DNA from: Thioclava sediminum
GTDB lineage: Bacteria > Pseudomonadota > Alphaproteobacteria > Rhodobacterales > Rhodobacteraceae
NCBI RefSeq assembly: GCF_002020355.1
Contig: NZ_MPZV01000001.1
Span: 744,001 to 808,000, forward strand
DNA: 64,000 nt
Reading direction: 5' to 3'
Notes under the pieces: generated by a model
Told to the model about the DNA's origin: nothing
Database searches by the model: none
Seen by the model: only the letters and a program-made list of their open reading frames with translations
Made by a program: the position numbers and the translations under genes
Shown here: piece by piece, positions 1 to 64,000 of the stretch
Position numbering within the stretch: the first letter of the stretch is position 1
Layout of the letters: every line of letters begins with the position of its first letter

Positions 1-97
1 TCGCCTTTTCCTGAATCGGGGTCGGCTGGGTGAACTTTGCGCGTGCGAGCGATTTGAGAATGGCCGGGGAGAGCCCCAGCGAAGAGAAATCGGACAA
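1..97 (-). CDS. DEAD-box RNA helicase, N-terminal fragment (cut by window edge)
   Basis: Only about 32 codons lie inside the window. Read leftwards from a TTG at 97 they encode MSDFSSLGLSPAILKSL followed by FTQPTPIQEKA. The latter is the Q motif (aromatic upstream, PTPIQ) that contacts ATP in DEAD-box RNA helicases, so the class is clear although motifs I-VI are outside. The start is a TTG: an AAGGA stretch sits about six bases upstream and no in-frame ATG is nearby. Such helicases unwind RNA in ribosome assembly, cold adaptation and mRNA decay; which paralogue (RhlE, DeaD, other) cannot be told from this piece. It is preceded by a long untranslated leader, as is common for cold-responsive helicase genes (inference). 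Confidence 0.85.
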   Translation of the reverse strand, partial: MSDFSSLGLSPAILKSLARAKFTQPTPIQEKA

Positions 98-560
98 TGC
101 CTATCCTTTATGGCCGAGGCTCCCGACACGGGGATGCGCACGGCGATCAGCCCGGACGGGATTGTCCGGAGCGCAGGTTGACGCAGACCTCGGGACAGGC
201 GGGCTAGTCCCGCGTGGTCCGGTCTTGCGTGTCAGAACCCTGCGTGAATGGGAACTCGGGAGGTATCGCCGATGCGCCTCTCTCGGGCGCGGCTTGCTCA
301 CGCGGCAGCGCGGCGATTGGGGGTAAATGCGCGTGATGGCGCGAAAAGTCAAGGGGGAGCGTGTTTTGAGGGTCTTCATTGGAGTGATGCCCGCCAGGGC
401 GACCAGCCCGGGCCGCGCCCGACCTCCCCCCGGGAGGGCGCATCTACGCAAGCTGCGCGCGCTCGGCTTTCGGGAGAGGTGGCACGATAAAGTGCAAACC
501 ACCTAGCGAGCATGCGCCCACCCGAGGTCGAGCGCAGCCCTCAGCACGAATGAGGCACCC
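98..560. other. Intergenic region between the helicase gene and sdaA
   Basis: About 460 bases without a convincing gene. Short ORFs here have no ribosome site or recognisable motif and overlap each other on both strands. The part nearest the helicase (98 to about 320) would be its 5' leader if the promoter proposed at 323-352 is right. I see no tRNA, tmRNA, RNase P or SRP RNA signature in it. A weak hairpin (CCTCA/TGAGG) lies just after the sdaA stop codon, near 541-560. Confidence 0.5.
323..352 (-). promoter_or_regulatory. Possible sigma-70 promoter of the DEAD-box helicase gene
   Basis: On the minus strand TTGACT (352-347) is followed after 18 bases by ATTTAC (328-323). The -35 box is one base off consensus and the -10 box is weak. 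Transcription would start near 316 and leave a leader of over 200 nt before the TTG start at 97. This is a motif reading only. Confidence 0.3.
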
Positions 561-1940
<1,380 letters not shown>

Positions 1941-2093
1941 GCGACCTCCCTGCCCTGATTTTGGCCCAGACTGCCGTGTTCGCCCCCGGATCAACAGCCC
2001 CAAAACGACCCCGCCACGCGCAAAAGCAACATCGTTGACGCGATATTCAGGATTATCGCTCAGCCTGAGCGGCGAAAGGCTGTGGTGGGCACG

Positions 2094-3110
2094 ATGCCGA
2101 TTTTCGGTGCATGGCAATTTTCGGACCTGATCGTATCGGGCCCGGACCCGTTCGGGTCGAACGCGTTGGCGAATGCCGATGCGGTGGGTGCGACCAGCTT
2201 CACGATCGATGCCGCTGCTGCGGTGCAGATGATCGATCTGACTGATGACGACGCCAATCTCGAGGATGCCGACGGCTCGCAGGAACTCTCCCTACCCACG
2301 ACATTCGACGGCATCGCCTGGGGCGCAGGTGCGGCGGGCGATGTCGAGATCGAATACAGCTATGTCATTCGTCCGGCGGGCTCCGCCGATCCGGCCGACA
2401 ATATCACGATCTTCGTGCTAGAATTCGAAGGCGACGTTCATGGCATCGCGTCATCTCAGCGCCTTTTCGCGGGGCAAACCTACGACATCGTCGCAATCGA
2501 CAGCAACGATCCGGTCATTCCTTATAGCGATCTCGCGGTCTGTTTCGCGCGCGGCACCCGGATCGCGACCAAGCAGGGCCCCGTCGCGGTGGAGGATCTG
2601 CGTCCGGGCATGAAGGTGCAGACCGCCGATAATGGCTATCGCGAGTTGATCTGGACGGGCCGCTGGCGGATGACGGGGCGCGACGAGAACGCGCCGATCC
2701 GCGTCGCGAAAGGCGCGCTTGGCAATGACCGCGCCTTCGAGGTCTCAGCTCAGCACCGGCTGCTGGTTCGCAGCCGCGCGGGCGTCCTTGGCGGGCGGGA
2801 GCTTCTGATCCCGGCCAAGGGGTTACTCGATCTGCCGGGGATCGCCCGCGCGCCGCGTCCGCGCATCGAATGGCTGCATCTGCTGTTCGAGGCGCATGAG
2901 ATCGTCTTCGCGGACGGGGCGGCCGTGGAAAGCCTGCTACCCGGCCCGATGGCGCTGCGCGGGGTTGGCCCGCAAGAGGCCGCGCGGCTGCGTGCGCTGA
3001 TGGCGGGGAACCCGCTCCTTACCCAGCCCGCGCGCCCGATCCTGCCGCCGGGGCAGGCGCGACGCCACGCCAAGCAAGCGGGCGGGATGCGACAATTCCT
3101 CCTGCGCTGA
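2094..3110 (+). CDS. Hint-domain (hedgehog/intein-like) protein of the Rhodobacterales type
   Basis: About 338 residues from ATG 2094 (a GTG at 2082 would add four). Residues 1-145 are an acidic, Asp-rich beta-type region with no family I recognise. From Cys150 (VCFARGTRIAT) a Hint_2 module runs to about residue 290: the leading Cys, VEDLRPGMKV, the SAQHRLLV histidine block, and a closing HEIVFADGAAVESLLPGP. Hint modules catalyse N-to-S acyl shift self-processing. Here there is no endonuclease domain and no C-extein splice junction, so it is not an intein. Proteins of this plan are common and multi-copy in Rhodobacterales and often secreted, but their role is unknown. The start is uncertain because the ribosome site is weak. 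Arg- and Pro-rich C-terminal tail. Confidence 0.85.
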   Translation: MPIFGAWQFSDLIVSGPDPFGSNALANADAVGATSFTIDAAAAVQMIDLTDDDANLEDADGSQELSLPTTFDGIAWGAGAAGDVEIEYSYVIRPAGSADPADNITIFVLEFEGDVHGIASSQRLFAGQTYDIVAIDSNDPVIPYSDLAVCFARGTRIATKQGPVAVEDLRPGMKVQTADNGYRELIWTGRWRMTGRDENAPIRVAKGALGNDRAFEVSAQHRLLVRSRAGVLGGRELLIPAKGLLDLPGIARAPRPRIEWLHLLFEAHEIVFADGAAVESLLPGPMALRGVGPQEAARLRALMAGNPLLTQPARPILPPGQARRHAKQAGGMRQFLLR

Positions 3111-3195
3111 AGACAGGCCGACAAAGCCCTCGCCTGAGCGGTTGTGATTGCCTATAAGCGTCGGCAACTCAGACTGCCCATGAATGGAGTGCCAA

Positions 3196-3981
3196 ATGGC
3201 TGCCGACCTTTCCCCGATCGACAAGGCGAAATTCGCCGCCGCCCGCCGTGCCGTTGACCTCGTTGAAGACGGGATGCGTGTGGGCCTCGGCACCGGCTCG
3301 ACCGCTGCATGGATGGTGCGCTGCCTTGGCGAGCGTATCCGCGACGAAGGTCTGCAGCTGATCGGGGTGCCCACCTCCACGCGCACCGCCGATCTCGCCC
3401 GTCAGGTCGGTATTAAGGTCGTGGCGCTCGACGAAGCGAAATGGCTCGATATCACGATCGACGGGGCAGACGAATTCGACCCCGACCTGAACCTGGTGAA
3501 GGGTGGCGGCGGCGCGTTGCTGCAGGAAAAGATCGTGGCCACCGCCTCCGATCAGATGGTCGTCATCACCGACGCCTCCAAGGAAGTGAACCATCTGGGC
3601 GCCTTCCCCCTGCCCGTCGAGGTCGTCCCGTTCGGCTGGCAGGTCACCCGCGCGCTGATCGAGGAACTGCTGGATTCGATGGACGTGATGGGCCGCCAGA
3701 CTTCGCTGCGCCTGAACGGCCAGCAGCCCTTCGTGACCGATGAGGGCAATTACATCGTCGATCTGCATCTCAACCGCATCGGCAACCCGCGTCAGCTGGC
3801 GCTGGTGCTGAACCAGATTCCCGGCGTGGTCGAGAATGGCCTGTTCATCGACATCTGCGACAAGGTCATCATCGGCGGTACCGACGGCAAGGTCGAAATC
3901 CGCGACATCAATGAGGGCACGGTGGCCAACGAGACCATCGAGTTCGCCGAGGACGAGAATATCTTCCGCGATATGGACTGA
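3196..3981 (+). CDS. rpiA: Ribose-5-phosphate isomerase A
   Basis: 261 residues. Interconverts ribose 5-phosphate and ribulose 5-phosphate in the pentose phosphate and Calvin-type pathways. Family signatures are intact: GLGTGSTAAW (phosphate loop), DGADEFD (catalytic acids) and KGGGGALLQEK (catalytic lysine). The length is slightly above the usual 220-235 because of a longer C-terminal end (NETIEFAEDENIFRDMD). ATG 3196 has a GGAG at 3186-3189; an in-frame start four codons earlier lies inside that site. It is followed on the same strand by gor, 142 bases away, with a strong hairpin in between. Confidence 0.97.
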   Translation: MAADLSPIDKAKFAAARRAVDLVEDGMRVGLGTGSTAAWMVRCLGERIRDEGLQLIGVPTSTRTADLARQVGIKVVALDEAKWLDITIDGADEFDPDLNLVKGGGGALLQEKIVATASDQMVVITDASKEVNHLGAFPLPVEVVPFGWQVTRALIEELLDSMDVMGRQTSLRLNGQQPFVTDEGNYIVDLHLNRIGNPRQLALVLNQIPGVVENGLFIDICDKVIIGGTDGKVEIRDINEGTVANETIEFAEDENIFRDMD

Positions 3982-4003
3982 TCTTGGCGCCGGACGCGCG
4001 CCT

Positions 4004-4032
4004 CGGGGATGCAACGCTGTGACGCATCCCCG
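4004..4032 (+). other. Stem-loop behind rpiA
   Basis: CGGGGATGC (4004-4012) pairs perfectly with GCATCCCCG (4024-4032) around an 11-base loop. There is no T-run after it, so it is more likely a 3'-end stabiliser or a weak/Rho-assisted stop than a classical intrinsic terminator. Confidence 0.45.
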
Positions 4033-4123
4033 CCTTGCGCGCGTCTTTCCGTCCCCGCCTTGCTCCTGAGCGCATGGACCGCTAAGCCAAGACGCAAGGA
4101 ATATCAGGAAGGAAGGCGCCCCC

Positions 4124-5476
4124 ATGAGCTTCGACTACGACCTTTTCGTCATCGGCGGTGGCTCGGGCGGGGTGCGCGCGGCTCGAATTGCCTCGGGCCA
4201 TGGCGCGCGCGTCGCACTGGCCGAGGAATACCGGATGGGCGGCACCTGCGTGATCCGCGGCTGCGTCCCGAAGAAACTGATGGTCTTCGCCTCCACCGCG
4301 CCGGCGGCTATCGAAGAAGCCCGCGCCTATGGCTGGAGCGCGGATGCAGGTCAGTTCGACTGGCCGGGTTTCCGCGGCAAGCTGGATGCGGAGCTTCACC
4401 GGCTCGAAGCGATCTATCGCAAGGGGCAGGAAAACGCGGGCGTGAAAGTCTTCGATCAGCGCGCCACCGTGTCCGGCCCGCATGAGGTCACGCTGGCCGA
4501 TGGCACGAAAATCTCGGCCAAGCATATCCTCGTCGCGGTCGGCGGGCGGCCCTTCGTGCCCGAATTCCCCGGCTGCGAGTTGGTGATGACCTCGAACGAC
4601 ATCTTCAAGCTCGACACCCTGCCCGAGCGCATCCTGATCGTCGGCGGCGGCTATATCGCCTGCGAATTCGCCTGCATCCTCAACGGATTGGGCGTGCAGG
4701 TCACGCAATACAACCGCTCGCCGCTGCTGCGCGGCTTCGATGGCGAGGCGCGCGATCTGATCGTGGATCAGATGCAGGCGAGCGGCATCGACATTCACAC
4801 CCATGTCGTGATCACCGAGATCGAGAAGACCGAGAACTGCCTGAAAGTGACCTGCGGCGACGGGCGCGAGGACGAGTTCGACGCGGTGCTCTACGCGACG
4901 GGCCGCACGCCGAATACCGAAGGGCTCGGCCTCGAGACCGCCGGCGTGGAGCTGGGCGAGCGCGGTGAGGTCATGGTCGATGAATGGTCGCAGACCAACG
5001 TGCCCTCGATCTTCGCGGTGGGCGATGTGACCGACCGCATCAACCTGACCCCGGTCGCGATCCGCGAGGGCCACGCCTTCGCCGATACCGTCTTCGGCGC
5101 CAATGCCCGCGCCTCGGATCACGAGCTGGTGGCCTCGGCCGTCTTCACCCAGCCCGAATTCGGCACCGTCGGCATCACCGAGGAAGAGGCAGAGGAACGC
5201 GGCAATGCCGAGGTCTACGTCTCGAGCTTCCGACCGATGCGCTCTAGCTTTGCAGGCTCTGACGCGCGGGTGCTGATGAAATTGATCGTTTGCCGCGAGA
5301 CGCGCTGCGTGCTGGGATGCCATATCGTCGCCCCCGAAGCGGGCGAATTGATCCAAATGGTCGGCATCGCCGTCAAAATGGGGGCAACCAAGGAACAGTT
5401 CGACGCGACTTGCGCGGTCCACCCGACCATGGGCGAAGAGCTCGTGACCATGCGGAACCCTGTAAGACATTATTGA
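4124..5476 (+). CDS. gor: Glutathione-disulfide reductase
   Basis: 450 residues. NADPH-dependent flavoenzyme that keeps glutathione reduced. FAD loop at residues 10-15 (IGGGSG), redox-active disulfide Cys42/Cys47 in GGTCVIRGC, a second dinucleotide loop IVGGGYIACE near residue 170, the FAD-binding ATGRTPN and FAVGDVTDR segments, and the dimer-interface HPTMGEE near the end, which supplies the catalytic histidine. Length is normal for Gor. ATG 4124 follows a GGAAGGAAG ribosome site. Its place ahead of hflK is a recurring arrangement in this order (from memory, not checked). Confidence 0.96.
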   Translation: MSFDYDLFVIGGGSGGVRAARIASGHGARVALAEEYRMGGTCVIRGCVPKKLMVFASTAPAAIEEARAYGWSADAGQFDWPGFRGKLDAELHRLEAIYRKGQENAGVKVFDQRATVSGPHEVTLADGTKISAKHILVAVGGRPFVPEFPGCELVMTSNDIFKLDTLPERILIVGGGYIACEFACILNGLGVQVTQYNRSPLLRGFDGEARDLIVDQMQASGIDIHTHVVITEIEKTENCLKVTCGDGREDEFDAVLYATGRTPNTEGLGLETAGVELGERGEVMVDEWSQTNVPSIFAVGDVTDRINLTPVAIREGHAFADTVFGANARASDHELVASAVFTQPEFGTVGITEEEAEERGNAEVYVSSFRPMRSSFAGSDARVLMKLIVCRETRCVLGCHIVAPEAGELIQMVGIAVKMGATKEQFDATCAVHPTMGEELVTMRNPVRHY

Positions 5477-5531
5477 AATCACGGAAAAGATACCCAACTG
5501 TCCGACAAGATAACGGAAAGGTGAGGAGCAT

Positions 5532-6713
5532 ATGAGCAACGGAGGCCCCTGGGGCGGCGGAGGCGGCGGCGGCGATGACCGCGACGACGACCGCGAAGAC
5601 AAGCGTCCCGGTCAGCGACGTCCCGGCGAGGGCGCGCAAATCCCGGAAATCGAGGAATTCATGCGCAAGGGCTCCGAGCAGCTCAAGGTGCTGATGGGCG
5701 GCAAGGGGGGCGGCAATCGTCCCAACCGCCCCAATGGCGGCGGAGGCGGCAAGAGCCCCTTCCCGGCCAAGACCGCGGTCGTCATCGGCCTCGTGGCTCT
5801 GGTTGCGATCTGGCTCGGCTCCTCGCTCTACAAGGTGAACCCGGAAGAGCGCTCGGTAGAACTGATGTTCGGGCGCTACTACGCGACCAAAGGCCCCGGC
5901 CTGAACCTCGCGCCGTGGCCCTTCATCACCTATTCCAAGGTTCCGGTGACGCGCGAACAGACCGTCGATATCGGCTCGGGCCGCGCAGGCACGAACGATA
6001 CCGGCCTGATGCTGACGGGTGACCAGAACATCGTCGATCTCGAATTCCAGGTTGTCTGGAACATCAGCGATCCGGCGAAATACCTGTTCAACCTCGGCGA
6101 TCCGCAGGACACGATCCGCGCGGTGTCGGAATCGGCGATGCGCGACATCATCGCACGTTCGAACCTCGCGCCGATCCTGTCGACCGCACGTGGCGAGATC
6201 GCGGGCGATCTGCGCTCGGCGGTGCAGAAAACGCTCGACAGCTATGATGCGGGCATCAACATCGTCCGTGTGAACTTCAACCGCGCCGACCCGCCGCGCG
6301 AGGTGATCGACAGCTTCCGCGAGGTGCAAGCCGCCCAGCAGGAGCGTGACCGTCTCGAGAAGGAAGCCGACGCCTATGCCAACAAGGTGACGGCAGGCGC
6401 TCGCGGTGAGGCCGCTCAGGTCAAGGAAGAGGCCGAAGGCTACCGCGCGCAGATCGTGAACGCCGCCGAAGGTGACGCCGCGCGCTTCAACTCGATCCTC
6501 ACGGAATACGAGAAAGCGCCCGAAGTGACCAAGCGCCGGATGTTCTACGAAACCATGGGCAAGCTGCTGCAGAACGTCGACAAGGTCGTCGTGGACACCA
6601 AGGACGGCGCTGGCGGCGTCGTGCCGTATCTGCCGCTGGATCAGCTGCGCAAGAACTCCAGCTCGTCGTCCAACACCACCAACTCGACCGCTAACACGGG
6701 AGGAAGCAACTGA
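5532..6713 (+). CDS. hflK: FtsH-protease regulator HflK
   Basis: 393 residues. Forms with HflC the large inner-membrane SPFH cage that encloses and modulates the FtsH protease. Order: glycine- and Asp-rich cytosolic N-terminus (1-75), one membrane segment (about 81-98, TAVVIGLVALVAIWLG), SPFH/band-7 domain, then an Ala/Glu-rich coiled coil (about 250-320) and a low-complexity Ser/Asn/Thr end. The stop codon overlaps the hflC start (TGATG), so the two are translationally coupled. GGTGAGGAG lies just before ATG 5532. Confidence 0.96.
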   Translation: MSNGGPWGGGGGGGDDRDDDREDKRPGQRRPGEGAQIPEIEEFMRKGSEQLKVLMGGKGGGNRPNRPNGGGGGKSPFPAKTAVVIGLVALVAIWLGSSLYKVNPEERSVELMFGRYYATKGPGLNLAPWPFITYSKVPVTREQTVDIGSGRAGTNDTGLMLTGDQNIVDLEFQVVWNISDPAKYLFNLGDPQDTIRAVSESAMRDIIARSNLAPILSTARGEIAGDLRSAVQKTLDSYDAGINIVRVNFNRADPPREVIDSFREVQAAQQERDRLEKEADAYANKVTAGARGEAAQVKEEAEGYRAQIVNAAEGDAARFNSILTEYEKAPEVTKRRMFYETMGKLLQNVDKVVVDTKDGAGGVVPYLPLDQLRKNSSSSSNTTNSTANTGGSN

Positions 6714-7645
6714 TGCGCGGACCTATCGCAATTGCCGTTCTCGTTGTTCTCATCTTCCTCGGACTGAATTCGGTCTTCGTGGTGGACGAGCGTGAAAAGG
6801 CCCTCGTGCTGCGCTTCGGTGAGGTGCAGCAGGTGAAGACCGAGCCCGGTCTCGGGTTCAAGATTCCGGTCGTGGACACCATCGTGAAATACGATGACCG
6901 CATCCTGAGCCTGACCACGCAGCCGCTCGAAGTCACGCCCGAGGATGACCGCCGTCTCGTGGTCGACGCTTTCGCGCGCTGGCGCATCGTCGACGCGGTG
7001 AAATTCCGCGAAGCCGTTGGCGCGGGTGGCGAGACGACCGCAAAAAGCCGCATCGACGGCATCCTGAACAACGCGATCCGCGAAGTTCTGGGCTCGGTCC
7101 CCTCAACGGCTGTGCTGTCGGATGACCGGACGCCGCTGATGAACCGCATCCGCGATCTGGCACGGCGCGAGGCGCTGTCGCTGGGCGTGGACGTGATCGA
7201 CGTGCGTCTGACGCGCACCGATCTGCCCGAGCAGAACCTCGCCTCCACCTATGGCCGGATGCGGGCAGAGCGTGAACGCGAGGCCGCCGACGAGCGCGCC
7301 CGCGGCGCAGAAGCCGCACAGCGTATCCGTGCAACCGCCGACCGTACCGCGGTCGAGGTCACGTCCGAGGCCAAGAAACAGGCCGAGATCGTGCGCGGTG
7401 AAGCCGATGCGCAGGCCAACAAGGTCTATGCGGATGCCTACGGCAAGGATCGCCAGTTCTTCGCCTTCGTGCGCGCGCTGCAATTCTACGCGCAATCGAT
7501 GAAGACGCAGACCTCGTCGCTGGTGACGCAACCCGACAGCCTCTACTTCGATTACGGGCGCTTCCTGCGCTCGATCGGGGAGAACCCGGGGCCCGAAACC
7601 GGTGCAGGCCGGGGCAGCGCATCTGCGAGCCAGGTCGGCCAGTGA
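6713..7645 (+). CDS. hflC: FtsH-protease regulator HflC
   Basis: 310 residues, the partner of HflK. A single membrane anchor at residues 4-20 (PIAIAVLVVLIFLGLN) is followed by an SPFH domain (VVDEREKALVLRFGEV onward) and an Ala/Arg/Glu coiled coil with the family segment YADAYGKDRQFFAFVRALQ (about 240-260). Starts inside the hflK stop and ends inside the start of the next gene (TGATG), making a tightly coupled hflK-hflC-DUF2065 set. Confidence 0.96.
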   Translation: MRGPIAIAVLVVLIFLGLNSVFVVDEREKALVLRFGEVQQVKTEPGLGFKIPVVDTIVKYDDRILSLTTQPLEVTPEDDRRLVVDAFARWRIVDAVKFREAVGAGGETTAKSRIDGILNNAIREVLGSVPSTAVLSDDRTPLMNRIRDLARREALSLGVDVIDVRLTRTDLPEQNLASTYGRMRAEREREAADERARGAEAAQRIRATADRTAVEVTSEAKKQAEIVRGEADAQANKVYADAYGKDRQFFAFVRALQFYAQSMKTQTSSLVTQPDSLYFDYGRFLRSIGENPGPETGAGRGSASASQVGQ

Positions 7646-7836
7646 TGGCGATGCTTTTGACCGGTCTTGGACTGGTCCTTGTGATCGAGGGGCTGGCGCT
7701 TGCGCTGGCCCCTTCGCGTATCGAGGAGGCGCTGGACATGCTGCGCGCCATGTCGGCGGGCCAACGTCGCGCCCTTGGCCTTGCGGCTCTGGCGACGGGC
7801 GTGGCGATCCTCTGGGCGCTGCGGCAGTTCGGATAA
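7645..7836 (+). CDS. DUF2065 small membrane protein
   Basis: 63 residues, from the ATG that overlaps the hflC stop by one base (GTG three bases earlier is the alternative). Two predicted membrane helices, roughly residues 2-22 (AMLLTGLGLVLVIEGLALAL) and 45-60 (ALGLAALATGVAILWAL), joined by a short charged loop with SRIEEALDMLRAM. This matches the DUF2065 family (YjeT-like), whose members sit next to hflKC in many proteobacteria. No biochemical role is established. Its coupling to hflC suggests an accessory subunit of the HflKC-FtsH assembly (inference). Confidence 0.85.
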   Translation: MAMLLTGLGLVLVIEGLALALAPSRIEEALDMLRAMSAGQRRALGLAALATGVAILWALRQFG

Positions 7837-8011
7837 TCGCCCCCGCGCCCGCGCCTCAAACGCAAGAGAGCGCGCCTTCAGCCCCCTGCGACGCAATTTC
7901 CTGTCGTGAATTTTGGCGAATAACTTCCCTTCGCCCCTCCCTGCTCCTACATTTCAAATCAAAGAGAGCATCGCGCCGGTCTCCCGCACCGGCGAAGCAA
8001 GGGAGAGCCAT

Positions 8012-9484
8012 ATGACAATCCTCACCGGACCCGGATCCATGCTGCGCGCCGGATTGAGCGCCGCCACGCTTGCCGTGGCGCTCGCCTGCGCCCCTCTGGC
8101 CGGGCCCACCTATGCCCGCGCCGCCCCGGAAAGCTTTGCCGAACTCGTCGATCAGGTGTCCAATTCGGTGGTGAACATCACCACCTCGACCACGGTGGCC
8201 GCGCCGACCGGCGATATGCCGAACTTTCCGCCCGGCTCGCCCTTCGAGGATCTGTTCCGCGATTTCGGCCTGCCGAACCCGAACGCCCCCAATGGCCCGA
8301 ACGGGCGGGGCGCGCCGCGTCGCTCGAACGCGCTCGGCTCGGGCTTCGTGATTTCGGAAGACGGCTATATCGTCACCAACAATCACGTCATCGAAGACGC
8401 CGACGAGATCGAGATCGAGTTCTTCTCGGGCAAGCGGCTCGACGCGAAACTGGTGGGCACCGATCCGAAAACCGATATCGCCCTTCTGAAGGTCGAGAGC
8501 GATTCCCCCCTGCCCTTCGTCGGCTTCGGCGACAGCGACGCCGTGCGCGTCGGCGACTGGGTGATGGCGATGGGCAACCCGCTGGGTCAGGGCTTCTCGG
8601 CCTCGGCCGGGATCATCTCGGCCCGGAACCGCGAGCTGTCCGGCAGCTATGACGACTACCTGCAGACCGATGCCGCGATCAACCGCGGCAACTCGGGCGG
8701 TCCGCTCTTCGACATGGAAGGCGAGGTCGTCGGCGTGAACACCGCGATTCTGTCGCCCAATGGCGGCTCCATCGGGATCGGCTTCTCGATGGCCTCGAAC
8801 GTGGTCGCGAAAGTGGTCGAACAGCTCAAGGAATACGGCGAGACGCGGCGCGGCTGGCTGGGTGTGAAAATCCAGGACGTCACCGCCGACATGGCAGAGG
8901 CGATGGGGCTTGAGGCCCCCGAAGGCGCGCTTGTCTCTGAAGTGCCCGATGGCCCCGCGAAAGAGGCCGGGATCGAGGCGGGCGACGTGATCACCTCCTT
9001 CGATGGCGGCGAGGTCAAAAGCACCCGCGATCTGGTGCGTCGCGTGGCCGATGCGCCTGTGGGCGAGAAGGTCCGCGTGACCGTGATGCGCGATGGCGAG
9101 GCCAAGACGCTTCTGGTGACGCTGGGCCGCCGCGAAGCCGCTGAGGGCGAACAGCCCCCGAAAGCGGTGCAGGCCCCGCAGGAGGTCGAGAAGGACATGC
9201 TCGGCCTGACCGTGACGCCTCTGACGGATGATCTGCGCACCGAGATGGGCCTGACGAAAGAGGCCAACGGCCTCGTCATCAAGCAGATCGACGAGACGTC
9301 TTCGGCCTATGAGAAGGGTCTCCGCGTCGGCGATCTGATCACAGAGGTCGGGCAGAAGCCGGTCTCCGCGGTCGATGACTTCGAAGAGCGCGTGCAGGCG
9401 GCGAAGGATGCGGGGCGCAAGTCGATCCTGCTGTTGATCCGCCGCGCTGGCGAGCCGCGTTTCGTGGCCCTCCCCGTGGAGTGA
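8012..9484 (+). CDS. degP: Periplasmic serine protease, DegP/DegQ (Do) family
   Basis: 490 residues. Degrades or refolds damaged envelope proteins. Signal peptide at 1-37 (hydrophobic AATLAVALACAPLAG, likely cut after TYARA). Trypsin-like domain with triad His125 (TNNHVIED), Asp155 (KTDIALLK) and Ser228 (RGNSGGPLF), then two PDZ domains (about 300-380 and 400-480). The first membrane-facing loop is Pro/Asn-rich (NPNAPNGPNGRG). ATG 8012 has GGGAGA upstream; longer reading is possible but unsupported. It follows hflKC by 175 bases, with a CGCCGGT/ACCGGCG hairpin in its leader (about 7975-7995). DegP, DegQ and MucD cannot be separated by sequence reading alone. Confidence 0.94.
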   Translation: MTILTGPGSMLRAGLSAATLAVALACAPLAGPTYARAAPESFAELVDQVSNSVVNITTSTTVAAPTGDMPNFPPGSPFEDLFRDFGLPNPNAPNGPNGRGAPRRSNALGSGFVISEDGYIVTNNHVIEDADEIEIEFFSGKRLDAKLVGTDPKTDIALLKVESDSPLPFVGFGDSDAVRVGDWVMAMGNPLGQGFSASAGIISARNRELSGSYDDYLQTDAAINRGNSGGPLFDMEGEVVGVNTAILSPNGGSIGIGFSMASNVVAKVVEQLKEYGETRRGWLGVKIQDVTADMAEAMGLEAPEGALVSEVPDGPAKEAGIEAGDVITSFDGGEVKSTRDLVRRVADAPVGEKVRVTVMRDGEAKTLLVTLGRREAAEGEQPPKAVQAPQEVEKDMLGLTVTPLTDDLRTEMGLTKEANGLVIKQIDETSSAYEKGLRVGDLITEVGQKPVSAVDDFEERVQAAKDAGRKSILLLIRRAGEPRFVALPVE

Positions 9485-9506
9485 TCCGCACGTTTCAAAA
9501 CGATAG

Positions 9507-9533
9507 AAAAGGCGCCCCGCGGGGCGCCTTTTT
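9507..9533 (+). terminator. Rho-independent terminator after degP
   Basis: AAAAGGCGCCCC and GGGGCGCCTTTT form an almost uninterrupted stem with a two-base GC centre, preceded by A's and followed by T's. It is symmetric and could also stop the convergent transcript. Its 3' half is duplicated 721 bases to the right. Confidence 0.9.
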
Positions 9534-9535
9534 CA
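9516..9535. repeat. 20-base direct repeat, left copy
   Basis: CCCGCGGGGCGCCTTTTTCA here is identical to 10237-10256. It is the right half of the degP terminator. The two copies bracket the GNAT gene and about 700 bases of lower-GC sequence. Confidence 0.9.
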
Positions 9536-9558
9536 GTAAATGGTGCGCGTGAGAACGT

Positions 9559-9596
9559 TGAAGGCTCGAAGCGCAATGGCCGCTTCGAGACCTTCA
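9559..9596. repeat. 15-bp stem with a single bulged base behind the GNAT gene
   Basis: TGAAGG + CTCGAAGCG (9559-9573) pairs with CGCTTCGAG + A + CCTTCA (9581-9596) around a seven-base loop; A9590 is unpaired. No T-run follows on either strand, so it is not a textbook terminator. The bulged long stem recalls integron attC folding, but the core GTTRRRY/RYYYAAC boxes are not properly formed. Confidence 0.55.
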
Positions 9597-9608
9597 CGAT
9601 CCCCGCAA

Positions 9609-10052
9609 CTACAGGGATTTCGAGAGCAGGTGCGCGTCAACGCCTTCTGACCGGAAGCCGCAGTTTTCGTAGAATGATTGGGCCGTAACGGTGCTTTCCA
9701 AACGGCAGCGCCGGATGCCACGCGCGCGCAAGACGTCCTCCAAGCCTGCGAGAATAGCCTTGCTGACGCCACCAAAGCGGGCATCGGGATGGACATAGTT
9801 CAAGAGGATGTCGCCGCTCAGGGTGGCCATGCCGACCCCTATGACCTTCCTGTTCCGCTCGGCCACTAGCACCACGGCGTCATCCCGCGCGATCCACTGT
9901 CGCCAGGTCTCGACCGTCTTATTGCCAAGCCAGTCTTCGATTTCGGACGGATCGTTCTGATGATCTGCAACACAGAGTTCGGTGATCGAGCGACGCAGGG
10001 TGTTTACCCCTTCGACAGCATCGGCATCCATCGCGTGCCTGATCTCGATCAT
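9609..10052 (-). CDS. GNAT family N-acetyltransferase
   Basis: 147 residues with the GNAT fold order: N-terminal IRHAMDADAVEGV (strand 1/helix 1), ERNRKVIGVGMATLSGD (strands 2-4), LNYVHPDARFGGVSKAIL (strand 4 and the acetyl-CoA pyrophosphate loop) and AQSFYENCGFRSEG (the terminal Tyr-containing motif). Members acetylate small amines or protein N-termini using acetyl-CoA; the substrate here is unknown. ATG 10052 has GAGGAAGC immediately upstream. Base composition is lower in GC than the flanking genes, and it sits alone on the segment bounded by 20-base direct repeats, both of which point to acquisition. Confidence 0.88.
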   Translation of the reverse strand: MIEIRHAMDADAVEGVNTLRRSITELCVADHQNDPSEIEDWLGNKTVETWRQWIARDDAVVLVAERNRKVIGVGMATLSGDILLNYVHPDARFGGVSKAILAGLEDVLRARGIRRCRLESTVTAQSFYENCGFRSEGVDAHLLSKSL

Positions 10053-10139
10053 GCTTCCTCACTCTCCGCCTCTAGCTTACCGACGCCGCGTTTGTCCGCA
10101 ACAGCGGCTTCGTCCCGCTTAGCCGACACCCGCCGCAGA

Positions 10140-10167
10140 CAGCTCCCGAAGTTCCCGTCGGGAGCTG
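10140..10167. repeat. 10-bp perfect stem-loop upstream of the GNAT gene
   Basis: CAGCTCCCGA (10140-10149) and TCGGGAGCTG (10158-10167) pair perfectly around an eight-base loop. Lies about 90 bases upstream of the GNAT start, near the right end of the inserted segment. Confidence 0.6.
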
Positions 10168-10236
10168 CTGATCGACATGGTGTTGCGCCTACAATACGTT
10201 CGGCCCCAAGCTACACCATTTACTGCATGGGGCTGA

Positions 10237-10256
10237 CCCGCGGGGCGCCTTTTTCA
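10237..10256. repeat. 20-base direct repeat, right copy
   Basis: Identical to 9516-9535. Its last three bases (10254-10256) are the stop codon of the MFS gene on the minus strand. It lacks the left half of the terminator, so it cannot fold as the original hairpin. Confidence 0.9.
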
Positions 10257-11492
10257 TTGTGCCGTTTCGCGCGCCAGCACCCGGCGCGAGGCGATTGTCA
10301 GGCTCCCGGCGGCGATCACGCACCAGACCGCCATGCCCAGCATCTGGGTCGGCAGTTCCACGCCCATATCGATCAGCACGCCCGTGATCCCCGGCCCCAC
10401 GGCGGTCGAGAGCACCATCGAGGCCACGATGATCGCGCGGATGCCGCCGAGGTTCTTCACCCCGTAGACCTCTGGCCAGAGCGCGCCCATCAGCGTGCCG
10501 GAAAACCCGTTCGACATGCCGAGAAGCGCCATGAAGGCATAGACACCCCAGACCGGCGTGACCAAGGCGACCGTCAGCGAGGCAAGCGTCAGCGGTGCCA
10601 GCACGAAGGGCAGCAGGCGCAGCGCCCCGAACCGGTCGATCAGCCCGCCGCAGACGAAGCCGAAGCCCACGGTCGCGAGGGACATCACCGGGAAGGCCGC
10701 CGCGAAGGCAAGCGGGGAGTAGCCGCGCAGCTCGGTCAGGTAGCCTTGGTGGAAGAAGATCACCGTGCCGATGAAGGGCGGCGCGAGCAGTCCCGCCAGC
10801 AGCATGTAGAGGACCGGATCGCGGATCACCTCAGCACGGGTCCAGTCGCGCGCGGTGCCCGAGGCGCTCGATTGCACCTCGGTCGCGTTCGGCACCCGCT
10901 CGACCTGCATGAGCCGCATCAGGAGCGGCCAGGCGATCAAGACCAGCACCGCGGCTGAGAGCCACCACGCGAGATGCCAATTGCCGCTCGCCTGCGCGAT
11001 CAGCACCACCAGAACCGGCAGCACCGCAGAGCCGAAAGGCTGGCCCGGGACGATAAGCGACATCGCCTTGCCGCGGCTCGCGACGAACCAGCGGCCAATC
11101 TCGGTGAAGGCGATCTCGGTCATCATGCCCTGCCCGAAGAGCCGCAGCATGTAGATCGCCAGCGTCAGGAAGATCAGGTTCGGCGCGAGCGTGATCCCGA
11201 TACAGGCCAGCGCGAGCAGCGGAATGGTGAAGCGCACCACCTTCCAGCCGGGCATCAGGTCGAGCGTGCGCCCGAGAAACGGCAGCGTCGAGGCCGAGGC
11301 CAGCGTCGCCACCATGTAGAGCGCGCCAAAGGTGCCGCCCGACAGACCGAAAGTCGCCCGGATGTCATTGCCCGACAGGCCGATGAAGAAGGTCTGCCCG
11401 AAGGAGGAGAACAGCGTCAGCAGGAACCCCGCGCCAAGCCAGCGGGCATTGTCGCGCATGAAGCGCAGGTTGCTGCCGAAAAGCTTTTGCAT
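10254..11492 (-). CDS. MFS transporter
   Basis: 412 residues with about 12 hydrophobic segments in two halves separated by a polar loop near residues 195-225 (VERVPNATEVQSSASG). The cytosolic loop between helices 2 and 3 reads GRTLDLMPGWK, a form of the MFS G-x-L-a-D signature, and the second half has CGGLIDRFGALR. It is a proton- or substrate-gradient driven carrier of unknown substrate. No neighbouring pathway points to one. ATG 11492 is followed by a normal first helix but the ribosome site is weak. Its stop codon lies inside the right 20-base repeat. Confidence 0.88.
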   Translation of the reverse strand: MQKLFGSNLRFMRDNARWLGAGFLLTLFSSFGQTFFIGLSGNDIRATFGLSGGTFGALYMVATLASASTLPFLGRTLDLMPGWKVVRFTIPLLALACIGITLAPNLIFLTLAIYMLRLFGQGMMTEIAFTEIGRWFVASRGKAMSLIVPGQPFGSAVLPVLVVLIAQASGNWHLAWWLSAAVLVLIAWPLLMRLMQVERVPNATEVQSSASGTARDWTRAEVIRDPVLYMLLAGLLAPPFIGTVIFFHQGYLTELRGYSPLAFAAAFPVMSLATVGFGFVCGGLIDRFGALRLLPFVLAPLTLASLTVALVTPVWGVYAFMALLGMSNGFSGTLMGALWPEVYGVKNLGGIRAIIVASMVLSTAVGPGITGVLIDMGVELPTQMLGMAVWCVIAAGSLTIASRRVLARETAQ

Positions 11493-11602
11493 GATGCCCC
11501 CTGATCCCTTGGTCTCCGGTTAGAGACCGTTCCCCCCGTGGGCACAACCCCGCCGCCTGCGCAAAGGGGTGTGCGGCGCTGCGATGGCGGGCGCGGGCGG
11601 CC

Positions 11603-12656
<1,054 letters not shown>

Positions 12657-12657
<1 letters not shown>

Positions 12658-13418
12658 TGCGCCGCGCGGTGGCCCTCGCTTGCGCGCTGGTCACCGCTGC
12701 CGCCCTGCCCGCGCGGGCCGAGATCACGCTCGCCGCGCGGTTCACCGAACCTACGGATCGCTACGGTCACGGCGCGCTCGGCCCCGATCATGAATTCGCA
12801 AATCTCCAGATCGACGTGACCCGCAAGGCGGGCAGCCCCAAGGGGCTGTTCTCAGGCCACAGCACCCTGACCTACGACCTGCGCCTCGACCCCGACATGG
12901 TCTATGAGGACACCGCCCCGCGCCTGAGCGACCTCGACGGCGACGGCATCGACGAGGTGATCGTGGTGCAATCGCATCTGAAGTTCGGCTCGCGGCTTCT
13001 GGTGCTCACGGTGCAATCGGGCAAGCCGGAATTCCTCGCCGCGACCGATTTCGTGGGCGAGCCGAACCATTGGCTCGCGCCCATCGGCATCGCGGATTTC
13101 GATGGCAACGGGCATCGCGACATCGCGCTGATCGACGCGCCGCATCGCTTGGGCGTGCTGCGGGTTTTCGAATATCGTGACGGCGCCTTGCACCCGACCT
13201 TCGCGGGCGGGCAGTTCACCAATCACCGTTTCGGCTCTGACACGATCCTGGGCGGGGTGCGCGATTGCGGCTCTGGTCCCGAGATGATCGTCGCCAGTTT
13301 CGACTGGTCCGCGTTGCTGTCGCTCTCTGTCACGCCCAGACAAACCGTGGCATGGACACGCCTCGGCACCGACACCTCGCCCGGCGGTTTCGCGAAAGCG
13401 CTGAACTGCAACGGCTGA
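12657..13418 (+). CDS. Secreted FG-GAP/VCBS-repeat protein
   Basis: 253 residues. Signal peptide at about 1-22 (AVALACALVTAAALPARA). Two calcium-loop-like FG-GAP repeats are visible: DLDGDGIDEVIVV (about residues 93-105) and DFDGNGHRDIALID (about 148-161), as in integrin-like beta-propeller blades. Probably a short periplasmic propeller. The function is unknown. The ATG shares one base with the ferredoxin stop, so it is likely co-translated with it, although no functional link to an electron carrier is evident. Confidence 0.75.
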
Positions 13419-13534
13419 GCCCTGCCGCACCGGCCTCGCGGAACCGCCCTGCCCCCGCCCATGTTACCCCTGCATCACGACACTGGCGCTCGGTCGTTCC
13501 TCCCCGTCGCGCGCCCCGATGCAGGATCCCAGCC

Positions 13535-14485
13535 ATGGCCGAAGCCCAAGCCTCCGAAGAAAAGCCGATTGCCGTCTATGGCGCGCTCGCCGCGAACCTT
13601 CTGATCGCCATAGCGAAATTCGTGGCCGCAGCCTTCACGGGTAGCTCATCCATGTTGGCGGAGGCGTTCCACTCGGTGGTCGATACCGGCAATGAGGGGC
13701 TGCTGTTGCTGGGCCACAAGCGCAGCAAGAAGAAACCGGACGAGAAACACCCGTTCGGCTATGGCAAGGAGCTGTATTTCTGGTCGCTCGTCGTCGCGAT
13801 GCTGCTGTTTGCGATCGGCGGCGGGCTCTCGATCTATGAGGGCATTGTCCATATCCAGAACCCCGAGCCGATCGAGAAACCGATCTGGAATTACGGTGTG
13901 CTGCTCGTGGCCTTCCTCGCCGAGGGCACGTCCTGGGTCATCGCGATCCGTCAGCTTCTGAAGCAGCGCAAACCGGGCGAAGGCTATTTCAAGGCCTTCC
14001 GCCGCTCCAAGGATCCGTCGATCTTCGTCGTCGTCGCCGAAGACAGTGCCGCCCTTCTTGGCATCCTCGCGGCCGCGCTTGGCGTCTATCTCTCGGTGAC
14101 GTTCGAGAATCCGTTCTTCGACGGCGCGGCCTCCATCGTCATCGGGCTCATCCTGATCGTCGTGGCGATCATCCTCGTCTACGAGACCCGCGCGCTGATC
14201 ATGGGCGAGGCCGCTGACCGCGACGTGCGCAAGTCGATCCGCGAGATCGCGACCGGGTTCGACGAGGTCGCAGAGGTCAAACGCCTCCTGACGATGCATT
14301 TCGCGCCCGATCAGGTGCTGGTGAATATCGAGCTGAAGATGCGCACAGGTCTCTCGCCCGAGGCGATCTTCCACGCGGTGGAGGCGGTGCAGAAGAAAAT
14401 CCATCAGGCCCATCCCGAGGTTTCGAGCGTTTTCCTCGAAATCGAATCCCTGCGCGGCACGCAGCCCGAAAACGCGGCGGCCTGA
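13535..14485 (+). CDS. Cation diffusion facilitator (CDF) transporter
   Basis: 316 residues. About six membrane helices followed by a soluble C-terminal metal-sensing domain (from about residue 215). Metal-site residues appear as His and Asp in FHSVVDTGNE (helix 2) and Asp in AEDSAALLGI (helix 5). The cytosolic loop is Lys-rich (HKRSKKKPDEKHPFGYG) with the conserved HPFGYG motif. Exports a divalent metal, zinc or manganese or iron, in exchange for protons; specificity cannot be read safely. ATG 13535 gives the usual short N-terminus; upstream in-frame sequence overlaps the preceding gene and is not protein-like. Confidence 0.9.
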   Translation: MAEAQASEEKPIAVYGALAANLLIAIAKFVAAAFTGSSSMLAEAFHSVVDTGNEGLLLLGHKRSKKKPDEKHPFGYGKELYFWSLVVAMLLFAIGGGLSIYEGIVHIQNPEPIEKPIWNYGVLLVAFLAEGTSWVIAIRQLLKQRKPGEGYFKAFRRSKDPSIFVVVAEDSAALLGILAAALGVYLSVTFENPFFDGAASIVIGLILIVVAIILVYETRALIMGEAADRDVRKSIREIATGFDEVAEVKRLLTMHFAPDQVLVNIELKMRTGLSPEAIFHAVEAVQKKIHQAHPEVSSVFLEIESLRGTQPENAAA

Positions 14486-14629
14486 GGCCGCGCGCCGCGC
14501 CCCCGACGCGATGCCGCTTTTCACCGCAACGCCGTCGCTTTCTCCCGCGCCCCTCCCCGGACTCGGGGTGATTGTGTCCCCACCCCCGGCGCGCTAGGAA
14601 ACCGGGCGAAAGATCAAAAGGGATGCGAC

Positions 14630-15526
14630 ATGACCCAGACTGCCGACGCTTACGTTCTCACCGTTGCCTGCCCCTCGACGCGGGGGATCGTCGCGGGGAT
14701 CGCGAACGTGTTGGCCGATCAGGGCTGCAACATCACCGACTCGCATCAGTATGACGACCCGAAGACGGGCCAGTTCTTCATGCGCGTCAGCTTCGTCTCC
14801 GAGAAAGGCAAGGATGCCGAGGCGATCCGCGCCGCCTTCGAGCCGGTCGCCAAGGATTTCGAGATGGACTGGGCGGTCCGCGACTCCCGCGAGAAGATGA
14901 AGGTTCTGGTGATGGTGTCGAATTTCGGCCACTGCCTGAACGACCTTCTCTACCGCTGGCGCATCGGTGCGCTGCCGATCGAGATCGTGGGCGTGGTGTC
15001 GAACCACATGACCTATCAGAAGGTCGTCGTGAACCATGACCTGCCCTTCCACCACATCAAGGTGACGAAAGAGAACAAGCCCGAGGCCGAGAAGCGTCTT
15101 CTGGACGTGGTCGATGAATCGGGTGCGGAACTGATCGTGCTCGCGCGCTACATGCAAATCCTGTCGGATGCTCTGTGCCAGAAGATGTCGGGCCGGATCA
15201 TCAACATCCACCACTCCTTCCTGCCGAGCTTCAAAGGCGCGAACCCCTACAAGCAGGCTTACGAGCGTGGCGTGAAGCTGATCGGGGCGACCTCGCATTA
15301 CGTGACCGCCGATCTCGACGAAGGCCCGATCATCGAGCAGGACACCGTGCGCGTCACCCATGCGCAAAGCCCGTCGGATTACGTCTCGCTGGGCCGCGAT
15401 GTCGAGGCGCAGGTGCTTTCGCGCGCGATCCACGCCCATGTGCAGCACCGGGTGTTCCTGAACGACAGCAAGACGGTCGTCTTCCCGGCCTCGCCCGGCG
15501 CTTACGCTTCCGAGCGTATGGGCTGA
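14630..15526 (+). CDS. purU: Formyltetrahydrofolate deformylase
   Basis: 298 residues. Hydrolyses 10-formyl-tetrahydrofolate to formate and tetrahydrofolate. An ACT regulatory domain (residues 5-85, VACPSTRGIVAGIANVLAD) precedes a formyltransferase-fold domain with the catalytic Asn-His-Asp set: IINIHHSFLP, GATSHYVT and DLDEGPII. Length fits PurU. ATG 14630 follows AAAAGGGA. It ends one base before the end of the convergent 5-formyl-THF cyclo-ligase gene, so two folate enzymes sit tail to tail. PurU balances the one-carbon pool when methionine and glycine supply changes (family knowledge). Confidence 0.96.
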   Translation: MTQTADAYVLTVACPSTRGIVAGIANVLADQGCNITDSHQYDDPKTGQFFMRVSFVSEKGKDAEAIRAAFEPVAKDFEMDWAVRDSREKMKVLVMVSNFGHCLNDLLYRWRIGALPIEIVGVVSNHMTYQKVVVNHDLPFHHIKVTKENKPEAEKRLLDVVDESGAELIVLARYMQILSDALCQKMSGRIINIHHSFLPSFKGANPYKQAYERGVKLIGATSHYVTADLDEGPIIEQDTVRVTHAQSPSDYVSLGRDVEAQVLSRAIHAHVQHRVFLNDSKTVVFPASPGAYASERMG

Positions 15527-16063
15527 TCAAAGATGTAGGATGCCCGCCTCGGTCACGATCATGTCGAGCGGCTGATCGGTCGGCTCGGTGGGCACTTCCG
15601 GCACTTCCTGCGCCGCGAAAGCAAAGCCGATCGCCGTGACGGGGCCGCGTGCGCGCAGCCCCTCCAGCGTGCGGTCGTAAAAGCCGCCACCATAGCCCAG
15701 CCGATAGCCCTGCGCGTCGAAAGCCAGCAGCGGCACAATCAGCACCTCGGGGGTAATCTCTTCGCCCTCCGCCGGGATATGTGCCCCGAACGCGCCCGCG
15801 ATCATCTCGGTCTCGGGCGTCCAGCGGTGAAAGACCAGAGGCTGCGCCTCCGCGACCACCACCGGCAGACAGAGCGGCCCGCCATGGGCGACCATCGCCG
15901 GGCGCGGATCGGGCTCGGTGCGGATCGGCCAATAGCCCGCCAGCACCTTGCCCGCGAACGGCTCCAGCGCCGCCGTCAGCGCACGGGTCGCTGCCCCGTC
16001 ATCGGCGGCATGGGCGGCCTTGCGCGCCGCGAAAGCATCCTTGCGCGCGAGATCCTTGCTCAT
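15527..16063 (-). CDS. 5-formyltetrahydrofolate cyclo-ligase
   Basis: 178 residues. ATP-dependent conversion of 5-formyl-THF to 5,10-methenyl-THF, rescuing the folate that SHMT side reactions trap. The family C-terminal block RLGYGGGFYDRTL (about residues 123-135) and the N-terminal basic helix (KDLARKDAFAARKAA) are present. ATG 16063 overlaps the mgtE stop by four bases, so it is translationally coupled to the magnesium transporter; the enzyme itself needs Mg-ATP. Converges with purU without any spacer. Confidence 0.93.
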   Translation of the reverse strand: MSKDLARKDAFAARKAAHAADDGAATRALTAALEPFAGKVLAGYWPIRTEPDPRPAMVAHGGPLCLPVVVAEAQPLVFHRWTPETEMIAGAFGAHIPAEGEEITPEVLIVPLLAFDAQGYRLGYGGGFYDRTLEGLRARGPVTAIGFAFAAQEVPEVPTEPTDQPLDMIVTEAGILHL

Positions 16064-17445
16064 AGCAGAACCACAGAGGCCAGCCCGAGGAAGGCGAAGA
16101 AGCCCACCACATCGGTCATCGTCGTCACGAACGTGCCCGAGGCCAGCGCCGGGTCCGCGCCGAGCTTCTCAAGCGCGAGCGGGATCAGGATGCCCGACAA
16201 GGCAGCCACCACGAGGTTGATCACCATCGCCAGCCCGATCACGATGCCAAGCTGTGCGCCCGAGAACCAGAAGGCGGCCACCGCGCCCATCACGACTGCG
16301 AAGGCGAGACCGTTCAGCAGCCCCACGATGGCTTCCCGTCGCACGACCCGCCAGACGTTGCTGTCCGTCAGATCGCGGGTCGCCAGGGCACGCACCGCCA
16401 CCGTCAGGGTCTGGGTGCCCGCATTGCCGCCCATCGAGGCCACGATGGGCATCAGCACGGCGAGCGCCACGAGCTGCTGGATCGTTCCCTCGAAGATCGA
16501 GATAACCGCCGAGGCGAGGATCGCCGTCAGCAGGTTCACGAAGAGCCACGGCAGGCGCTGACGCACGGTTTCCAGAACGGTATCCGAGATCGCGGATTCG
16601 TCGCCCACACCGGCGAGGCGGAGGATGTCTTCCTCGTGCTCCTCGTCGAGCACCGACATCGCGTCATCGATGGTAATCACGCCAACCAAACGGTCGTCTT
16701 CATCCACGACCGGGGCCGAGATCAGGTGATACTGGTTGAACGCATAGGCCACGTCGCCCTCGTCCTGATAGGCCGAGATCTTGCGGAACTCTTCCTCGCA
16801 AATCTCGATCAGCTTCGAGGCGCGCGGGGCGGACAGGATGCGTCCCAGAGTGACATTGCCGACCGGGTGATGGCCCGGATCGACCAGGGTCACGTGATAG
16901 AACTGGTCGGGCAGCCATTTGGCTTTGCGCAGAAAGTCGATCGTCTCGCCCACCGTCCAATGCTCGGGCGCGGTCACGACCTCGCGCTGCATCAAACGAC
17001 CCGCGGAATATTCGGGATAGCCCAGCGATTTTTCGACCGCGGCACGGTCGGTCTCGTCGAGCGCGCCGAGGATCGCTTCCTGCTGCGGCTCCTCGAGATC
17101 CTCGATCAGGTCGACGACGTCATCGGAATCGAGCTCACGGACAGCGTCGGCCAGAACTTCGGGCGGCAGGCTCGCGAGAACCTCCTCGCGGATGCCCTCG
17201 TCGATCTCGGTCAGGATCTCGCCGTCGATCTGGCGGCCCCAGAGCCGCAGAATCTCACGCCGCTCATGGCCGGAGACCTGTTCGATAAGGTCGGCGATAT
17301 CGGCGGCGTGCAAGGGCTCGAGCAGCTCGCTCAGGCGATCTGCATCTTCCTGCTCGACGGCATCGAGAATTTCCTCGACCAGCTCTCCGCTCAGCCGATA
17401 ATCCTCTTCCTCGCGCTCTGTCTCTTCGGCAAGTGCTTCGGCCAT
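16060..17445 (-). CDS. mgtE: Magnesium transporter MgtE
   Basis: 461 residues. Mg2+ channel of the inner membrane. Order: acidic N-terminal superhelical domain (about 20-130, many Asp/Glu; HAADIADLIEQ, DDVVDLIEDL), two CBS domains (about 135-260) that sense cytosolic Mg, then five membrane helices (about 285-461) including the pore segment MGGNAGTQTLTVAVR. Length is normal. ATG 17445 is preceded by GGGGGCG; longer in-frame readings are arginine/proline-rich and not family-like. Divergent from guaD. MgtE genes are often controlled by Mg riboswitches, but I see none in the 146-base gap. Confidence 0.96.
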   Translation of the reverse strand: MAEALAEETEREEEDYRLSGELVEEILDAVEQEDADRLSELLEPLHAADIADLIEQVSGHERREILRLWGRQIDGEILTEIDEGIREEVLASLPPEVLADAVRELDSDDVVDLIEDLEEPQQEAILGALDETDRAAVEKSLGYPEYSAGRLMQREVVTAPEHWTVGETIDFLRKAKWLPDQFYHVTLVDPGHHPVGNVTLGRILSAPRASKLIEICEEEFRKISAYQDEGDVAYAFNQYHLISAPVVDEDDRLVGVITIDDAMSVLDEEHEEDILRLAGVGDESAISDTVLETVRQRLPWLFVNLLTAILASAVISIFEGTIQQLVALAVLMPIVASMGGNAGTQTLTVAVRALATRDLTDSNVWRVVRREAIVGLLNGLAFAVVMGAVAAFWFSGAQLGIVIGLAMVINLVVAALSGILIPLALEKLGADPALASGTFVTTMTDVVGFFAFLGLASVVLL

Positions 17446-17591
17446 GTCGCCCCCATTCCGATCGCGCGTGAAACATAGCTGTTTTCTCGCAGATGGACAG
17501 GGGGGCGGCGGCGAAAAAGAAGCGCCGCGACGGCAGAGATTTACCTTCGCCCCGCCCCGCCCTAGCATGACGCGTCGGACAGGAGAGAATG

Positions 17592-18875
17592 ATGGCTGAG
17601 CTGCACCTTGGGCAGGTTCTGGAATACCGCGGCGACGCGCTTGTCGAAGGGCCGGAGGCGGTCACGCACCGGCGCCGCGGCGGTATGCTGATCGACGGCG
17701 GTATGATCGCCGCCGTGGGCGAGGCCGACGATCTGCGCGAGGCCCATCCGCAGGCCGAGATCATCGATCATGGCGATCATCTCCTGTCGCCCGGTTTCGT
17801 CGATGCGCATGTGCATTACCCGCAGACCGCGATCGTCGCGAGCTGGGGCAAGCGCCTGATCGACTGGCTCAACACCTATACTTTCCCCGAAGAGATTTCC
17901 TTCGCCGATCCCGCCCATGCCGAGGAGATCGCGACCCGCTATCTCGATCTGGCGCTGATGAACGGCACGACATCGATGTGCAGCTATTGCACGATCCATC
18001 CCGCCAGCGTCGAAGCCTTTTTCACCGCCGCCAAGGCACGCGGGATGCGCGCTGCGGCGGGCAAGACCTGCATGGATCGCCACGCCCCCGAGGCTTTGCG
18101 CGACACGCCGCAATCGGCCTATGACGACAGCCGCGTCCTCTTGCAGAAATGGCACGGGACGGGCCGGCTGAGCTATGTCATCACGCCGCGCTTCTCGCCC
18201 ACCTCGTCGGCGGATCAGCTTTGCGCTCTGGGCGCGCTCTGGGCGGAGCATCCCGATTGCCTGATGCAGACGCATCTGAGCGAGCAGGTGGACGAGATCG
18301 CATGGGTGCGCGAGCTATATCCCACCGCGCGCGACTATCTCGACACTTACGAGACCTATGGCCTGCTGGGCGAGAACGCGCTTTACGGCCACGCGATCCA
18401 TCTGGAACCGCGCGAGGCCGACCGGATCAAGGAGGTCGGCGCGGCGCTGATCCATTGCCCGACCTCGAACACGTTCATCGGCTCGGGGCTCTTCGACTGG
18501 CCGACGCGTCTGGCCGAGGGGCAGCGGATCGGGCTGGCCACCGATACCGGCGGCGGGTCGAGCTTTTCGATGTTGCGCACGATGGCCGCGGCCTATGAGA
18601 TCGGGCAGCTGACGCATCAGCCGCTGCACCCCGCGCAGCTTTGGTGGCTGGCCACGCAAGGCTCGGCGCAGTCGATGCGGATGGGCGACAAGATCGGTGC
18701 GCTCGCGCCGGGAATGGAAGCGGATTTCATCGCCGTCGATCTCGCCTCGACGCTTGCCATCTCGCAGCGTGCGGCGCGGGCGGAGAATATCTGGGAGGCG
18801 ATCTTCCCGACGATCATGATGGGCGACGACCGCGCGATCGCGGGCACATGGGTCGCGGGCAAGCGGCTGCATTGA
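17592..18875 (+). CDS. guaD: Guanine deaminase
   Basis: 427 residues. Converts guanine to xanthine and ammonia. Amidohydrolase-fold metal ligands: HVH in DAHVHYPQ (about residue 73), His in MQTHLSEQ, His in YGHAIHL and Asp in ATDTGGGSS. The motif ERHAPE-like MDRHAPEALR and FPEEISFAD are typical of GuaD. ATG 17592 is six bases after AGGAG; the ATG at 17589 is only three bases away and less likely. The stop overlaps a TTG start of the next gene (TTGA), giving a coupled pair. Confidence 0.93.
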   Translation: MAELHLGQVLEYRGDALVEGPEAVTHRRRGGMLIDGGMIAAVGEADDLREAHPQAEIIDHGDHLLSPGFVDAHVHYPQTAIVASWGKRLIDWLNTYTFPEEISFADPAHAEEIATRYLDLALMNGTTSMCSYCTIHPASVEAFFTAAKARGMRAAAGKTCMDRHAPEALRDTPQSAYDDSRVLLQKWHGTGRLSYVITPRFSPTSSADQLCALGALWAEHPDCLMQTHLSEQVDEIAWVRELYPTARDYLDTYETYGLLGENALYGHAIHLEPREADRIKEVGAALIHCPTSNTFIGSGLFDWPTRLAEGQRIGLATDTGGGSSFSMLRTMAAAYEIGQLTHQPLHPAQLWWLATQGSAQSMRMGDKIGALAPGMEADFIAVDLASTLAISQRAARAENIWEAIFPTIMMGDDRAIAGTWVAGKRLH

Positions 18876-19603
18876 GCGATCCCGCCTTCGAGAGGATCTA
18901 CGCCCGCGCGCCTTTCACGGTCGATTTTCTCGACGGCGCGGGCAGTGATCTGGTGATCTCCTTCGCCTCGATCGGCCATGACCCAAGCCGCCCGCCCGCA
19001 CCGGAATTCGTCGCCACCGCTACAGGGCGCGGCACGTCCGGCTTCCCGCGCAGGGCGCTGTTCATCAGCGACGAAAGCCGCAGCTGGGCGAACGATCCGG
19101 GCTTTGCCCCTGCCCTACGTGCCGCATTGGCAGAGGTGACGCGCCGTCGCCCCGTCACCCGCATCGCCGCCATCGGCCTCTCGATGGGCGCGGTCTCGGC
19201 GCTGGTCGCAGCTGAGGTGATCCCGATCGACGTGGTGCTCGCATTGTCGCCTCAAGTCTCGGTCAAACCGGGCGTCGTGCCGGGGGAGACGCGCTGGAGC
19301 GAATGGACCTCTCGGATCGACCATTTCGTCCGCGAAACCACGCCGCTCCCGCCCGCGCCCTGCTGGGCCATCCTGTGCCACGGCGCGCATGACGATCTGG
19401 ATCAGGCGATGCCCTTCGCGCGCGCAGAAAACGTCGACCACCTGATCTTCCCCGATCTCGGCCATTCCGAGCTCGGGCCGCATCTGAAGGCGCGCGGCGG
19501 GCTATCCGGGCTCATGGAGGCCGCCCTTGCAGGCGACCGACGCCGCCTGCTGCGGATCGCGAGCGCCGCCGGTGCCGTGCGGCGCGAGAAATTCAGCCCA
19601 TAA
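18872..19603 (+). CDS. Alpha/beta-hydrolase-like protein coupled to guaD
   Basis: 243 residues if translation starts at TTG 18872, which overlaps the guaD stop by four bases; no ATG lies near enough to keep the N-terminal strand. The nucleophile elbow is GLSMG (about residue 103, Ser), with a possible acid in HGAHDDLD and a His in DLGHSELGP near the end, in the order expected of an alpha/beta hydrolase. The early segment FLDGAGSDLVISFASIGHD resembles small serine hydrolases of the capsule/ThiJ-like type. Substrate unknown. The coupling to guaD suggests purine catabolism or simple read-through. Confidence 0.7.
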   Translation: MSDPAFERIYARAPFTVDFLDGAGSDLVISFASIGHDPSRPPAPEFVATATGRGTSGFPRRALFISDESRSWANDPGFAPALRAALAEVTRRRPVTRIAAIGLSMGAVSALVAAEVIPIDVVLALSPQVSVKPGVVPGETRWSEWTSRIDHFVRETTPLPPAPCWAILCHGAHDDLDQAMPFARAENVDHLIFPDLGHSELGPHLKARGGLSGLMEAALAGDRRRLLRIASAAGAVRREKFSP

Positions 19604-20930
19604 GCTTCGCGGCAAGACGGTTTTGCGTCTCGATCACCCGCGGCAGGTCGATTGTCACCACCTGCCCGTCGCGCACCACCTGACGACCCTCGACGAAGAG
19701 ATGCTTCACCTTGGGCGTCCCGCACAGCACCAGCGCCGCGACCGGATCCCATGCGCCTGCCGCCTCCAGCCCCGAGACATCCCAGATCGCCACATCCGCG
19801 CGTTTTCCCGGTGCGAGCACCCCGCAATCGGGACGGCCCAGAACCTGCGCCCCGCCCAAAGTCGCGATCTCCAGCGCCTCGCGCGCGGCCATCGCGTCGG
19901 CACCGTTCTGCACCCGCTGCAGCAGCATCGCCATGCGCGCCTCGCCGATGAGGCTCCCTGCATCGTTCGAGGCCGAGCCATCGACGCCCAGCGCGACCTT
20001 AACCCCCGCGTCGCGCATCTGCCGCACCGGCGCGATGCCCGACCCCAGACGGCAGTTCGAGCACGGACAATGCGCAACCCCCGTCTTCGTGCGCGCGAAC
20101 AGATCGATCTCGCCCGCGTCCAGCTTCACGCAATGCGCGTGCCAGACATCCTCGCCGGTCCAGCCCAGATCCTCGGCATATTGCCCCGGACGGCAGCCGA
20201 ACTGCTCCAAGCTGTAGGAAATATCCTCGTCATTCTCCGCCAGATGGGTGTGCAGCATCACGCCCTTGTCGCGCGCCAGCAGGGCCGCGTCGCGCATCAG
20301 TTCGCGCGAGACCGAAAACGGCGAGCACGGCGCGATCCCCACCCGGCACATCGAGCCCTCGCCCGCATCGTGGAACGCGTCGACCACCCGGATGCAGTCG
20401 TTCAGGATCGCGTCCTCGCGCTCGACCAGACTATCGGGCGGCAGGCCGCCATCGCTCTCGCCGATGCTCATCGCGCCGCGCGTGGGGTGGAAGCGCAGGC
20501 CCAGCTCGGCGGCGGCGTGGATCGTGTCCTCCAGCCGCGCGCCATTCGGATACATATACAGATGATCGGAACTGGTGGTGCAGCCGGTCAGCGCCAGCTC
20601 CGCCAACCCCACCTGCGCCGAGACGCGGATCTCCTCGGGGCCCATCTTCGCCCAGATCGGATAGAGCGTCTGCAGCCAGCCGAAGAGCAGCGCATCTTGG
20701 CCCCCCGGCACCGCGCGCGTCAGCGTCTGGTAAAGATGGTGATGGGTGTTCACGAGCCCCGGCGTGACGACGCAACCCTTGGCCTCGACCACCTCGCCCG
20801 TGCTTTCCAGCCCCGGCCCGACGGCGGCGATCTGCCCGTCACGCAGCAGCAGATCCGCGCCCTTCAGCTCGCGCCGGGTGCCGTCCATCGTGACGACCAC
20901 CTCGGCGCCCCGGATCAAGATCTCGCCCAT
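19593..20930 (-). CDS. 8-oxoguanine deaminase (amidohydrolase family)
   Basis: 445 residues. Amidohydrolase fold with metal ligands HHH in NTHHHLYQT (about residue 63), His in LHTHLAEN, His in WHAHCV and Asp in GVDGSASND. The stretch TTSSDHLYMYPNG and the CPCSNCRLGSG block match characterised 8-oxoguanine deaminases rather than chlorohydrolases (AtzA/TrzN), to which the family is also related. It would turn 8-oxoguanine into urate, removing oxidised purine. It overlaps the end of the facing hydrolase gene by 11 bases. Together with guaD this forms a purine-deaminating locus. Confidence 0.85.
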   Translation of the reverse strand: MGEILIRGAEVVVTMDGTRRELKGADLLLRDGQIAAVGPGLESTGEVVEAKGCVVTPGLVNTHHHLYQTLTRAVPGGQDALLFGWLQTLYPIWAKMGPEEIRVSAQVGLAELALTGCTTSSDHLYMYPNGARLEDTIHAAAELGLRFHPTRGAMSIGESDGGLPPDSLVEREDAILNDCIRVVDAFHDAGEGSMCRVGIAPCSPFSVSRELMRDAALLARDKGVMLHTHLAENDEDISYSLEQFGCRPGQYAEDLGWTGEDVWHAHCVKLDAGEIDLFARTKTGVAHCPCSNCRLGSGIAPVRQMRDAGVKVALGVDGSASNDAGSLIGEARMAMLLQRVQNGADAMAAREALEIATLGGAQVLGRPDCGVLAPGKRADVAIWDVSGLEAAGAWDPVAALVLCGTPKVKHLFVEGRQVVRDGQVVTIDLPRVIETQNRLAAKLMG

Positions 20931-20996
20931 CGCGCGCTCCTACTGGCTGGTTTCGCCAGAGCCTAGACCGCGCGGATGGGCGAAGACCAGAGGCGC

Positions 20997-21563
20997 TCAG
21001 CGCCCCATCGCGTAGAACTCGGGGTTCGGCGGGATCGCGGCCATGTTCACCAAGCGGTTCGACAGGCCGAAAAACGCGGTGATCGCGCCGATGTCCCAGA
21101 TATCGTCATCGGTGAACCCGTGGGCGCGCAGCGCTTCGTAATCGGCCTCCTCGACCTCCTGCGCGCGCAGGCTCACCTTCATCGCGAAGTCGAGCATCGC
21201 GCGCTGGCGCGGCGTGATGTCGGATTTGCGGTAATTCACCGCGACCTGATCGGCGATCAGCGGGTTCTTCGCGCGGATACGCAGGATCGCCCCATGCGCG
21301 ATCACGCAATACTGGCATTCATTGGCCGCCGAGGTCGCCACCACGATCATCTCGCGCTCGGCAATGGTCAGGTTGCCGGGCTTCTCCATCAGCGCGTCAT
21401 GATAGGCGAAGAAGGCGCGACATTCGTCGGGGCGGTGCGCCAGCGCGAGGAAGATGTTCGGGATGAACCCGGCCTTCTCCTGCACCGCCTCGATCCGCGT
21501 GCGGATATCCTCGGGCATGTCTGCGAGTTTCGGCACCGGATGCCGGCTGATCTTGTCTTGCAT
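20997..21563 (-). CDS. AhpD-like peroxidase-related protein
   Basis: 188 residues. All-helical AhpD/carboxymuconolactone-decarboxylase fold: the redox pair appears as ECQYCVIAHG (C-X2-C followed by His) at about residues 83-92, the alkylhydroperoxidase signature. This longer form, with NPEFYAMGR at the end and KAGFIPNIFLALAHRP near the start, matches the uncharacterised peroxidase-related subfamily. Likely disulfide-based peroxide reduction; reductant unknown. ATG 21563 has AGGAGA upstream. Upstream in-frame sequence overlaps xthA and is rejected. Confidence 0.88.
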   Translation of the reverse strand: MQDKISRHPVPKLADMPEDIRTRIEAVQEKAGFIPNIFLALAHRPDECRAFFAYHDALMEKPGNLTIAEREMIVVATSAANECQYCVIAHGAILRIRAKNPLIADQVAVNYRKSDITPRQRAMLDFAMKVSLRAQEVEEADYEALRAHGFTDDDIWDIGAITAFFGLSNRLVNMAAIPPNPEFYAMGR

Positions 21564-21639
21564 GTGGGGTCTCCTCTCTTCCGCCGCCACTATGCACAGG
21601 TGCGACGGGGCCGAGGAAATGACGTCGCGGCAATCGCGA

Positions 21640-22449
21640 TCAGAGGTCGAGCGTGATCCAGACCGGCACGTGATCCGAGGGCTTGTCGCGGCCGCGGATT
21701 TCCTTGTCGATGCCAACGTCGCGCAATAGATCCGCCGCCTGCGGCGACAGCAGCAGATGATCGATGCGGATGCCGTTATTCTTCTGCCAGGCGCCCGCCT
21801 GATAATCCCAGAAGGAGTAATGCCCCGGCCCTTGCACGCGGGCGCGGAACGCCTCGGTGAAACCGAGATTGAGGATACGACGAAAGGCTTCGCGGCTTTG
21901 CGGCAGCGCCAGCGCATCACCGCGCCACGCCTCGGGTTTCGCGGCATCCTCGTCCTGCGGGATGATGTTGTAATCGCCCGCCATCACGAAAGGTTCTTCC
22001 AGCGCCAGCAGCTCTTCCGCGCGCGCCTTCATCCGCGCCATCCATGACAGCTTGTAGGCGTATTTGCCGCCTTCGACGGGCTGGCCCGCATCGTCCAGCT
22101 CCACCGGATTGCCATTGGGCAGATAGAGACCACAGAGCCGCACCGCGCCCTTGTCGCCGACTACGGTGGCCTCGATCCAGCGCGCCTGTTCGTCGCTCTC
22201 GTCCCCGGGCAGGCCACGCGTCACATCCTCAAGCGGCAGCTTCGAGAGGATCGCGACGCCGTTGAAGCTTTTCTGGCCGTGCGTCTCGACCGAATAGCCT
22301 AGCTCTTCGAAGATCTCGCGCGGGAAGCCTTCGTCGACCGACTTGATCTCCTGCAGCAAAGCCACATCGGGCTCGGCCTCCTTCAGCCAATCGACCAGCG
22401 CCTGATGGCGCGCCTTGATGCCGTTGATGTTGAAGGTGGCGATTTTCAT
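21640..22449 (-). CDS. xthA: Exodeoxyribonuclease III
   Basis: 269 residues. AP endonuclease and 3'-exonuclease of base excision repair. EEP-fold signatures: NINGIKAR (start), LLQEIK (metal-binding Glu), LYLPNGNP, MAGDYNIIP (catalytic Asp/Asn), FWDYQ, and the closing SDHVPVW (Asp-His pair). Length is normal for the XthA/ExoA type. Starts at the usual MKIATFNING. Same strand as the AhpD-like gene downstream (76 bases) and yciB upstream (66 bases), so possibly one transcript. Confidence 0.95.
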   Translation of the reverse strand: MKIATFNINGIKARHQALVDWLKEAEPDVALLQEIKSVDEGFPREIFEELGYSVETHGQKSFNGVAILSKLPLEDVTRGLPGDESDEQARWIEATVVGDKGAVRLCGLYLPNGNPVELDDAGQPVEGGKYAYKLSWMARMKARAEELLALEEPFVMAGDYNIIPQDEDAAKPEAWRGDALALPQSREAFRRILNLGFTEAFRARVQGPGHYSFWDYQAGAWQKNNGIRIDHLLLSPQAADLLRDVGIDKEIRGRDKPSDHVPVWITLDL

Positions 22450-22515
22450 GAGCGGCTCCGGGTTTGGCAGTCGCGAAAGGTGTAGCGGATCGCGGCGGGC
22501 ACGGACAGGGCGGAG

Positions 22516-23127
22516 TTAGCCCTCCTCGCTTTCCTCCGTGTCGATCCCGTGACGCTCGAACAGCTTCGCTTGCGACATGATGAAGGCGATCATGATGATC
22601 GGCAGACCGAAGGTCTTGAAATCGACCCAATGCGCGTCGGACATCGTACGCCAGACCACCTCATTGGCCACGGCAAGGCCCAGAAACAGCCAGACGAAGC
22701 GCTTGGTCAGGATCATCCAGCCCTCATGCGCCATCGGCATCGCCTCGTTCATCACCAGTTGCAGCCACGCCTTGCCGCGCAGCAATCCGGCCCCGAGAAT
22801 ACCCGCGAACAGCAGGTAGATGATCGTGGGCTTCATCTTGAAGAAAGTCGGATCGTTCAGCCAGACCGACAGCCCGCCGAAGATCGCCACCAGCACGAGC
22901 GTCGCGATCTGCATCGCCGAGAGTTTTCCGGTCAGCAGCCACAGGATCAGCGTCGTCGCCGCGATCAGCGGGATGAACAGCGCGGTTGCCACGACGAAGC
23001 CCGAGTAATCTGTCCCGAGGATCGTGTAGGTGCCGTCCTTCAGCCGGTTGAAGGCGATGAAGAACACGATGAGCGGCCCCCAGTCGAGCGCCGCTTTCAC
23101 CCAGGGGGAAATCTTTTTCTCTGCCAT
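22516..23127 (-). CDS. yciB: Inner-membrane septation/spanning protein YciB (IspZ)
   Basis: 203 residues. Five or six predicted helices; the family start WVKAALDWGPLIVFF and the segments FFKMKPTIIYLLFA, GKAWLQLVMNEAMPM and WLFLGLAVANEVVWRTMS are all there. YciB family proteins affect envelope integrity and septum formation in enterobacteria; the exact activity is unresolved. The gene lies six bases after the EamA transporter gene on the same strand, so the two are co-transcribed. Confidence 0.93.
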   Translation of the reverse strand: MAEKKISPWVKAALDWGPLIVFFIAFNRLKDGTYTILGTDYSGFVVATALFIPLIAATTLILWLLTGKLSAMQIATLVLVAIFGGLSVWLNDPTFFKMKPTIIYLLFAGILGAGLLRGKAWLQLVMNEAMPMAHEGWMILTKRFVWLFLGLAVANEVVWRTMSDAHWVDFKTFGLPIIMIAFIMSQAKLFERHGIDTEESEEG

Positions 23128-23133
23128 CTGCCT

Positions 23134-24036
23134 TTACCTGCCTGCTATCTCAACGATCACGGCCCCTGCCGCGATCAGCGCCATCAGAGCCGTGCGCCGC
23201 GGCCCCACTTTCTCGCCCAGCACGAGCCAGCCGATGAGCGCAGCGAAGACCGTGGACGTCTCGCGCAGCACCGCCGCCTCGCCCACCTTGTCGAGCCGTG
23301 TCGCCAACATGATCGAGCCAAAGGAGAAATAAGCAACAATCGCGCCGATAACACCCCTTTTGACGAGCGGCACCATTTCCGAACTCGCCAGCTTCGTCCA
23401 GCGCCGCGCGGTAAAGATCGGCATGAACCAGCCGTCGATGAAGAAGAACCACGCAAGGAAGGTGAACGGATCGGCGGTCGCGCGGATGCCATAGGCGTCA
23501 TAGGTGGTATAGAGCGCGACGAAGGCGCCGGTCGCCACGGCCAGCATCAGGGCGGGCACCATCGTCTCGCGATCGACCGTCACATTGCGCAGATTGTAGA
23601 GCGCAAGCCCGTAGATGCCTGCCAGAAGCGTCGCCACCCCGGCCCATTGGCCCAGCGTGAAATGCTCGCCGAAGATGAACCCCGCCCCGATGACCGCGAA
23701 AAGCGGCCCCGTGCCGCGCACGACCGGATAAACCACCGTATAGGCCCCGCGCTGGTAACAGGCCGCCTGCAGCAGCTTGTAGGCGACATGGATGAAGAAC
23801 ACGCCCACGAAGATCGGCCACATGAAGGGCTCGGGCCACGGCACCACGAACAGCGCGAAGGGAGCTGCGATGATCCCGTAGCTCGCATCGATCGCGGCGC
23901 GGCTGAGCCAAGGGTCGTGCCGCCCCTTCTGCAACGCCCCGAACAGCGCGTGAAGAAAAGCCGCGAGCAGAGCGAGGCTCAGCGCGAGGTGCTTGCCGGT
24001 CTCGGTGCCCGAGACGGAGATGATCCAGTCGCTCAA
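23134..24036 (-). CDS. EamA-type (DMT superfamily) transporter
   Basis: 300 residues with about ten helices in two EamA-like halves; the second half ends with the usual GWLVLGEKVGPRRTALMALIAAGAVIVEIAGR-like tail (read here in part as GEKVGPRR and AGAVIVEI). The start codon appears to be TTG at 24036, seven bases after AAGGA; no in-frame ATG precedes the first helix. Substrate unknown: a metabolite or amino-acid exporter is usual. Directly upstream lies the large inverted repeat that separates it from ftsY. Confidence 0.86.
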   Translation of the reverse strand: MSDWIISVSGTETGKHLALSLALLAAFLHALFGALQKGRHDPWLSRAAIDASYGIIAAPFALFVVPWPEPFMWPIFVGVFFIHVAYKLLQAACYQRGAYTVVYPVVRGTGPLFAVIGAGFIFGEHFTLGQWAGVATLLAGIYGLALYNLRNVTVDRETMVPALMLAVATGAFVALYTTYDAYGIRATADPFTFLAWFFFIDGWFMPIFTARRWTKLASSEMVPLVKRGVIGAIVAYFSFGSIMLATRLDKVGEAAVLRETSTVFAALIGWLVLGEKVGPRRTALMALIAAGAVIVEIAGR

Positions 24037-24065
24037 GGGGAAGTCCTTCGTGATGTCGGCGGCAA

Positions 24066-24212
24066 GGGGGCGCTGCCCCCTCTGGCCTCAGGGCCATTCA
24101 CCCCCGGGATATTTCGACCAAGGGGAAGAGGAAAGGCGCATCCCTCTCTTCGCTCTTGCACAAATATCCCGGGGGGCGCGCGCAAGCGCGGGGGGGGGGG
24201 GGCAGCGCCCCC
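24066..24212. repeat. Dispersed inverted-repeat element, copy A
   Basis: Outer arms GGGGGCGCTGCCCCC (24066-24080) and GGGGGCAGCGCCCCC (24198-24212) are exact reverse complements. Inner arms CCCCCGGGATATTT (24101-24114) and AAATATCCCGGGGG (24162-24175) are too. All are symmetric about 24138-24139. A further GAAGAG/CTCTTC pair lies near the centre. It sits 10 bases behind the ftsY stop and before the EamA gene. A run of 13 G (24190-24202) abuts the right arm. Confidence 0.85.
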
Positions 24213-24222
24213 CTTCCCGACG

Positions 24223-25497
24223 TCAGTCTTCGAGACCGACGAGGGCCTGCGCGAATTCCTCCGGATCGAAAGGCGCCAGATCGTCGAGTTGCTCGCCCAC
24301 CCCGATCGCGTGGATCGGCAGGCCGAACTTGTCGGCCAGCGCTACCAGAACGCCGCCCTTCGCGGTGCCGTCGAGCTTGGTCATCACGAGCCCCGACACG
24401 TTCGAGATCTTGCGGAAGACATCGACCTGTTGCAGGGCGTTCTGCCCCGTCGTCGCATCGAGCACGAGAAGCGTGTTATGCGGCGCGGTCTCGTCGACCT
24501 TGCGGATCACGCGCACGATCTTGGCGAGTTCTTCCATCAGGTCGGCGCGGTTCTGCAGCCGGCCTGCCGTGTCAATCATCAGAAGGTCCGCACCTTCGGC
24601 CTCGGCCTTCTTCATTGCATCATAGGCGAGCGAGGCCGGGTCCGAGCCTTCGGGCGCTGTCAGCACCGGCACTCCGGCGCGATCGCCCCAGACCTGCAGC
24701 TGTTCGACGGCGGCTGCGCGGAACGTATCGCCCGCCGCGATCACCACCTGCTTGCCGGCGGCGCGGAATTGCGAGGCGAGCTTGCCGATCGTCGTGGTCT
24801 TGCCCGAGCCGTTGACGCCGACCACCAGCACGACCTGCGGCTTCTTGGGGTAAAGCGGCAGCGGTTTCGCGACCGGCTCCATGATCCGGGCGACCTCTTG
24901 GGCCAGCAGCCCCTTGATCTCGGAGACCGAGAGCTTGCGGCCCATCCGCCCCTCCGCGAGGTTCGCCGAGACGCGCAGCGCGGTATCGACGCCCATGTCG
25001 GAGGCGATCAGCAATTCCTCGAGGCTCTCCAACATCTCGTCATCGAGGACGCGGCGCGGCTCGGCCACTTTCGCCTCGCCACCGCCGAAGATGCGCCCCA
25101 GAAGACCGGGCTTTTTCGGCTCGGGGCTGGGGCGCTCGGGCGCGGGCTCGACGTCGAGCGGCGCCTTGGCGATCTGCGCGTGCTCCTCCTCGACCGGTTC
25201 GGTCACCGGCGCGGGCACGTAGCCAGGCGCGGGCGGGGTCGGATCGGGGAGGTTGATCGTCTCGCTGTGCTGCGGCTCGGGTTCCGGCCCTGCCTCAGGC
25301 TCGGGCGCGGGTTCGGCGCGGGTCTGCGGCGCGGCCTCGGGGGAGGTCTCTGCGGGCGTCGCGGGCGCGGAAGGTTCCGGCGTCTCCGCGACCTCGTCTT
25401 CACTTGACGCATTCTCGGCGACGATATCCTCGAGGCCCTGCTCGAGCTTCGAGGAGGAACGCGTCAGACGCGATTTGAGCTTTTTGAAAAACGACAT
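24223..25497 (-). CDS. ftsY: Signal recognition particle receptor FtsY
   Basis: 424 residues. Membrane-docking GTPase for SRP-ribosome complexes. Basic amphipathic start (SFFKKLKSRLTRSSSKL), then an acidic Pro/Glu/Ala-rich A domain (about 25-125), and NG domain with G1 GVNGSGKTTTIGKL (about 228), DTFRAAA, G3 DTAGRLQN and G4 TKLDGTAKGG, ending IGVGEQLDDLAPFDPEEFA. Length is typical for alphaproteobacteria. The gene ends next to inverted-repeat copy A, which probably also marks its transcript end. Confidence 0.97.
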   Translation of the reverse strand: MSFFKKLKSRLTRSSSKLEQGLEDIVAENASSEDEVAETPEPSAPATPAETSPEAAPQTRAEPAPEPEAGPEPEPQHSETINLPDPTPPAPGYVPAPVTEPVEEEHAQIAKAPLDVEPAPERPSPEPKKPGLLGRIFGGGEAKVAEPRRVLDDEMLESLEELLIASDMGVDTALRVSANLAEGRMGRKLSVSEIKGLLAQEVARIMEPVAKPLPLYPKKPQVVLVVGVNGSGKTTTIGKLASQFRAAGKQVVIAAGDTFRAAAVEQLQVWGDRAGVPVLTAPEGSDPASLAYDAMKKAEAEGADLLMIDTAGRLQNRADLMEELAKIVRVIRKVDETAPHNTLLVLDATTGQNALQQVDVFRKISNVSGLVMTKLDGTAKGGVLVALADKFGLPIHAIGVGEQLDDLAPFDPEEFAQALVGLED

Positions 25498-25552
25498 GGA
25501 TCAGGCCTTTCCTTACGCTCCACCTAGTTCATCGCAGGCCCGGATGGAAGGC

Positions 25553-26191
25553 TTATCCCCCGGCAAAACCGGATCCCGCGCCCCAGCCGATCAAGGCCTG
25601 ACCGCCCCAGTAGAGCACCCAGAGCGCGCGTGCCGCCAGCTGTTTGCGGCCAGCGTCGCGCAGCACGAACATCTCCAGCGCGAGGATCAGGTCAGAGAGG
25701 ACGAAGGCGAGGCTGCCCACGACCACCATCAGATAGCCCGCAGGCAGGCCCATCGCCACCGCCGCCATCGCCACGATGATCCAGATATAGCTGCGCACCG
25801 GCCAGCACAGTCCGCCCGTGCGCGGCAGCAGCCAGAACTCCGCCGAGAGCCCCAGCGCGATGAGCGGGATAGTCCAGGCGGAGGGCTGCGCGCCCATGTC
25901 GAGGAACCCCAGAAGATAGGCCAGATGCCCCGCAGCAAAAGCCGCCATGCCGATCAGGAAGGCCCGCTGGCCGGGGCGCGACAGGGCGAAATCGCCCGCC
26001 GCCCCGAGCGCGAGACCTGCGAGGATCGCAAGCGGCGCGCCCATGGCCGCCGCCATCGGAATCAGCGCCACGACGGAGGCGGTCTTCACAAGGGTTTTCG
26101 CACCGCTTTCCCCAGCACCCGCATGACGTGCGAGGTAAATCAGCGCGAAGACGGCGGCGATGAGGAGACTGATCGGGGCTGCGGACATCAT
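25553..26191 (-). CDS. YhhN/TMEM86-type membrane protein (lysoplasmalogenase family)
   Basis: 212 residues from ATG 26191 (a second ATG follows at once; a TTG at 26227 would add 12). Seven to eight predicted helices. The conserved acidic positions of the family are seen in LGAAGDFALS (first Asp) and FVLSDLILALEMF (second Asp), which are thought to form the active site for vinyl-ether lysophospholipid hydrolysis in the mammalian enzymes. Activity in bacteria is less settled. Divergent from the AlkB-like gene. It is separate from ftsY by 55 bases. Confidence 0.85.
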   Translation of the reverse strand: MMSAAPISLLIAAVFALIYLARHAGAGESGAKTLVKTASVVALIPMAAAMGAPLAILAGLALGAAGDFALSRPGQRAFLIGMAAFAAGHLAYLLGFLDMGAQPSAWTIPLIALGLSAEFWLLPRTGGLCWPVRSYIWIIVAMAAVAMGLPAGYLMVVVGSLAFVLSDLILALEMFVLRDAGRKQLAARALWVLYWGGQALIGWGAGSGFAGG

Positions 26192-26289
26192 GGCCACATC
26201 TCGCGCAGAAAAGCCCGGCCGTCGCAAGCGGGGTCATAAAAGGGTCGAAATTGGCGAAAGAATAGCGCAAAACCATTGCACTATTGAGA

Positions 26290-27507
26290 GTGAGCGAAGC
26301 GGACCCGCAGCACGTGACCCAAGGCAAAGACCCTTCACGCAAGCGCCGCCTGAGCGGAGCAATTGCCAATCTGCTGCGGCGGTCGCGCGAGATCCCCGGG
26401 GTCGACAGTTTCGCTGTCGTGACGCTTCTGCCGGTGCCGCTTCTGCTGGTGGCGGGCGTCTTCGGCGGGATCGCGGCCTGGGCGGCGCTGGTCTGGATCG
26501 GGCTGTGCATGTTCATCCTGGATGAGGCACTGAAGCATCCCTCCCCCGATGCGCCGGAAGGCTCCGAATTCCCGGCAGCGGACGCGCTGTCGACGACGCT
26601 GGCGGTGGTGCATTTCGTGCTGCTCGTGCTCGGCGTGGCGGCGATGTCGGGGCATACGATGCTGGAGGGGCCGAGCTGGATCGCGGTCTGGCTGGCCTTC
26701 GGGCTGTTCTTCGGGCAGGTTTCGAATTCGAACGCGCATGAGTTGATCCACCGCTCGGACAAACGTCTGTTTCTGCTGGGGAAATGGGTCTATATCTCGC
26801 TGCTCTTCGGGCATCACACCTCGGCGCATCGGCTCGTCCATCACCGTTTCGTCGCGACGCCGGACGATCCGAATTCCGCGCAGCTTGGCGAGGGGTTCTG
26901 GTCCTTTGCGCCGCGAGCCTGGATCGGCAGCTTCGTCGGCGGCTACGAGATGGAGCGCAACCGCTTCGCCCGTCTGCCCGCGATCGACCCGAAAGCGCCG
27001 CTGAGCGCGCGGATCAAGGCGAGGATCGCGCGGCTCGGTCCCTACCCGTCCTATCTGCTGGGCGGGCTGTGGTTCGCGGTGCTGTTCGGGATGCTCTTCG
27101 GGGCCGAGGGCGTGGTGGCTTACCTGATGCTCTGCGCCTATGCGCAGGTGCAGATCCTGCTCGCCGATTACGTCCAGCATTACGGCCTATCTCGGAGGCG
27201 GCGTGGCGATGGCAGTTTCGATCCGGTGGATGCGCATCACAGCTGGGACGCGCCCGCGCCGATCACCTCGCTGTGGATGCTCAACGCGCCGCGCCATTCG
27301 GATCACCACGCACATCCGGCCCGAGAATATCCGGCGCTGCGGCTTGGCGATCTGACCGAGACGCAGCGGCCCGTCCTGCCGCGCAGCCTGCCCGCGATGG
27401 CGGCGCTGGCGCTGTTCCCGCCGCTGTGGCGCCGGGTCATGGACAAGCGCGTGAAGGCCTTGGGCAAAGCGCAGCCAGTCGGCTCCGACGCGCCCAGCGC
27501 GCGCTAG
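26290..27507 (+). CDS. AlkB-type membrane alkane/fatty-acyl monooxygenase
   Basis: About 405 residues, from GTG 26290 (TTG 26284 and GTG 26314 are alternatives; none has a good ribosome site). Integral-membrane di-iron hydroxylase with the full set of histidine boxes: NAHELIHR, HHTSAHRLVHH, and NAPRHSDHHAHP, plus HHSWDAP. The order and the extra QHYGL block match alkane 1-monooxygenases rather than fatty-acid desaturases. Around four to six membrane helices. It would oxidise a terminal methyl group using electrons from rubredoxin. No rubredoxin, rubredoxin reductase, alcohol dehydrogenase or AlkS-type regulator is adjacent, so the natural substrate is uncertain. Confidence 0.88.
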   Translation: MSEADPQHVTQGKDPSRKRRLSGAIANLLRRSREIPGVDSFAVVTLLPVPLLLVAGVFGGIAAWAALVWIGLCMFILDEALKHPSPDAPEGSEFPAADALSTTLAVVHFVLLVLGVAAMSGHTMLEGPSWIAVWLAFGLFFGQVSNSNAHELIHRSDKRLFLLGKWVYISLLFGHHTSAHRLVHHRFVATPDDPNSAQLGEGFWSFAPRAWIGSFVGGYEMERNRFARLPAIDPKAPLSARIKARIARLGPYPSYLLGGLWFAVLFGMLFGAEGVVAYLMLCAYAQVQILLADYVQHYGLSRRRRGDGSFDPVDAHHSWDAPAPITSLWMLNAPRHSDHHAHPAREYPALRLGDLTETQRPVLPRSLPAMAALALFPPLWRRVMDKRVKALGKAQPVGSDAPSAR

Positions 27508-27564
27508 GCAAGCGGGCCGCGATCTGGCAGGTTGGGTGAAAGACCTTGCCGGAGCCTTCCCCCC

Positions 27565-27987
27565 ATGCGCCCGAACCCGATCTTGACATTGTCCCTCGCG
27601 GCCTTGGCCCTGATACCGACGCTTGCGCGTGCCGCCGACCCGCTCGGCCCACCGCTCAATGCGGAGCAATTCGATCAGCGCACCGTCGGGCGCACCATCA
27701 CCTATTCGGTCTTCGGCCAACCCTACGGCTCCGAGCAATACAAGCCCGGCCACAAGGTGATCTGGGCCTTCACCGAAAGCGAGTGCAAGGAAGGCGACTG
27801 GTATCAGGACGGGCAGTATATCTGCTTCGATTACGGCGAATACGCGCCGCTGCAATGCTGGACCTTCTACGACACGGCGCAGGGGCTGCTCGCACAGTTC
27901 AAGGGTGATCCCTCGCAGGAACCGCTGGTGAGCCTGTCCGAAAGTCAGGATCCGCTGGTCTGTCAGGGCCCCGACGTCGGCGTCTAA
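27565..27987 (+). CDS. Secreted protein of unknown function with conserved cysteines
   Basis: 140 residues. Signal peptide at 1-22 (ILTLSLAALALIPTLARA). The mature part has an early block FDQRTVGRTITYSVFGQPYG and four Cys (SECKEG, YICFDYG, LQCWTF, LVCQG) that could form two disulfides in the periplasm. I recognise it only as a type of small exported protein common in Rhodobacterales; no function is known. It converges with xseA, whose end is three bases away. Confidence 0.7.
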   Translation: MRPNPILTLSLAALALIPTLARAADPLGPPLNAEQFDQRTVGRTITYSVFGQPYGSEQYKPGHKVIWAFTESECKEGDWYQDGQYICFDYGEYAPLQCWTFYDTAQGLLAQFKGDPSQEPLVSLSESQDPLVCQGPDVGV

Positions 27988-27990
27988 GCC

Positions 27991-29571
27991 TCAGAACAGG
28001 CTGCCCTGAGACGGGCCCGGTTCGGGCTTTTTCTTCTTCGGCTTCGGCGCGGTCGCACTGCCGCCCCCGCCCGGGATGACCGCAAGCTTGCCATCGGCGA
28101 ACTCGATCTCGAGGCCGGGCTGCTTCTCTGCCACCCCCTGCGAGGTCACCACGCCGTCAGGCCCGCGCACCACCGCATAGCCGCGCTTGAGCGTCTCGGT
28201 ATAGCCCAGCGTCTGGCGCATCCGATCGAGCCGCTCGAGCCGTTCGCGCTGCGCCTCGAGCCGCGCGGGCAAGGAGCGCTCCAGCCGGGCTTCCAGCCCC
28301 GCCAGCCGCTCCGCGCCGTCGCGGTTGCGCCGTTGCGCATCGCCGATCATCCGCACCCGCGCTGCATCCAGCCGCCGCGCAAGCTGCGTATGATCCTGGG
28401 TCGCGCGCCGCATCCGGGCCGCCGGTGCCGGCGCCAACCGCGCCGACAAGCCGTCGATCTCACGCGAGCGGTCCCGGATGAAGCGCCGCAGCAGGTTCGG
28501 CGAAATTTGTGCAGCCAAGGGCGCGAAGCGGGTATTCTTGCGCAGGACCAGCGTGCGCAGCGCAGGCCCCAGCCGCTCGGCCCAGAGATCGAAGCTTTGC
28601 CGCGCCGGTTGCGTTAGCGCCTCGGGACGGCCCAGCCCGCGCGCCAGATCGCGCAGCCGCTGGCCGCGCTGATCGAGCCGCCCGCGCGCCGCCCGCATCA
28701 TCCGCGTCTGTGCCTCCGACAGCCACGCGGCCAGTTCGGCGCGCACCGGCACCGCCATTTCCGCCGCCGCCGTGGGCGTGGGGGCACGCCGGTCGGCGGC
28801 GTGATCCACCAGCGTCGTATCGGTCTCGTGACCCACGGCCGAGATCACCGGGATGTCGCTTTCGGCCACGGCGCGGACCACGGCTTCTTCGTTGAACCCC
28901 CAAAGGTCTTCGATCGAGCCGCCGCCGCGTGCGACGATGATCAGATCGGGGCGCGGGATCTCCCCACCCGGCGCCAACGCGTTGAAGCCCCGCACCGCGC
29001 GGGCCACCTCGGGCGCGCAGGCCTGTCCCTGCACCGCCACCGGCCAGATCAGCACATGGCGCGGGAAGCGGTCGGCGAGCCTGTGCAGGATGTCGCGGAT
29101 CACCGCGCCCGAGGGCGAGGTCACCACGCCGATCACCTGCGGCAACCACGGAATGGGCTTCTTGCGGCCCGCGTCGAACAGCCCCTCGGCGGCCAGCGCC
29201 TTGCGCCGCGCCTCCAGCATCGCCATCAGCGCGCCCGCGCCCGCCGGTTCGACATTGTCGACGATCAGCTGGTATTTCGACTGCCCCGCGAAGGTCGTCA
29301 TCCGGCCCGTGGCGATGACCTCCATCCCCTCCTCGGGGCGGACCTGCATTTTCGCCACCTGCCCCTTCCAGCTGACGGCGGCGATCACCGAGCGGTCGTC
29401 CTTGAGGTCGAAATACATATGCCCCGAGCGCGGCATCGACACCCGGCCCACTTCGCCGCGCACCCGGACGCGGCCGAATTCCCCCTCGATCACGCGTTTC
29501 ACCGCCCCCGAAATCTCGGAGACCGTGTAGTCATGCGCGTTCGAGCCGCTTTCGTCGTCGAGAAGGTCCAT
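27991..29571 (-). CDS. xseA: Exodeoxyribonuclease VII large subunit
   Basis: 526 residues. Catalytic subunit of the single-strand nuclease that repairs and processes DNA. N-terminal OB fold (about 15-110, FGRVRVRGEVGRVSMPRSGH), then the nuclease domain with GVVTSPSGAVIRDI (about 150), ARGGGSIEDLWGFNEE (about 212) and SAVGHETDTTLVDHAAD (about 240), followed by a long Arg/Ala/Leu coiled coil and a Lys-rich end. The partner xseB is not in the window. ATG 29571 gives the usual MDLLDDESGSNAH start. Divergent from purD across 93 bases. Confidence 0.95.
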   Translation of the reverse strand: MDLLDDESGSNAHDYTVSEISGAVKRVIEGEFGRVRVRGEVGRVSMPRSGHMYFDLKDDRSVIAAVSWKGQVAKMQVRPEEGMEVIATGRMTTFAGQSKYQLIVDNVEPAGAGALMAMLEARRKALAAEGLFDAGRKKPIPWLPQVIGVVTSPSGAVIRDILHRLADRFPRHVLIWPVAVQGQACAPEVARAVRGFNALAPGGEIPRPDLIIVARGGGSIEDLWGFNEEAVVRAVAESDIPVISAVGHETDTTLVDHAADRRAPTPTAAAEMAVPVRAELAAWLSEAQTRMMRAARGRLDQRGQRLRDLARGLGRPEALTQPARQSFDLWAERLGPALRTLVLRKNTRFAPLAAQISPNLLRRFIRDRSREIDGLSARLAPAPAARMRRATQDHTQLARRLDAARVRMIGDAQRRNRDGAERLAGLEARLERSLPARLEAQRERLERLDRMRQTLGYTETLKRGYAVVRGPDGVVTSQGVAEKQPGLEIEFADGKLAVIPGGGGSATAPKPKKKKPEPGPSQGSLF

Positions 29572-29664
29572 ATGCCTGCCTGCTTGAGCGTTGGTCCGGG
29601 GCGCCTTGCCTCAGGGTTTCGCGCAGCTTAGAAGGCGAGAAAGCGAAGGCCAAGGGGGCGAGCG

Positions 29665-30930
29665 ATGAACATTCTGGTTCTGGGCGGCGGCGGGCGCGAA
29701 CATGCGCTGGCTTGGGCGATCAAGCAAAATCCGAAATGCGACCGGCTGATCGTGGCCCCGGGCAATGCCGGGATCGCGCAGATCGCCGATTGCGCGGCGA
29801 TCGATCCGAACGATGCGGCGGCGGTGCTGGAACTCTGCGAGGCCAATGCGGTCGATTTCGTGGTGATCGGGCCGGAAGCCCCGCTTGCCGCAGGCGTGGC
29901 CGATGCGCTGCGCGCGCAGAACATCCTCACCTTCGGCCCCTCGGCGGAGGCCGCGAAGCTGGAAGCCTCGAAAGCCTTCACGAAAGAGATTTGCGACGCC
30001 TGCAACGCGCCCACTGCAGCCTATGCCCGCTTCACCAGCGCGGAAGGCGCGAAGGGCTACGTCCGCGAACAGGGCGCCCCGATCGTGGTCAAGGCAGACG
30101 GTCTGGCCGCCGGTAAGGGCGTGATCGTCGCGATGACGCTCGATGAGGCGTTCAACGGCATCGACGAGATTTTCGGCGGCGCCTTCGGAAGCGCAGGCGC
30201 GGAAGTCGTGATCGAGGAATTCATGGAGGGCGAGGAAGCCTCGCTCTTCGTGCTGTGCGATGGCGAGAACGTGCTCGCCGTGGGCGGCGCGCAGGATCAC
30301 AAGCGCGTCGGCGAAGGCGATACCGGCCCGAACACCGGCGGCATGGGCGCCTATTCCCCCGCCCCGATCCTGAGCCCCGAAATCGAGGCGAAGGCGATGG
30401 ACGAGATCGTGCGCCCCACCGTGGCCGAGATGGCCAAGCGCGGCACCCCGTTCCAGGGCGTGCTCTATGCCGGGCTGATGATCAAGGATGGCCAGCCGCG
30501 GCTCGTGGAATACAACGTGCGCTTCGGCGACCCCGAATGTCAGGTGCTGATGCTGAGGCTGGGCGCACAGGCGCTCGACCTGCTGCTGGCCTGCGCCGAA
30601 GGGCGGCTGAACGAGGTGCAGGCGCAATGGGCGCCCGATCACGCTATGACGGTGGTCATGGCCGCGCAGGGCTATCCCGGCGCTTATGAGAAAGGCTCGG
30701 TGATCGGCGGGCTCGACGCGCTGCCCGAAGACGGCTCGCGCATGGTCTTCCACGCGGGCACCTCTGAGAAAGACGGACATGTCGTCGCGACGGGCGGGCG
30801 CGTGCTCAACGTCACCGCCCGCGGCGCGAGCCTGCAGGAAGCGCGCGACCGAGCCTATGAAATGGTCGACGCGATCGACTGGCCCGAAGGCTTCTGTCGC
30901 CGCGATATCGGCTGGCGGGCGCTGAGCTGA
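29665..30930 (+). CDS. purD: Phosphoribosylamine-glycine ligase
   Basis: 421 residues. Second step of de novo purine synthesis, joining glycine to phosphoribosylamine with ATP. ATP-grasp enzyme with the N-terminal GGGGREHALAW, the P-loop-like VVKADGLAAGKGV (about 135), EEFMEGEEAS, NTGGMGAYSP and EYNVRFGDPECQ. Length is standard. ATG 29665 follows AAGGGGG. A copy of the dispersed inverted repeat begins 13 bases after its stop. Glycine for this step links it to the gcv locus only in a general way. Confidence 0.97.
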   Translation: MNILVLGGGGREHALAWAIKQNPKCDRLIVAPGNAGIAQIADCAAIDPNDAAAVLELCEANAVDFVVIGPEAPLAAGVADALRAQNILTFGPSAEAAKLEASKAFTKEICDACNAPTAAYARFTSAEGAKGYVREQGAPIVVKADGLAAGKGVIVAMTLDEAFNGIDEIFGGAFGSAGAEVVIEEFMEGEEASLFVLCDGENVLAVGGAQDHKRVGEGDTGPNTGGMGAYSPAPILSPEIEAKAMDEIVRPTVAEMAKRGTPFQGVLYAGLMIKDGQPRLVEYNVRFGDPECQVLMLRLGAQALDLLLACAEGRLNEVQAQWAPDHAMTVVMAAQGYPGAYEKGSVIGGLDALPEDGSRMVFHAGTSEKDGHVVATGGRVLNVTARGASLQEARDRAYEMVDAIDWPEGFCRRDIGWRALS

Positions 30931-31375
30931 CCCGAGGGGTGGAGGGGGCGCTGCCCCCGCTCGCGTTCCGCGCGCCCCCCGGGATATTTCCACCAAGAGG
31001 AAGACGCGCAACGAAGTCTTAACGACAGCTGCGTTAACAAGGAATCGCGGAACAGGCGGGGACGCCGATGACCGCCCAAGACGAACGTGCCCGGCTCGCC
31101 CGCCCTTCTGCGGATCGAGTCGGGCATTTTCCGGTTTCGGTTTGGCTCAAATATCCCGGGGGGCTGGCGCAGCCAGCGGGGGCAGAGCCCCCTCGCCTGG
31201 CGCAGGAAAACTCCGTCATGGTGAAGATGTGCCAGCCCCGGCTTGCAGCATTTGCCGCTCCCACTGAGGCAAAGCACCGCCTGCCGAAACGTCAGGCAGG
31301 AAAATTCCTCTTCGCGCAAAATTTCCTCTTGCAGCCTACGCCGCTATCCCCTAAATCCGCCTCCACCGAACCGGC
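30931..31375. other. Gene-free stretch between purD and the tRNA-Gly pair
   Basis: About 445 bases. The first 260 are inverted-repeat copy B. Near the centre of that repeat a TTAACG/CGTTAA inverted pair (about 31018-31036) stands out from the GC-rich background. After the repeat, 31193-31375 contains only short ORFs without ribosome sites; it probably holds the promoter for the tRNA genes, but I cannot pick the boxes with confidence. Confidence 0.5.
30944..31192. repeat. Dispersed inverted-repeat element, copy B (long loop)
   Basis: Outer arms GGGGGCGCTGCCCCC (30944-30958) and GGGGGCAGAGCCCCC (31178-31192, one mismatch). Inner arms CCCCCGGGATATTT (30976-30989) and AAATATCCCGGGGG (31149-31162) are exact. 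Both pairs centre on 31068-31069. The loop is about 160 bases, longer than in the other copies. It lies 13 bases behind the purD stop. Confidence 0.85.
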
Positions 31376-31450
31376 GCGGGCGTAGCTCAGGGGTAGAGCA
31401 TAACCTTGCCAAGGTTAGGGTCGGGCGTTCGAATCGCCTCGCCCGCTCCA
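31376..31450 (+). tRNA. tRNA-Gly (GCC), first copy
   Basis: Acceptor stem GCGGGCG pairs with CGCCCGC; D-arm AGCTCAGGGGTAGAGC; anticodon arm ACCTT-GCC-AAGGT with anticodon GCC; T-arm GGGCGTTCGAATCGCC; discriminator T and an encoded CCA. 75 nt including CCA. All stems pair as expected. Confidence 0.97.
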
Positions 31451-31472
31451 GTTCGGTCAAATACCCAAGGAT

Positions 31473-31547
31473 GCGGGCGTAGCTCAGGGGTAGAGCATAA
31501 CCTTGCCAAGGTTAGGGTCGGGCGTTCGAATCGCCTCGCCCGCTCCA
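31473..31547 (+). tRNA. tRNA-Gly (GCC), second identical copy
   Basis: Identical to the tRNA at 31376-31450 over its whole length, including the encoded CCA, and 22 bases downstream of it. Followed after four bases by an intrinsic terminator, so the pair forms one transcript. Confidence 0.97.
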
Positions 31548-31551
31548 ATAC

Positions 31552-31579
31552 AAAAAAGCCTCCCTTCGGGGAGGCTTTT
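31552..31579 (+). terminator. Intrinsic terminator of the tRNA-Gly transcript
   Basis: A-rich start, GCCTCCC (31558-31564), TTCG tetraloop, GGGAGGC (31569-31575), then TTTTG. A classic strong hairpin. Confidence 0.92.
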
Positions 31580-31674
31580 GTCTTTCCGCCCCACTGCTCG
31601 TCAATCGACATGCCCCCGCTTGAGCGCGCCCCCTGCCCCGGCCTATAAGGCGGTGAGTTTCAAGGAGGCGCCCC

Positions 31675-32262
31675 ATGCGCAAAGCCACGATCAACCGCAA
31701 GACCGCCGAGACCGAGATCAGCGTCGAGATCGATCTCGACGGGACCGGTCAATTCGATAACAAGACGGGCGTGGGCTTCTTCGACCACATGCTCGATCAG
31801 CTCGCGCGGCATTCGCTGATCGACATGACGGTGCGGGCGAAGGGCGATCTGCATATCGACGATCACCACACGGTCGAAGATACCGGGATCGCACTGGGTC
31901 AGGCGCTGGTGCAGGCGCTTGGCGACAAGCGGGGCATCCGCCGTTACGGCCATTTCGCACTGGCGATGGACGACACGCAGGTGCAATGCGCGCTGGATCT
32001 CTCTGCGCGCCCCTTCTTCGTGTGGAATTGCGACATGCCCTCCCCGAAGATCGGCACGTTCGACACCGAACTGGTGCGCGAGTTCTTCCAGGCGCTCTCG
32101 ACCCATGGCGGGATCACGCTGCATATCGACCGCGTGCATGGCTTCAACAGCCACCACATCGCCGAGGCCGCATTCAAATCGGTCGCCCGGGCCCTGCGCA
32201 TGGCGGTCGAGCCCGACCCGCGCATGGACGGCGTGCTGCCTTCGACCAAAGGGGCGCTTTGA
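31675..32262 (+). CDS. hisB: Imidazoleglycerol-phosphate dehydratase
   Basis: 195 residues, the monofunctional form without the phosphatase domain. Sixth step of histidine synthesis. Manganese-binding histidine motifs: [39 protein letters not shown] 31675 is preceded by AAGGAGG. The stop overlaps the hisH start (TGATG). First gene of a hisB-hisH-Dph6-like unit. Confidence 0.97.
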
Positions 32263-32900
32263 TGCTCACGGCACTGGTCGATTACGATTCGGGCAACCTG
32301 CACTCGGCCGAGAAGGCGTTTCAGCGCATGGCGAATGAGACGGGTCACGGCACGATCGTCGTGACTTCCGAGCCCGACGTCGTCGCGCGCGCCGACCGGA
32401 TCGTGCTGCCGGGCGACGGGGCGTTTCCGTCCTGCAGCGCGGCGCTCTATCGCTTCGAGGGGCTGGCGCAGGCGATCGAAGAGGCGGTGACCGTTAAGGG
32501 CCGCCCCTTCCTCGGGATCTGCATCGGGATGCAGATGCTGGCGACGCGCGGGCTCGAGTTCCGCGAGACCGAGGGCTTCGGCTGGATCCCCGGAGAAGTG
32601 GTGAAGATCGAGCCTTCCGATCCGTCGATGAAGGTCCCGCATATGGGCTGGAACGATCTGGTGATCGACAACGATCACGCCGTGCTCGACGGGATTTCGA
32701 CCGGCGATCACGCCTATTTCGTGCATAGCTACCACTTCAAGGTGGCCGAGCCGCAGCACCGTCTGGCCTATGCCGAATATGGCACCGAGATCACCGCGAT
32801 CGTGGGCCGCGACAATATCGTCGGCACCCAGTTCCACCCCGAGAAATCTCAGGCCACCGGTCTGCGACTGATCGCGAATTTCCTCGGCTGGAAACCCTGA
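32262..32900 (+). CDS. hisH: Imidazole glycerol phosphate synthase, glutamine amidotransferase subunit
   Basis: 212 residues. Class I glutaminase that supplies ammonia to HisF. Triad: nucleophile Cys in GICIGMQ (about residue 87), His and Glu in FHPEKS near the C-terminus; N-terminal DYDSGNLHS. The ATG shares a base with the hisB stop and the stop shares a base with the next start. Its partner HisF is encoded 16 kb away in this window. Confidence 0.96.
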   Translation: MLTALVDYDSGNLHSAEKAFQRMANETGHGTIVVTSEPDVVARADRIVLPGDGAFPSCSAALYRFEGLAQAIEEAVTVKGRPFLGICIGMQMLATRGLEFRETEGFGWIPGEVVKIEPSDPSMKVPHMGWNDLVIDNDHAVLDGISTGDHAYFVHSYHFKVAEPQHRLAYAEYGTEITAIVGRDNIVGTQFHPEKSQATGLRLIANFLGWKP

Positions 32901-33565
32901 TGGCGCCCAAGGCGGTTCTCTCATGGTCCTCGGGCAAGGATTGCGCAATGGCGCTGCATGCTTGCCGCACGGAAGGTCACGCGGATGTCGTGGCGCTGCT
33001 GTCCACGACCAACGAGGCTTTCGACCGGGTGGCGATGCATGGGACGCGCAATGAGCTGCTGCGCCGTCAGGCGAAGGCCGCTGGCCTGCCGCTGATCGAG
33101 GTGCCGCTGCCCTGGCCCTGCTCGAACGAGGATTACGAGGCGCGGATGGCCTCTGCAATGGATCAGGTGAAGGCGCTTGGCGTCGAGACGATGGTCTTCG
33201 GCGATCTCTTCCTCGAAGACGTGCGCGATTACCGGATCGAGAAGCTGAAACCGCTCGGCGTCGAGGCGATCTTCCCGCTTTGGCAGCGCCCCACGGATCG
33301 GCTGGCGCGCGAGATGATCGCGGCGGGGTTCGTCACGCATCTGGTGACGGTGGACCCGAGCAAACTCGATCCCAGCTTCGCGGGGCGGCGGTTCGATGAA
33401 AGCCTGCTGGCCGATCTGCCCGAAGGCGTCGATCCCTGCGGCGAGAATGGCGAGTTTCACACCGCCGTCAGCGCGGGCCCGATCTTCGACGCGCCGATCC
33501 CGGTGCGGGTGGGCGAGACGGTGATGCGCGACGGGTTCGCCCATGCCGATCTGATCCCGGAGTAA
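32900..33565 (+). CDS. Dph6-like ATP-binding protein (adenine nucleotide alpha-hydrolase fold)
   Basis: 221 residues. N-terminal PP-loop SWSSGKDCAMALHA (about residues 8-21) binds and adenylates with ATP; the following TTNEAFDRVAMHG, FGDLFLEDVRDYR and DPCGENGEFHTAVSAGP blocks are those of the diphthine-ammonia ligase (Dph6/MJ0570) family. Bacteria do not make diphthamide, so the substrate must differ. The ATG overlaps the hisH stop (TGATG), so it is translated with histidine genes. Followed by a weak hairpin and the convergent DUF2147 gene. Confidence 0.88.
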   Translation: MAPKAVLSWSSGKDCAMALHACRTEGHADVVALLSTTNEAFDRVAMHGTRNELLRRQAKAAGLPLIEVPLPWPCSNEDYEARMASAMDQVKALGVETMVFGDLFLEDVRDYRIEKLKPLGVEAIFPLWQRPTDRLAREMIAAGFVTHLVTVDPSKLDPSFAGRRFDESLLADLPEGVDPCGENGEFHTAVSAGPIFDAPIPVRVGETVMRDGFAHADLIPE

Positions 33566-33579
33566 GTCCGGCGAGAAAT

Positions 33580-33610
33580 CCCGGCCCACCGCGTCATCGC
33601 AGGGGCCGGG
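33580..33610. terminator. Hairpin between convergent Dph6-like and DUF2147 genes
   Basis: CCCGGCCC (33580-33587) pairs with GGGCCGGG (33603-33610) around a 15-base loop, with AAAA after it and ATTT-like bases on the other strand. It has no proper T-run; possibly a bidirectional weak terminator. Confidence 0.4.
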
Positions 33611-33617
33611 AAAAGCA

Positions 33618-34004
33618 TCACTTCACGCGCTGCCAGTCCTGCGACTTGCAGAACAGGCCGCCAGCCACACAACCGGCCAACGCCATCGCGTTGCCGTTCA
33701 CGGTGACCTTGCCGAGGTAGATCTTGTTGTTGGACGGACGCCAGACCTTGCCCTGGTATTTGTTGTCGCCCTTCGGCTCCATCCCGATCACGAGCTGCTT
33801 GCCGAGGTTTTCCGACTTGTACTCGCTGCCGCCCTTGAAGGTCCGCACGATGGTACCGCAGAACTTCGACCCGCAGGGCGCGATGTCCACATAGGCATAG
33901 GCGCCGTCATCGGGCTGCGTCTTCCAGGTGCCCTCGATCGGGTCGGCCAGTGCCGCGCCTGCGCCCAGTGCCAGGGTCGCTGCGGCGATCATCAAAGTCT
34001 TCAT
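33618..34004 (-). CDS. Secreted DUF2147 protein
   Basis: 128 residues. Signal peptide at 1-20 (LMIAAATLALGAGAALA). The mature part begins DPIEGTWKTQPDDGAYAYVDI, the family opening, and has Cys in APCGSKFCGTIV and GCVAGGLFCKS, likely two disulfides, ending QDWQRVK. DUF2147 proteins are small lipocalin-like beta barrels of the periplasm; some are induced by envelope or metal stress, but none has a firm function. Stands alone, convergent with the Dph6-like gene and divergent from hisA. Confidence 0.85.
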   Translation of the reverse strand: MKTLMIAAATLALGAGAALADPIEGTWKTQPDDGAYAYVDIAPCGSKFCGTIVRTFKGGSEYKSENLGKQLVIGMEPKGDNKYQGKVWRPSNNKIYLGKVTVNGNAMALAGCVAGGLFCKSQDWQRVK

Positions 34005-34149
34005 GGCAAATCTCCTCCCTTTTGCCTGCTGGCCACATCAGGCCATGCAAGAGCGATTCCCGGCAAGACTGACGTGACGTCCGCGTCAGGCTTGGAAAAT
34101 CCGCGAACCCGTGGCAAGAGGCATCGCGACAGTTCAGGAGTGCCCACAG

Positions 34150-34869
34150 ATGATCCTCTACCCCGCAATCGACCTCAAGGATGGCCAATGCGTGCGTCTG
34201 CTGCATGGCGAGATGGACAAGGCCACGGTCTTCGGCGACGACCCGGCGGCGCAGGCGGCCAAGTTCGAGGCGGCGGGCTGCGAATGGGTGCATCTGGTGG
34301 ACCTCAATGGTGCCTTCGCGGGGGAGCCGGTGAACGCCGCCGCCGTCGAGGCGATCCTTGCGCGGATCAAGGTGCCCGCACAGCTCGGCGGCGGCATCCG
34401 CGACATGGCGACGATCGAGCGGTGGCTGGACAAGGGTCTGGCGCGGGTGATCCTCGGCACCGTCGCGGTCGAGAACCCCGATCTTGTGCGCGAGGCGGCG
34501 AAGGCCTTCCCCGGTCAGGTGGCCGTCGGGATCGACGCGCGTAACGGCAAAGTGGCGACCAAGGGCTGGGCGGAAGAGACCGATGTGATGGTCACCGATC
34601 TGGCGAAGTCCTTCGAGGACGCGGGCGTCGCCGCGATCATCTACACCGATATCATGCGCGATGGCGCAATGGGCGGGCCCAATATCGCCGCGACCGAGGC
34701 ACTCGCCCGCGCGGTCGAAATCCCGGTCATCGCGAGCGGTGGCGTGTCGTCCTTGCCCGACCTGATTGCCCTGCGCGACACGGGCGTGATCGCGGGCGCG
34801 ATCTCGGGGCGCGCGATCTATGACGGGGCGCTCGATCTGACCGAGGCACTGGCCGCGCTGCGCGCCTGA
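34150..34869 (+). CDS. hisA: Phosphoribosylformimino-5-aminoimidazole carboxamide ribotide isomerase
   Basis: 239 residues. Fourth step of histidine synthesis; (beta/alpha)8 barrel. Opens [17 protein letters not shown] with catalytic Asp8, then GGGIRD phosphate site, [14 protein letters not shown] (second catalytic Asp) and [16 protein letters not shown] at the second phosphate site. ATG 34150 fits family N-termini; CAGGAG lies 10-15 bases upstream. Separated from hisH by the Dph6-like and DUF2147 genes and from hisF by 14 kb. Confidence 0.97.
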
Positions 34870-34936
34870 CACAGCGCTGAGGAAATCCACCGCAAGTGAC
34901 ACAAATCATTGCGCCATGTGAATTTCCGCGTGAGGG

Positions 34937-34951
34937 TTAACCCAGCGTTAA
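34937..34951 (+). promoter_or_regulatory. Probable CtrA-binding site
   Basis: TTAA (34937-34940), seven bases, TTAA (34948-34951): an exact match to the alphaproteobacterial CtrA consensus TTAA-N7-TTAA. It ends 20 bases before the start of a secreted-protein gene. TTAA is rare in this GC-rich DNA, so a chance full site is unlikely. Whether it activates or represses cannot be read. Confidence 0.55.
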
Positions 34952-34971
34952 CACCAAGTGTGGAGGGTGCC

Positions 34972-35442
34972 ATGAAACGCATGATGACGATTGCCGCGGT
35001 GACCGCTTGCCTCGCAAGCGCGGCCATGGCGAATGATACCAAAGGCTTTGTGGGTCTGAACTGGACCTTCGGCCCGGGCGCGAGCGGCCTTGAAGGGGTG
35101 TTCGGCGCGATGAATTACGACCTCGATCCGAATGGCGACATCAACGGGGCGAAGCTGTCACTCCATCTCGGCATGGGTCCGGGGCCGGTGCAGGGCAAGA
35201 TCAAGCTGACGGGAGTCGCCGGTCAGGACAATGCCATGGCGGAGCTGGGCATGGGCTATGGCAGCCGCGGCTGGTTCGGCACGGGCGGGCTGATGGGCGA
35301 GCATTGGAACGTCGGCGGCGATCTCTTCTTCCAGGGCGGCTGGGAAGGCTTCGGCGGCATTCACAGCCTGCAATTCGATCGGCCGAAAGCGCCCACAGCA
35401 CCGGTTCTGGAGCCGCCGCCGCAGGAGGCTCAGCCCGGCTAA
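34972..35442 (+). CDS. Secreted glycine-rich beta-type protein of unknown function
   Basis: 156 residues. Signal peptide at 1-19 (TIAAVTACLASAAMA). The mature part is Gly- and aromatic-rich with alternating hydrophobic stretches (FVGLNWTFGPG, KLSLHLGMG, MGYGSRGWFG, LFFQGGWEGFGG), which looks like an outer-membrane or periplasmic beta structure, and it ends in a Pro-rich tail (APVLEPPPQEAQPG). I do not recognise the family. GGAGGG precedes ATG 34972. Lies under a CtrA-type site, and is closed by an intrinsic terminator, so it is a single-gene unit. Confidence 0.7.
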   Translation: MKRMMTIAAVTACLASAAMANDTKGFVGLNWTFGPGASGLEGVFGAMNYDLDPNGDINGAKLSLHLGMGPGPVQGKIKLTGVAGQDNAMAELGMGYGSRGWFGTGGLMGEHWNVGGDLFFQGGWEGFGGIHSLQFDRPKAPTAPVLEPPPQEAQPG

Positions 35443-35472
35443 GTCGTGTTAAGCAATTCATCACAGAGGTAC

Positions 35473-35499
35473 AGGGCGGCTTCGGTCGCCCTTTTCCTT
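35473..35499 (+). terminator. Intrinsic terminator after the CtrA-linked secreted gene
   Basis: AGGGCGGC (35473-35480), TTCG loop, GTCGCCCT (35485-35492, one G-T wobble), then TTTTCCTT. Also reads towards the convergent TetR gene end. Confidence 0.85.
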
Positions 35500-35502
35500 A
35501 GC

Positions 35503-36090
35503 TCAGGCACCCACCGATTTGCGCACCATATCCCAGTAGATATCGGCCACGGTGGCGCGGCTCAGACGACCACCTTCGCGGAACCATGTATTCACCCCGG
35601 TCAGCATCGCGATGATCGCCATCGTCGCAAGCTTGGTATCCGGGATCAGGAACACGCCCTCGTCCTGCCCTGCCTTCAGGATCGCTTCCAGCTCGGTCTC
35701 GTAGGTCTTGCGCAGCCCCTCGATCACCGCGAAATTCTCCGGGCTCAGGTTGCGCAGCTCCATATAGCTGAGGAACACCGCCTCCGCCCGCTCGAGGTTG
35801 AAGCGGATGTGGAAGCGCACGAAACGCTCCAGCCGCGCATGGGCGTCGCCCCCGCCGGGCTCGGCGTGCCACGCGGCGATCAACTCGTCCATGTGGGTCT
35901 TGAGAAGATCGAACAGCAGCGCCTCTTTGTCGGGCGTATAGAGGTAGAGCGCGCCCGCCTGGACCCCCACCGCGCCTGCGATCTGGCGCATCGAGACAGC
36001 GGCAAACCCGTGCCGCGCAAAGAGCCTTTGCGCCTCGGCGCGGATCTTCGGGCCGGTAATCTCGGAATGGGAGCCAGTCTTGCGTGCCAT
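35503..36090 (-). CDS. TetR family transcriptional regulator
   Basis: 195 residues. N-terminal helix-turn-helix at about 12-58 (RAEAQRLFARHGFAAVSMRQIAGAVGVQAGALYLYTPDKEALL read in parts: LFARHGF, MRQIAGAVGV, LYLYTPDKEAL). The all-helical ligand domain follows; ligand unknown. ATG 36090 gives the usual MARKTG-type start. A 14-base palindrome sits 16 bases upstream and is a natural self-operator. Divergent from a small lipoprotein gene, which may be its target. Confidence 0.9.
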   Translation of the reverse strand: MARKTGSHSEITGPKIRAEAQRLFARHGFAAVSMRQIAGAVGVQAGALYLYTPDKEALLFDLLKTHMDELIAAWHAEPGGGDAHARLERFVRFHIRFNLERAEAVFLSYMELRNLSPENFAVIEGLRKTYETELEAILKAGQDEGVFLIPDTKLATMAIIAMLTGVNTWFREGGRLSRATVADIYWDMVRKSVGA

Positions 36091-36105
36091 GATACCGACG
36101 CTAAC

Positions 36106-36119
36106 TGAACGGGCGTTCA
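36106..36119. promoter_or_regulatory. Palindromic operator for the adjacent TetR regulator
   Basis: TGAACGGGCGTTCA is a perfect 14-base palindrome apart from its GG centre pairing as a spacer. It lies between the divergent TetR gene and the lipoprotein gene, the usual place for autoregulation. Confidence 0.55.
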
Positions 36120-36204
36120 TTATCAAACCCGATTTGCGGCGCAATCGGCACTGGCAATGGGGCCGCGCGCGCAATAGTTTGCCCCTGTCCCGAGAGGAGA
36201 AACC

Positions 36205-36408
36205 ATGCGCGCCCCTGCCCTGATCGCCCTGTTTGCCTTGCTGGCCTCGCTCGCCGCCTGTTCGAAACAGTCGATGGAGGGCTATCCGACGCTGCTGCCG
36301 ATGGACGAGATCCTGACCGATCAGCCCCTCACCCCCGATCCGGCCCCCGAGCTGGAGGCCCGCGCCGATGCGTTGCGCTCCCGCGCAGACGCGATGCGCA
36401 GCCAATAA
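36205..36408 (+). CDS. Small lipoprotein
   Basis: 67 residues. Signal peptide ending in the lipobox LAAC (Cys19), then a short Pro/Leu stretch (GYPTLLPMDEILTDQPLTPDPAPELEARADALRSR in parts: TLLPMDEILTD) and an Ala/Arg/Asp heptad-like end (ARADALRSRADAMRSQ) that could be a short helix. Exported and lipidated; function unknown. GAGAGGAGA precedes ATG 36205. Faces the TetR gene across the palindromic site. Confidence 0.78.
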   Translation: MRAPALIALFALLASLAACSKQSMEGYPTLLPMDEILTDQPLTPDPAPELEARADALRSRADAMRSQ

Positions 36409-36508
36409 AATCACGCCATAGAGCGGTTGAAGCCGCACGCCGCGTTGCCCTGCCTGCGCTTTCCCGCTAACAGGGCGCAAACCACCAAGTTTCGCTCATG
36501 AGGTCCCT

Positions 36509-37810
36509 ATGTCCGCCGTCTCAGATACCGCACCCTTGCGCCTTGGCATCGCGGGTCTCGGCACCGTGGGCATCGGTGTGGTGAAGATCGTGCAACGCCA
36601 TGCCGATCTGCTGGCAGCCCGCGCGGGCCGTCCGGTCGAAATCACCGCCATCACCGCCCGCGACCGCACGAAGAACCGCGATGCGGACCTGTCGAGCTAT
36701 GCATGGGAAGACGATGCGGTGACGCTCGCCAAGCGCGACGACATCGACGTCTTCGTCGAACTGATGGGCGGCCATGAAGGCCCCGCGAAGGACGCGACCG
36801 AAGCCGCGCTGAAAGCAGGCAAGGACGTGGTGACCGCGAACAAGGCGCTGCTCGCACATCACGGTCAGGCGCTCGCGGAACTCGCCGAAAGCCTCGGCCG
36901 CACGATCCGCTACGAGGCCGCCGTCGCAGGCGGCATCCCGGTCATCAAGACGCTGACCGAAGGGCTTGCCGGCAACGGCATCCGCCGCGTGATGGGCGTG
37001 ATGAATGGCACCTGCAACTACATCCTGACGCGGATGGAAGATGCGGGCCTGCCCTATGACACGGTCTTCGAGGAGGCACGCGCGCTTGGCTATCTCGAGG
37101 CAGATCCGAACCTCGACGTGGGCGGGATCGACGCGGGCCACAAGCTCGCCATCCTCGCCGCCATCGCTTTCGGCACGCAGGTTGCTTTCGACGACGTGAC
37201 GCTGGAAGGGATCGGGCGCATCTCGATCGACGATATCCGCCGCGCGGGCGATATGGGCTACAAGATCAAGCTTCTGGGCGTCGCGCAGATGACCGGCCGC
37301 GGGCTCGAGCAGCGGATGACGCCGTGCCTGGTGCCCGCCACCTCACCGCTGGGTCAGCTGACCGGCGGCACCAACATGACCGTTCTGGAAGGCGACTCGG
37401 TCGGCCAGATCGTGCTGCGCGGCGCGGGTGCGGGCGAAGGCCCGACCGCGAGCGCCGTGATGGGCGACGTGATGGACCTCGCACGCGGGTTGCGGCTTCC
37501 GGTCTTCGGCCAGCCCGCCGATAAGCTCGAGGCCCCCACCCCCGCCGTCACCGCGATCCCGGCGCCCTATTACCTGCGCCTGCAACTGTCGGACAAACCC
37601 GGCGCGCTGGCGAAGGTCGCGACCGTTCTGGGCGAGGCGGGCGTCTCGATCAGCCGGATGCGCCAATACGGCCATGCCGACACCTCGGCCCCGGTGCTGA
37701 TCGTCACTCACAAGACGACGCGCGACGCAGTCGACGCCGCGATCGACGCCCTGCCCGCGACCCGCGTGGTCGAGGGCGAGCCGATCGCGATCCGCATCGA
37801 AGAGGTCTGA
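36509..37810 (+). CDS. hom: Homoserine dehydrogenase
   Basis: 433 residues. Reduces aspartate semialdehyde to homoserine for threonine and methionine. NAD(P) loop GIAGLGTVGIG (about 13-23), VTANKALLAHHG, the catalytic region GVMNGTCNYILT and GGIDAGHKLAIL, and a C-terminal ACT domain (about 355-430, YYLRLQLSDKPGALAKVA) for feedback by threonine or similar. Length is standard. ATG 36509 is preceded by GAGG. A terminator hairpin lies directly behind the stop. Confidence 0.97.
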   Translation: MSAVSDTAPLRLGIAGLGTVGIGVVKIVQRHADLLAARAGRPVEITAITARDRTKNRDADLSSYAWEDDAVTLAKRDDIDVFVELMGGHEGPAKDATEAALKAGKDVVTANKALLAHHGQALAELAESLGRTIRYEAAVAGGIPVIKTLTEGLAGNGIRRVMGVMNGTCNYILTRMEDAGLPYDTVFEEARALGYLEADPNLDVGGIDAGHKLAILAAIAFGTQVAFDDVTLEGIGRISIDDIRRAGDMGYKIKLLGVAQMTGRGLEQRMTPCLVPATSPLGQLTGGTNMTVLEGDSVGQIVLRGAGAGEGPTASAVMGDVMDLARGLRLPVFGQPADKLEAPTPAVTAIPAPYYLRLQLSDKPGALAKVATVLGEAGVSISRMRQYGHADTSAPVLIVTHKTTRDAVDAAIDALPATRVVEGEPIAIRIEEV

Positions 37811-37811
37811 T

Positions 37812-37835
37812 AGGGCCGCAAGTCTCGGCCCTTTC
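37812..37835 (+). terminator. Hairpin terminator after hom
   Basis: AGGGCCG (37812-37818) pairs with CGGCCCT (37826-37832) around a seven-base loop, followed by TTTCCC. Short T-run, so moderate strength. Confidence 0.65.
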
Positions 37836-38085
37836 CCGCCGGACGCCGTCAACCCGACCGCGAGGTTCCGCCGGGCGGCCTGACGACGCGCGCCCGGCCC
37901 ACTCACACCGGTTATTCGGTCGCCTATTTTCGCGACCGCAGGCTGCCCAAACCCCGCATTGCGTGCCATTTTTCACCGCAATAGTGGCTGGCCCCTCCTG
38001 TTAGCGTTCACGGGGTTGCCCTTCGCGCCCCCACAGGCTTTACCTATGCCCGGCCCACAACGCCCAGGCAGACAGGAAGACCCAA
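37836..38085. other. hom-glpX intergenic region with a hairpin
   Basis: 250 bases without a gene. A CGGTCGC/GCGACCG stem (37917-37938) with an AT-rich loop precedes a relatively AT-rich stretch (ATTTTTCACCGCAATAG, about 37970) that may belong to the glpX promoter. No clear -35/-10 pair. Confidence 0.4.
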
Positions 38086-39051
38086 ATGACCCCTCCGATT
38101 GATTTCAACGACCGCATGCTTTCGCTGGGCCTCGCCCGCGTGTCGGAAGCGGCTGCTCATGCCTCCGCCGACCTGATCGGTCGCGGCGACGAGAAGGCTG
38201 CCGACCAGGCGGCGGTGAACGCGATGCGCGATCAGCTCAACAAGCTGGAAATCCGCGGCACCGTGGTCATCGGGGAAGGCGAGCGCGACGAGGCGCCGAT
38301 GCTCTATATCGGCGAGGAAGTCGGTCAGGGCGTCGGCCCGGAAGTGGATATCGCGCTCGACCCGCTGGAAGGCACCACGCTGACCGCGAAGGACATGCCC
38401 AACGCGCTGACCGTGATCGCGATGGCGCCGCGCGGCACGATGCTGCACGCGCCCGACGTCTACATGGACAAGCTGGCCATCGGCCCGGGCTACGAGAAAG
38501 ACGTGGTCTCGCTCGACATGACCCCGACCGAGCGCGTTCAGGCGCTGGCCAAGGCCCAGGGCGTCGAGACCAAGGACATCGCGGTCTGCATCCTCGACCG
38601 TCCGCGCCATGAGGACATGATCGCCGAGGTCCGCGAGACCGGTGCGAAGATCCGCCTGATCACCGATGGCGACGTGGCGGGCGTCATTCACTGTGCCGAG
38701 CCCGATTTCACCGGCATCGACATGTATATGGGCTCGGGCGGCGCGCCTGAGGGCGTGCTGGCGGCCTCGGCGCTGAAATGCATGGGCGGCCAGATGTGGG
38801 GCAAACTGCTGTTCCGCAACGACGACGAGCGTGGCCGTGCGAAGAAGGCGGGCATCACCGATCTCGACAAGGTCTATGCGCGCGACGACATGGTGCGCTC
38901 GGACGTGATCTTCGCCGCGACCGGTGTGACCGACGGCTCGATCGTGAAGGGCGTGAAGCGCGAGCCGACCTATATCGAATCCGAGACGATGCTGATGCGC
39001 TCGAAAACCGGCTCGCTGCGCCGCGTGATCTACCGCAACCCGGTGAAGTAA
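38086..39051 (+). CDS. glpX: Fructose-1,6-bisphosphatase, class II
   Basis: 321 residues. Li-sensitive, Mg/Mn-dependent gluconeogenic phosphatase; in some alphaproteobacteria the same type also acts on sedoheptulose bisphosphate. Metal-binding DPLEGT (about 86) and GEGERDEAPM, with AAGIRGL-like features replaced by ASALKCMGGQMWGKL, and ATGVTDGSIVKGV near the end. ATG 38086 follows CAGGAAGA. Stands alone between hom and the convergent gcvP, with a bidirectional terminator between. Confidence 0.95.
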   Translation: MTPPIDFNDRMLSLGLARVSEAAAHASADLIGRGDEKAADQAAVNAMRDQLNKLEIRGTVVIGEGERDEAPMLYIGEEVGQGVGPEVDIALDPLEGTTLTAKDMPNALTVIAMAPRGTMLHAPDVYMDKLAIGPGYEKDVVSLDMTPTERVQALAKAQGVETKDIAVCILDRPRHEDMIAEVRETGAKIRLITDGDVAGVIHCAEPDFTGIDMYMGSGGAPEGVLAASALKCMGGQMWGKLLFRNDDERGRAKKAGITDLDKVYARDDMVRSDVIFAATGVTDGSIVKGVKREPTYIESETMLMRSKTGSLRRVIYRNPVK

Positions 39052-39061
39052 CCGGCGCGTC

Positions 39062-39086
39062 TGGATATTTTTATCGAGAAGAAGAG
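39062..39086 (+). repeat. Decayed half-copy of the GGGATATTT element
   Basis: The sequence TGGATATTTTTATCGAGAAG resembles the inner arm plus flank of the dispersed inverted repeats (GGGATATTTCCACCAAGAGG in copy B). It lies eleven bases after the glpX stop and next to the terminator, the same position the full copies take. Only one arm is present. Confidence 0.4.
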
Positions 39087-39116
39087 AAAGGCCGGAGCGC
39101 GATGCTCCGGCCTTTC
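39087..39116. terminator. Bidirectional terminator between glpX and gcvP
   Basis: AAAGGCCGGAGC (39087-39098) and GCTCCGGCCTTT (39104-39115) form a 12-bp stem with a five-base loop. T-rich on the right for glpX, and TTTCTCTTCTTCTC on the other strand for gcvP. Confidence 0.92.
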
Positions 39117-39133
39117 TTGATTCTGGCTGGCGG

Positions 39134-41974
39134 TTACTCTGCCGCGTCGGCGTAGCTCTCGACCGGCGGACAGGTGCAAATCAGGTTGCGGTCGCCGAAG
39201 ACGTTGTCGACCCGGCCGACGGGCGGCCAGTATTTGTCGACGCGGAAGGCGCCTGCCGGGAAACAGCCCTGCTCGCGGGTATATTTCCGGTCCCAATCGG
39301 CCACGAGGTCTTCGACCGTATGCGGCGCATGGCGCAGCGGACTGTCCTCGGGGGTGATCTCGCCCGCCTCGATCTCGCGGATCTCGTCGCGGATCGACAG
39401 CATCGCGGTGATGAAGCGGTCGATCTCGGCCTTGGTCTCGGATTCCGTGGGCTCCACCATCAGCGTGCCGGCGACCGGCCAGCTCATCGTGGGCGCGTGG
39501 AAGCCGTTATCCATCAGACGCTTGGCGATGTCGTCCACCGTCACGCCCACCTCCGCGAAGGGCCGCGTGTCGATGATGCATTCATGCGCGACACGTCCGC
39601 GGTTGCCCATGAAGAGGATCGGGTAGCCCTCTTTCAGCTTCGCGGCGATGTAGTTGGCAGCGAGGATCGCGACGCGGGTCGCCTGCGTCAGGCCCGGCCC
39701 GCCCATCATCAGGATATAGGCCCAGGAAATCAGCAGGATCGAGGCCGAGCCATAGGGCGCGGCACTCACCGGCCCCTCGTCTCCGCCCGTCTCCGGGTGC
39801 CCCGGAAGGAAGGGCGCGAGGTGCGACTTCACCCCGATCGGCCCCATGCCGGGACCACCGCCGCCATGCGGGATCGCGAAGGTCTTGTGCAGGTTGAGGT
39901 GGCTCACATCCGAGCCGATCTCGCCCGGCTTCACCAGCCCCACCAGCGCGTTGAGGTTGGCGCCATCGAGATAGACCTGACCGCCATATTCGTGGGTGAT
40001 GTCGCAGATGCGCTTCACCGTCTCCTCGAACACGCCATGGGTCGAGGGATAGGTGATCATGCAGGCAGCGAGCTTGTCGCCCGCCTCCGCCGCCTTCGCC
40101 TCGAAATCCTCCAGATCCACGTCGCCATTGGGCGCGGAATTCACCACGACGACCTTCATCCCCGCCATATGCGCCGAGGCCGGGTTCGTGCCATGCGCCG
40201 ACATCGGGATCAGGCAGACATCGCGCTGATCGTCGCCATTGGCGCGGTGATAAGCGGCGATTGTCAGAAGCCCCGCATATTCCCCCTGCGCGCCCGAATT
40301 GGGCTGCATCGAGAAGGCGTCATAACCGGTGATCTCGCAAAGCTTCGCGGTCAGATCGTCGATCATCTCCGCATAGCCCTGCGCCTGATCGAGCGGCACG
40401 AACGGGTGCAGCGAGCCGAATTCCGGCCAGGTCAGCGGCATCATTTCGGCGGCTGCGTTGAGCTTCATCGTGCAGGACCCGAGCGGGATCATCGCGCGAT
40501 CCAGCGCGAGGTCACGATCCGAGAGACGACGCATGTAGCGCATCATCTCGGATTCGGCGCGGTTCATGTGGAAAACCGGATGGGTGAGGTAATCGCTCTC
40601 GCGCAGCAGCGCATCCGGCACCGCCGGTTGCGTGGCCTTGGGCGCCGCTTCGGTGATCCCGAAGGCGTCGAGAACCTTGGCCACCACGCCCGGATCGCTG
40701 GTCTCGTCGAGCGAAATCCCGACCCGGTCGCGGCCCACCTTGCGCAGGTTGATCCCGCGATGACGGGCGGCGGCGAGGATGCCCTGCTGGCCCACGCCCA
40801 CCTCAACGGTGATCGTATCGTAGAAATTCGCGGGCTCCACCAAGGCGCCTGCCGCTTTCAACGCATCGGCCAGCTGCACGGTCAGAAGGTGCACGCGTTC
40901 CGAGATCGCACGCAGCCCGACGGGGCCGTGGAAGACCGCGTAGAAGCTCGCCATCACAGCGAGAAGCGCCTGTGCGGTACAGACATTCGACGTCGCCTTC
41001 TCGCGGCGGATATGCTGCTCGCGGGTCTGCAGACTCAGGCGATAGGCGCGGTTGCCGTGGCTGTCGATGGAGACACCGACGATCCGGCCGGGCATCGCGC
41101 GCTTCATCTTGTCGGTGGAGGACATGAAGGCCGCATGCGGGCCGCCATAGCCCATCGGCACGCCAAATCGCTGCGCGGAGCCCACGGCGATATCAGCGCC
41201 CATCGCGCCCGGCTCTTTGAGCAGGCACAGCGCCAGAAGATCGGTCGCGACCACGGCCACGGCTTTCGCGGCATGGAGCGCCTCGCATTCGGCGGTGAAG
41301 TCGCGGACATGGCCATAGGTGCCCGGATATTGGAAGATCGCGCCGAAGACCTTATCGGCCTCAAGCGTCTCGGGCGCGCCCACGATCACCTCGATCCCGA
41401 GCGGCTCGGCGCGGGTCTGGATCACGCCGATGGTCTGCGGGTGGCAGTTCTCGTCGACGAAGAAGGCACTGGCCTTCGATTTCGACACGCGCTGCGCCAT
41501 CGCCATGGCTTCCGCCGCCGCCGTCGCCTCGTCCAGAAGCGACGCATTGGCGACCGGCAGCCCGGTCAGGTCCGACACCATCGTCTGGAAGTTCAGAAGC
41601 GCCTCGAGGCGGCCCTGCGCGATCTCGGGCTGATACGGCGTATAGGCCGTGTACCAGGCCGGGTTCTCGAGGATATTGCGCTGGATCGCGGGCGGCGTGA
41701 CAGTGCCGTAATAGCCCTGCCCGATCAGGCTGGTCATCACGCGGTTCTTCTTCGCGACGCCTTCCATCTTCTGCAGGAGGCCATACTCGGTCAGCGGCGC
41801 CCAGCCCAGCGGCTCGGCCTGACGGATGCTTTTCGGCACCGTCTCGGCGATCAGCGCGTCGAGGTCCGGCGCCCCCACGGCTTTGAGCATCTCCTCCATC
41901 TCGGCCGGTGAGGGCCCGATATGGCGGCGATTGGCGAAATCGTAACTGTCGTAAGTCGTGGGGGTGAAGGTCAT
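39134..41974 (-). CDS. gcvP: Glycine dehydrogenase (decarboxylating), P protein
   Basis: 946 residues, the fused homodimeric form. PLP-dependent decarboxylation of glycine, passing the methylamine to the GcvH lipoyl arm. N-terminal half starts near [18 protein letters not shown]; the PLP lysine is in [17 protein letters not shown] (about residue 700), preceded by [14 protein letters not shown]. Length is typical. ATG 41974 lies five bases from the gcvH stop, without a strong ribosome site, so coupling is likely. Last gene of gcvT-gcvH-gcvP. Confidence 0.97.
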
Positions 41975-41979
41975 GGATA

Positions 41980-42339
41980 TTACCCGATGAAGTCTTTGTA
42001 AGCGGCCTCGTCCATGAAGCCGTCGAGCGCGGAGGCGTCGGTGAGTTTCATCTTGAAGAACCACGCCTTGCCCAGCGGGTCTTCGTTCACGAGGCCCGGA
42101 TTGTCGGCCAGATCCTCGTTGATCTCGACGATCTCGCCACCCAGCGGCGCGAGGATGTCGGAGGCAGCCTTGACCGACTCGATCACGCAGATCTCGTCGC
42201 CCTTCTCGACCGTGTCGCCGACATCGGGCAGCTCGACGAAGACGACATCGCCCAATTGCTCGGAAGCGTGCTCGGTGATGCCGACGATCACAACGTCGCC
42301 TTCAGTTTTGAGCCATTCGTGGTCTTCGGTGAATTTCAT
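41980..42339 (-). CDS. gcvH: Glycine cleavage system H protein
   Basis: 119 residues. Carries the lipoyl group on Lys in [12 protein letters not shown] (about residue 62), the family signature. Start [11 protein letters not shown] is the typical one; upstream in-frame sequence is not conserved-looking. Shuttles the aminomethyl group between P and T proteins and is reduced by lipoamide dehydrogenase, which is not in this window. Middle gene of the operon. Confidence 0.97.
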
Positions 42340-42361
42340 GTAACGTCTCCCGATTGGTTGT

Positions 42362-43465
42362 TCAGCGTTTGTAGGTGGCAGGGCGGAAGGGCATCGAAAC
42401 GACCTTGGCGGGCAGACGCTTGCCGCGCACCTCGCCATAGACGGTGGTGCCTTCGAGCGTTTCGGCCGGCAAATAAGCCATCGCCATCGGTGCCTCGATC
42501 GAGGGACCGAAACCGCCCGAGGTCACGCGTCCGATCGGATCGCCCCCCTCGGCCTCGGCGAAAATCTCGACGCCTTCGCGCATCGGTGCGCGGCCCTCGG
42601 GGCGCAGGCCGAGGCGCAGGCGGCTCGGTCCGTTTTCCAATTCGCTCAGGATGCGATCCGCGCCGGGGAAGCCGCCTTCGCGCTCCCCACCCTTGCGGCG
42701 CACCTTCTGGATTGCCCAGGCGATGTTGCCCTCGACCGGGGTCGTGGTGGTGTCGATATCGTGGCCGTAGAGGCAAAGCCCCGCTTCGAGCCGCAGGCTG
42801 TCGCGCGCGCCCAGACCGATCGGCTCCACCGCCCCATCGGCAAGCAGCTTGCGGGCAAATTCCACCGCGCGGTCTGCGGGCACGGAAATCTCGTAGCCAT
42901 CCTCGCCGGTATAGCCCGAGCGCGAAATCCAAAGCTCCGCCCCGTTCCAGTGATAGACGCCCACATCCATGAAGCGCATCTTGGCCGTGCCGGGCACCAG
43001 AGCCTCAAGCACGCCCTCCGCGGCGGGCCCTTGCAGCGCCAAGAGCGCGCGGTCGGTGAGTTCCTCGACCGATTCCAGATGCGCCCGCATATGGGCGATG
43101 TCGTCTTCCTTGCAGGCCGCGTTCACCACGACGAAGAGATGATCGCCACGGTTCGCCACCATCAGGTCATCGAGAATGCCGCCATTCTCATCTGTGAACA
43201 TCGCATAGCGCTGGCGGCCCTCTTTCAGGCCCATCAGGCTGACTGGCACCAGCGCCTCGAACGCCTCGGCCGCGCCTTCGCCCGGCACGATCACCTGCCC
43301 CATGTGGCTGACATCGAACAGCCCCGCCTTGGCGCGGGTGTGCAGGTGTTCCTTCATCACGCCCAGCGGGTATTGCACGGGCATCTCGTAGCCCGCGAAA
43401 GGCACCATCTTGGCGCCCAGCTCCACATGCAGATCGTATAGCGGTGTGCGTTTCAACTCGCTCAT
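42362..43465 (-). CDS. gcvT: Glycine cleavage system T protein (aminomethyltransferase)
   Basis: 367 residues. Transfers the methylene group to tetrahydrofolate and releases ammonia. Opening [28 protein letters not shown] with the folate-binding FDVSHMGQ block, later [11 protein letters not shown], and [20 protein letters not shown]. Strong GGGGAGG site seven bases before ATG 43465. The long leader upstream contains a tandem glycine riboswitch. First gene of the operon. Confidence 0.97.
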
Positions 43466-43525
43466 CGCGGCCTCCCCTTCAGCCGGATGATCCGGCATCG
43501 ATTCATGAGCCTTCCGGCTCGCCCG

Positions 43526-43720
43526 ATGCCCCCTCTGTCCGTGCCTGCCATGCAGACGCCTGAGATCGTTATCCCTTCGGCGGATGCCGCGCTTGCGCAC
43601 AGCATCACTCTCCAGAGTCCTTCGTCGGGCACGGTCCTTTTGCCTGAGAGTTTACCGGGGCGGTTGCTCCTTCGGCACCGAGGTTTCCCCCGGATTCTCC
43701 CGTATCCGACTTCTCCCGAT
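43526..43720 (-). promoter_or_regulatory. Tandem glycine riboswitch controlling gcvT-gcvH-gcvP
   Basis: On the minus strand the first aptamer (about 43705-43612) shows GCCGAAGGAGCAA, AACTCTCAGGCAAAAGGACC and closing ACTCTGGAGAG. The second (about 43611-43526) shows CCGCCGAAGGGATAACGATC, CTCAGGC and GGACAGAGGGG. These are the conserved blocks of the gcvT element. Binding of glycine normally turns the operon on. It ends some 60 bases before the gcvT start, leaving room for an expression platform over the ribosome site. Confidence 0.93.
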
Positions 43721-43814
43721 TACCTGAGGCCCCGCGCGACTGACAAGCCCCAATCGCCAAAACCGCCGCTTTACCGCCGAAAACGACCTCACGAGGTCGC
43801 GAATTGCACAAACA

Positions 43815-43846
43815 AAAAGCGCGAGGGTTTCACCCCTCGCGCCTTT
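43815..43846 (-). terminator. Intrinsic terminator of gltX
   Basis: Read on the minus strand, GCGCGAGGG-GTGAAA-CCCTCGCGC is followed by TTTTTGTTTG. The stem is nine base pairs with an extra AAAG/CTTT extension. Confidence 0.9.
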
Positions 43847-43878
43847 GGAATTGGTTGTGCAGGCCTGCGGCGGAGCCA

Positions 43879-45207
43879 TCAGCCGCGCGCCGGAACCTTG
43901 TGCAGAAGCGGCATCAGCTCGCCCATATCGGGCCCGTGCGCCATGCCGGTGACGGCTTTGCGCAGCGGCATGAACAGCCCCTTGCCCTTGCGCCCGGTCG
44001 CTTCCTTCACCTCCGCGGTCCAGTCCTTCCACGTGGTGTCGGAATAGGGCGGCGCGGGCAGCATCGTCATGGCCTGCGCGATGAAGTCGCGATCTTCCTC
44101 GTCGATCGAAGGCTCCGCGCCGTTCAGACACAGCTCGGCCCAGCCCTTCAGATCGTCAAGCTTGTCGATATTCTGCGAGGCGACCTTCCAGAACCGCTCG
44201 CGCTGATCCTCGGGGATGCCGAGTTCGGCAATGCGATCCGCCACGGCCGAGTACGGCAGATGTTGGTTGCGCGCGCGGGTCAGCGGGATCAGGTCCGCCG
44301 GGTCGAATTTCGTGGGCGCCGAGCCGAAGTGGTTCAGCTCGAACCCGTCGGCCAGTTCATCGATCGACATCTTCAGCTCGATCGGCTGGCTCGAACCAAG
44401 ACGCGCCATCATCGACAGCAGCGCCTCGGGGGCGATGCCTTCGGCACGCAGATCGCGGATCGAAAGCGCGCCAAGGCGCTTCGACAGTTCCTCGCCCTGC
44501 GGGCCGGTCAGCAGTGAATGGTGCGCGAAGCTGGGCACTTTGCCGCCGATCGCCTCGATGATCTGGATCTGCGTCGCGGTGTTGGTGACGTGATCGCCGC
44601 CGCGCACAATATGGGTGATGCCCATATCCGCGTCGTCGACCGGTGAGGCGAAGGTATAAAGCACCTGGCCCGAGGCCTTGATCAGCACCGGATCGGACAC
44701 GGAGGCCGCGTCGATCGACAGATCGCCGAGGATGCCGTCTTTCCACTCGATCCGTTCGAGTTCCAGCTTAAAGCGCCAGTAACCTTCCTTACCTTCCGCG
44801 CGCATCGCGTCTTTTTCGGCATCCGACAGATGCATGGACGCGCGGTCATAGACCGGCGGCTTGCCCATGTTCAGCTGCTTCTTGCGCTTGAGGTCCAGCT
44901 CGGTGGGGCTCTCGAAACATTCATAAAGCTTACCGTCAGCCTTCAGCTGCTCGGCCACCTCGGCATAGCGGTCCAGACGCAGCGACTGGCGCTCTTCGCG
45001 GTCCCATTCGATGCCGAGCCATTCAAGGTCCTGCTTCAGCGCGTCGATATATTCCTGCTTCGAGCGCTCCTGATCGGTATCGTCGAGGCGCAGGATGAAT
45101 TGACCGCCGGTCTTGCGGGCGATCAGGTAGTTCATCAGCGCGGTGCGCAGGTTGCCGACATGGATATAGCCGGTGGGCGACGGGGCGAAACGGGTAACGG
45201 TGGTCAT
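43879..45207 (-). CDS. gltX: Glutamate-tRNA ligase
   Basis: 442 residues. Class Ic synthetase: HIGH-type motif SPTGYIHVGN (about 10-19) and KMSKS-type motif ELSKRLG (about residue 245), with LRLDDTDQERS between. The length is a little below the usual 470, as in the second (GltX2-like) form found in many alphaproteobacteria, which can differ in tRNA preference (Glu versus Gln). Whether this is the canonical or second copy needs the rest of the genome. Divergent from a metallopeptidase gene. Confidence 0.94.
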   Translation of the reverse strand: MTTVTRFAPSPTGYIHVGNLRTALMNYLIARKTGGQFILRLDDTDQERSKQEYIDALKQDLEWLGIEWDREERQSLRLDRYAEVAEQLKADGKLYECFESPTELDLKRKKQLNMGKPPVYDRASMHLSDAEKDAMRAEGKEGYWRFKLELERIEWKDGILGDLSIDAASVSDPVLIKASGQVLYTFASPVDDADMGITHIVRGGDHVTNTATQIQIIEAIGGKVPSFAHHSLLTGPQGEELSKRLGALSIRDLRAEGIAPEALLSMMARLGSSQPIELKMSIDELADGFELNHFGSAPTKFDPADLIPLTRARNQHLPYSAVADRIAELGIPEDQRERFWKVASQNIDKLDDLKGWAELCLNGAEPSIDEEDRDFIAQAMTMLPAPPYSDTTWKDWTAEVKEATGRKGKGLFMPLRKAVTGMAHGPDMGELMPLLHKVPARG

Positions 45208-45304
45208 CTGGGCAAACTCCTGTTGGCGCCTGCTCTTTCACAAGGCGGCCCGTTTGTCCATATGAGGGGCCATGCGGCGCGTGCAGAGCGGCTTGGAGGG
45301 GACG

Positions 45305-45721
45305 ATGAGCGAAGGTTACGACTGGACGGAGGTCACGGCGCCGGGCATCGAGGAAATCGAGGCTCTGGCCGAGGCCGCACGCGCGGCGCTTCCGCCGGAA
45401 TTCGCCCGCGCCGCGCAAGGTGTCGCGATCCGGGTGGAAGACTTCGCCACCGAGGCGATGCTCGCCGAGCTGGGCATCGAGAACCCTTTCGAGCTGACCG
45501 GGCTTTATGACGGGATCCCGCTGACCGAGAAATCTGTGATGGACCCCGGCGGCCACACGGATGTGATCTGGCTCTTCCGCCGCCCGATCCTCGACGAGTG
45601 GATTTCGCGTGGCAACGAGCCCCTCGGAACCCTCGTCACCCATATTTTCGTGCATGAATTGGCGCATCATCTGGGGTGGTCGGATGGGGATATTTCCTCA
45701 ATCGATCGCTGGTGGGAGTGA
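45305..45721 (+). CDS. Zincin-like metallopeptidase family protein
   Basis: 138 residues. One clear motif, VHELAHHLGWSDGDI, carrying HExxHH near the C-terminus: the family (formerly DUF1025/MMP1-like) binds zinc through it with a downstream Asp as a possible third ligand. No signal peptide, so cytosolic. Compact, single-domain; substrate unknown. ATG 45305 follows GGAGGGG; an ATG 33 bases earlier overlaps that site. Divergent from gltX with a 97-base gap. Confidence 0.85.
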   Translation: MSEGYDWTEVTAPGIEEIEALAEAARAALPPEFARAAQGVAIRVEDFATEAMLAELGIENPFELTGLYDGIPLTEKSVMDPGGHTDVIWLFRRPILDEWISRGNEPLGTLVTHIFVHELAHHLGWSDGDISSIDRWWE

Positions 45722-45818
45722 ACCGAAGCGGCTCACGCAACGTTCACGACTCTGTGGAAGCGGCGCGATGCGCTAGACTTCGACCTGCGAAGACCAACCA
45801 TCGAGAGGGAGAGACCCG

Positions 45819-46751
45819 ATGACCAGGACCTTCATGACCCGCCGTGCAGCACTGAAAACCGCCGCTTTCCTGCCCGCCGCCCCCGCGCTTCTGACCGGGA
45901 CCGGCGCCGCCGCGCAAAGCTCGAACGAAGCCCCGCCCGCGATCCCGCGTTATCGCCGAATGCAGATGAACGACCTGACGATCACCACGCTGCTCGCCGG
46001 ATCGCGCGAGCTGGAAAACCCGCAGACGATCTTCGGCATGAATGCCAGCCCCGAGGACTTCGCGGCCGTCTCGGAAGCCGCCTATATCCCCGCCGACAAG
46101 TCGTTGAATTTCTTCACGCCCACGCTGATCGAGACCGGTTCGGAAAAGATCCTCTTCGACACCGGCCTGTCGCCCGAAGGGATTACTTCGGCGCTTGCCG
46201 CAGCGGGGCATTCGCCCGAGGACATCACCCATGTCGTGATCACCCATATGCATGGCGACCATATCGGCGGGCTGATGGGCGATGGCGGCGAGACCTTCGC
46301 CAATGCCGCCTATATCACCGGCCAGAAAGAATTCGACCATTGGTCGAATGCGGGCAACGACACGTTCGAAGCCAAGGTCCGTCCGTTGGCCGAGAAGATG
46401 AGCTATCTCAAGGGCGGCGATTCGGTCGTCTCCGGCATCTCGGCGGTCGAGGCGTTCGGCCACACGCCGGGCCATATGGCCTTCATGGTGGAGTCGGGCG
46501 GCAAGGGGCTGATGCTCGCCGCCGATACGTCGAACCACTATGTCTGGTCGCTTCAGCGTCCCGATTGGGAAGTGAAATACGACATGGACAAGGAGATGGC
46601 CGCGAAGACCCGCAAGGAGCTTCTGGGCCGTGTCGCCGCCGACAAGCTGGCCTTCATCGGCTATCACATGCCCTTCCCCGGCGTCGGCCATCTCGAGGCG
46701 CTCGACACCGGCTTCCACTTCCATCCGATCACCTATCAACTCAACGTTTGA
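45819..46751 (+). CDS. Tat-exported metallo-beta-lactamase-fold hydrolase
   Basis: 310 residues. Tat signal peptide (FMTRRAALKTAAFLPAAPAL, twin Arg at 8-9) ending near AAAQ33. Metal site THMHGDHIGG (HxHxDH, about residues 146-151), with further ligand His in FGHTPGHMAF, Asp in AADTSNHY and His in GYHMPFPG: the pattern of the lactonase/sulfatase-like MBL branch. Export through Tat suggests folding with metal before the periplasm. Substrate unknown; AHL lactonase is one possibility but not supported by anything nearby. Followed by a strong terminator hairpin. Confidence 0.88.
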   Translation: MTRTFMTRRAALKTAAFLPAAPALLTGTGAAAQSSNEAPPAIPRYRRMQMNDLTITTLLAGSRELENPQTIFGMNASPEDFAAVSEAAYIPADKSLNFFTPTLIETGSEKILFDTGLSPEGITSALAAAGHSPEDITHVVITHMHGDHIGGLMGDGGETFANAAYITGQKEFDHWSNAGNDTFEAKVRPLAEKMSYLKGGDSVVSGISAVEAFGHTPGHMAFMVESGGKGLMLAADTSNHYVWSLQRPDWEVKYDMDKEMAAKTRKELLGRVAADKLAFIGYHMPFPGVGHLEALDTGFHFHPITYQLNV

Positions 46752-46793
46752 TCCGTGATGCGTGCGGGCCAAGCCTGCGCCGAGATATTTCAG

Positions 46794-46824
46794 GCGCGCG
46801 CCCGATCGGCGCGCGCTTTTCTTA
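46794..46824 (+). terminator. Intrinsic terminator after the MBL gene
   Basis: GCGCGCGCC (46794-46802) pairs exactly with GGCGCGCGC (46808-46816) around CGATC, followed by TTTTCTTAT. It sits between two convergent genes. Confidence 0.88.
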
Positions 46825-46884
46825 TATCAGCTCGCTCTGAGAGGGGCGCGCCTGTCAGGGCCGCGACTGGCTGCGCCCCACCCG

Positions 46885-47883
46885 TCAGGCGGCGGCATCG
46901 CCCTCATGCAACTCCATGCGCACAAGGGTCTGGTTGAGCAGGATATAGGCGATCTCGCCGAAAGTGACGGGGCCGGTGAAGCCGCCGGTCCGCTGCCCTT
47001 CCAGCTCGCCGTAGAGATAGTTCAGAATACAGTTGCACGAATATTCGTTGGCACCTTTGCCCCCCGCGCCGTCGGCGAAGGCCTGCGCGTAAGAGCCCAG
47101 CGCCTGCGCCAGACGGTACTCGACCCCTTCGACGACAGGGGCGTAGAATTTCACCTTGCCGGCCTCGGCATCGACCTCCTGGATCGAGACATTAACGAGC
47201 GTGCCTGCGTAATTTGCGACCAGCGGCAGGCGCGTGTCGATCTCGTGCTCGGTAATGTAGCGGGCGAGATTGACCTCCTGCCCCTCGACCGTCGCCACCT
47301 CGGCTTCGAACCCCGCCTTCGGGAAGGTGAAGGTCAGCGCCTCGGCCTCGCCTTGGGCGAAGATATTGAGGATGTCGAGATCGGCCGCGACACCATCGGG
47401 CAGCGCGACATGCAGCAGCACCGCCCCTTCGTCATGCGCCAAGCCCGTCGCGCCGTCGAACACCTTCGGCGCGCGTTTGCCCAGCTCGTCGAGATGTACG
47501 CCGGTGATCCAGCCCGCCAGCGGCTGATCGAAGAGACCGGGATAGCCCTGCCCCTCCACCGCGAAGTCGGAATGCGCCACCGAGAAGGCGGGGATCATGA
47601 TCATAGTGAAGCCATTCTCGGCATAGCCTTCGGAAATCTTCGGCAGATCGCCCACCTCGAGCCAACGTGGCACCGCGCCCGTCGCCCGCTCGAACCGGGT
47701 GCAGAACAGCTTGTCGCGCACCACCGCCCCGCCCTCTTCGGTGACGAAATAGACGGTGGTGCCGCCGATCCATGTCCCGCGCGGGAGCTGCGCCAGAAGC
47801 GCCTCGTCCCCCGCCACGACCATGACGTCACCCGCCTCGATCCGCGCGGCGGCCTCGGCCACGCTTAGCATTTCATTTTTCAT
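46885..47883 (-). CDS. FIST-like protein (DUF6976-type)
   Basis: 332 residues. No signal peptide or membrane segment. The N-terminal half is a mixed alpha/beta region starting MKNEMLSVAEAAARIEAGDV with PRGTWIGGTTVYF; the C-terminal 60 residues read YSCNCILNYLYGELEG, TGGFTGPVTFGEIAYILLNQ, which resembles the end of FIST (F-box/intracellular signal transduction) sensory domains (SCxxR...GFxTxGEI...LNQT). FIST domains bind small ligands and are thought to signal. I infer a cytosolic sensor; no output domain is fused. Co-transcribed with a 69-residue gene upstream. ATG 47883 has GAGGGG upstream. Confidence 0.7.
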   Translation of the reverse strand: MKNEMLSVAEAAARIEAGDVMVVAGDEALLAQLPRGTWIGGTTVYFVTEEGGAVVRDKLFCTRFERATGAVPRWLEVGDLPKISEGYAENGFTMIMIPAFSVAHSDFAVEGQGYPGLFDQPLAGWITGVHLDELGKRAPKVFDGATGLAHDEGAVLLHVALPDGVAADLDILNIFAQGEAEALTFTFPKAGFEAEVATVEGQEVNLARYITEHEIDTRLPLVANYAGTLVNVSIQEVDAEAGKVKFYAPVVEGVEYRLAQALGSYAQAFADGAGGKGANEYSCNCILNYLYGELEGQRTGGFTGPVTFGEIAYILLNQTLVRMELHEGDAAA

Positions 47884-47902
47884 CCCGGATCCCCTCTCGA
47901 GC

Positions 47903-48112
47903 CTAGAACGCCGCGACATCGCCGGCGGCAAAAGCATTTTTCGTCACGAACTCACGCAGCTCCGCGATCTTCTCGCCAAGCGAGGCCGGGCGCGCGGCCA
48001 CCTCGCGACGCAAGCGCGCAATCAAGATCTTCGTTGCCAGCGACGCCGCACTCAAATCGCTCTGACTCGTTAAAACCCGCTTCCATCGCGGATCATCGGC
48101 ACCCGGGACCAT
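47903..48112 (-). CDS. Small helical protein upstream of the FIST-like gene
   Basis: 69 residues from ATG 48112 with AGGAGTGTGAGG just before it; an ATG at 48148 would add 12 residues but has no ribosome site. Sequence features: DPRWKRVL near the start, SAASLATKILIARLRREV and IAELREFVTKNAF, suggesting three amphipathic helices. Charged, no cysteine, cytosolic. No known family recognised. Only 19 bases separate it from the FIST-like gene, so the two make a unit and may bind each other (inference). Confidence 0.7.
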   Translation of the reverse strand: MVPGADDPRWKRVLTSQSDLSAASLATKILIARLRREVAARPASLGEKIAELREFVTKNAFAAGDVAAF

Positions 48113-48172
48113 CCTCACACTCCTTTGAAACAGCACGGGAGAGGTCATAGCGCACCATCCCTTAACACTGCG

Positions 48173-48201
48173 TTGACAGGCGCGAGCTTCGCGCCGCAAA
48201 G
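48173..48201 (+). promoter_or_regulatory. Possible pfkB promoter with a palindrome filling the spacer
   Basis: TTGACA (48173-48178) is followed by exactly 17 bases, GGCGCGAGCTTCGCGCC (48179-48195), which is a perfect inverted repeat with a GCT centre. A weak -10-like GCAAAG comes next. Start of pfkB is 28 bases on. The palindrome may be an operator. The -35 also overlaps TTAA-N7-TTGA (48162-48176), one base from a CtrA site. Confidence 0.35.
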
Positions 48202-48228
48202 TCGGGCTCTGGGCCAAAAGGAGACGCG

Positions 48229-49176
48229 ATGACCTCGATCCTCACGATCACGCTCAACCCGACGGTCGATCTGTCGATCGAGACCCCCGAGGTCGCTCCC
48301 GAGCGCAAGCTGCGCTGCACGCGGCCGCTCACGGATCCGGGCGGCGGCGGCCTTAATGTCAGCCGCGCGATCGCCGCTCTGGGGGGCAATTCCACGGCTT
48401 TCGTGGCCCTTGGCGGGACCACTGGCGACCGGGTGATGCGGCTTCTGGCCGAGGCCGGGATCGCCGTCTTCCCCTTCCCCGCGCCGGGCGAGACGCGGAT
48501 GAGCCTGACCGCCACGGATCAAAGCACGGGCGCACAATATCGCTTCGTGATGCCGGGGCCGGACTGGGGCGCACGCGATGTCGCGAAAGCGCTCAGCCGG
48601 ATCGCGCGGGCCGCGCCCGAAGGTGGGATCGTGGTGCTGTCGGGCTCGCAACCGCCCGGCGTGCCCGAGGATTTCCCGGCGCGTCTGGCGACGAAGATGG
48701 CGCGGACCAAGGCGCGGCTTTTCCTCGACACCTCCGGCGAAGCGCTGCACCAACTGATGGAAAGCGAGGCGAAACCCGCCGATGTGCTGCGGATGGACGA
48801 GCTGGAGGCCGAGGGGCTGGCGGGTCGCAAACTTCCCGAACGCCGGGATAGCGCCGATTTCGCCCAAGACCTCGTGCGGCGCGGGCTGGCCCATGCGGTG
48901 ATCGTGGCACGCGGCGCGGACGGCAATGTGCTGGCCACCAAGGATGCGCGTTGGTTCGCTGTGGCGCCGAAGGTCGACGTGGTGTCGAAAGTGGGCGCGG
49001 GCGACAGCTTCGTGGGGGCCTTCACGCTGGCGCTTTCCCGCGGCAAGTCCTTCCGCGAGGCGTTGCAGCAAGGCGCCGCGGGCGCGGCGGCGGCCGTGAC
49101 CACGCCTGCGACCGATCTCTGCTCGGCCGCGATGGTGCGCCGCCTCCTGCCGCATTGCCCGGTCGAGCCGGTCTGA
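48229..49176 (+). CDS. PfkB-family sugar kinase (1-phosphofructokinase/6-phosphofructokinase-like)
   Basis: 315 residues. Ribokinase fold; start [19 protein letters not shown] is the hexose-kinase subgroup (FruK/PfkB/LacC). The sugar site [18 protein letters not shown] (about 38-55) and the C-terminal ATP site [14 protein letters not shown] with the catalytic Asp (about residue 258). AAAAGGAGACGCG precedes ATG 48229. No PTS fructose genes are near. Because Rhodobacterales often use Entner-Doudoroff rather than classical glycolysis, its physiological substrate is not certain. Confidence 0.85.
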
Positions 49177-49238
49177 GCACTCTGCCCCTTTGCCTCGCGG
49201 CACCTGCGCGTTATGAAAGCGCCAAAGGAGCGCCGCCC

Positions 49239-50000
49239 ATGCTGAAGACCCGCATCATTCCCTGTCTCGACGTCGCCGACGGCCGCGTCGTGAAAGGCGT
49301 CAATTTCGTGAACCTGATCGACGCGGGCGACCCGGTCGAAGCCGCCAAGGCCTATGACGCGGCGGGCGCCGACGAGCTGTGTTTCCTCGACATCCACGCG
49401 ACGCATGAGAACCGTGGCACGATGTTCGATCTGGTGACCCGCACCGCCGAGCAGTGTTTCATGCCGCTCACCGTGGGCGGCGGTGTGCGCACGCATGAGG
49501 ACGTGCGCGCGCTGCTGCTGGCCGGGGCCGACAAGGTCTCGTTCAACTCCGCCGCCGTGGCCGATCCGAACGTCATTACCGAGGCCGCCGACCGTTTCGG
49601 CAGCCAGTGCATCGTCTGCGCGATCGACGCCAAGACCGTGGAGCCGGGCCGCTGGGAGATCTTCACCCATGGCGGGCGCAAGCCCACCGGGATCGACGCG
49701 GTGGAATTCGCGCGCACCGTGACTGCGAAGGGCGCGGGGGAAATCCTGCTGACCTCAATGGATCGCGACGGCACCCGCGCGGGCTTCAATCTGGAGCTGA
49801 CGAAGGCGATCTCGGACGCGGTCGACGTGCCGGTGATTGCCTCCGGCGGCGTCGGCAATCTCGATCATCTGGTGGAAGGCGTGACCAAGGGCGGGGCTTC
49901 GGCCGTTCTCGCCGCCTCGATCTTCCACTTCGGCGAATACACGATCCGCGAGGCCAAGGAATACATGGCCGCCGCGGGCATTCCGATGAGGCTGCAATGA
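49239..50000 (+). CDS. hisF: Imidazole glycerol phosphate synthase, cyclase subunit
   Basis: 253 residues. (beta/alpha)8 barrel partner of HisH. Catalytic Asp11 in [16 protein letters not shown], second catalytic Asp in [11 protein letters not shown] (about 130), GGGVRTHED and ASGGVGN at the phosphate sites. ATG 49239 follows AAAGGAG. The stop overlaps the hisE start by four bases (ATGA). Confidence 0.97.
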
Positions 50001-50308
50001 GCATTCTGGACCAACTCGCCGCGACCATCGAGAGCCGTAAAGGCGCCGATCCCGACACGTCGTGGACCGCGAAGCTGCTGGCCAAGGGCCCGGAGAAATG
50101 CGCCGAGAAATTCGGCGAGGAAGCGGTGGAAGCGATCATCGCCGCGGCCAAGAACGACCGCGAAAATCTGACTTATGAGGCGGCGGATGTGCTCTATCAC
50201 CTCTTGGTGATGCTGGCGGCGCGCGACGTGAAGCTGGACGATGTGCTCGCCGAACTGGAGCGCCGCGAAGGAACCTCCGGCATCGCCGAGAAAGCGGCCC
50301 GCAGTTAA
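49997..50308 (+). CDS. hisE: Phosphoribosyl-ATP pyrophosphatase
   Basis: 103 residues. Second step of histidine synthesis. All-alpha MazG-like fold with the metal-binding [14 protein letters not shown] and [14 protein letters not shown] motifs. Coupled to hisF by a four-base overlap. An inverted-repeat copy begins at the base after its stop codon. Confidence 0.97.
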
Positions 50309-50440
50309 GGGGCGCTGCCCCTCTGCCTTGCGGCATTCACCCCGGGATATTTCTCAAGAGCGAAGGCGCGGTCCGTGCCTGTCTTCGCTCATGCCGAAAT
50401 ATCCCGGGGGTGAGGGCTGCGCCCGAGGGGGCTGGCCCCC
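50309..50440. repeat. Dispersed inverted-repeat element, copy C
   Basis: Outer arms GGGGCGCTGCCCC (50309-50321) and GGGGGCTGGCCCCC (50427-50440, imperfect); inner arms CCCCGGGATATTT (50340-50352) and AAATATCCCGGGG (50397-50409) exact; GAGCGAAG/CTTCGCTC near the centre. All centre on 50374-50375. The first base follows the hisE TAA directly, with only 50 bases to the next gene start. Confidence 0.85.
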
Positions 50441-50490
50441 TTTCCCCGCGCGAACCGCGTGCTAGCTGGCCTCTCAAACAGGAGGCTTTC

Positions 50491-51522
50491 ATGGCACAGA
50501 CGACCGACACCAACCGCAAGATCATCCTCGCCGAACGCCCGAAAGGCGCGCCGGACGAAAATACGCTGAAGCTCGAGACAGAGGCCGTGCCGCAACCCGG
50601 CAAAGGCGAGATGCTGCTGCGCACCGTCTGGTTGTCGCTCGACCCCTATATGCGCGGGCGGATGTCGGATGCGAAATCCTACGCAACCCCGGTCGAGATC
50701 GGCGGCGTGATGACCGGTCAGGTCGTGGCCGAGGTCATGGAGAGCGATGTCGCGGGCTTCTCGAAGGGCGATTATGTGCTCTCGCCCTCGGGCTGGCAGG
50801 ACTTCTTCGTCTCGGATGGCACGCAAGTGCTCAATCTCGGGCCGGAGCCGGAGAACCCGAGTTGGGCCTTGGGTATTCTGGGGATGCCGGGCTACACGGC
50901 CTATGCGGGCCTGCTGAAGATCGGCGAGCCGAAACCGGGCGAGACGGTGGTGGTTGCGGCCGCCTCCGGGCCGGTCGGCGCGACGGTCGGCCAGATCGCC
51001 AAGATCAAGGGCTGCCGCGTCGTCGGCGTCGCGGGCGGGGCCGAGAAATGCGCCCATGTCACCGACACGCTGGGGTTTGACGCCTGCATCGACCACCGCG
51101 CCGAGGATTTCGACGAGCAACTGGCCGCAGCCTGCCCCGACGGGATCGACGTCTATTTCGAGAATGTCGGCGGCAAGGTGCTCTACGGCGTACTGCCACT
51201 GCTCAACCCCTTCGCGCGGATGCCGGTCTGCGGCATGGTCGCGTGGTATAACCTGCAAGGCCTGCCCGAGGGGCCCGATCACGGCCCGCAGATCCTCTCG
51301 ACGATCCTGCGCATGAAGGTGAAGGTGCAGGGCTTCATCATCTTCGACAGCTTCCCGATCGAGCTCTATCAGGAATTCTCCGAAGCGATGACCGGCTGGC
51401 TGAAAGAGGGCAAGGTTCAGTACAAGGAGCAGGTGGTGGAAGGCCTCGAAGCCGCGCCGCAGGGGCTCTACGACCTGCTGGAGGGCCGCAATTTCGGCAA
51501 GATGGTCGTGAAAGTCGGCTAA
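50491..51522 (+). CDS. NADP-dependent oxidoreductase, MDR superfamily (CurA/leukotriene B4 dehydrogenase type)
   Basis: 343 residues. Zinc-free medium-chain reductase. Opening with RTVWLSLDPYMRGRM typical of this branch; Rossmann segment VVVAAASGPVGATVGQIAKIKGCRVVG (about 148-175) and DGIDVYFENVGGKVL, ending NFGKMVVKVG. Family members reduce the alkene bond of enones and related aldehydes. Strong AGGAGG site before ATG 50491. Stands alone between copy C of the repeat and terB. Confidence 0.92.
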   Translation: MAQTTDTNRKIILAERPKGAPDENTLKLETEAVPQPGKGEMLLRTVWLSLDPYMRGRMSDAKSYATPVEIGGVMTGQVVAEVMESDVAGFSKGDYVLSPSGWQDFFVSDGTQVLNLGPEPENPSWALGILGMPGYTAYAGLLKIGEPKPGETVVVAAASGPVGATVGQIAKIKGCRVVGVAGGAEKCAHVTDTLGFDACIDHRAEDFDEQLAAACPDGIDVYFENVGGKVLYGVLPLLNPFARMPVCGMVAWYNLQGLPEGPDHGPQILSTILRMKVKVQGFIIFDSFPIELYQEFSEAMTGWLKEGKVQYKEQVVEGLEAAPQGLYDLLEGRNFGKMVVKVG

Positions 51523-51588
51523 AAGCGAGACAGGCGCGCAGGGCTTTCGCATCCGTGACTTGCCCTGCGCCGCGCATCGCTTATCTCT

Positions 51589-52038
51589 ATGCCTATGTTT
51601 GGACGCCTCTTCGATATGCTCAACGATCCCGCCCCCGATCCGATGGAGGGGGCCGATCGCGAATTGGCGCTTGGCGCACTTCTGGTGCGGCTCGCGCGGT
51701 CGGATGAAAACTATACCGAAGAGGAGAAAACCCGGATCGACCGGGTTCTCGCTCAGCGCAACGGGCTCTCGGGCTTCGAAGCGACCGAGATGCGCAAGCG
51801 CGCCGAAGAGGTCGAGGCGGGCGCGCCCGACACGGTCCGCTTCACACGCGCGCTGAAGGACAAGGTCGCCTATGAGGACCGCACCGGCGTGATCGAGGCG
51901 CTGTGGGACGTGGCGCTGGCCGATGGCGTGCGCGATGCCCATGAGGATGCGTTGATACGCCTCGCGGCGAAGCTTCTGGGCGTCAACGATGTCGATTCGG
52001 CGGTGGCGCGGCAACGCGTCGAAGCGCGCCGCACCTGA
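51589..52038 (+). CDS. TerB-like (tellurite-resistance B) protein
   Basis: 149 residues. All-helical TerB fold with the acidic motif ARSDENYTEEEKTRIDRVL (about 36-54) and a second half WDVALADGVRDAHEDALIRL; the two Asp/Glu-rich repeats are characteristic. Cytosolic. Often a metal- or chaperone-linked helper; no direct function known. Two ATGs (51589 and 51595) are possible. Unlike classic ter loci, no terC, terD or terZ is adjacent, so tellurite resistance is not implied. Ends in a strong terminator. Confidence 0.85.
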   Translation: MPMFGRLFDMLNDPAPDPMEGADRELALGALLVRLARSDENYTEEEKTRIDRVLAQRNGLSGFEATEMRKRAEEVEAGAPDTVRFTRALKDKVAYEDRTGVIEALWDVALADGVRDAHEDALIRLAAKLLGVNDVDSAVARQRVEARRT

Positions 52039-52055
52039 ATTCGACGGGCAAGGCA

Positions 52056-52088
52056 GCGCGGGGCGTGACCGCTCCGCGCCTGTTTTTT
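52056..52088 (+). terminator. Intrinsic terminator after terB-like gene
   Basis: GCGCGGGGCG (52056-52065), TGAC loop, CGCTCCGCGC (52070-52079; one G-T wobble), then CTG and TTTTTT. Confidence 0.9.
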
Positions 52089-52201
52089 CCTCAGATGCTC
52101 GTGATTTCGGCCCCTTCCCCATCGTCAACCGGGCAGACGCAGTTGCATTCACCGGTCAAATCGCGCCAGATTGCGCGGATGGACAAAGAGAAGCTGCCTG
52201 C

Positions 52202-52996
52202 GTGACCCGAAACGAGCCTGCGCCCAAAGACGCGCCCGTCATCGAAATCCGTGACCTTTACAAGAGCTACGGCTCGCTCGAGGTGCTCAAGGGCGTCTCG
52301 ATCACCGCGCCGCGCGGCCATGTGGTGTCGTTGATCGGCTCCTCCGGCTCGGGCAAATCGACCCTCTTGCGGTGCTGCAACCTGCTTGAAGACAGCCAGA
52401 AGGGCGATGTGATCTTCGAAGGCGAGTCTGTGCATTGGCGTGGCGAGGGGCTCAATCGTCGCCCTGCCGACCGCGCGCAGGTCACCCGGTTCCGCACCAA
52501 CCTGTCGATGGTGTTCCAGCAGTTCAATCTCTGGGCGCACATGACGATCCTGCAGAACGTGATGGAAGCGCCGGTGACGGTGCTGGGCCGCGACAAGGCA
52601 GAGGTCGAACCGCTGGCGCGCCAGTTGCTCGACAAGGTCGGCATCGGCGACAAATGCGACGCCTGGCCCGCGCAGCTCTCGGGCGGCCAGCAGCAGCGCG
52701 CGGCGATCGCGCGGGCGCTGTGCATGGAGCCCAAGGCGCTTCTCTTCGACGAGCCCACCTCGGCGCTCGACCCGGAATTGCAGCAAGAGGTGGTGAAGGT
52801 CATCAAGGACCTCGCCGCCGAACACCGCACCATGATCCTCGTCACCCATGACATGCGACTGGCGCGTGACGTCTCCGACCACGTCGTCTTCCTGCATCAG
52901 GGCAAGATCGAGGAAGAGGGCCCGCCAGAGGCTCTGTTCGGCGCGCCGAAATCGACGCGCCTGCAACAATTCCTGTCGGCCACCGCGCCGGCGTGA
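52202..52996 (+). CDS. Amino acid/amine ABC transporter, ATP-binding protein
   Basis: 264 residues from GTG 52202, the only sensible start giving a family-length N-terminus (VIEIRDLYKSYGSLEVLKGV). Walker A GSSGSGKST (about 50), Q-loop FQQFNLW, signature LSGGQQQRAAIARALC, Walker B LLFDEPTSALDPE, switch His in THDM. Polar-amino-acid (PAAT) ATPase subgroup, like HisP/GlnQ. First gene of the ATPase - binding protein - permease - permease - ligase operon. Confidence 0.93.
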   Translation: MTRNEPAPKDAPVIEIRDLYKSYGSLEVLKGVSITAPRGHVVSLIGSSGSGKSTLLRCCNLLEDSQKGDVIFEGESVHWRGEGLNRRPADRAQVTRFRTNLSMVFQQFNLWAHMTILQNVMEAPVTVLGRDKAEVEPLARQLLDKVGIGDKCDAWPAQLSGGQQQRAAIARALCMEPKALLFDEPTSALDPELQQEVVKVIKDLAAEHRTMILVTHDMRLARDVSDHVVFLHQGKIEEEGPPEALFGAPKSTRLQQFLSATAPA

Positions 52997-53028
52997 ACCA
53001 ACCCAAGAATTAACAACGGGGAACCAAA

Positions 53029-53751
53029 ATGAAAAAACTGATCCTGACCGCTGCCATCCTCGGCCTTTCGGCTGGCGTCGCTGCGGCACAGACCGTCCGC
53101 ATGGGCACCGAGGGCGCCTACCCTCCCTACAACTTCATCGACGATAACGGTGAAGTCGCGGGCTTCGAGCGCGAACTCGGCGACAAGCTGTGCGAGATGG
53201 AGAGCCTCGACTGCACCTGGGTCACCAATGACTGGGATTCGATCATCCCGAACCTGCTCTCGGGCAACTACGACACGATCATGGCTGGCATGTCGATCAC
53301 CGCTGAGCGTGAGAAGACCATCGACTTCACCCAGGCCTATTACCCGCCGGCGGCCTCGTCCTACATGGCGATGGACCCGGGCGCGGATCTCAAGGGCGGC
53401 GTGATCGCGGCACAGACCGGCACCATTCAGGCGGCGCATGTCGCTGAAACCGGCGCGACGCTGGCCGAATACGCGACCCTCGACGACACGATCGCCGCCG
53501 TGAAGAACGGTGAGGCCGACGCGGTCTTCGCCGACAAGGACGCGCTCAAGCCCTTCGCGGGCCAGGACAACATGGAATTCGTGGGCGACGACGTGCAGCT
53601 CGGCAAAGGCATCGGCATCGGCCTGCGCAAGTCCGACACCGAGCTGAAGGACAAGTTCAACGACGGCATTTCCAAGCTGAAAGCCGATGGCACGCTCAAC
53701 GAACTGCTCAAGAAGTATTTCGGCGACGACGCCCTGACCTTCAAGAACTGA
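53029..53751 (+). CDS. Amino acid/amine ABC transporter, periplasmic binding protein
   Basis: 240 residues. Signal peptide at 1-20 (ILTAAILGLSAGVAAAQ). Family 3 solute-binding fold: MGTEGAYPPYNFIDDNGEVAGFERELGD near the start, WDSIIPNLLSGNYDTIMAGMSIT, DFTQAYYPPAAS and ADAVFADKDAL. Resembles HisJ/ArtJ-type proteins for basic or opine-like ligands; the aromatic YPPYNF and DSIIP motifs bind the alpha-amino group. Two Cys (LCEMESLDCTW) likely bonded. Followed by a stem-loop that may raise its mRNA level. Confidence 0.94.
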   Translation: MKKLILTAAILGLSAGVAAAQTVRMGTEGAYPPYNFIDDNGEVAGFERELGDKLCEMESLDCTWVTNDWDSIIPNLLSGNYDTIMAGMSITAEREKTIDFTQAYYPPAASSYMAMDPGADLKGGVIAAQTGTIQAAHVAETGATLAEYATLDDTIAAVKNGEADAVFADKDALKPFAGQDNMEFVGDDVQLGKGIGIGLRKSDTELKDKFNDGISKLKADGTLNELLKKYFGDDALTFKN

Positions 53752-53763
53752 TCCAGAAAACGA

Positions 53764-53791
53764 GGCCGGGGCGGCATGAGCCGCTCCGGTC
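53764..53791 (+). other. Intercistronic stem-loop after the binding-protein gene
   Basis: CCGGGGCGGC (53766-53775), ATGA loop, GCCGCTCCGG (53780-53789), with two further outer pairs possible. No T-run follows. Such hairpins commonly protect the upstream mRNA so that binding protein outnumbers permease. Confidence 0.6.
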
Positions 53792-53806
53792 CCGACCGAA
53801 AGTCCG

Positions 53807-54685
53807 ATGTTCGAAAGCTGTTCCGATCCCTCTGCCCTTCACGGGCTTGGCTGGCTGCTCTGCTACCTGACCACAGGTAAGCAGATCATGTTCTATGGCT
53901 CGTTCGGCATCGTGCTGATCCTGCTGGCCGTGACCGCGCCGGTGGCGCTGATCTTCGGCTTCGGCGGGGCGCTGGCCGCCCGGTCGAGCGCCGCCCCGCT
54001 GCGCTTTCTCGGACGGGGCTACATCGCGATGGTGCGCGGTGTGCCCGACATCATCTTCTTCCTTTTCGTGCCGATCGCGATGGACCAGGGGCTTGAGTAC
54101 CTGAAGTCACGCGCAGTCTGCCCCGATCCCGGCCCAGCCTGGACGGGTAACGAATTCCACGTCTGTGCCTCCGCGAAAATCCCGCTCGGCACGGCCCCGC
54201 AATTCTATCACGAGGCCTATGGCTTCGCGCTGGCCGTGGTGGCCTTCTCCATCGTCTACGGCGCCTTCGCCGCCAACGTGCTGTTCGGCGCGATGCAGGC
54301 GGTGCCGCGCGCGCAGCTGGAGACCGCCGAGGCCTACGGCATGACCCGCGCGCAGGTGAACCGCCGGGTGCTGATCCCGCAGATGTGGGCCTATGCGATC
54401 CCCGGTCTGTCGAACCTCTGGATGATCCTCATCAAGGCAACGCCGCTGCTGTTCCTTCTGGGCATCGAGGATATCGTCTATTGGGCGCGCGAACTGGGCG
54501 CGACCAAGTCGAGCATCTACGCCTATCCGCATCCCGACTGGCGTCTGTATTACTTCCTCGTGCTGCTGGTCTTCTATCTGGTGATGACCAAGCTATCCGA
54601 GATCGTGCTGGCCCGCATCAACCGCCGCCTCGCCTTCGGGCAGGCCACGGCGGCCGGGGAAGCGCTGAGAAAGGCGGACGCATGA
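53807..54685 (+). CDS. Amino acid/amine ABC transporter, permease 1 (HisQ-like)
   Basis: 292 residues. About five to six helices with the EAA motif ETAEAYGMTRAQVNRRVLIP (about 167-186) that docks on the ATPase. A Cys-containing periplasmic loop (SRAVCPDPGPAWTGNEFHVC) is an unusual insert near 103-122. The start at ATG 53807 has only a weak ribosome site; the stop overlaps the next start by four bases. Confidence 0.92.
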   Translation: MFESCSDPSALHGLGWLLCYLTTGKQIMFYGSFGIVLILLAVTAPVALIFGFGGALAARSSAAPLRFLGRGYIAMVRGVPDIIFFLFVPIAMDQGLEYLKSRAVCPDPGPAWTGNEFHVCASAKIPLGTAPQFYHEAYGFALAVVAFSIVYGAFAANVLFGAMQAVPRAQLETAEAYGMTRAQVNRRVLIPQMWAYAIPGLSNLWMILIKATPLLFLLGIEDIVYWARELGATKSSIYAYPHPDWRLYYFLVLLVFYLVMTKLSEIVLARINRRLAFGQATAAGEALRKADA

Positions 54686-55509
54686 GCTGCATTCAGACCA
54701 TCGCGGATTACGGGCTGCGGTCGATCGGGATCGGCGAGCGGCTGCTGCCGCGCTCCGATTTCACGATGTGCCAGCAATTCACCCTGATCGGCTCGGGGAT
54801 GATCTGGAACCTCTATTTCGGCATTCTCGCGCTTCTGGCAGGGTTCTTCCTCGCCACGACGCTCGCGGTGGCGAAGAACTCCGATCGCGCGATCTTCCGC
54901 AAACCGGCGGAATGGTTCATCTTCCTGTTCCGCGGCTCGCCGCTCTTCATCCAGTTCTTCCTCGCCTACGAGGCCTTCGCGATGCTGCCCCGTGCGGGCT
55001 TCCCGATCCTCGGGATCACGGTCGCGACGGACTGGATCACGCGGGCCTGGGCAGGCGCACTGATTGTGCTGTTCTTCAACACCTCCGCCTATGCCGCCGA
55101 GATCTTCTACGGCGCGCTGCGCTCCGTGCCGAAAGGCGACATGGAAGCCGCGGACGCCTACGGCATGACCGGCTGGACCAAGTTCCGCCGCGTGACATGG
55201 CCAACGATGCTCCGGCTCGGCTGGCCGTCCTACACCAACGAGGCGATCTTCCTGTTCCACGCCACCACGCTCGTGTTCTTCTCGGGCTTCCCGGCGTTCC
55301 GGCAGGAGGGCGACGCGCTCTACTACGCGAAATATTTCGCGGACAAGACCTTCAATCCCTTCATCCCCTACCCGATCGCGGCGTTCTACTTCATTCTGCT
55401 CACGCTCTGCGTCATCGCGGTCTTCGGGGTGATCAACCGCCGCCTGAACCGCCATCTGCCGCAGGAAAGCCGCGAGCGCTTCCGGTTCAGGCCGCAGATT
55501 ATCAGGTGA
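54682..55509 (+). CDS. Amino acid/amine ABC transporter, permease 2 (HisM-like)
   Basis: 275 residues, heteromeric partner of permease 1. Membrane segments from about 35, SPLFIQFFLAYEAF, and EAA motif MEAADAYGMTGWTKFRRVTWP (about 152-172). Ends with a basic tail (RRLNRHLPQESRERF). Starts inside the preceding stop (ATGA) and ends three bases before the ligase gene. Confidence 0.92.
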   Translation: MSCIQTIADYGLRSIGIGERLLPRSDFTMCQQFTLIGSGMIWNLYFGILALLAGFFLATTLAVAKNSDRAIFRKPAEWFIFLFRGSPLFIQFFLAYEAFAMLPRAGFPILGITVATDWITRAWAGALIVLFFNTSAYAAEIFYGALRSVPKGDMEAADAYGMTGWTKFRRVTWPTMLRLGWPSYTNEAIFLFHATTLVFFSGFPAFRQEGDALYYAKYFADKTFNPFIPYPIAAFYFILLTLCVIAVFGVINRRLNRHLPQESRERFRFRPQIIR

Positions 55510-55512
55510 CAC

Positions 55513-56844
55513 ATGAACTGGCTGCACGACCATCCCGACGTTCGCACGATCCGCGTGGCGGCGGCCGATCTCAACGGGGTGGCGCGCGGCAAGCGCCTGC
55601 CAGCCCGCTTCGCCGATAAGGTCTTCACCGAAGGGACGCGTTTCCCCTATTCGGTCATGAATCTCGACATCTGGGGCGAGGATGTCGAAGACAGCCCGCT
55701 TGTCTTCGAGTCCGGCGATGCCGACGGGCTTCTGATGCCGACCGAGCGGGGCTTCCTGCCGATGCCGTGGCTCTCGGCGCCGACCGCGCTGCTGCCGATC
55801 TGGATGTTCCACATGGACGGCAAGCCCTATGCGGGCGATCCCCGGCAGGCGCTGGCGCGCGTGGTGGAACGCTACAAGGCGCTGGGGCTGACCCCGGTGG
55901 TCGCAACCGAGCTGGAATTCTTCCTGATCGACGACAGCGGCAAGACCCTGCGCGTGCCGCCCTCGCCCCGCTCGGGCAAACGCCGCACCGGCGGTGAGGT
56001 GCTGAGCTTGCGCGCGCTCGACGCGTTCGACATCTTCTTCAGCCAGCTCTACGACGCCTGCGAGGCGATGGATATTCCCGCCGATACCGCGATCTCCGAA
56101 GCGGGTCCGGGGCAGTTCGAGATCAACCTTTCGCACCAGCCCGACCCGCTGAAAGCCGCCGATGACAGCTGGCTGTTCAAGATGCTGGTGAAAGGGCTCG
56201 CGCGCGCGCACGGCTTCGCCGCGTCGTTCATGGCCAAGCCTTACGACGAATGGCCCGGCAACGGGATGCATATGCATTTCTCGGTGCTCGACGCCGAGGG
56301 CAACAACATCTTCAACGACGGCACGCCGCAGGGCTCGGACCAGATGCGCCACGCGGTTGCCGGGTGTCTGGCCGCGATGGAGGGCTCGGGCCTGATCTTC
56401 GCGCCGCATGAGAACAGCTATGATCGGCTCGTGCCCGACGCCCATGCGCCGACCGGCATCGCCTGGGCCTATGAGAACCGCACCGCGGCGCTGCGCATCC
56501 CGGCCTCGGGGCCGCAGGCGCGCCGGATCGAGCATCGCGTGGCGGGCGGCGACGTGAACCCCTACTTGATGATCGCGGCAATCTTGGGCGCGGCCCTGAT
56601 CGGGATCGAGGACAAGATGGAAGCGCCCGAGCCGATCAAGGGCAACGCCTATGCGCTCGACCTGCCGCAGATGCCGACCGACTGGGAAGCGGCGATCAAC
56701 GCCTTCCAGAATTGCGAGATCATGCCGCGCATCTTCGACCGCGACCTGATCACCAATTTCGCCATGACCAAGCGGCAGGAGTTGCATTACATGGCGGAGC
56801 TGTCGGATCAGGAACAGACCGAGCTTTATCTGGATACCGTCTAA
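55513..56844 (+). CDS. Glutamine-synthetase-like ligase (gamma-glutamylpolyamine synthetase type)
   Basis: 443 residues. GS catalytic fold: RVAAADLNGVARGKRLP start, TELEFFLID, EAGPGQFEINL, the ammonia/amine and ATP region NGMHMHFSVLD, RTAALRIPASG and RRIEHRVAGGDVNPYLM. Lacks the adenylylation-loop tyrosine motif of GlnA and is closest in style to PuuA/IpuC-like enzymes that join glutamate to amines. It is the last gene of the ABC importer operon, so it probably captures the imported amine by glutamylation (inference). Followed at once by inverted-repeat copy D. Confidence 0.88.
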   Translation: MNWLHDHPDVRTIRVAAADLNGVARGKRLPARFADKVFTEGTRFPYSVMNLDIWGEDVEDSPLVFESGDADGLLMPTERGFLPMPWLSAPTALLPIWMFHMDGKPYAGDPRQALARVVERYKALGLTPVVATELEFFLIDDSGKTLRVPPSPRSGKRRTGGEVLSLRALDAFDIFFSQLYDACEAMDIPADTAISEAGPGQFEINLSHQPDPLKAADDSWLFKMLVKGLARAHGFAASFMAKPYDEWPGNGMHMHFSVLDAEGNNIFNDGTPQGSDQMRHAVAGCLAAMEGSGLIFAPHENSYDRLVPDAHAPTGIAWAYENRTAALRIPASGPQARRIEHRVAGGDVNPYLMIAAILGAALIGIEDKMEAPEPIKGNAYALDLPQMPTDWEAAINAFQNCEIMPRIFDRDLITNFAMTKRQELHYMAELSDQEQTELYLDTV

Positions 56845-56936
56845 GGGGGCGCTGCCCCCGCGCTGACGCGCTCCCCCGGGATATTTCCGTCAAGGGGAAG
56901 GGAAAGGCCGGGTGCAGGCAGAGGGGCCGCGCCCCT
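56845..56936. repeat. Dispersed inverted-repeat element, copy D (right half altered)
   Basis: Left outer arm GGGGGCGCTGCCCCC (56845-56859) starts at the base after the TAA of the ligase gene, and CCCCCGGGATATTT (56873-56886) follows. The matching AAATATCCCGGGG arm is missing. A shorter AGGGGC-CGC-GCCCCT hairpin (56922-56936) closes the element and overlaps the MATE stop codon. Confidence 0.7.
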
Positions 56937-58242
56937 ACCCGGCTGCCGCTTTCGCCTCGGCACGGGGATAGAGCCGCGCCATCGTCAGGCCGCGCGTGGC
57001 GTTGAGGATCATCAGCCCCGCCCAGAGCCCGTGATTGCCGAAAAGCGGGATAAGCACGAAAAGCGCGGCCGTGTAGATCGCGACCGAGATCACCATAGCG
57101 TTGCGCATCTCGCGCGTCAGGGTCGCGCCGATGAAGATGCCGTCGAGCATCCAGGCCGGCCCGCCGATCAGCGGCGCGGCGGCGATCCAGATCAGATAGT
57201 CGCGCGCCTCGATGCGGACATTCGGGGCGGTGGTCATCAGGTCGATGATCGCAGGCCCAGCGAGCAGAAAGACCGCGCCCAGCGCAAGCGCGCCGCCGAT
57301 CCCCCATTGCGAGGACACGATGCTCGCCCGGCGCAGCCGCGCCGCCGAATGCGCGCCTACGGCCTGTCCCACGAGGCTCTCGGCGGAGAAGGCGAACCCG
57401 TCCAGCGCGAAGGCCGTGATCTGCAGGAATTGCAGCAGCACCTGATTGGCCGCGAGGGTCACATCGCCCTGCCCCGCGCCGAGGAAGAGGAAGGAGGTGA
57501 AGCTCGCCTGAAGCAGGATCGAGCGCAGCATGATGTCGGTATTCACCCGCGCCATCGTCGCCAGTTTCACCCGGTCGAAGATTGCGCGCGCGCGCCACAA
57601 GCCGTTTACAAAGGCCGCGCGACAGAGCCACAGCGCCAGCACCACACCGCTGATCTCGGAGATCAGCGTGGCGCCGGCGACGCCTTGCACGCCCCAGCCA
57701 AGGCCCAGCACGAAGAGAAGATCGAGCCCCACGTTCAGCGCGTTCATCGTCACCTGTAGCAAGAGGACACCGCGCGTGCGCTCCAGCGCGATCAACCAGC
57801 CGGTGAAGGCGTAGAGCGAGATGGTGAGCGGCGCGCCCCAGATGCGGATTTGCAGGTAATCGCGGGCGAGACGTTCGACCTCGTCGCTCGCGGGGGCAAG
57901 CTGAAACGCGGCCCAGAACAGCGGGAGCTGCAGCACGATCAGGCTCAGCCCGGCGATGCCCGCAATGATCAGCGCCCGCATCAGCCCGGCGGAGACCTCG
58001 CCGGTATCGCCCGTGCCATGCGCCTGGCTCACCAGCCCGGTCGTGCCCATCCGAAGGAAGCCGAAGATCCAGTAGAGCGAGGACAGGATCACCGCGCCGA
58101 TTCCCACCGCCCCGATCGGCGCAGGCAGGCCGATCTGGCCCACGACGGCTGTGTCGACCGCGCCGAGGATCGGGATCGTGGCGTTCGAGAGGACGATGGG
58201 CAGCGCGATCTTCAGGACCCGCGCATGGGTAATCTCAGCCAT
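56935..58242 (-). CDS. MATE family efflux transporter (DinF-like)
   Basis: 435 residues with about 12 helices in two halves. Opening [33 protein letters not shown] includes the MATE LP..l.n....l....D motif; second-half counterpart ...LGAGQGDVTLAANQVLLQFL. Likely Na+ or H+ coupled drug or metabolite export of the DinF branch. ATG 58242 overlaps the stop of the upstream thioesterase gene by eight bases, so it is translated as part of that unit. Its stop lies within inverted-repeat copy D. Confidence 0.9.
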   Translation of the reverse strand: MAEITHARVLKIALPIVLSNATIPILGAVDTAVVGQIGLPAPIGAVGIGAVILSSLYWIFGFLRMGTTGLVSQAHGTGDTGEVSAGLMRALIIAGIAGLSLIVLQLPLFWAAFQLAPASDEVERLARDYLQIRIWGAPLTISLYAFTGWLIALERTRGVLLLQVTMNALNVGLDLLFVLGLGWGVQGVAGATLISEISGVVLALWLCRAAFVNGLWRARAIFDRVKLATMARVNTDIMLRSILLQASFTSFLFLGAGQGDVTLAANQVLLQFLQITAFALDGFAFSAESLVGQAVGAHSAARLRRASIVSSQWGIGGALALGAVFLLAGPAIIDLMTTAPNVRIEARDYLIWIAAAPLIGGPAWMLDGIFIGATLTREMRNAMVISVAIYTAALFVLIPLFGNHGLWAGLMILNATRGLTMARLYPRAEAKAAAG

Positions 58243-58759
58243 TGGCGGAGGTATCGTCCCGCGCGGGCATCAGGAAATGGCCCGTCGCTTGGGCGAAAAT
58301 CCGGGTCCGGTTGTCCTGCCATGCCTCGACATGGACGCTGGCATAGCGCCGCCCCGAGCGGTTGACACGCGCCCGCGCATAGGCGTCGCGCGGCAGGCCG
58401 GAGCGCAGGTAGTCCACGGTGAAATCGATCGTCTTGGGCAGCCGCGGCAGGCTCTCCGGCGTGAGCGCGTCGAAATCGATCCGCCCCGCCTCGATATCGT
58501 CCCACAGGTAGGACCAGCTGAGTTCGATGATCGCGGTGACCTCGAGAAAGGCCGCCGTCACCCCGCCATGGATCGCGGGCAGCATCGGGTTGCCGATCAG
58601 CTTGTCGTCATAGGACAGAACGCCGGTCAGTTCGTCGCCGCGCCGGTCGAAGCCGATGCCGAGGAACTGCGCATAGGGAATGCCCTCGACGAGCATCTTG
58701 AGCGCGCCGTCGCGGCGCTGCTTGACCTGCTGGACGGGTTCGGGCTTGGGACGGCTCAT
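58235..58759 (-). CDS. Hotdog-fold thioesterase, PaaI-like (first of two)
   Basis: 174 residues. Hotdog fold acyl-CoA thioesterase; core motif [18 protein letters not shown] (about 65-82) around the HGG loop. Longer than usual through the insert [20 protein letters not shown]. Substrate unknown, probably an acyl- or aryl-CoA. ATG 58759 overlaps the stop of the other thioesterase by four bases, and its own stop overlaps the MATE start. Confidence 0.85.
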
Positions 58760-59214
58760 GCTTGCCCCTCCGATTTGGGTTTTTCGGGGCGCGAGACGGT
58801 GAAGGCGCCGGTGGCGGTCGCCACGGGCCGCTCGGCATCCTCGTCATGGGTGGTGGCGCGTACGAAGGCCACCGAGCGGGTGACGTGGTAGCATTCGGCC
58901 CGCGCGGTGATCCGCTGACCGGGCGTCGCGGGCCGCATGTAATCGATGCGCAGATCAAGCGTCGCGGTGGAGGCCCCGGCCTGCGGATGGCTCATCACGG
59001 CGGCGCCCGCGCAGGTATCCATCAGCGCCGAGACCGCGCCGCCATGGATCACGCCGGTGCGCGGATCGCCCACGAAGCGCGTGTCATAGGGCATCGACAG
59101 GGTCGCGCAGCCGGGGCGGATCTCGTCCATCTGCATCCCCAGCGCGCGGGAATGCGGGATCGCCTCGATGAACTGGCGGGCCTGTTCGAGTATCTTGTCG
59201 TTCTGGTCGCTCAT
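58756..59214 (-). CDS. Hotdog-fold thioesterase, PaaI-like (second of two)
   Basis: 152 residues. Motif [21 protein letters not shown] (about 54-73) with Asp in place for catalysis, then [19 protein letters not shown], the standard PaaI order. Shares only family-level similarity with the neighbour, so the pair may be a heterodimer or have split substrates. The first gene of a thioesterase-thioesterase-MATE run, possibly with a common product. Confidence 0.86.
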
Positions 59215-59279
59215 GAAATCATCCCTGAATGTCTCGCGCGACTATCCCCGCTGGCCGACGGGGTTACAAGACCCGCGCC

Positions 59280-59555
59280 TCAGCCCTGACCCTGCGACAC
59301 AAGGAAATAGCGCGCGATCCCGTAAAGGTAGAAGCCGGTGAACATGATGTTGAGATATTTCAGCTGGCGTTCGGTATGGAGCCAGGCGTGATAGGCCCAG
59401 ATCATGCAGAACGGCAGGCTGAGAAAGAGATTGAGCGGGTACCAGTTCTGCACGATGGCGATGGTCGAGGCGATGCCGAGGGCCAGTGCGACCCATTTCA
59501 TCTCTTGCTGATAGGCCGCAAGGCCACCTTCGCGCAGACGCAGTGCCGGACGCAT
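59280..59555 (-). CDS. Small three-helix membrane protein (DUF6552-like)
   Basis: 91 residues from ATG 59555, which has AAGGAG six bases upstream; an ATG at 59639 lacks a ribosome site and overlaps the tadA end. Three predicted helices: KWVALALGIASTIAIVQNW, LNLFLSLPFCMIWAYHAW and LNIMFTGFYLYGIARYFL. Many aromatic residues. I recognise it as a conserved unknown in this order. No job can be given. Confidence 0.72.
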   Translation of the reverse strand: MRPALRLREGGLAAYQQEMKWVALALGIASTIAIVQNWYPLNLFLSLPFCMIWAYHAWLHTERQLKYLNIMFTGFYLYGIARYFLVSQGQG

Positions 59556-59659
59556 GCCCGCTCCTTCTGACTGATACCAATGTCGGGGGTCGCGGCCCTT
59601 GGGGCCTGCGATGCGATTGATATGCCACAGGAAAGGCAATCCGTCCAGACGGGCGTCGC

Positions 59660-60109
59660 TCAGCGGCGCGCGGCGAAGAAATCCTTCAAAAGCTCCTCCG
59701 CCTCCGCCGCCCCGATACCGTCATAGATTTCCGGCACGTGGTGGCTTTGCGGATGCGAGAAGACGCGCGGCCCCTGCGCGACGCCGCCCGATTTCGGATC
59801 GGCTGCGCCGTAATAAAGCCGCGCGATCCGGGCCTGAGAGATCGCCGAGGCGCACATCGGACAGGGCTCGAGCGTGACATAGAGGTCATAGCCCGGCAGC
59901 CGCTCCGAGCCGATCTGCGCACAGGCCTCGCGCATCGCGAGGATCTCCGCATGGGCGGTCGGATCGCCCAGCTCGCGGGTGCGGTTGCCAGCGGCGGCCA
60001 CCACCCTACCGTCAGGGGCGACGACGACTGCACCCACGGGCACCTCGCCGCGCTTGGCCGCCTCGCGCGCCTCTGCCAGCGCCTGTTGCATGAAAGACCG
60101 GAATTCCAT
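59660..60109 (-). CDS. tadA: tRNA-specific adenosine deaminase
   Basis: 149 residues. Makes inosine-34 in tRNA-Arg(ACG). Zinc ligands His53 (with catalytic Glu55 in HAE), Cys83 and Cys86 (PCPMC). Normal length; the start MEFRSFMQQALAEAREAA fits. Divergent from the pseudouridine synthase gene, so two RNA-modifying enzymes share this junction. Confidence 0.94.
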   Translation of the reverse strand: MEFRSFMQQALAEAREAAKRGEVPVGAVVVAPDGRVVAAAGNRTRELGDPTAHAEILAMREACAQIGSERLPGYDLYVTLEPCPMCASAISQARIARLYYGAADPKSGGVAQGPRVFSHPQSHHVPEIYDGIGAAEAEELLKDFFAARR

Positions 60110-60232
60110 GGCTCTTCATCGCTTGCAAATCCGCGCTTATCAAGACGCTTCCCACGCGCAGCAGAAAGGTGTAGGTCGCGATCTTTCGCGCCCGAGTGAC
60201 TCGCGCGCCCCCTCCCCTAGAAGGAACCGGAC

Positions 60233-61900
60233 ATGACCGACACTCCCGACAACTCCCCTGAAAATTCCGTTTCGAAATCCGCCGAGAAATCCGGCGCGAA
60301 AGAACGCATCGCCAAGGTGATCGCGCGCTCCGGCGTGGCTTCGCGCCGCGACGCCGAGAAGATGATCCTCGCCGGCAAGGTTGCAGTGAACGGCAAGCAG
60401 ATCGACTCGCCCGCGCTCGACGTGGCTGCGTCCGACAAGATCACCATCGACGGCAAGCCGATCGACGCACCGCAGGAAACGCGGCTCTGGCTCTATTACA
60501 AGCCGCTGGGTCTGGTCACGACCGAGAAAGACGAACAGGGCCGCCGCACGATCTTCGACGAGATGCCCGAGGGCATGCCGCGCGTGCTGAACGTCGGCCG
60601 TCTCGACCTCAACTCCGAAGGGCTGCTGCTCTTGACCAATGACGGGGGCCTCAAGCGCCGTCTGGAACTGCCCGAGACCGGCTGGCTGCGCAAATACCGC
60701 GTCCGCGTGAATGGCCGCCCGACCGAGCAGTCTTTCGAGCCGCTGCGTCAGGGCATCACCATCGAGGGCGAAGAATTCCTGCCGATGGAGGTCTCGCTCG
60801 ACCGTCAGCAGGGCGCGAATGCGTGGCTGACCGTGGGTATCCGCGAAGGCCGCAACCGCGAGATCCGCCGCGCGATGACCGAGATCGGCTTCCAGGTGAA
60901 CCGCCTGATCCGGATCAGCTACGGCCCGTTCCGCCTGATGGACATGAAGGCTGGCGACGTCATGGAAGTGAAGCGCAGGATGCTGCGCGATCAGCTTGGC
61001 GGTTTGCTCGACGACAAGCCGGTAAGCGGCGAGGCCAAGCCCGAGCGCAAAGAGCGTGGAGATCGTCCCGAGCGCGGCGACCGCAAGGATCGGGGCGACA
61101 AGCCGCGCTTCAAGCGGGATCGCGACGACGGCGGGCGTGATGACAAGCCGCGCTTCCGCAAGGATCGTGACGAAGGTGGTCGTGAAGATCGTCCGCGCAA
61201 GCCGCGTACGGGCGGCTTCAAATCGCATCGTGACGAGGGCGACCGCGGCGATCGTGGCGATCGGGGGCCGCGCTTCTCGAAGGACCGGGGCGACCGTCCG
61301 GATCGCGGGCCGCGTGGCGACAAGCCGCGCTTCAACCGCGACCGCGACGAGGGTGGTCGTGACGACAAACCGCGTTTCCGCAAGGATCGCGAAGAGGGCG
61401 GCCGCGAGGATCGTCCGTTCCGCGACGGGCCGCGCAAGCCGCGCACCGGTGGGTTCAAGTCGCATCGTGATGAAGGCGAGCGCGGCGACCGGGGCGACAA
61501 GCCTCGCTTCTCGAAAGATCGCGGCGACCGCCCCGATCGTGGGCCGCGCGGCGACAAGCCCGGCTTCAACCGCGACCGCGACCGCGACGACCGCTCCTCG
61601 GGCGGGAAATTCGGCGGCAAGCCCAGTGGGAAGTTCGGCGACAAGGCCCGCTTCAACCGGGATCGCGACGAAGGTGGCCGTGACGACCGTGGCGGCGACA
61701 AGCCCCGCTCGGGCGGTTTCAAATCGCATGGCGGAAAACCGGGCGGCAAGCCGCGCTCGGGCGGGTTCAAGTCTCACGGCGACGCGCGCGGCGACCGGCC
61801 CGCACGCTCGGGCGGCTTCAAGTCGCATTCGGGCAAACCGGGCGGGAAACCCGGTGGCAAGCCCTTCGGTGGCAAGCCGCGCGGTGGCAATCGAGACTGA
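60233..61900 (+). CDS. rluB: Pseudouridine synthase, RluB/RsuA family, with long Arg/Asp/Gly-rich tail
   Basis: 555 residues. S4 domain (about 22-80, RIAKVIARSGVASRRDAEKMI), then catalytic domain with GRLDLNSEGLLLLTNDG (about 124-140, catalytic Asp) and GIREGRNREIRRAM near 205. Core ends around residue 262. The remaining 290 residues are an uninterrupted disordered, basic tail of repeating GDKPRF-RDRDEGGRDD, PRKPRTGGFKSH and GGKPGG units. The core fits RluB (23S rRNA U2605) better than RsuA; the tail is much longer than usual and may bind RNA. Ends in a strong terminator. Confidence 0.92.
   Translation: MTDTPDNSPENSVSKSAEKSGAKERIAKVIARSGVASRRDAEKMILAGKVAVNGKQIDSPALDVAASDKITIDGKPIDAPQETRLWLYYKPLGLVTTEKDEQGRRTIFDEMPEGMPRVLNVGRLDLNSEGLLLLTNDGGLKRRLELPETGWLRKYRVRVNGRPTEQSFEPLRQGITIEGEEFLPMEVSLDRQQGANAWLTVGIREGRNREIRRAMTEIGFQVNRLIRISYGPFRLMDMKAGDVMEVKRRMLRDQLGGLLDDKPVSGEAKPERKERGDRPERGDRKDRGDKPRFKRDRDDGGRDDKPRFRKDRDEGGREDRPRKPRTGGFKSHRDEGDRGDRGDRGPRFSKDRGDRPDRGPRGDKPRFNRDRDEGGRDDKPRFRKDREEGGREDRPFRDGPRKPRTGGFKSHRDEGERGDRGDKPRFSKDRGDRPDRGPRGDKPGFNRDRDRDDRSSGGKFGGKPSGKFGDKARFNRDRDEGGRDDRGGDKPRSGGFKSHGGKPGGKPRSGGFKSHGDARGDRPARSGGFKSHSGKPGGKPGGKPFGGKPRGGNRD
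61050..61880 (+). repeat. Imperfect tandem coding repeats in the rluB tail
   Basis: The tail repeats units such as DRGDRPDRGPRGDKP (two copies), PRKPRTGGFKSHRDEG (two copies) and a Lys/Gly/Pro block at the end. Repeats are visible at nucleotide level (for example CGTGATGACAAGCCGCGCTT-like runs), so unequal crossing-over could change tail length between strains. Confidence 0.8.
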
Positions 61901-61920
61901 CCGGCGAAAACGCGCTTTGA

Positions 61921-61959
61921 GAGAGGGGAAAACCGCCATGGTTTTCCCCTCTTCTTTTT
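61921..61959 (+). terminator. Intrinsic terminator after rluB
   Basis: AGAGGGGAAAACC (61922-61934) pairs with GGTTTTCCCCTCT (61940-61952) around GCCAT, then TCTTTTTC. Confidence 0.9.
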
Positions 61960-62070
61960 CCTCGGCGAGTTTACGCGAATTTCACACCGTCTCTCTGGCA
62001 TAGACCCGCCAGCCTGCTTATAAATTCCCCTGAGGACGTCGAAATTCGCGTCCGATGGCAGGGGCTGGCG

Positions 62071-62154
62071 ATGTCGCGCGAGGCGCAAAAGAGAATCGCT
62101 TTCTGGCTGATGATCGCGCTGACGCTGTCGGTCGCGCTCACCGGGAGCGTGTGA
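62071..62154 (+). CDS. Possible 27-residue membrane microprotein coupled to xpaC
   Basis: ATG 62071 opens a 27-codon frame: polar basic start MSREAQKRIAF then a hydrophobic segment WLMIALTLSVALTGSV, one membrane helix. Its TGA (62152-62154) overlaps the ATG of the next gene by one base (TGATG). A GGGG stretch lies 9-12 bases upstream. It looks like a real coupled leader or microprotein rather than noise, but there is no homology evidence. Confidence 0.45.
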   Translation: MSREAQKRIAFWLMIALTLSVALTGSV

Positions 62155-63065
62155 TGGCTCAACGCTATGGCGGAAAATACTCGCCCCAAGGCCCGGCCAG
62201 CGGGCCCGACCTGCACGATCCCCGCAGCGTGCCGCCCCATCGTCGTCCCGATGCCCGCCACCCCGAAGAAGGCCGTCCGTTCTGGATCGTGGCCGCCGCC
62301 CTGCCCTTCCTGCTGGGCGCCTTCGGCGAAGGCCCCTTCGCACTGGCCCGCGCGCTTGGCGCCTTCGCGCTGATCGCAGGCGCCGCCTGGACGATCCGCG
62401 AGGGGCTGCGGGCCGAATTCGCCTATGTGGCGCGCAGTTCGGCCAAGCGCCCGGCCTTTCCGCGGAAAATTCTTGGCTCCGTCGCCTATGGTCTGGGTCT
62501 CGCACTGGGTGCGCAGGCCCCCGAACTGGGCGTGATCGGCGCGGCCGGGATCGGGGCGATCGGCACGGTGGTCTCGCTCGTGGCCTTCGGTCTCGACCCG
62601 CTGAAAGACAAGGGGATGGAGGGCGTCGACGAGTTTCAGCAAGAGCGCGTGGCCCGCGTAGTCAAGGAAGGCGAGGCTTATCTGGCGGAGATGCGCAAGG
62701 CGATCACCCCCTCGGGCGAGCGCGTTCTGATCACCCGCGTCGAGCAATTCGCCACCACCGCGCGCGATCTGTTCCGTGCGGTCGAGGAAGACCCCGGCGA
62801 TCTGGCGCAGGCGCGGCGCTACATGACCGTTTATCTGGAGGGCGCGCGCGACGCGACGATCAAGTTCGCCGATCTGTGGCGCAACACGCGCGATCAGAGC
62901 GCACGCGACGATTACGCGGCGCTGCTCGATGATCTGGAGGCGAATTTCACTGCCCGCACCCGCAAGATGCTGGAAGATGGCCGCGAGGGGCTGGAGATCG
63001 AGATCGACGTGCTGCGCGACCGGCTGGCGCGCGAAGGGGTCGTGCCGACGACCCGCGAGAATTGA
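62154..63065 (+). CDS. XpaC-like protein (5-bromo-4-chloroindolyl phosphate hydrolysis family)
   Basis: 303 residues. Polar start (QRYGGKYSPQGPASGPDLHD), two close membrane segments around 50-75 and 100-125 (WIVAAALPFLLGAFGEGPFA and LGVIGAAGIGAIGTVVSLVAF), then a helical coiled-coil-rich domain with EFQQERVARVVKEGEAYLAEMRKAI and TRKMLEDGREGLEIEIDVLRD. This is the XpaC_N layout. The name stems from a Bacillus dye phenotype; the true role is unknown. It precedes telA, a common pairing. Confidence 0.85.
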   Translation: MAQRYGGKYSPQGPASGPDLHDPRSVPPHRRPDARHPEEGRPFWIVAAALPFLLGAFGEGPFALARALGAFALIAGAAWTIREGLRAEFAYVARSSAKRPAFPRKILGSVAYGLGLALGAQAPELGVIGAAGIGAIGTVVSLVAFGLDPLKDKGMEGVDEFQQERVARVVKEGEAYLAEMRKAITPSGERVLITRVEQFATTARDLFRAVEEDPGDLAQARRYMTVYLEGARDATIKFADLWRNTRDQSARDDYAALLDDLEANFTARTRKMLEDGREGLEIEIDVLRDRLAREGVVPTTREN

Positions 63066-63126
63066 CGAAGCGTGAGTTGAAGAGTGACACCGGGAACTGC
63101 CCCGACAGGCGCAAGGAGGCCCTGAG

Positions 63127-64000
63127 ATGACCGAGACGACCCGCCAAAAGGCAACCGAGCTGATGACCGAAGTGGAAGGTGTCAGCGGTTCGCTGCTGCC
63201 CGAGCCGGGCCCGGCAGAGGCGGTGACGCCGCTCGATCAGGCCCCGCCCGAGACCGCCGAGGAAATCCGCAAGCGCATGGCCGAGCTGGACATGGGCGAC
63301 TCGAATTCGATCGTGCAATTCGGCTCGCGCGCGCAGGTCGATCTGCAATCGATCAGCCAGGAGATGCTTTCGGGCGTCAAGAACAAGGATGTCGGTCCCG
63401 CCGGAGACAGCCTGCGCCAGATCGTCACCACAATCCGCGGCTTCTCGGTCTCGGAACTCGACGTGCGCCGCAAGCGGAGCTGGTGGGAAAAGCTGCTGGG
63501 CCGGGCCGCGCCGTTTGGCAACTTCATCGCCCGGTTCGAAGAGGTGCAGGGCCAGATCGACCGCGTCACCGACGAGTTGCTGAGCCATGAGCACAAGCTG
63601 CTCAAGGACATCAAATCGCTCGACATGCTCTACGACAAGACGCTGCATTTCTATGACGAGCTCGCTCTCTACATTGCGGCGGGCGAGGAAAAGCTGGCGC
63701 AGCTCGACCGGGAGGAAATCCCCGCGAAAGAGGCGGCGATGGAAGCCGCATCCGAGGATCAGAAAGTGCTCAAGGCGCAGGAAATCCGCGATCTGCGCGC
63801 AGCCCGCGACGATCTGGAGCGCCGGGTCCATGATCTGAAACTGACCCGTCAGGTGACGATGCAGTCGCTGCCGTCGATCCGGCTGGTGCAGGAGAACGAC
63901 AAAAGCCTTGTGACCAAGATCAACTCGACGCTCGTGAACACCGTGCCGCTGTGGGAGACCCAGCTGGCGCAGGCGGTCACGATCCAGCGCTCGCGCGAGG
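63127..64000 (+). CDS. telA: TelA-type toxic anion resistance protein (3' end outside window)
   Basis: At least 291 residues; the gene runs off the right edge. Cytosolic, helical: KRSWWEKLLGRAAPFGNF, ARFEEVQGQIDRVTDELLSHE, LLKDIKSLDMLYDKTLHFYDEL and LPSIRLVQENDKSLVTKI are the conserved TelA/KlaA blocks. Members are linked to tellurite and other toxic-anion or antibiotic tolerance in some species, without a known mechanism. AAGGAGG lies just before ATG 63127. Pairs with the XpaC-like gene 62 bases upstream. Confidence 0.9.
   Translation, partial: MTETTRQKATELMTEVEGVSGSLLPEPGPAEAVTPLDQAPPETAEEIRKRMAELDMGDSNSIVQFGSRAQVDLQSISQEMLSGVKNKDVGPAGDSLRQIVTTIRGFSVSELDVRRKRSWWEKLLGRAAPFGNFIARFEEVQGQIDRVTDELLSHEHKLLKDIKSLDMLYDKTLHFYDELALYIAAGEEKLAQLDREEIPAKEAAMEAASEDQKVLKAQEIRDLRAARDDLERRVHDLKLTRQVTMQSLPSIRLVQENDKSLVTKINSTLVNTVPLWETQLAQAVTIQRSRE

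Follow-up and report, generated by a model that had tools for sequence, protein, structure and literature searches.

Hairpin repeats at gene ends of Thioclava sediminum and a candidate small RNA whose exposed segment matches the repeat arms

For REP-type repeats the usual account is either a protein or none at all, and guide RNAs such as scaRNA, CreA and the TnpB-related guides consist of a scaffold followed by a short segment, the target lying beside a fixed flank. Judged by titles and the starts of abstracts, the literature that we searched does not describe the repeat or the RNA reported here, and searches by sequence returned only papers on unrelated organisms. Available excerpts of the REP literature describe two inverted REPs on either side of a rayt gene (PMC2817692), the naRNA4/REP325 system of E. 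coli, in which a REP-linked non-coding RNA is reported to act on cruciform DNA (PMC6907758, PMC12306157), and ISPpu9, an insertion sequence inserted in REPs with small RNAs that regulate a transposase (PMC8450116); Rhodobacter is not named in the excerpts of PMC3733652, PMC12306157 and PMC2817692.

The 64,000-nt stretch of Thioclava sediminum DNA analysed here (the window) contains four copies, A to D, of a large palindromic repeat, which a first-pass annotation had likened to REP/BIME elements and which proved real, arms and coordinates included, when the sequence was checked again. The arm pairs of A to C are indeed centred on common points, with loops measured at 47, 159 and 44 nt, although the outer and inner arms ascribed to all four copies form pairs in A to C only, D being half an element without an inner partner arm, and the match is imperfect in the outer arms of C and in the right one of B. 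Copies A to C are each a pair of facing units and D is a single unit, the repeat unit being about 59 bp and running from a GC hairpin through a variable hairpin, CCCCGGGATATTT and about 3 nt to an 11-nt arm. Facing units resemble inverted repeats. The features are as follows.

24066-24128, plus strand: left unit of A, with hairpin 1 (24066-24080), then hairpin 2, CCCCGGGATATTT (24102-24114) and arm CCAAGGGGAAG (24118-24128)
24148-24212, minus strand: right unit of A, facing the left unit, arm CAAGAGCGAAG; starts 10 nt past the ftsY stop
24223-25497, minus strand: ftsY, neighbour of A
30944-31003, plus strand: left unit of B, after purD (stop 30930), with hairpin 1 (30944-30958), motif (30977-30989) and arm CCAAGAGGAAG (30993-31003)
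31004-31046, plus strand: region of B upstream of the candidate RNA, with TTAAC motifs; promoter assumed
31047-31075, plus strand: candidate small-RNA scaffold of B, GCGGAACAGGCGGGGACGCCGATGACCGC, with outer stem GCGG/CCGC, inner stem GGCG/CGCC and loop GGGA (predicted fold)
31076-31086, plus strand: exposed guide-like segment of B, CCAAGACGAAC, unpaired in the minimum-energy fold; own units match own segments
31089-31130, plus strand: terminator-like hairpin of B, GCCCGGCTCG...CGAGTCGGGC, then ATTTT (from fold and sequence)
31135-31192, minus strand: right unit of B, facing the left unit, with arm CCAAACCGAAA, motif (31149-31161) and hairpin 1 (31178-31192)
49997-50308: hisE, ending directly before C
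50309-50365, plus strand: left unit of C, from the first base after the hisE stop; arm CAAGAGCGAAG
50384-50440, minus strand: right unit of C, facing the left unit (from sequence)
55513-56844: glutamine-synthetase-type gene; D starts at the base after its stop
56845-56903, plus strand: D, a lone unit with arm TCAAGGGGAAG (56890-56900); length from BLAST self-matches
56922-56936, no strand: short hairpin AGGGGCCGCGCCCCT, unrelated to the units, with three mismatches and without an inner arm

The last of these was rejected as a right arm of D on account of its different sequence, its mismatches and the missing inner arm.

The family extends far beyond these sites. There are 112 exact matches to CCCCGGGATATTT in the T. 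sediminum genome, as against none for the reversed control, and the motif is found in 171 of 295 Rhodobacteraceae genomes; its seven exact occurrences in the window all lie inside copies A to D. Arm patterns alone, at up to three mismatches, occur 23 times against 12.5 expected and 17 times against 12.8 expected in the window, which is GC-rich, so that such patterns are not rare there, and the signal is carried by the exact matches and their arrangement rather than by loose arm patterns. When 100 copies were aligned in register the units were seen to start with GC hairpins of the GGGGGC kind, and no common GT(A/G)G head was visible by eye. Paired changes preserve the hairpins, as judged for hairpin 2 in 85 of the 100 units (15 were omitted for want of a usable first hairpin or length). 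The unit hairpins are followed by CCCCGGGATATTT rather than by a T-run and are not intrinsic terminators; the earlier remark that T-runs are lacking thus applies to the units but not to the plus-strand hairpin inside B, which precedes ATTTT. Of 84 elements in the T. sediminum genome three fall within called genes or at the edge of a contig. A search for dispersed units in genomes G440, G538 and G455 gave only three exact matches of one left-flank variant.

Gene ends are the preferred location. The reported contact with the end of an upstream gene holds for C and D, directly after a stop codon, and for B, after purD, but A does not stand behind a plus-strand stop; it sits between ftsY (minus strand) and an EamA-type gene, 10 nt beyond the ftsY stop. 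The 81 elements with both neighbours called occupy 34 convergent, 45 co-directional and 2 divergent gaps, and 53 of the 79 usable for a distance count have a stop codon no more than 16 nt away, where 200 null sets gave a mean of 35 and a maximum of 46. A replichore polarity of the units, hinted at by a listing with plus-strand matches first, was rejected on the full listings. Rhodobacteraceae gene ends carry a large family of extragenic hairpin repeats, of the REP/BIME-like kind first suggested, and the window copies are members of it.

Copy B differs from A and C in more than the length of its loop, the contrast drawn in the first-pass annotation. Its interior of 159 nt is no unrelated spacer, being conserved in other genera. 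The two units of B enclose a candidate small-RNA gene made up of a 29-nt scaffold, an exposed segment of 11 nt and a hairpin of terminator-like form. In 81 scaffold variants (the distinct 35-mers among 86 distinct core matches) 98.2% of cells are paired and 41 double-sided changes occur; the covariation score was reached by none of 500 shuffles and was lower in slid controls, and the count of pairs with a double-sided change, taken alone, was reached by 39 of the 500. Family members were found by an exact 21-mer, so that the inner pairs are free to vary only in plasmid and near-match loci. The minimum-energy fold of the window copy leaves the segment unpaired, and in two of four example folds (L242 and L329) part of it pairs with downstream bases. 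A hairpin with a T-rich run is present in 42 of 62 long-form interiors (shuffled mean 5.8), and TTAACC stretches lie upstream of the core in many of 30 loci.

The RNA core is present in 122 of the 295 Rhodobacteraceae genomes, in single copy in 102 of these. It often accompanies the repeats, being found in 40 of the 49 high-copy genomes (those with at least 20 exact units), the exact core that was searched for being absent from the other nine, and in 5 of 103 with neither unit pattern. Beyond the family it was found in 3 of 384 other genomes of a class sample, nearly all from other families, and also on plasmids of other orders; phage records gave no match. Some plasmid matches are probably chance (Sphingobium, inside acrB). 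Both framing units were found in 46 of 62 family loci. A conserved neighbour protein was rejected: 19 of 30 loci have no gene in common over a distance of 1.5 kb, and the pair that seven of the 30 share looks, on visual inspection of the translation, like acyl-CoA dehydrogenase and CoA ligase. A protein reading from an ATG in the core was also discarded, no C-terminal part being conserved (codons by eye). At the gathering score Rfam reports only a glycine riboswitch and two tRNAs in the window, and with release 15 neither the B region (at E<=1) nor 10 RNA-bearing loci gave a match.

The link between the two parts is the agreement of segment and arm. When RNA segments were compared with 44 units, taken at five sites per genome in eight genomes, the own-genome match was 8.74/10 against 6.19 for other genomes, the own segment was best in 8/8 genomes, and only the true assignment among 40,320 permutations reached the own-genome match. 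The own match is 9.69 if A>G and C>T are allowed and 8.82 if the reverse changes are; with G.U counted as a match the own segment is best in 7/8 genomes and 2/40,320 permutations reach it, because looser matching favours foreign segments too. Arms flanking the RNA score 9.77 against 6.61 (0/10,000 shuffles). The differences are directional: from arm to segment, 96 distinct pairs show A>G 95 times, G>A 3, C>T 4, T>C 1 and transversions 54 times (two poor alignments omitted, both arms of one RNA counted separately), and 120 of the 157 fall at segment positions 0, 5 and 6, a bias towards A-to-G changes that would keep pairing. Match quality is little affected by orientation (units opposite to both neighbours 11/26 perfect, against 17/29).

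In T. sediminum 95 of 100 own units score at least 9/10 with one of four own segments, where four random foreign segments gave a mean of 33.6 and a maximum of 91. The left arm of A, CCAAGGGGAAG, scores 10/10 with the segment of the RNA at C1:1494456 (G.U allowed), and CAAGAGCGAAG, the right arm of A and left arm of C, scores 10/10 in both places with the RNA at C2:859335. A second RNA copy in genome G114 carries the second arm class, as predicted before its sequence was retrieved; the ftsY-site units of T. indica (TCAAGAGGAAG) do not match its purD-site segment (ACACTTGGAAG), and a second RNA would therefore be needed there. Among six plasmids, that of Mesorhizobium has a segment matching a unit about 950 nt off at 13/13 positions, three more have unit-preceded matches with at most two differences, that of Paracoccus has an adjacent unit with three differences from the segment, and that of Roseibium has no unit for its segment. 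On the Mesorhizobium and Pseudosulfitobacter plasmids the matching unit is located apart from the RNA.

This genome-by-genome match suggests an undescribed RNA that recognises repeats, and we give a probability of about 0.6 to a two-part system of dispersed hairpin units and a small RNA with a segment pairing in trans. One part is the set of units of about 59 bp at gene 3' ends, ending in GGATATTT-NNN-arm with a lineage-specific arm of 11-13 nt; the other would be a small RNA gene that in many cases stands between two units, as in B, and consists of a scaffold hairpin, an exposed segment that is almost the same as the arm, and a terminator-like hairpin. The RNA would be made, and its segment would base-pair with the complement of the arm, the G.U pairs falling in the middle. 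Since units are found in either orientation with respect to the transcribed gene, the DNA of the unit, whether opened or in the form of an extruded hairpin, seems a likelier target than a single class of mRNA. On this view the units would serve as address labels that the RNA reads, probably together with a protein partner, and the candidate consequences are contacts in the nucleoid, a control on the number of units, or effects on 3' ends. TnpB was rejected as the partner, since PF07282 passes the cut-off in only 15 of 295 genomes (one match in T. sediminum). It is possible, if on balance doubtful, that we are dealing with a compact natural guide RNA (29-nt scaffold and 11-13-nt guide) that, with a putative partner, reads repeat DNA beside GGATATTT-NNN genome-wide, with guide and repeats changing together; in several orders of proteobacteria such an RNA would occur both on chromosomes and on small plasmids.

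The same observations could arise if the units were a REP- or MITE-like family with a long master copy, the interior being cargo or part of the master, the arms agreeing through copying and the RNA not acting in trans; we regard this as unlikely but deserving of serious attention. The usual framing by two facing units, which recalls the rayt gene between two inverted REPs (excerpt of PMC2817692), means that the match could partly reflect copying of one arm, the loci without a common neighbour imply that the long form sits at different places, and sister genomes show inner inversion and module loss. Yet the segment is no unit, lacking GGATATTT and standing after a scaffold, copying does not account for 95 A>G against 3 G>A at fixed positions, and the two plasmids just named have their matching unit away from the RNA. 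Nor is the mobility once proposed borne out as a recent event: in three sister genomes (94-96% identity) all four sites of a 40-kb stretch are occupied, and there is no extra exact-match site in it. A wider comparison covered 45 of 84 sites (the other 39 lacked flanks), in stretches picked around matches, so that presence is over-counted. One sister genome (G307) has a 13.8-kb insertion within a hairpin of the right unit of C. Phages and plasmids were rejected as carriers of the units, as the complete copy B matches no plasmid at E<=1e-5 and a single viral contig has a unit, of the Thioclava type. Mobilisation by a RAYT (Y1) transposase, which the general REP/BIME anatomy would suggest, is scarcely credible: PF01797 has no match in T. 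sediminum and occurs in 30 of 295 Rhodobacteraceae genomes and 2 of the 49 high-copy ones, and the GT(A/G)G head is missing.

We think it very unlikely that the units are simply mRNA 3'-end elements, stable hairpins that, beside an AU-rich site, shield processed ends or set their position, with the RNA incidental. Their position near stop codons, near absence from divergent gaps and paired changes agree with such a role, as does genome G254, where a unit is kept beside the gene upstream of D although the downstream gene is different; in convergent gaps, moreover, terminators are rarer beside elements (14/44, against 22/44 in controls). Overall, however, intrinsic terminators lying outside the element occur as often as at control 3' ends matched for size (19/72 and 35/134), so that 3'-end formation by terminator replacement is not supported, an initial difference of 8/114 against 31/114 having gone after size matching; both orientations are used (20 against 16 among co-directional singles), and the arm-segment match is left unexplained. 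The units may still act in 3'-end processing. Less credible still is an arm that serves as the DNA site of a fast-evolving DNA-binding protein, its copy in the RNA gene being an operator: arms are short, common within a genome and different between genomes, in keeping with this reading, but an A>G bias preserving pairing with the complementary strand is not predicted and the scaffold covaries as RNA.

The variable part of the repeats has a counterpart in a dedicated, structurally conserved candidate RNA of the same genome or plasmid, and the old question of what maintains and reads such repeats becomes directly testable through one small gene. If the pairing is true, this would be a compact RNA recognition module, without an Rfam release 15 match among the loci examined.

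As far as the available excerpts go (PMC2817692, PMC3733652), REP/BIME elements with RAYT resemble the present units as high-copy extragenic palindromes with facing pairs and compensatory stem changes, and in having a special locus between two inverted copies; the units here differ in lacking RAYT and the GT(A/G)G head and in carrying, beyond the hairpins, an 11-nt arm that varies, and the position of the rayt gene is taken by a candidate RNA gene. ISPpu9, as excerpted, likewise brings small RNAs and REPs into one context, but its RNAs regulate a transposase, and no such gene was found beside B. The naRNA4/REP325 system also links a non-coding RNA to REP repeats; in the excerpts naRNA4 is encoded within the REP element, whereas here a dedicated scaffold bears a segment matched to the repeats of each genome. 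With scaRNA, CreA and the TnpB-related guides the candidate RNA shares the order of scaffold and segment and a fixed flank next to the target; it differs in that no partner was found (TnpB-type PF07282 was searched), in the terminator-like hairpin that follows the segment, and in having repeats as its putative targets.

The four repeat copies, A to D, that the first-pass annotation had placed in the window are present as it described them, subject to corrections of detail, and the repeat extends beyond these sites, as a whole-genome pattern search found 112 exact occurrences of CCCCGGGATATTT in the T. sediminum genome (G000, with contigs C1, C2 and C4), 57 forward and 55 reverse, and none of the reversed control. 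The motif is found in 15 of 16 genomes of the genus and 171 of 295 genomes of the family; the left flank also exists in another form, GCCTCCGGCGGGGATATTT, which 152 of the 295 carry and which T. sediminum has 33 times, with no occurrence in a pattern search of the window. Aligning in register the 100 copies fetched of the 112 gives a unit ordered as hairpin 1 (GGGGGC-KCT-GCCCCC), hairpin 2, CCCCGGGATATTT, about 3 nt and an arm, about 57-59 bp long by BLAST self-matches; among these copies, 68 units stand alone and the rest form 16 pairs that face each other. In a second genome, G128, no two listed positions among 87 copies are within 300 bp of each other, and some units face the second left-flank form. 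Hairpin 2 has 82 distinct sequences among 85 parsed units, and its halves pair within the unit, with a mean stem of 4.98 versus 3.49 when reshuffled between units (maximum of 500 shuffles, 3.84). Units at several T. sediminum loci are often preceded by a further tandem module, GGGGGCTCTGCCCCC-GTCGCC-GGGCGAC-AA, for example those at C2:382897 and C4:327447.

A stop codon lies within 16 nt of the element in 53 of 79 cases. Of 81 elements, 34 are in convergent, 45 in co-directional and 2 in divergent gaps, as against 17, 80 and 55 among control gaps, the regions behind these counts having been fetched around units; co-directional singles are split 20 to 16 in orientation. Intrinsic terminators lying outside the elements are no rarer than at control 3' ends matched for size (19/72 versus 35/134), and in convergent gaps alone they are fewer beside elements (14/44 versus 22/44). 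The sites are mostly inherited among close relatives, with some gene ends recurring across genera, since A to D are all occupied in the equivalent stretches of three genomes (G298, G305 and G302), C and D are occupied in G307, where the comparison covers those two, and a unit lies within 300 nt downstream of purD in 16 of 80 loci, ftsY in 6 of 40 and xseA in 5 of 73. The corresponding count for a further gene is 2/57, and for four others 0/24, 0/30, 0/29 and 0/39. No extra exact-match site was seen in the equivalent stretches of these four genomes. Sites have nevertheless changed internally: D has an entirely different hairpin 2 in T. sediminum from that in these four genomes, G302 has another sequence in place of the left half of C, the interior of one long form is inverted between T. 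sediminum and G298, and modules have been lost between sister genomes. Judged by PurD, the closest relatives with a name are Thioclava marina (91% amino-acid identity) and T. indica (87%). In the more distant relatives G254, G303 and G296, the synteny linking a glutamine-synthetase-type gene to MatE is interrupted at unit D (56845-56936) or beside it; in G254 the match extends through the unit, which remains with the upstream gene. Other features recorded were:

Window 31376-31547, forward strand: two tandem tRNA-Gly (gcc) genes, just past copy B
Window 43622-43712, reverse strand: glycine riboswitch aptamer, exceeding the Rfam gathering score
G000:C1:1272461-1272664: TnpB-type PF07282 match above the cut-off

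The interior of copy B recurs, in one orientation or the other, at purD in T. indica, T. marina, Szabonella and three Celeribacter genomes, and contains a candidate small-RNA gene laid out as a scaffold hairpin, a short segment and then a GC hairpin with a T-rich run. Its core, NAGGCGGGGACGCCGATGRCCG, is present in 122 of the 295 genomes of the family, the control giving 0; of these, 102 have a single copy, 18 have two, one has three and T. sediminum has four. Among the 49 genomes having at least 20 exact units, 40 carry the core, as do 5 of the 103 that lack both unit patterns. The predicted fold is supported by sequence: 98.2% of scaffold cells are paired, with 41 double-sided changes across 81 variants, neither value being reached in 500 shuffles; the top pair of the inner stem varies among G-C, U-A and C-G, the closing pair among G-C, A-U and G-U. 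Minimum-energy folds of four examples reproduce this scaffold, with z from -3.0 to -5.5; the window copy leaves the segment unpaired, and in two other examples part of it pairs with bases further downstream. By a simple rule, 42 of 62 long-form interiors have the GC hairpin and T-rich run (shuffled mean 5.8). No Rfam family matched the candidate RNA at the regions tested.

Comparison of the arms with the segment supports, at the level of sequence, a link between the repeats and the candidate RNA. Across eight genomes, arms of dispersed units match those around their own RNA at 9.77 of 10 positions (foreign, 6.61) and their own segment at 8.74 (foreign, 6.19), the own segment being best in all eight. 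G114 has two arm classes, and its second RNA copy carries the second class, as predicted beforehand. The arms in the window score as follows:

Arms A-left, B-left and D: 10 with the RNA at C1:1494456
Arms C-left and A-right: 10 with the RNA at C2:859335
Arm C-right: 9 with the RNA at C2:859335
Arm B-right: 9 with copy B's own segment

The main rival explanation is that every arm was copied from one master element, against which speaks the one-sidedness of the arm-to-segment differences: among 96 distinct pairs, related by descent, there are 95 A>G and 3 G>A changes and 54 transversions, with segment positions 0, 5 and 6 holding 120 of 157 differences. Given this shared descent, the binomial value calculated for the bias should not be read as a real probability. 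After an A>G change the segment can still form a G.U pair with the arm's complementary strand, and counting G.U raises the own-genome match to 9.69, as against 8.82 for the reverse change; the own segment is then best in seven of eight genomes, and 2 of 40,320 permutations reach the true value. Plasmid units distant from the RNA likewise make a master copy less likely. The core or near matches to it are carried by plasmids of Cereibacter, Paracoccus, Leisingera, Phaeobacter, Mesorhizobium, Shinella, Rhizobium, Legionella, Thiothrix and others, several of these matches lying no more than about 1 kb from a replication-initiator gene; the phage collection gave no match to the core. A Mesorhizobium plasmid carries the segment CAAGGGTTAGGAC, identical at 13 of 13 positions to the arm of a unit about 950 nt away, unit arms differ from the segment at 1-2 positions on Shinella, Pseudosulfitobacter and Phaeobacter plasmids and at 3 on a Paracoccus plasmid, and no unit was found for the segment of a Roseibium plasmid.

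We think that the RNA is a trans-acting partner which would base-pair with the repeats, and we infer that it is expressed and binds, as well as which strand it would target and to what effect. The target is more likely to be DNA, because units occur in both orientations and match about equally well in each (in the three common settings, 9/10 is reached by 24 to 40 units out of 26 to 41). The suggestion of a REP/BIME-like family holds in that the repeats are REP-like, yet they are not REP/RAYT members; a RAYT transposase was rejected as the explanation of the unit sites. The nearest working analogy is naRNA4 of REP325, which is reported to target DNA with cruciforms (PMC6907758; PMC12306157). 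Searches of open-access literature yielded no dedicated structured RNA paired in such a manner with a repeat family, and on that basis we regard the combined system as new; taken by themselves, the repeats would count as a new addition to the REP-like elements.
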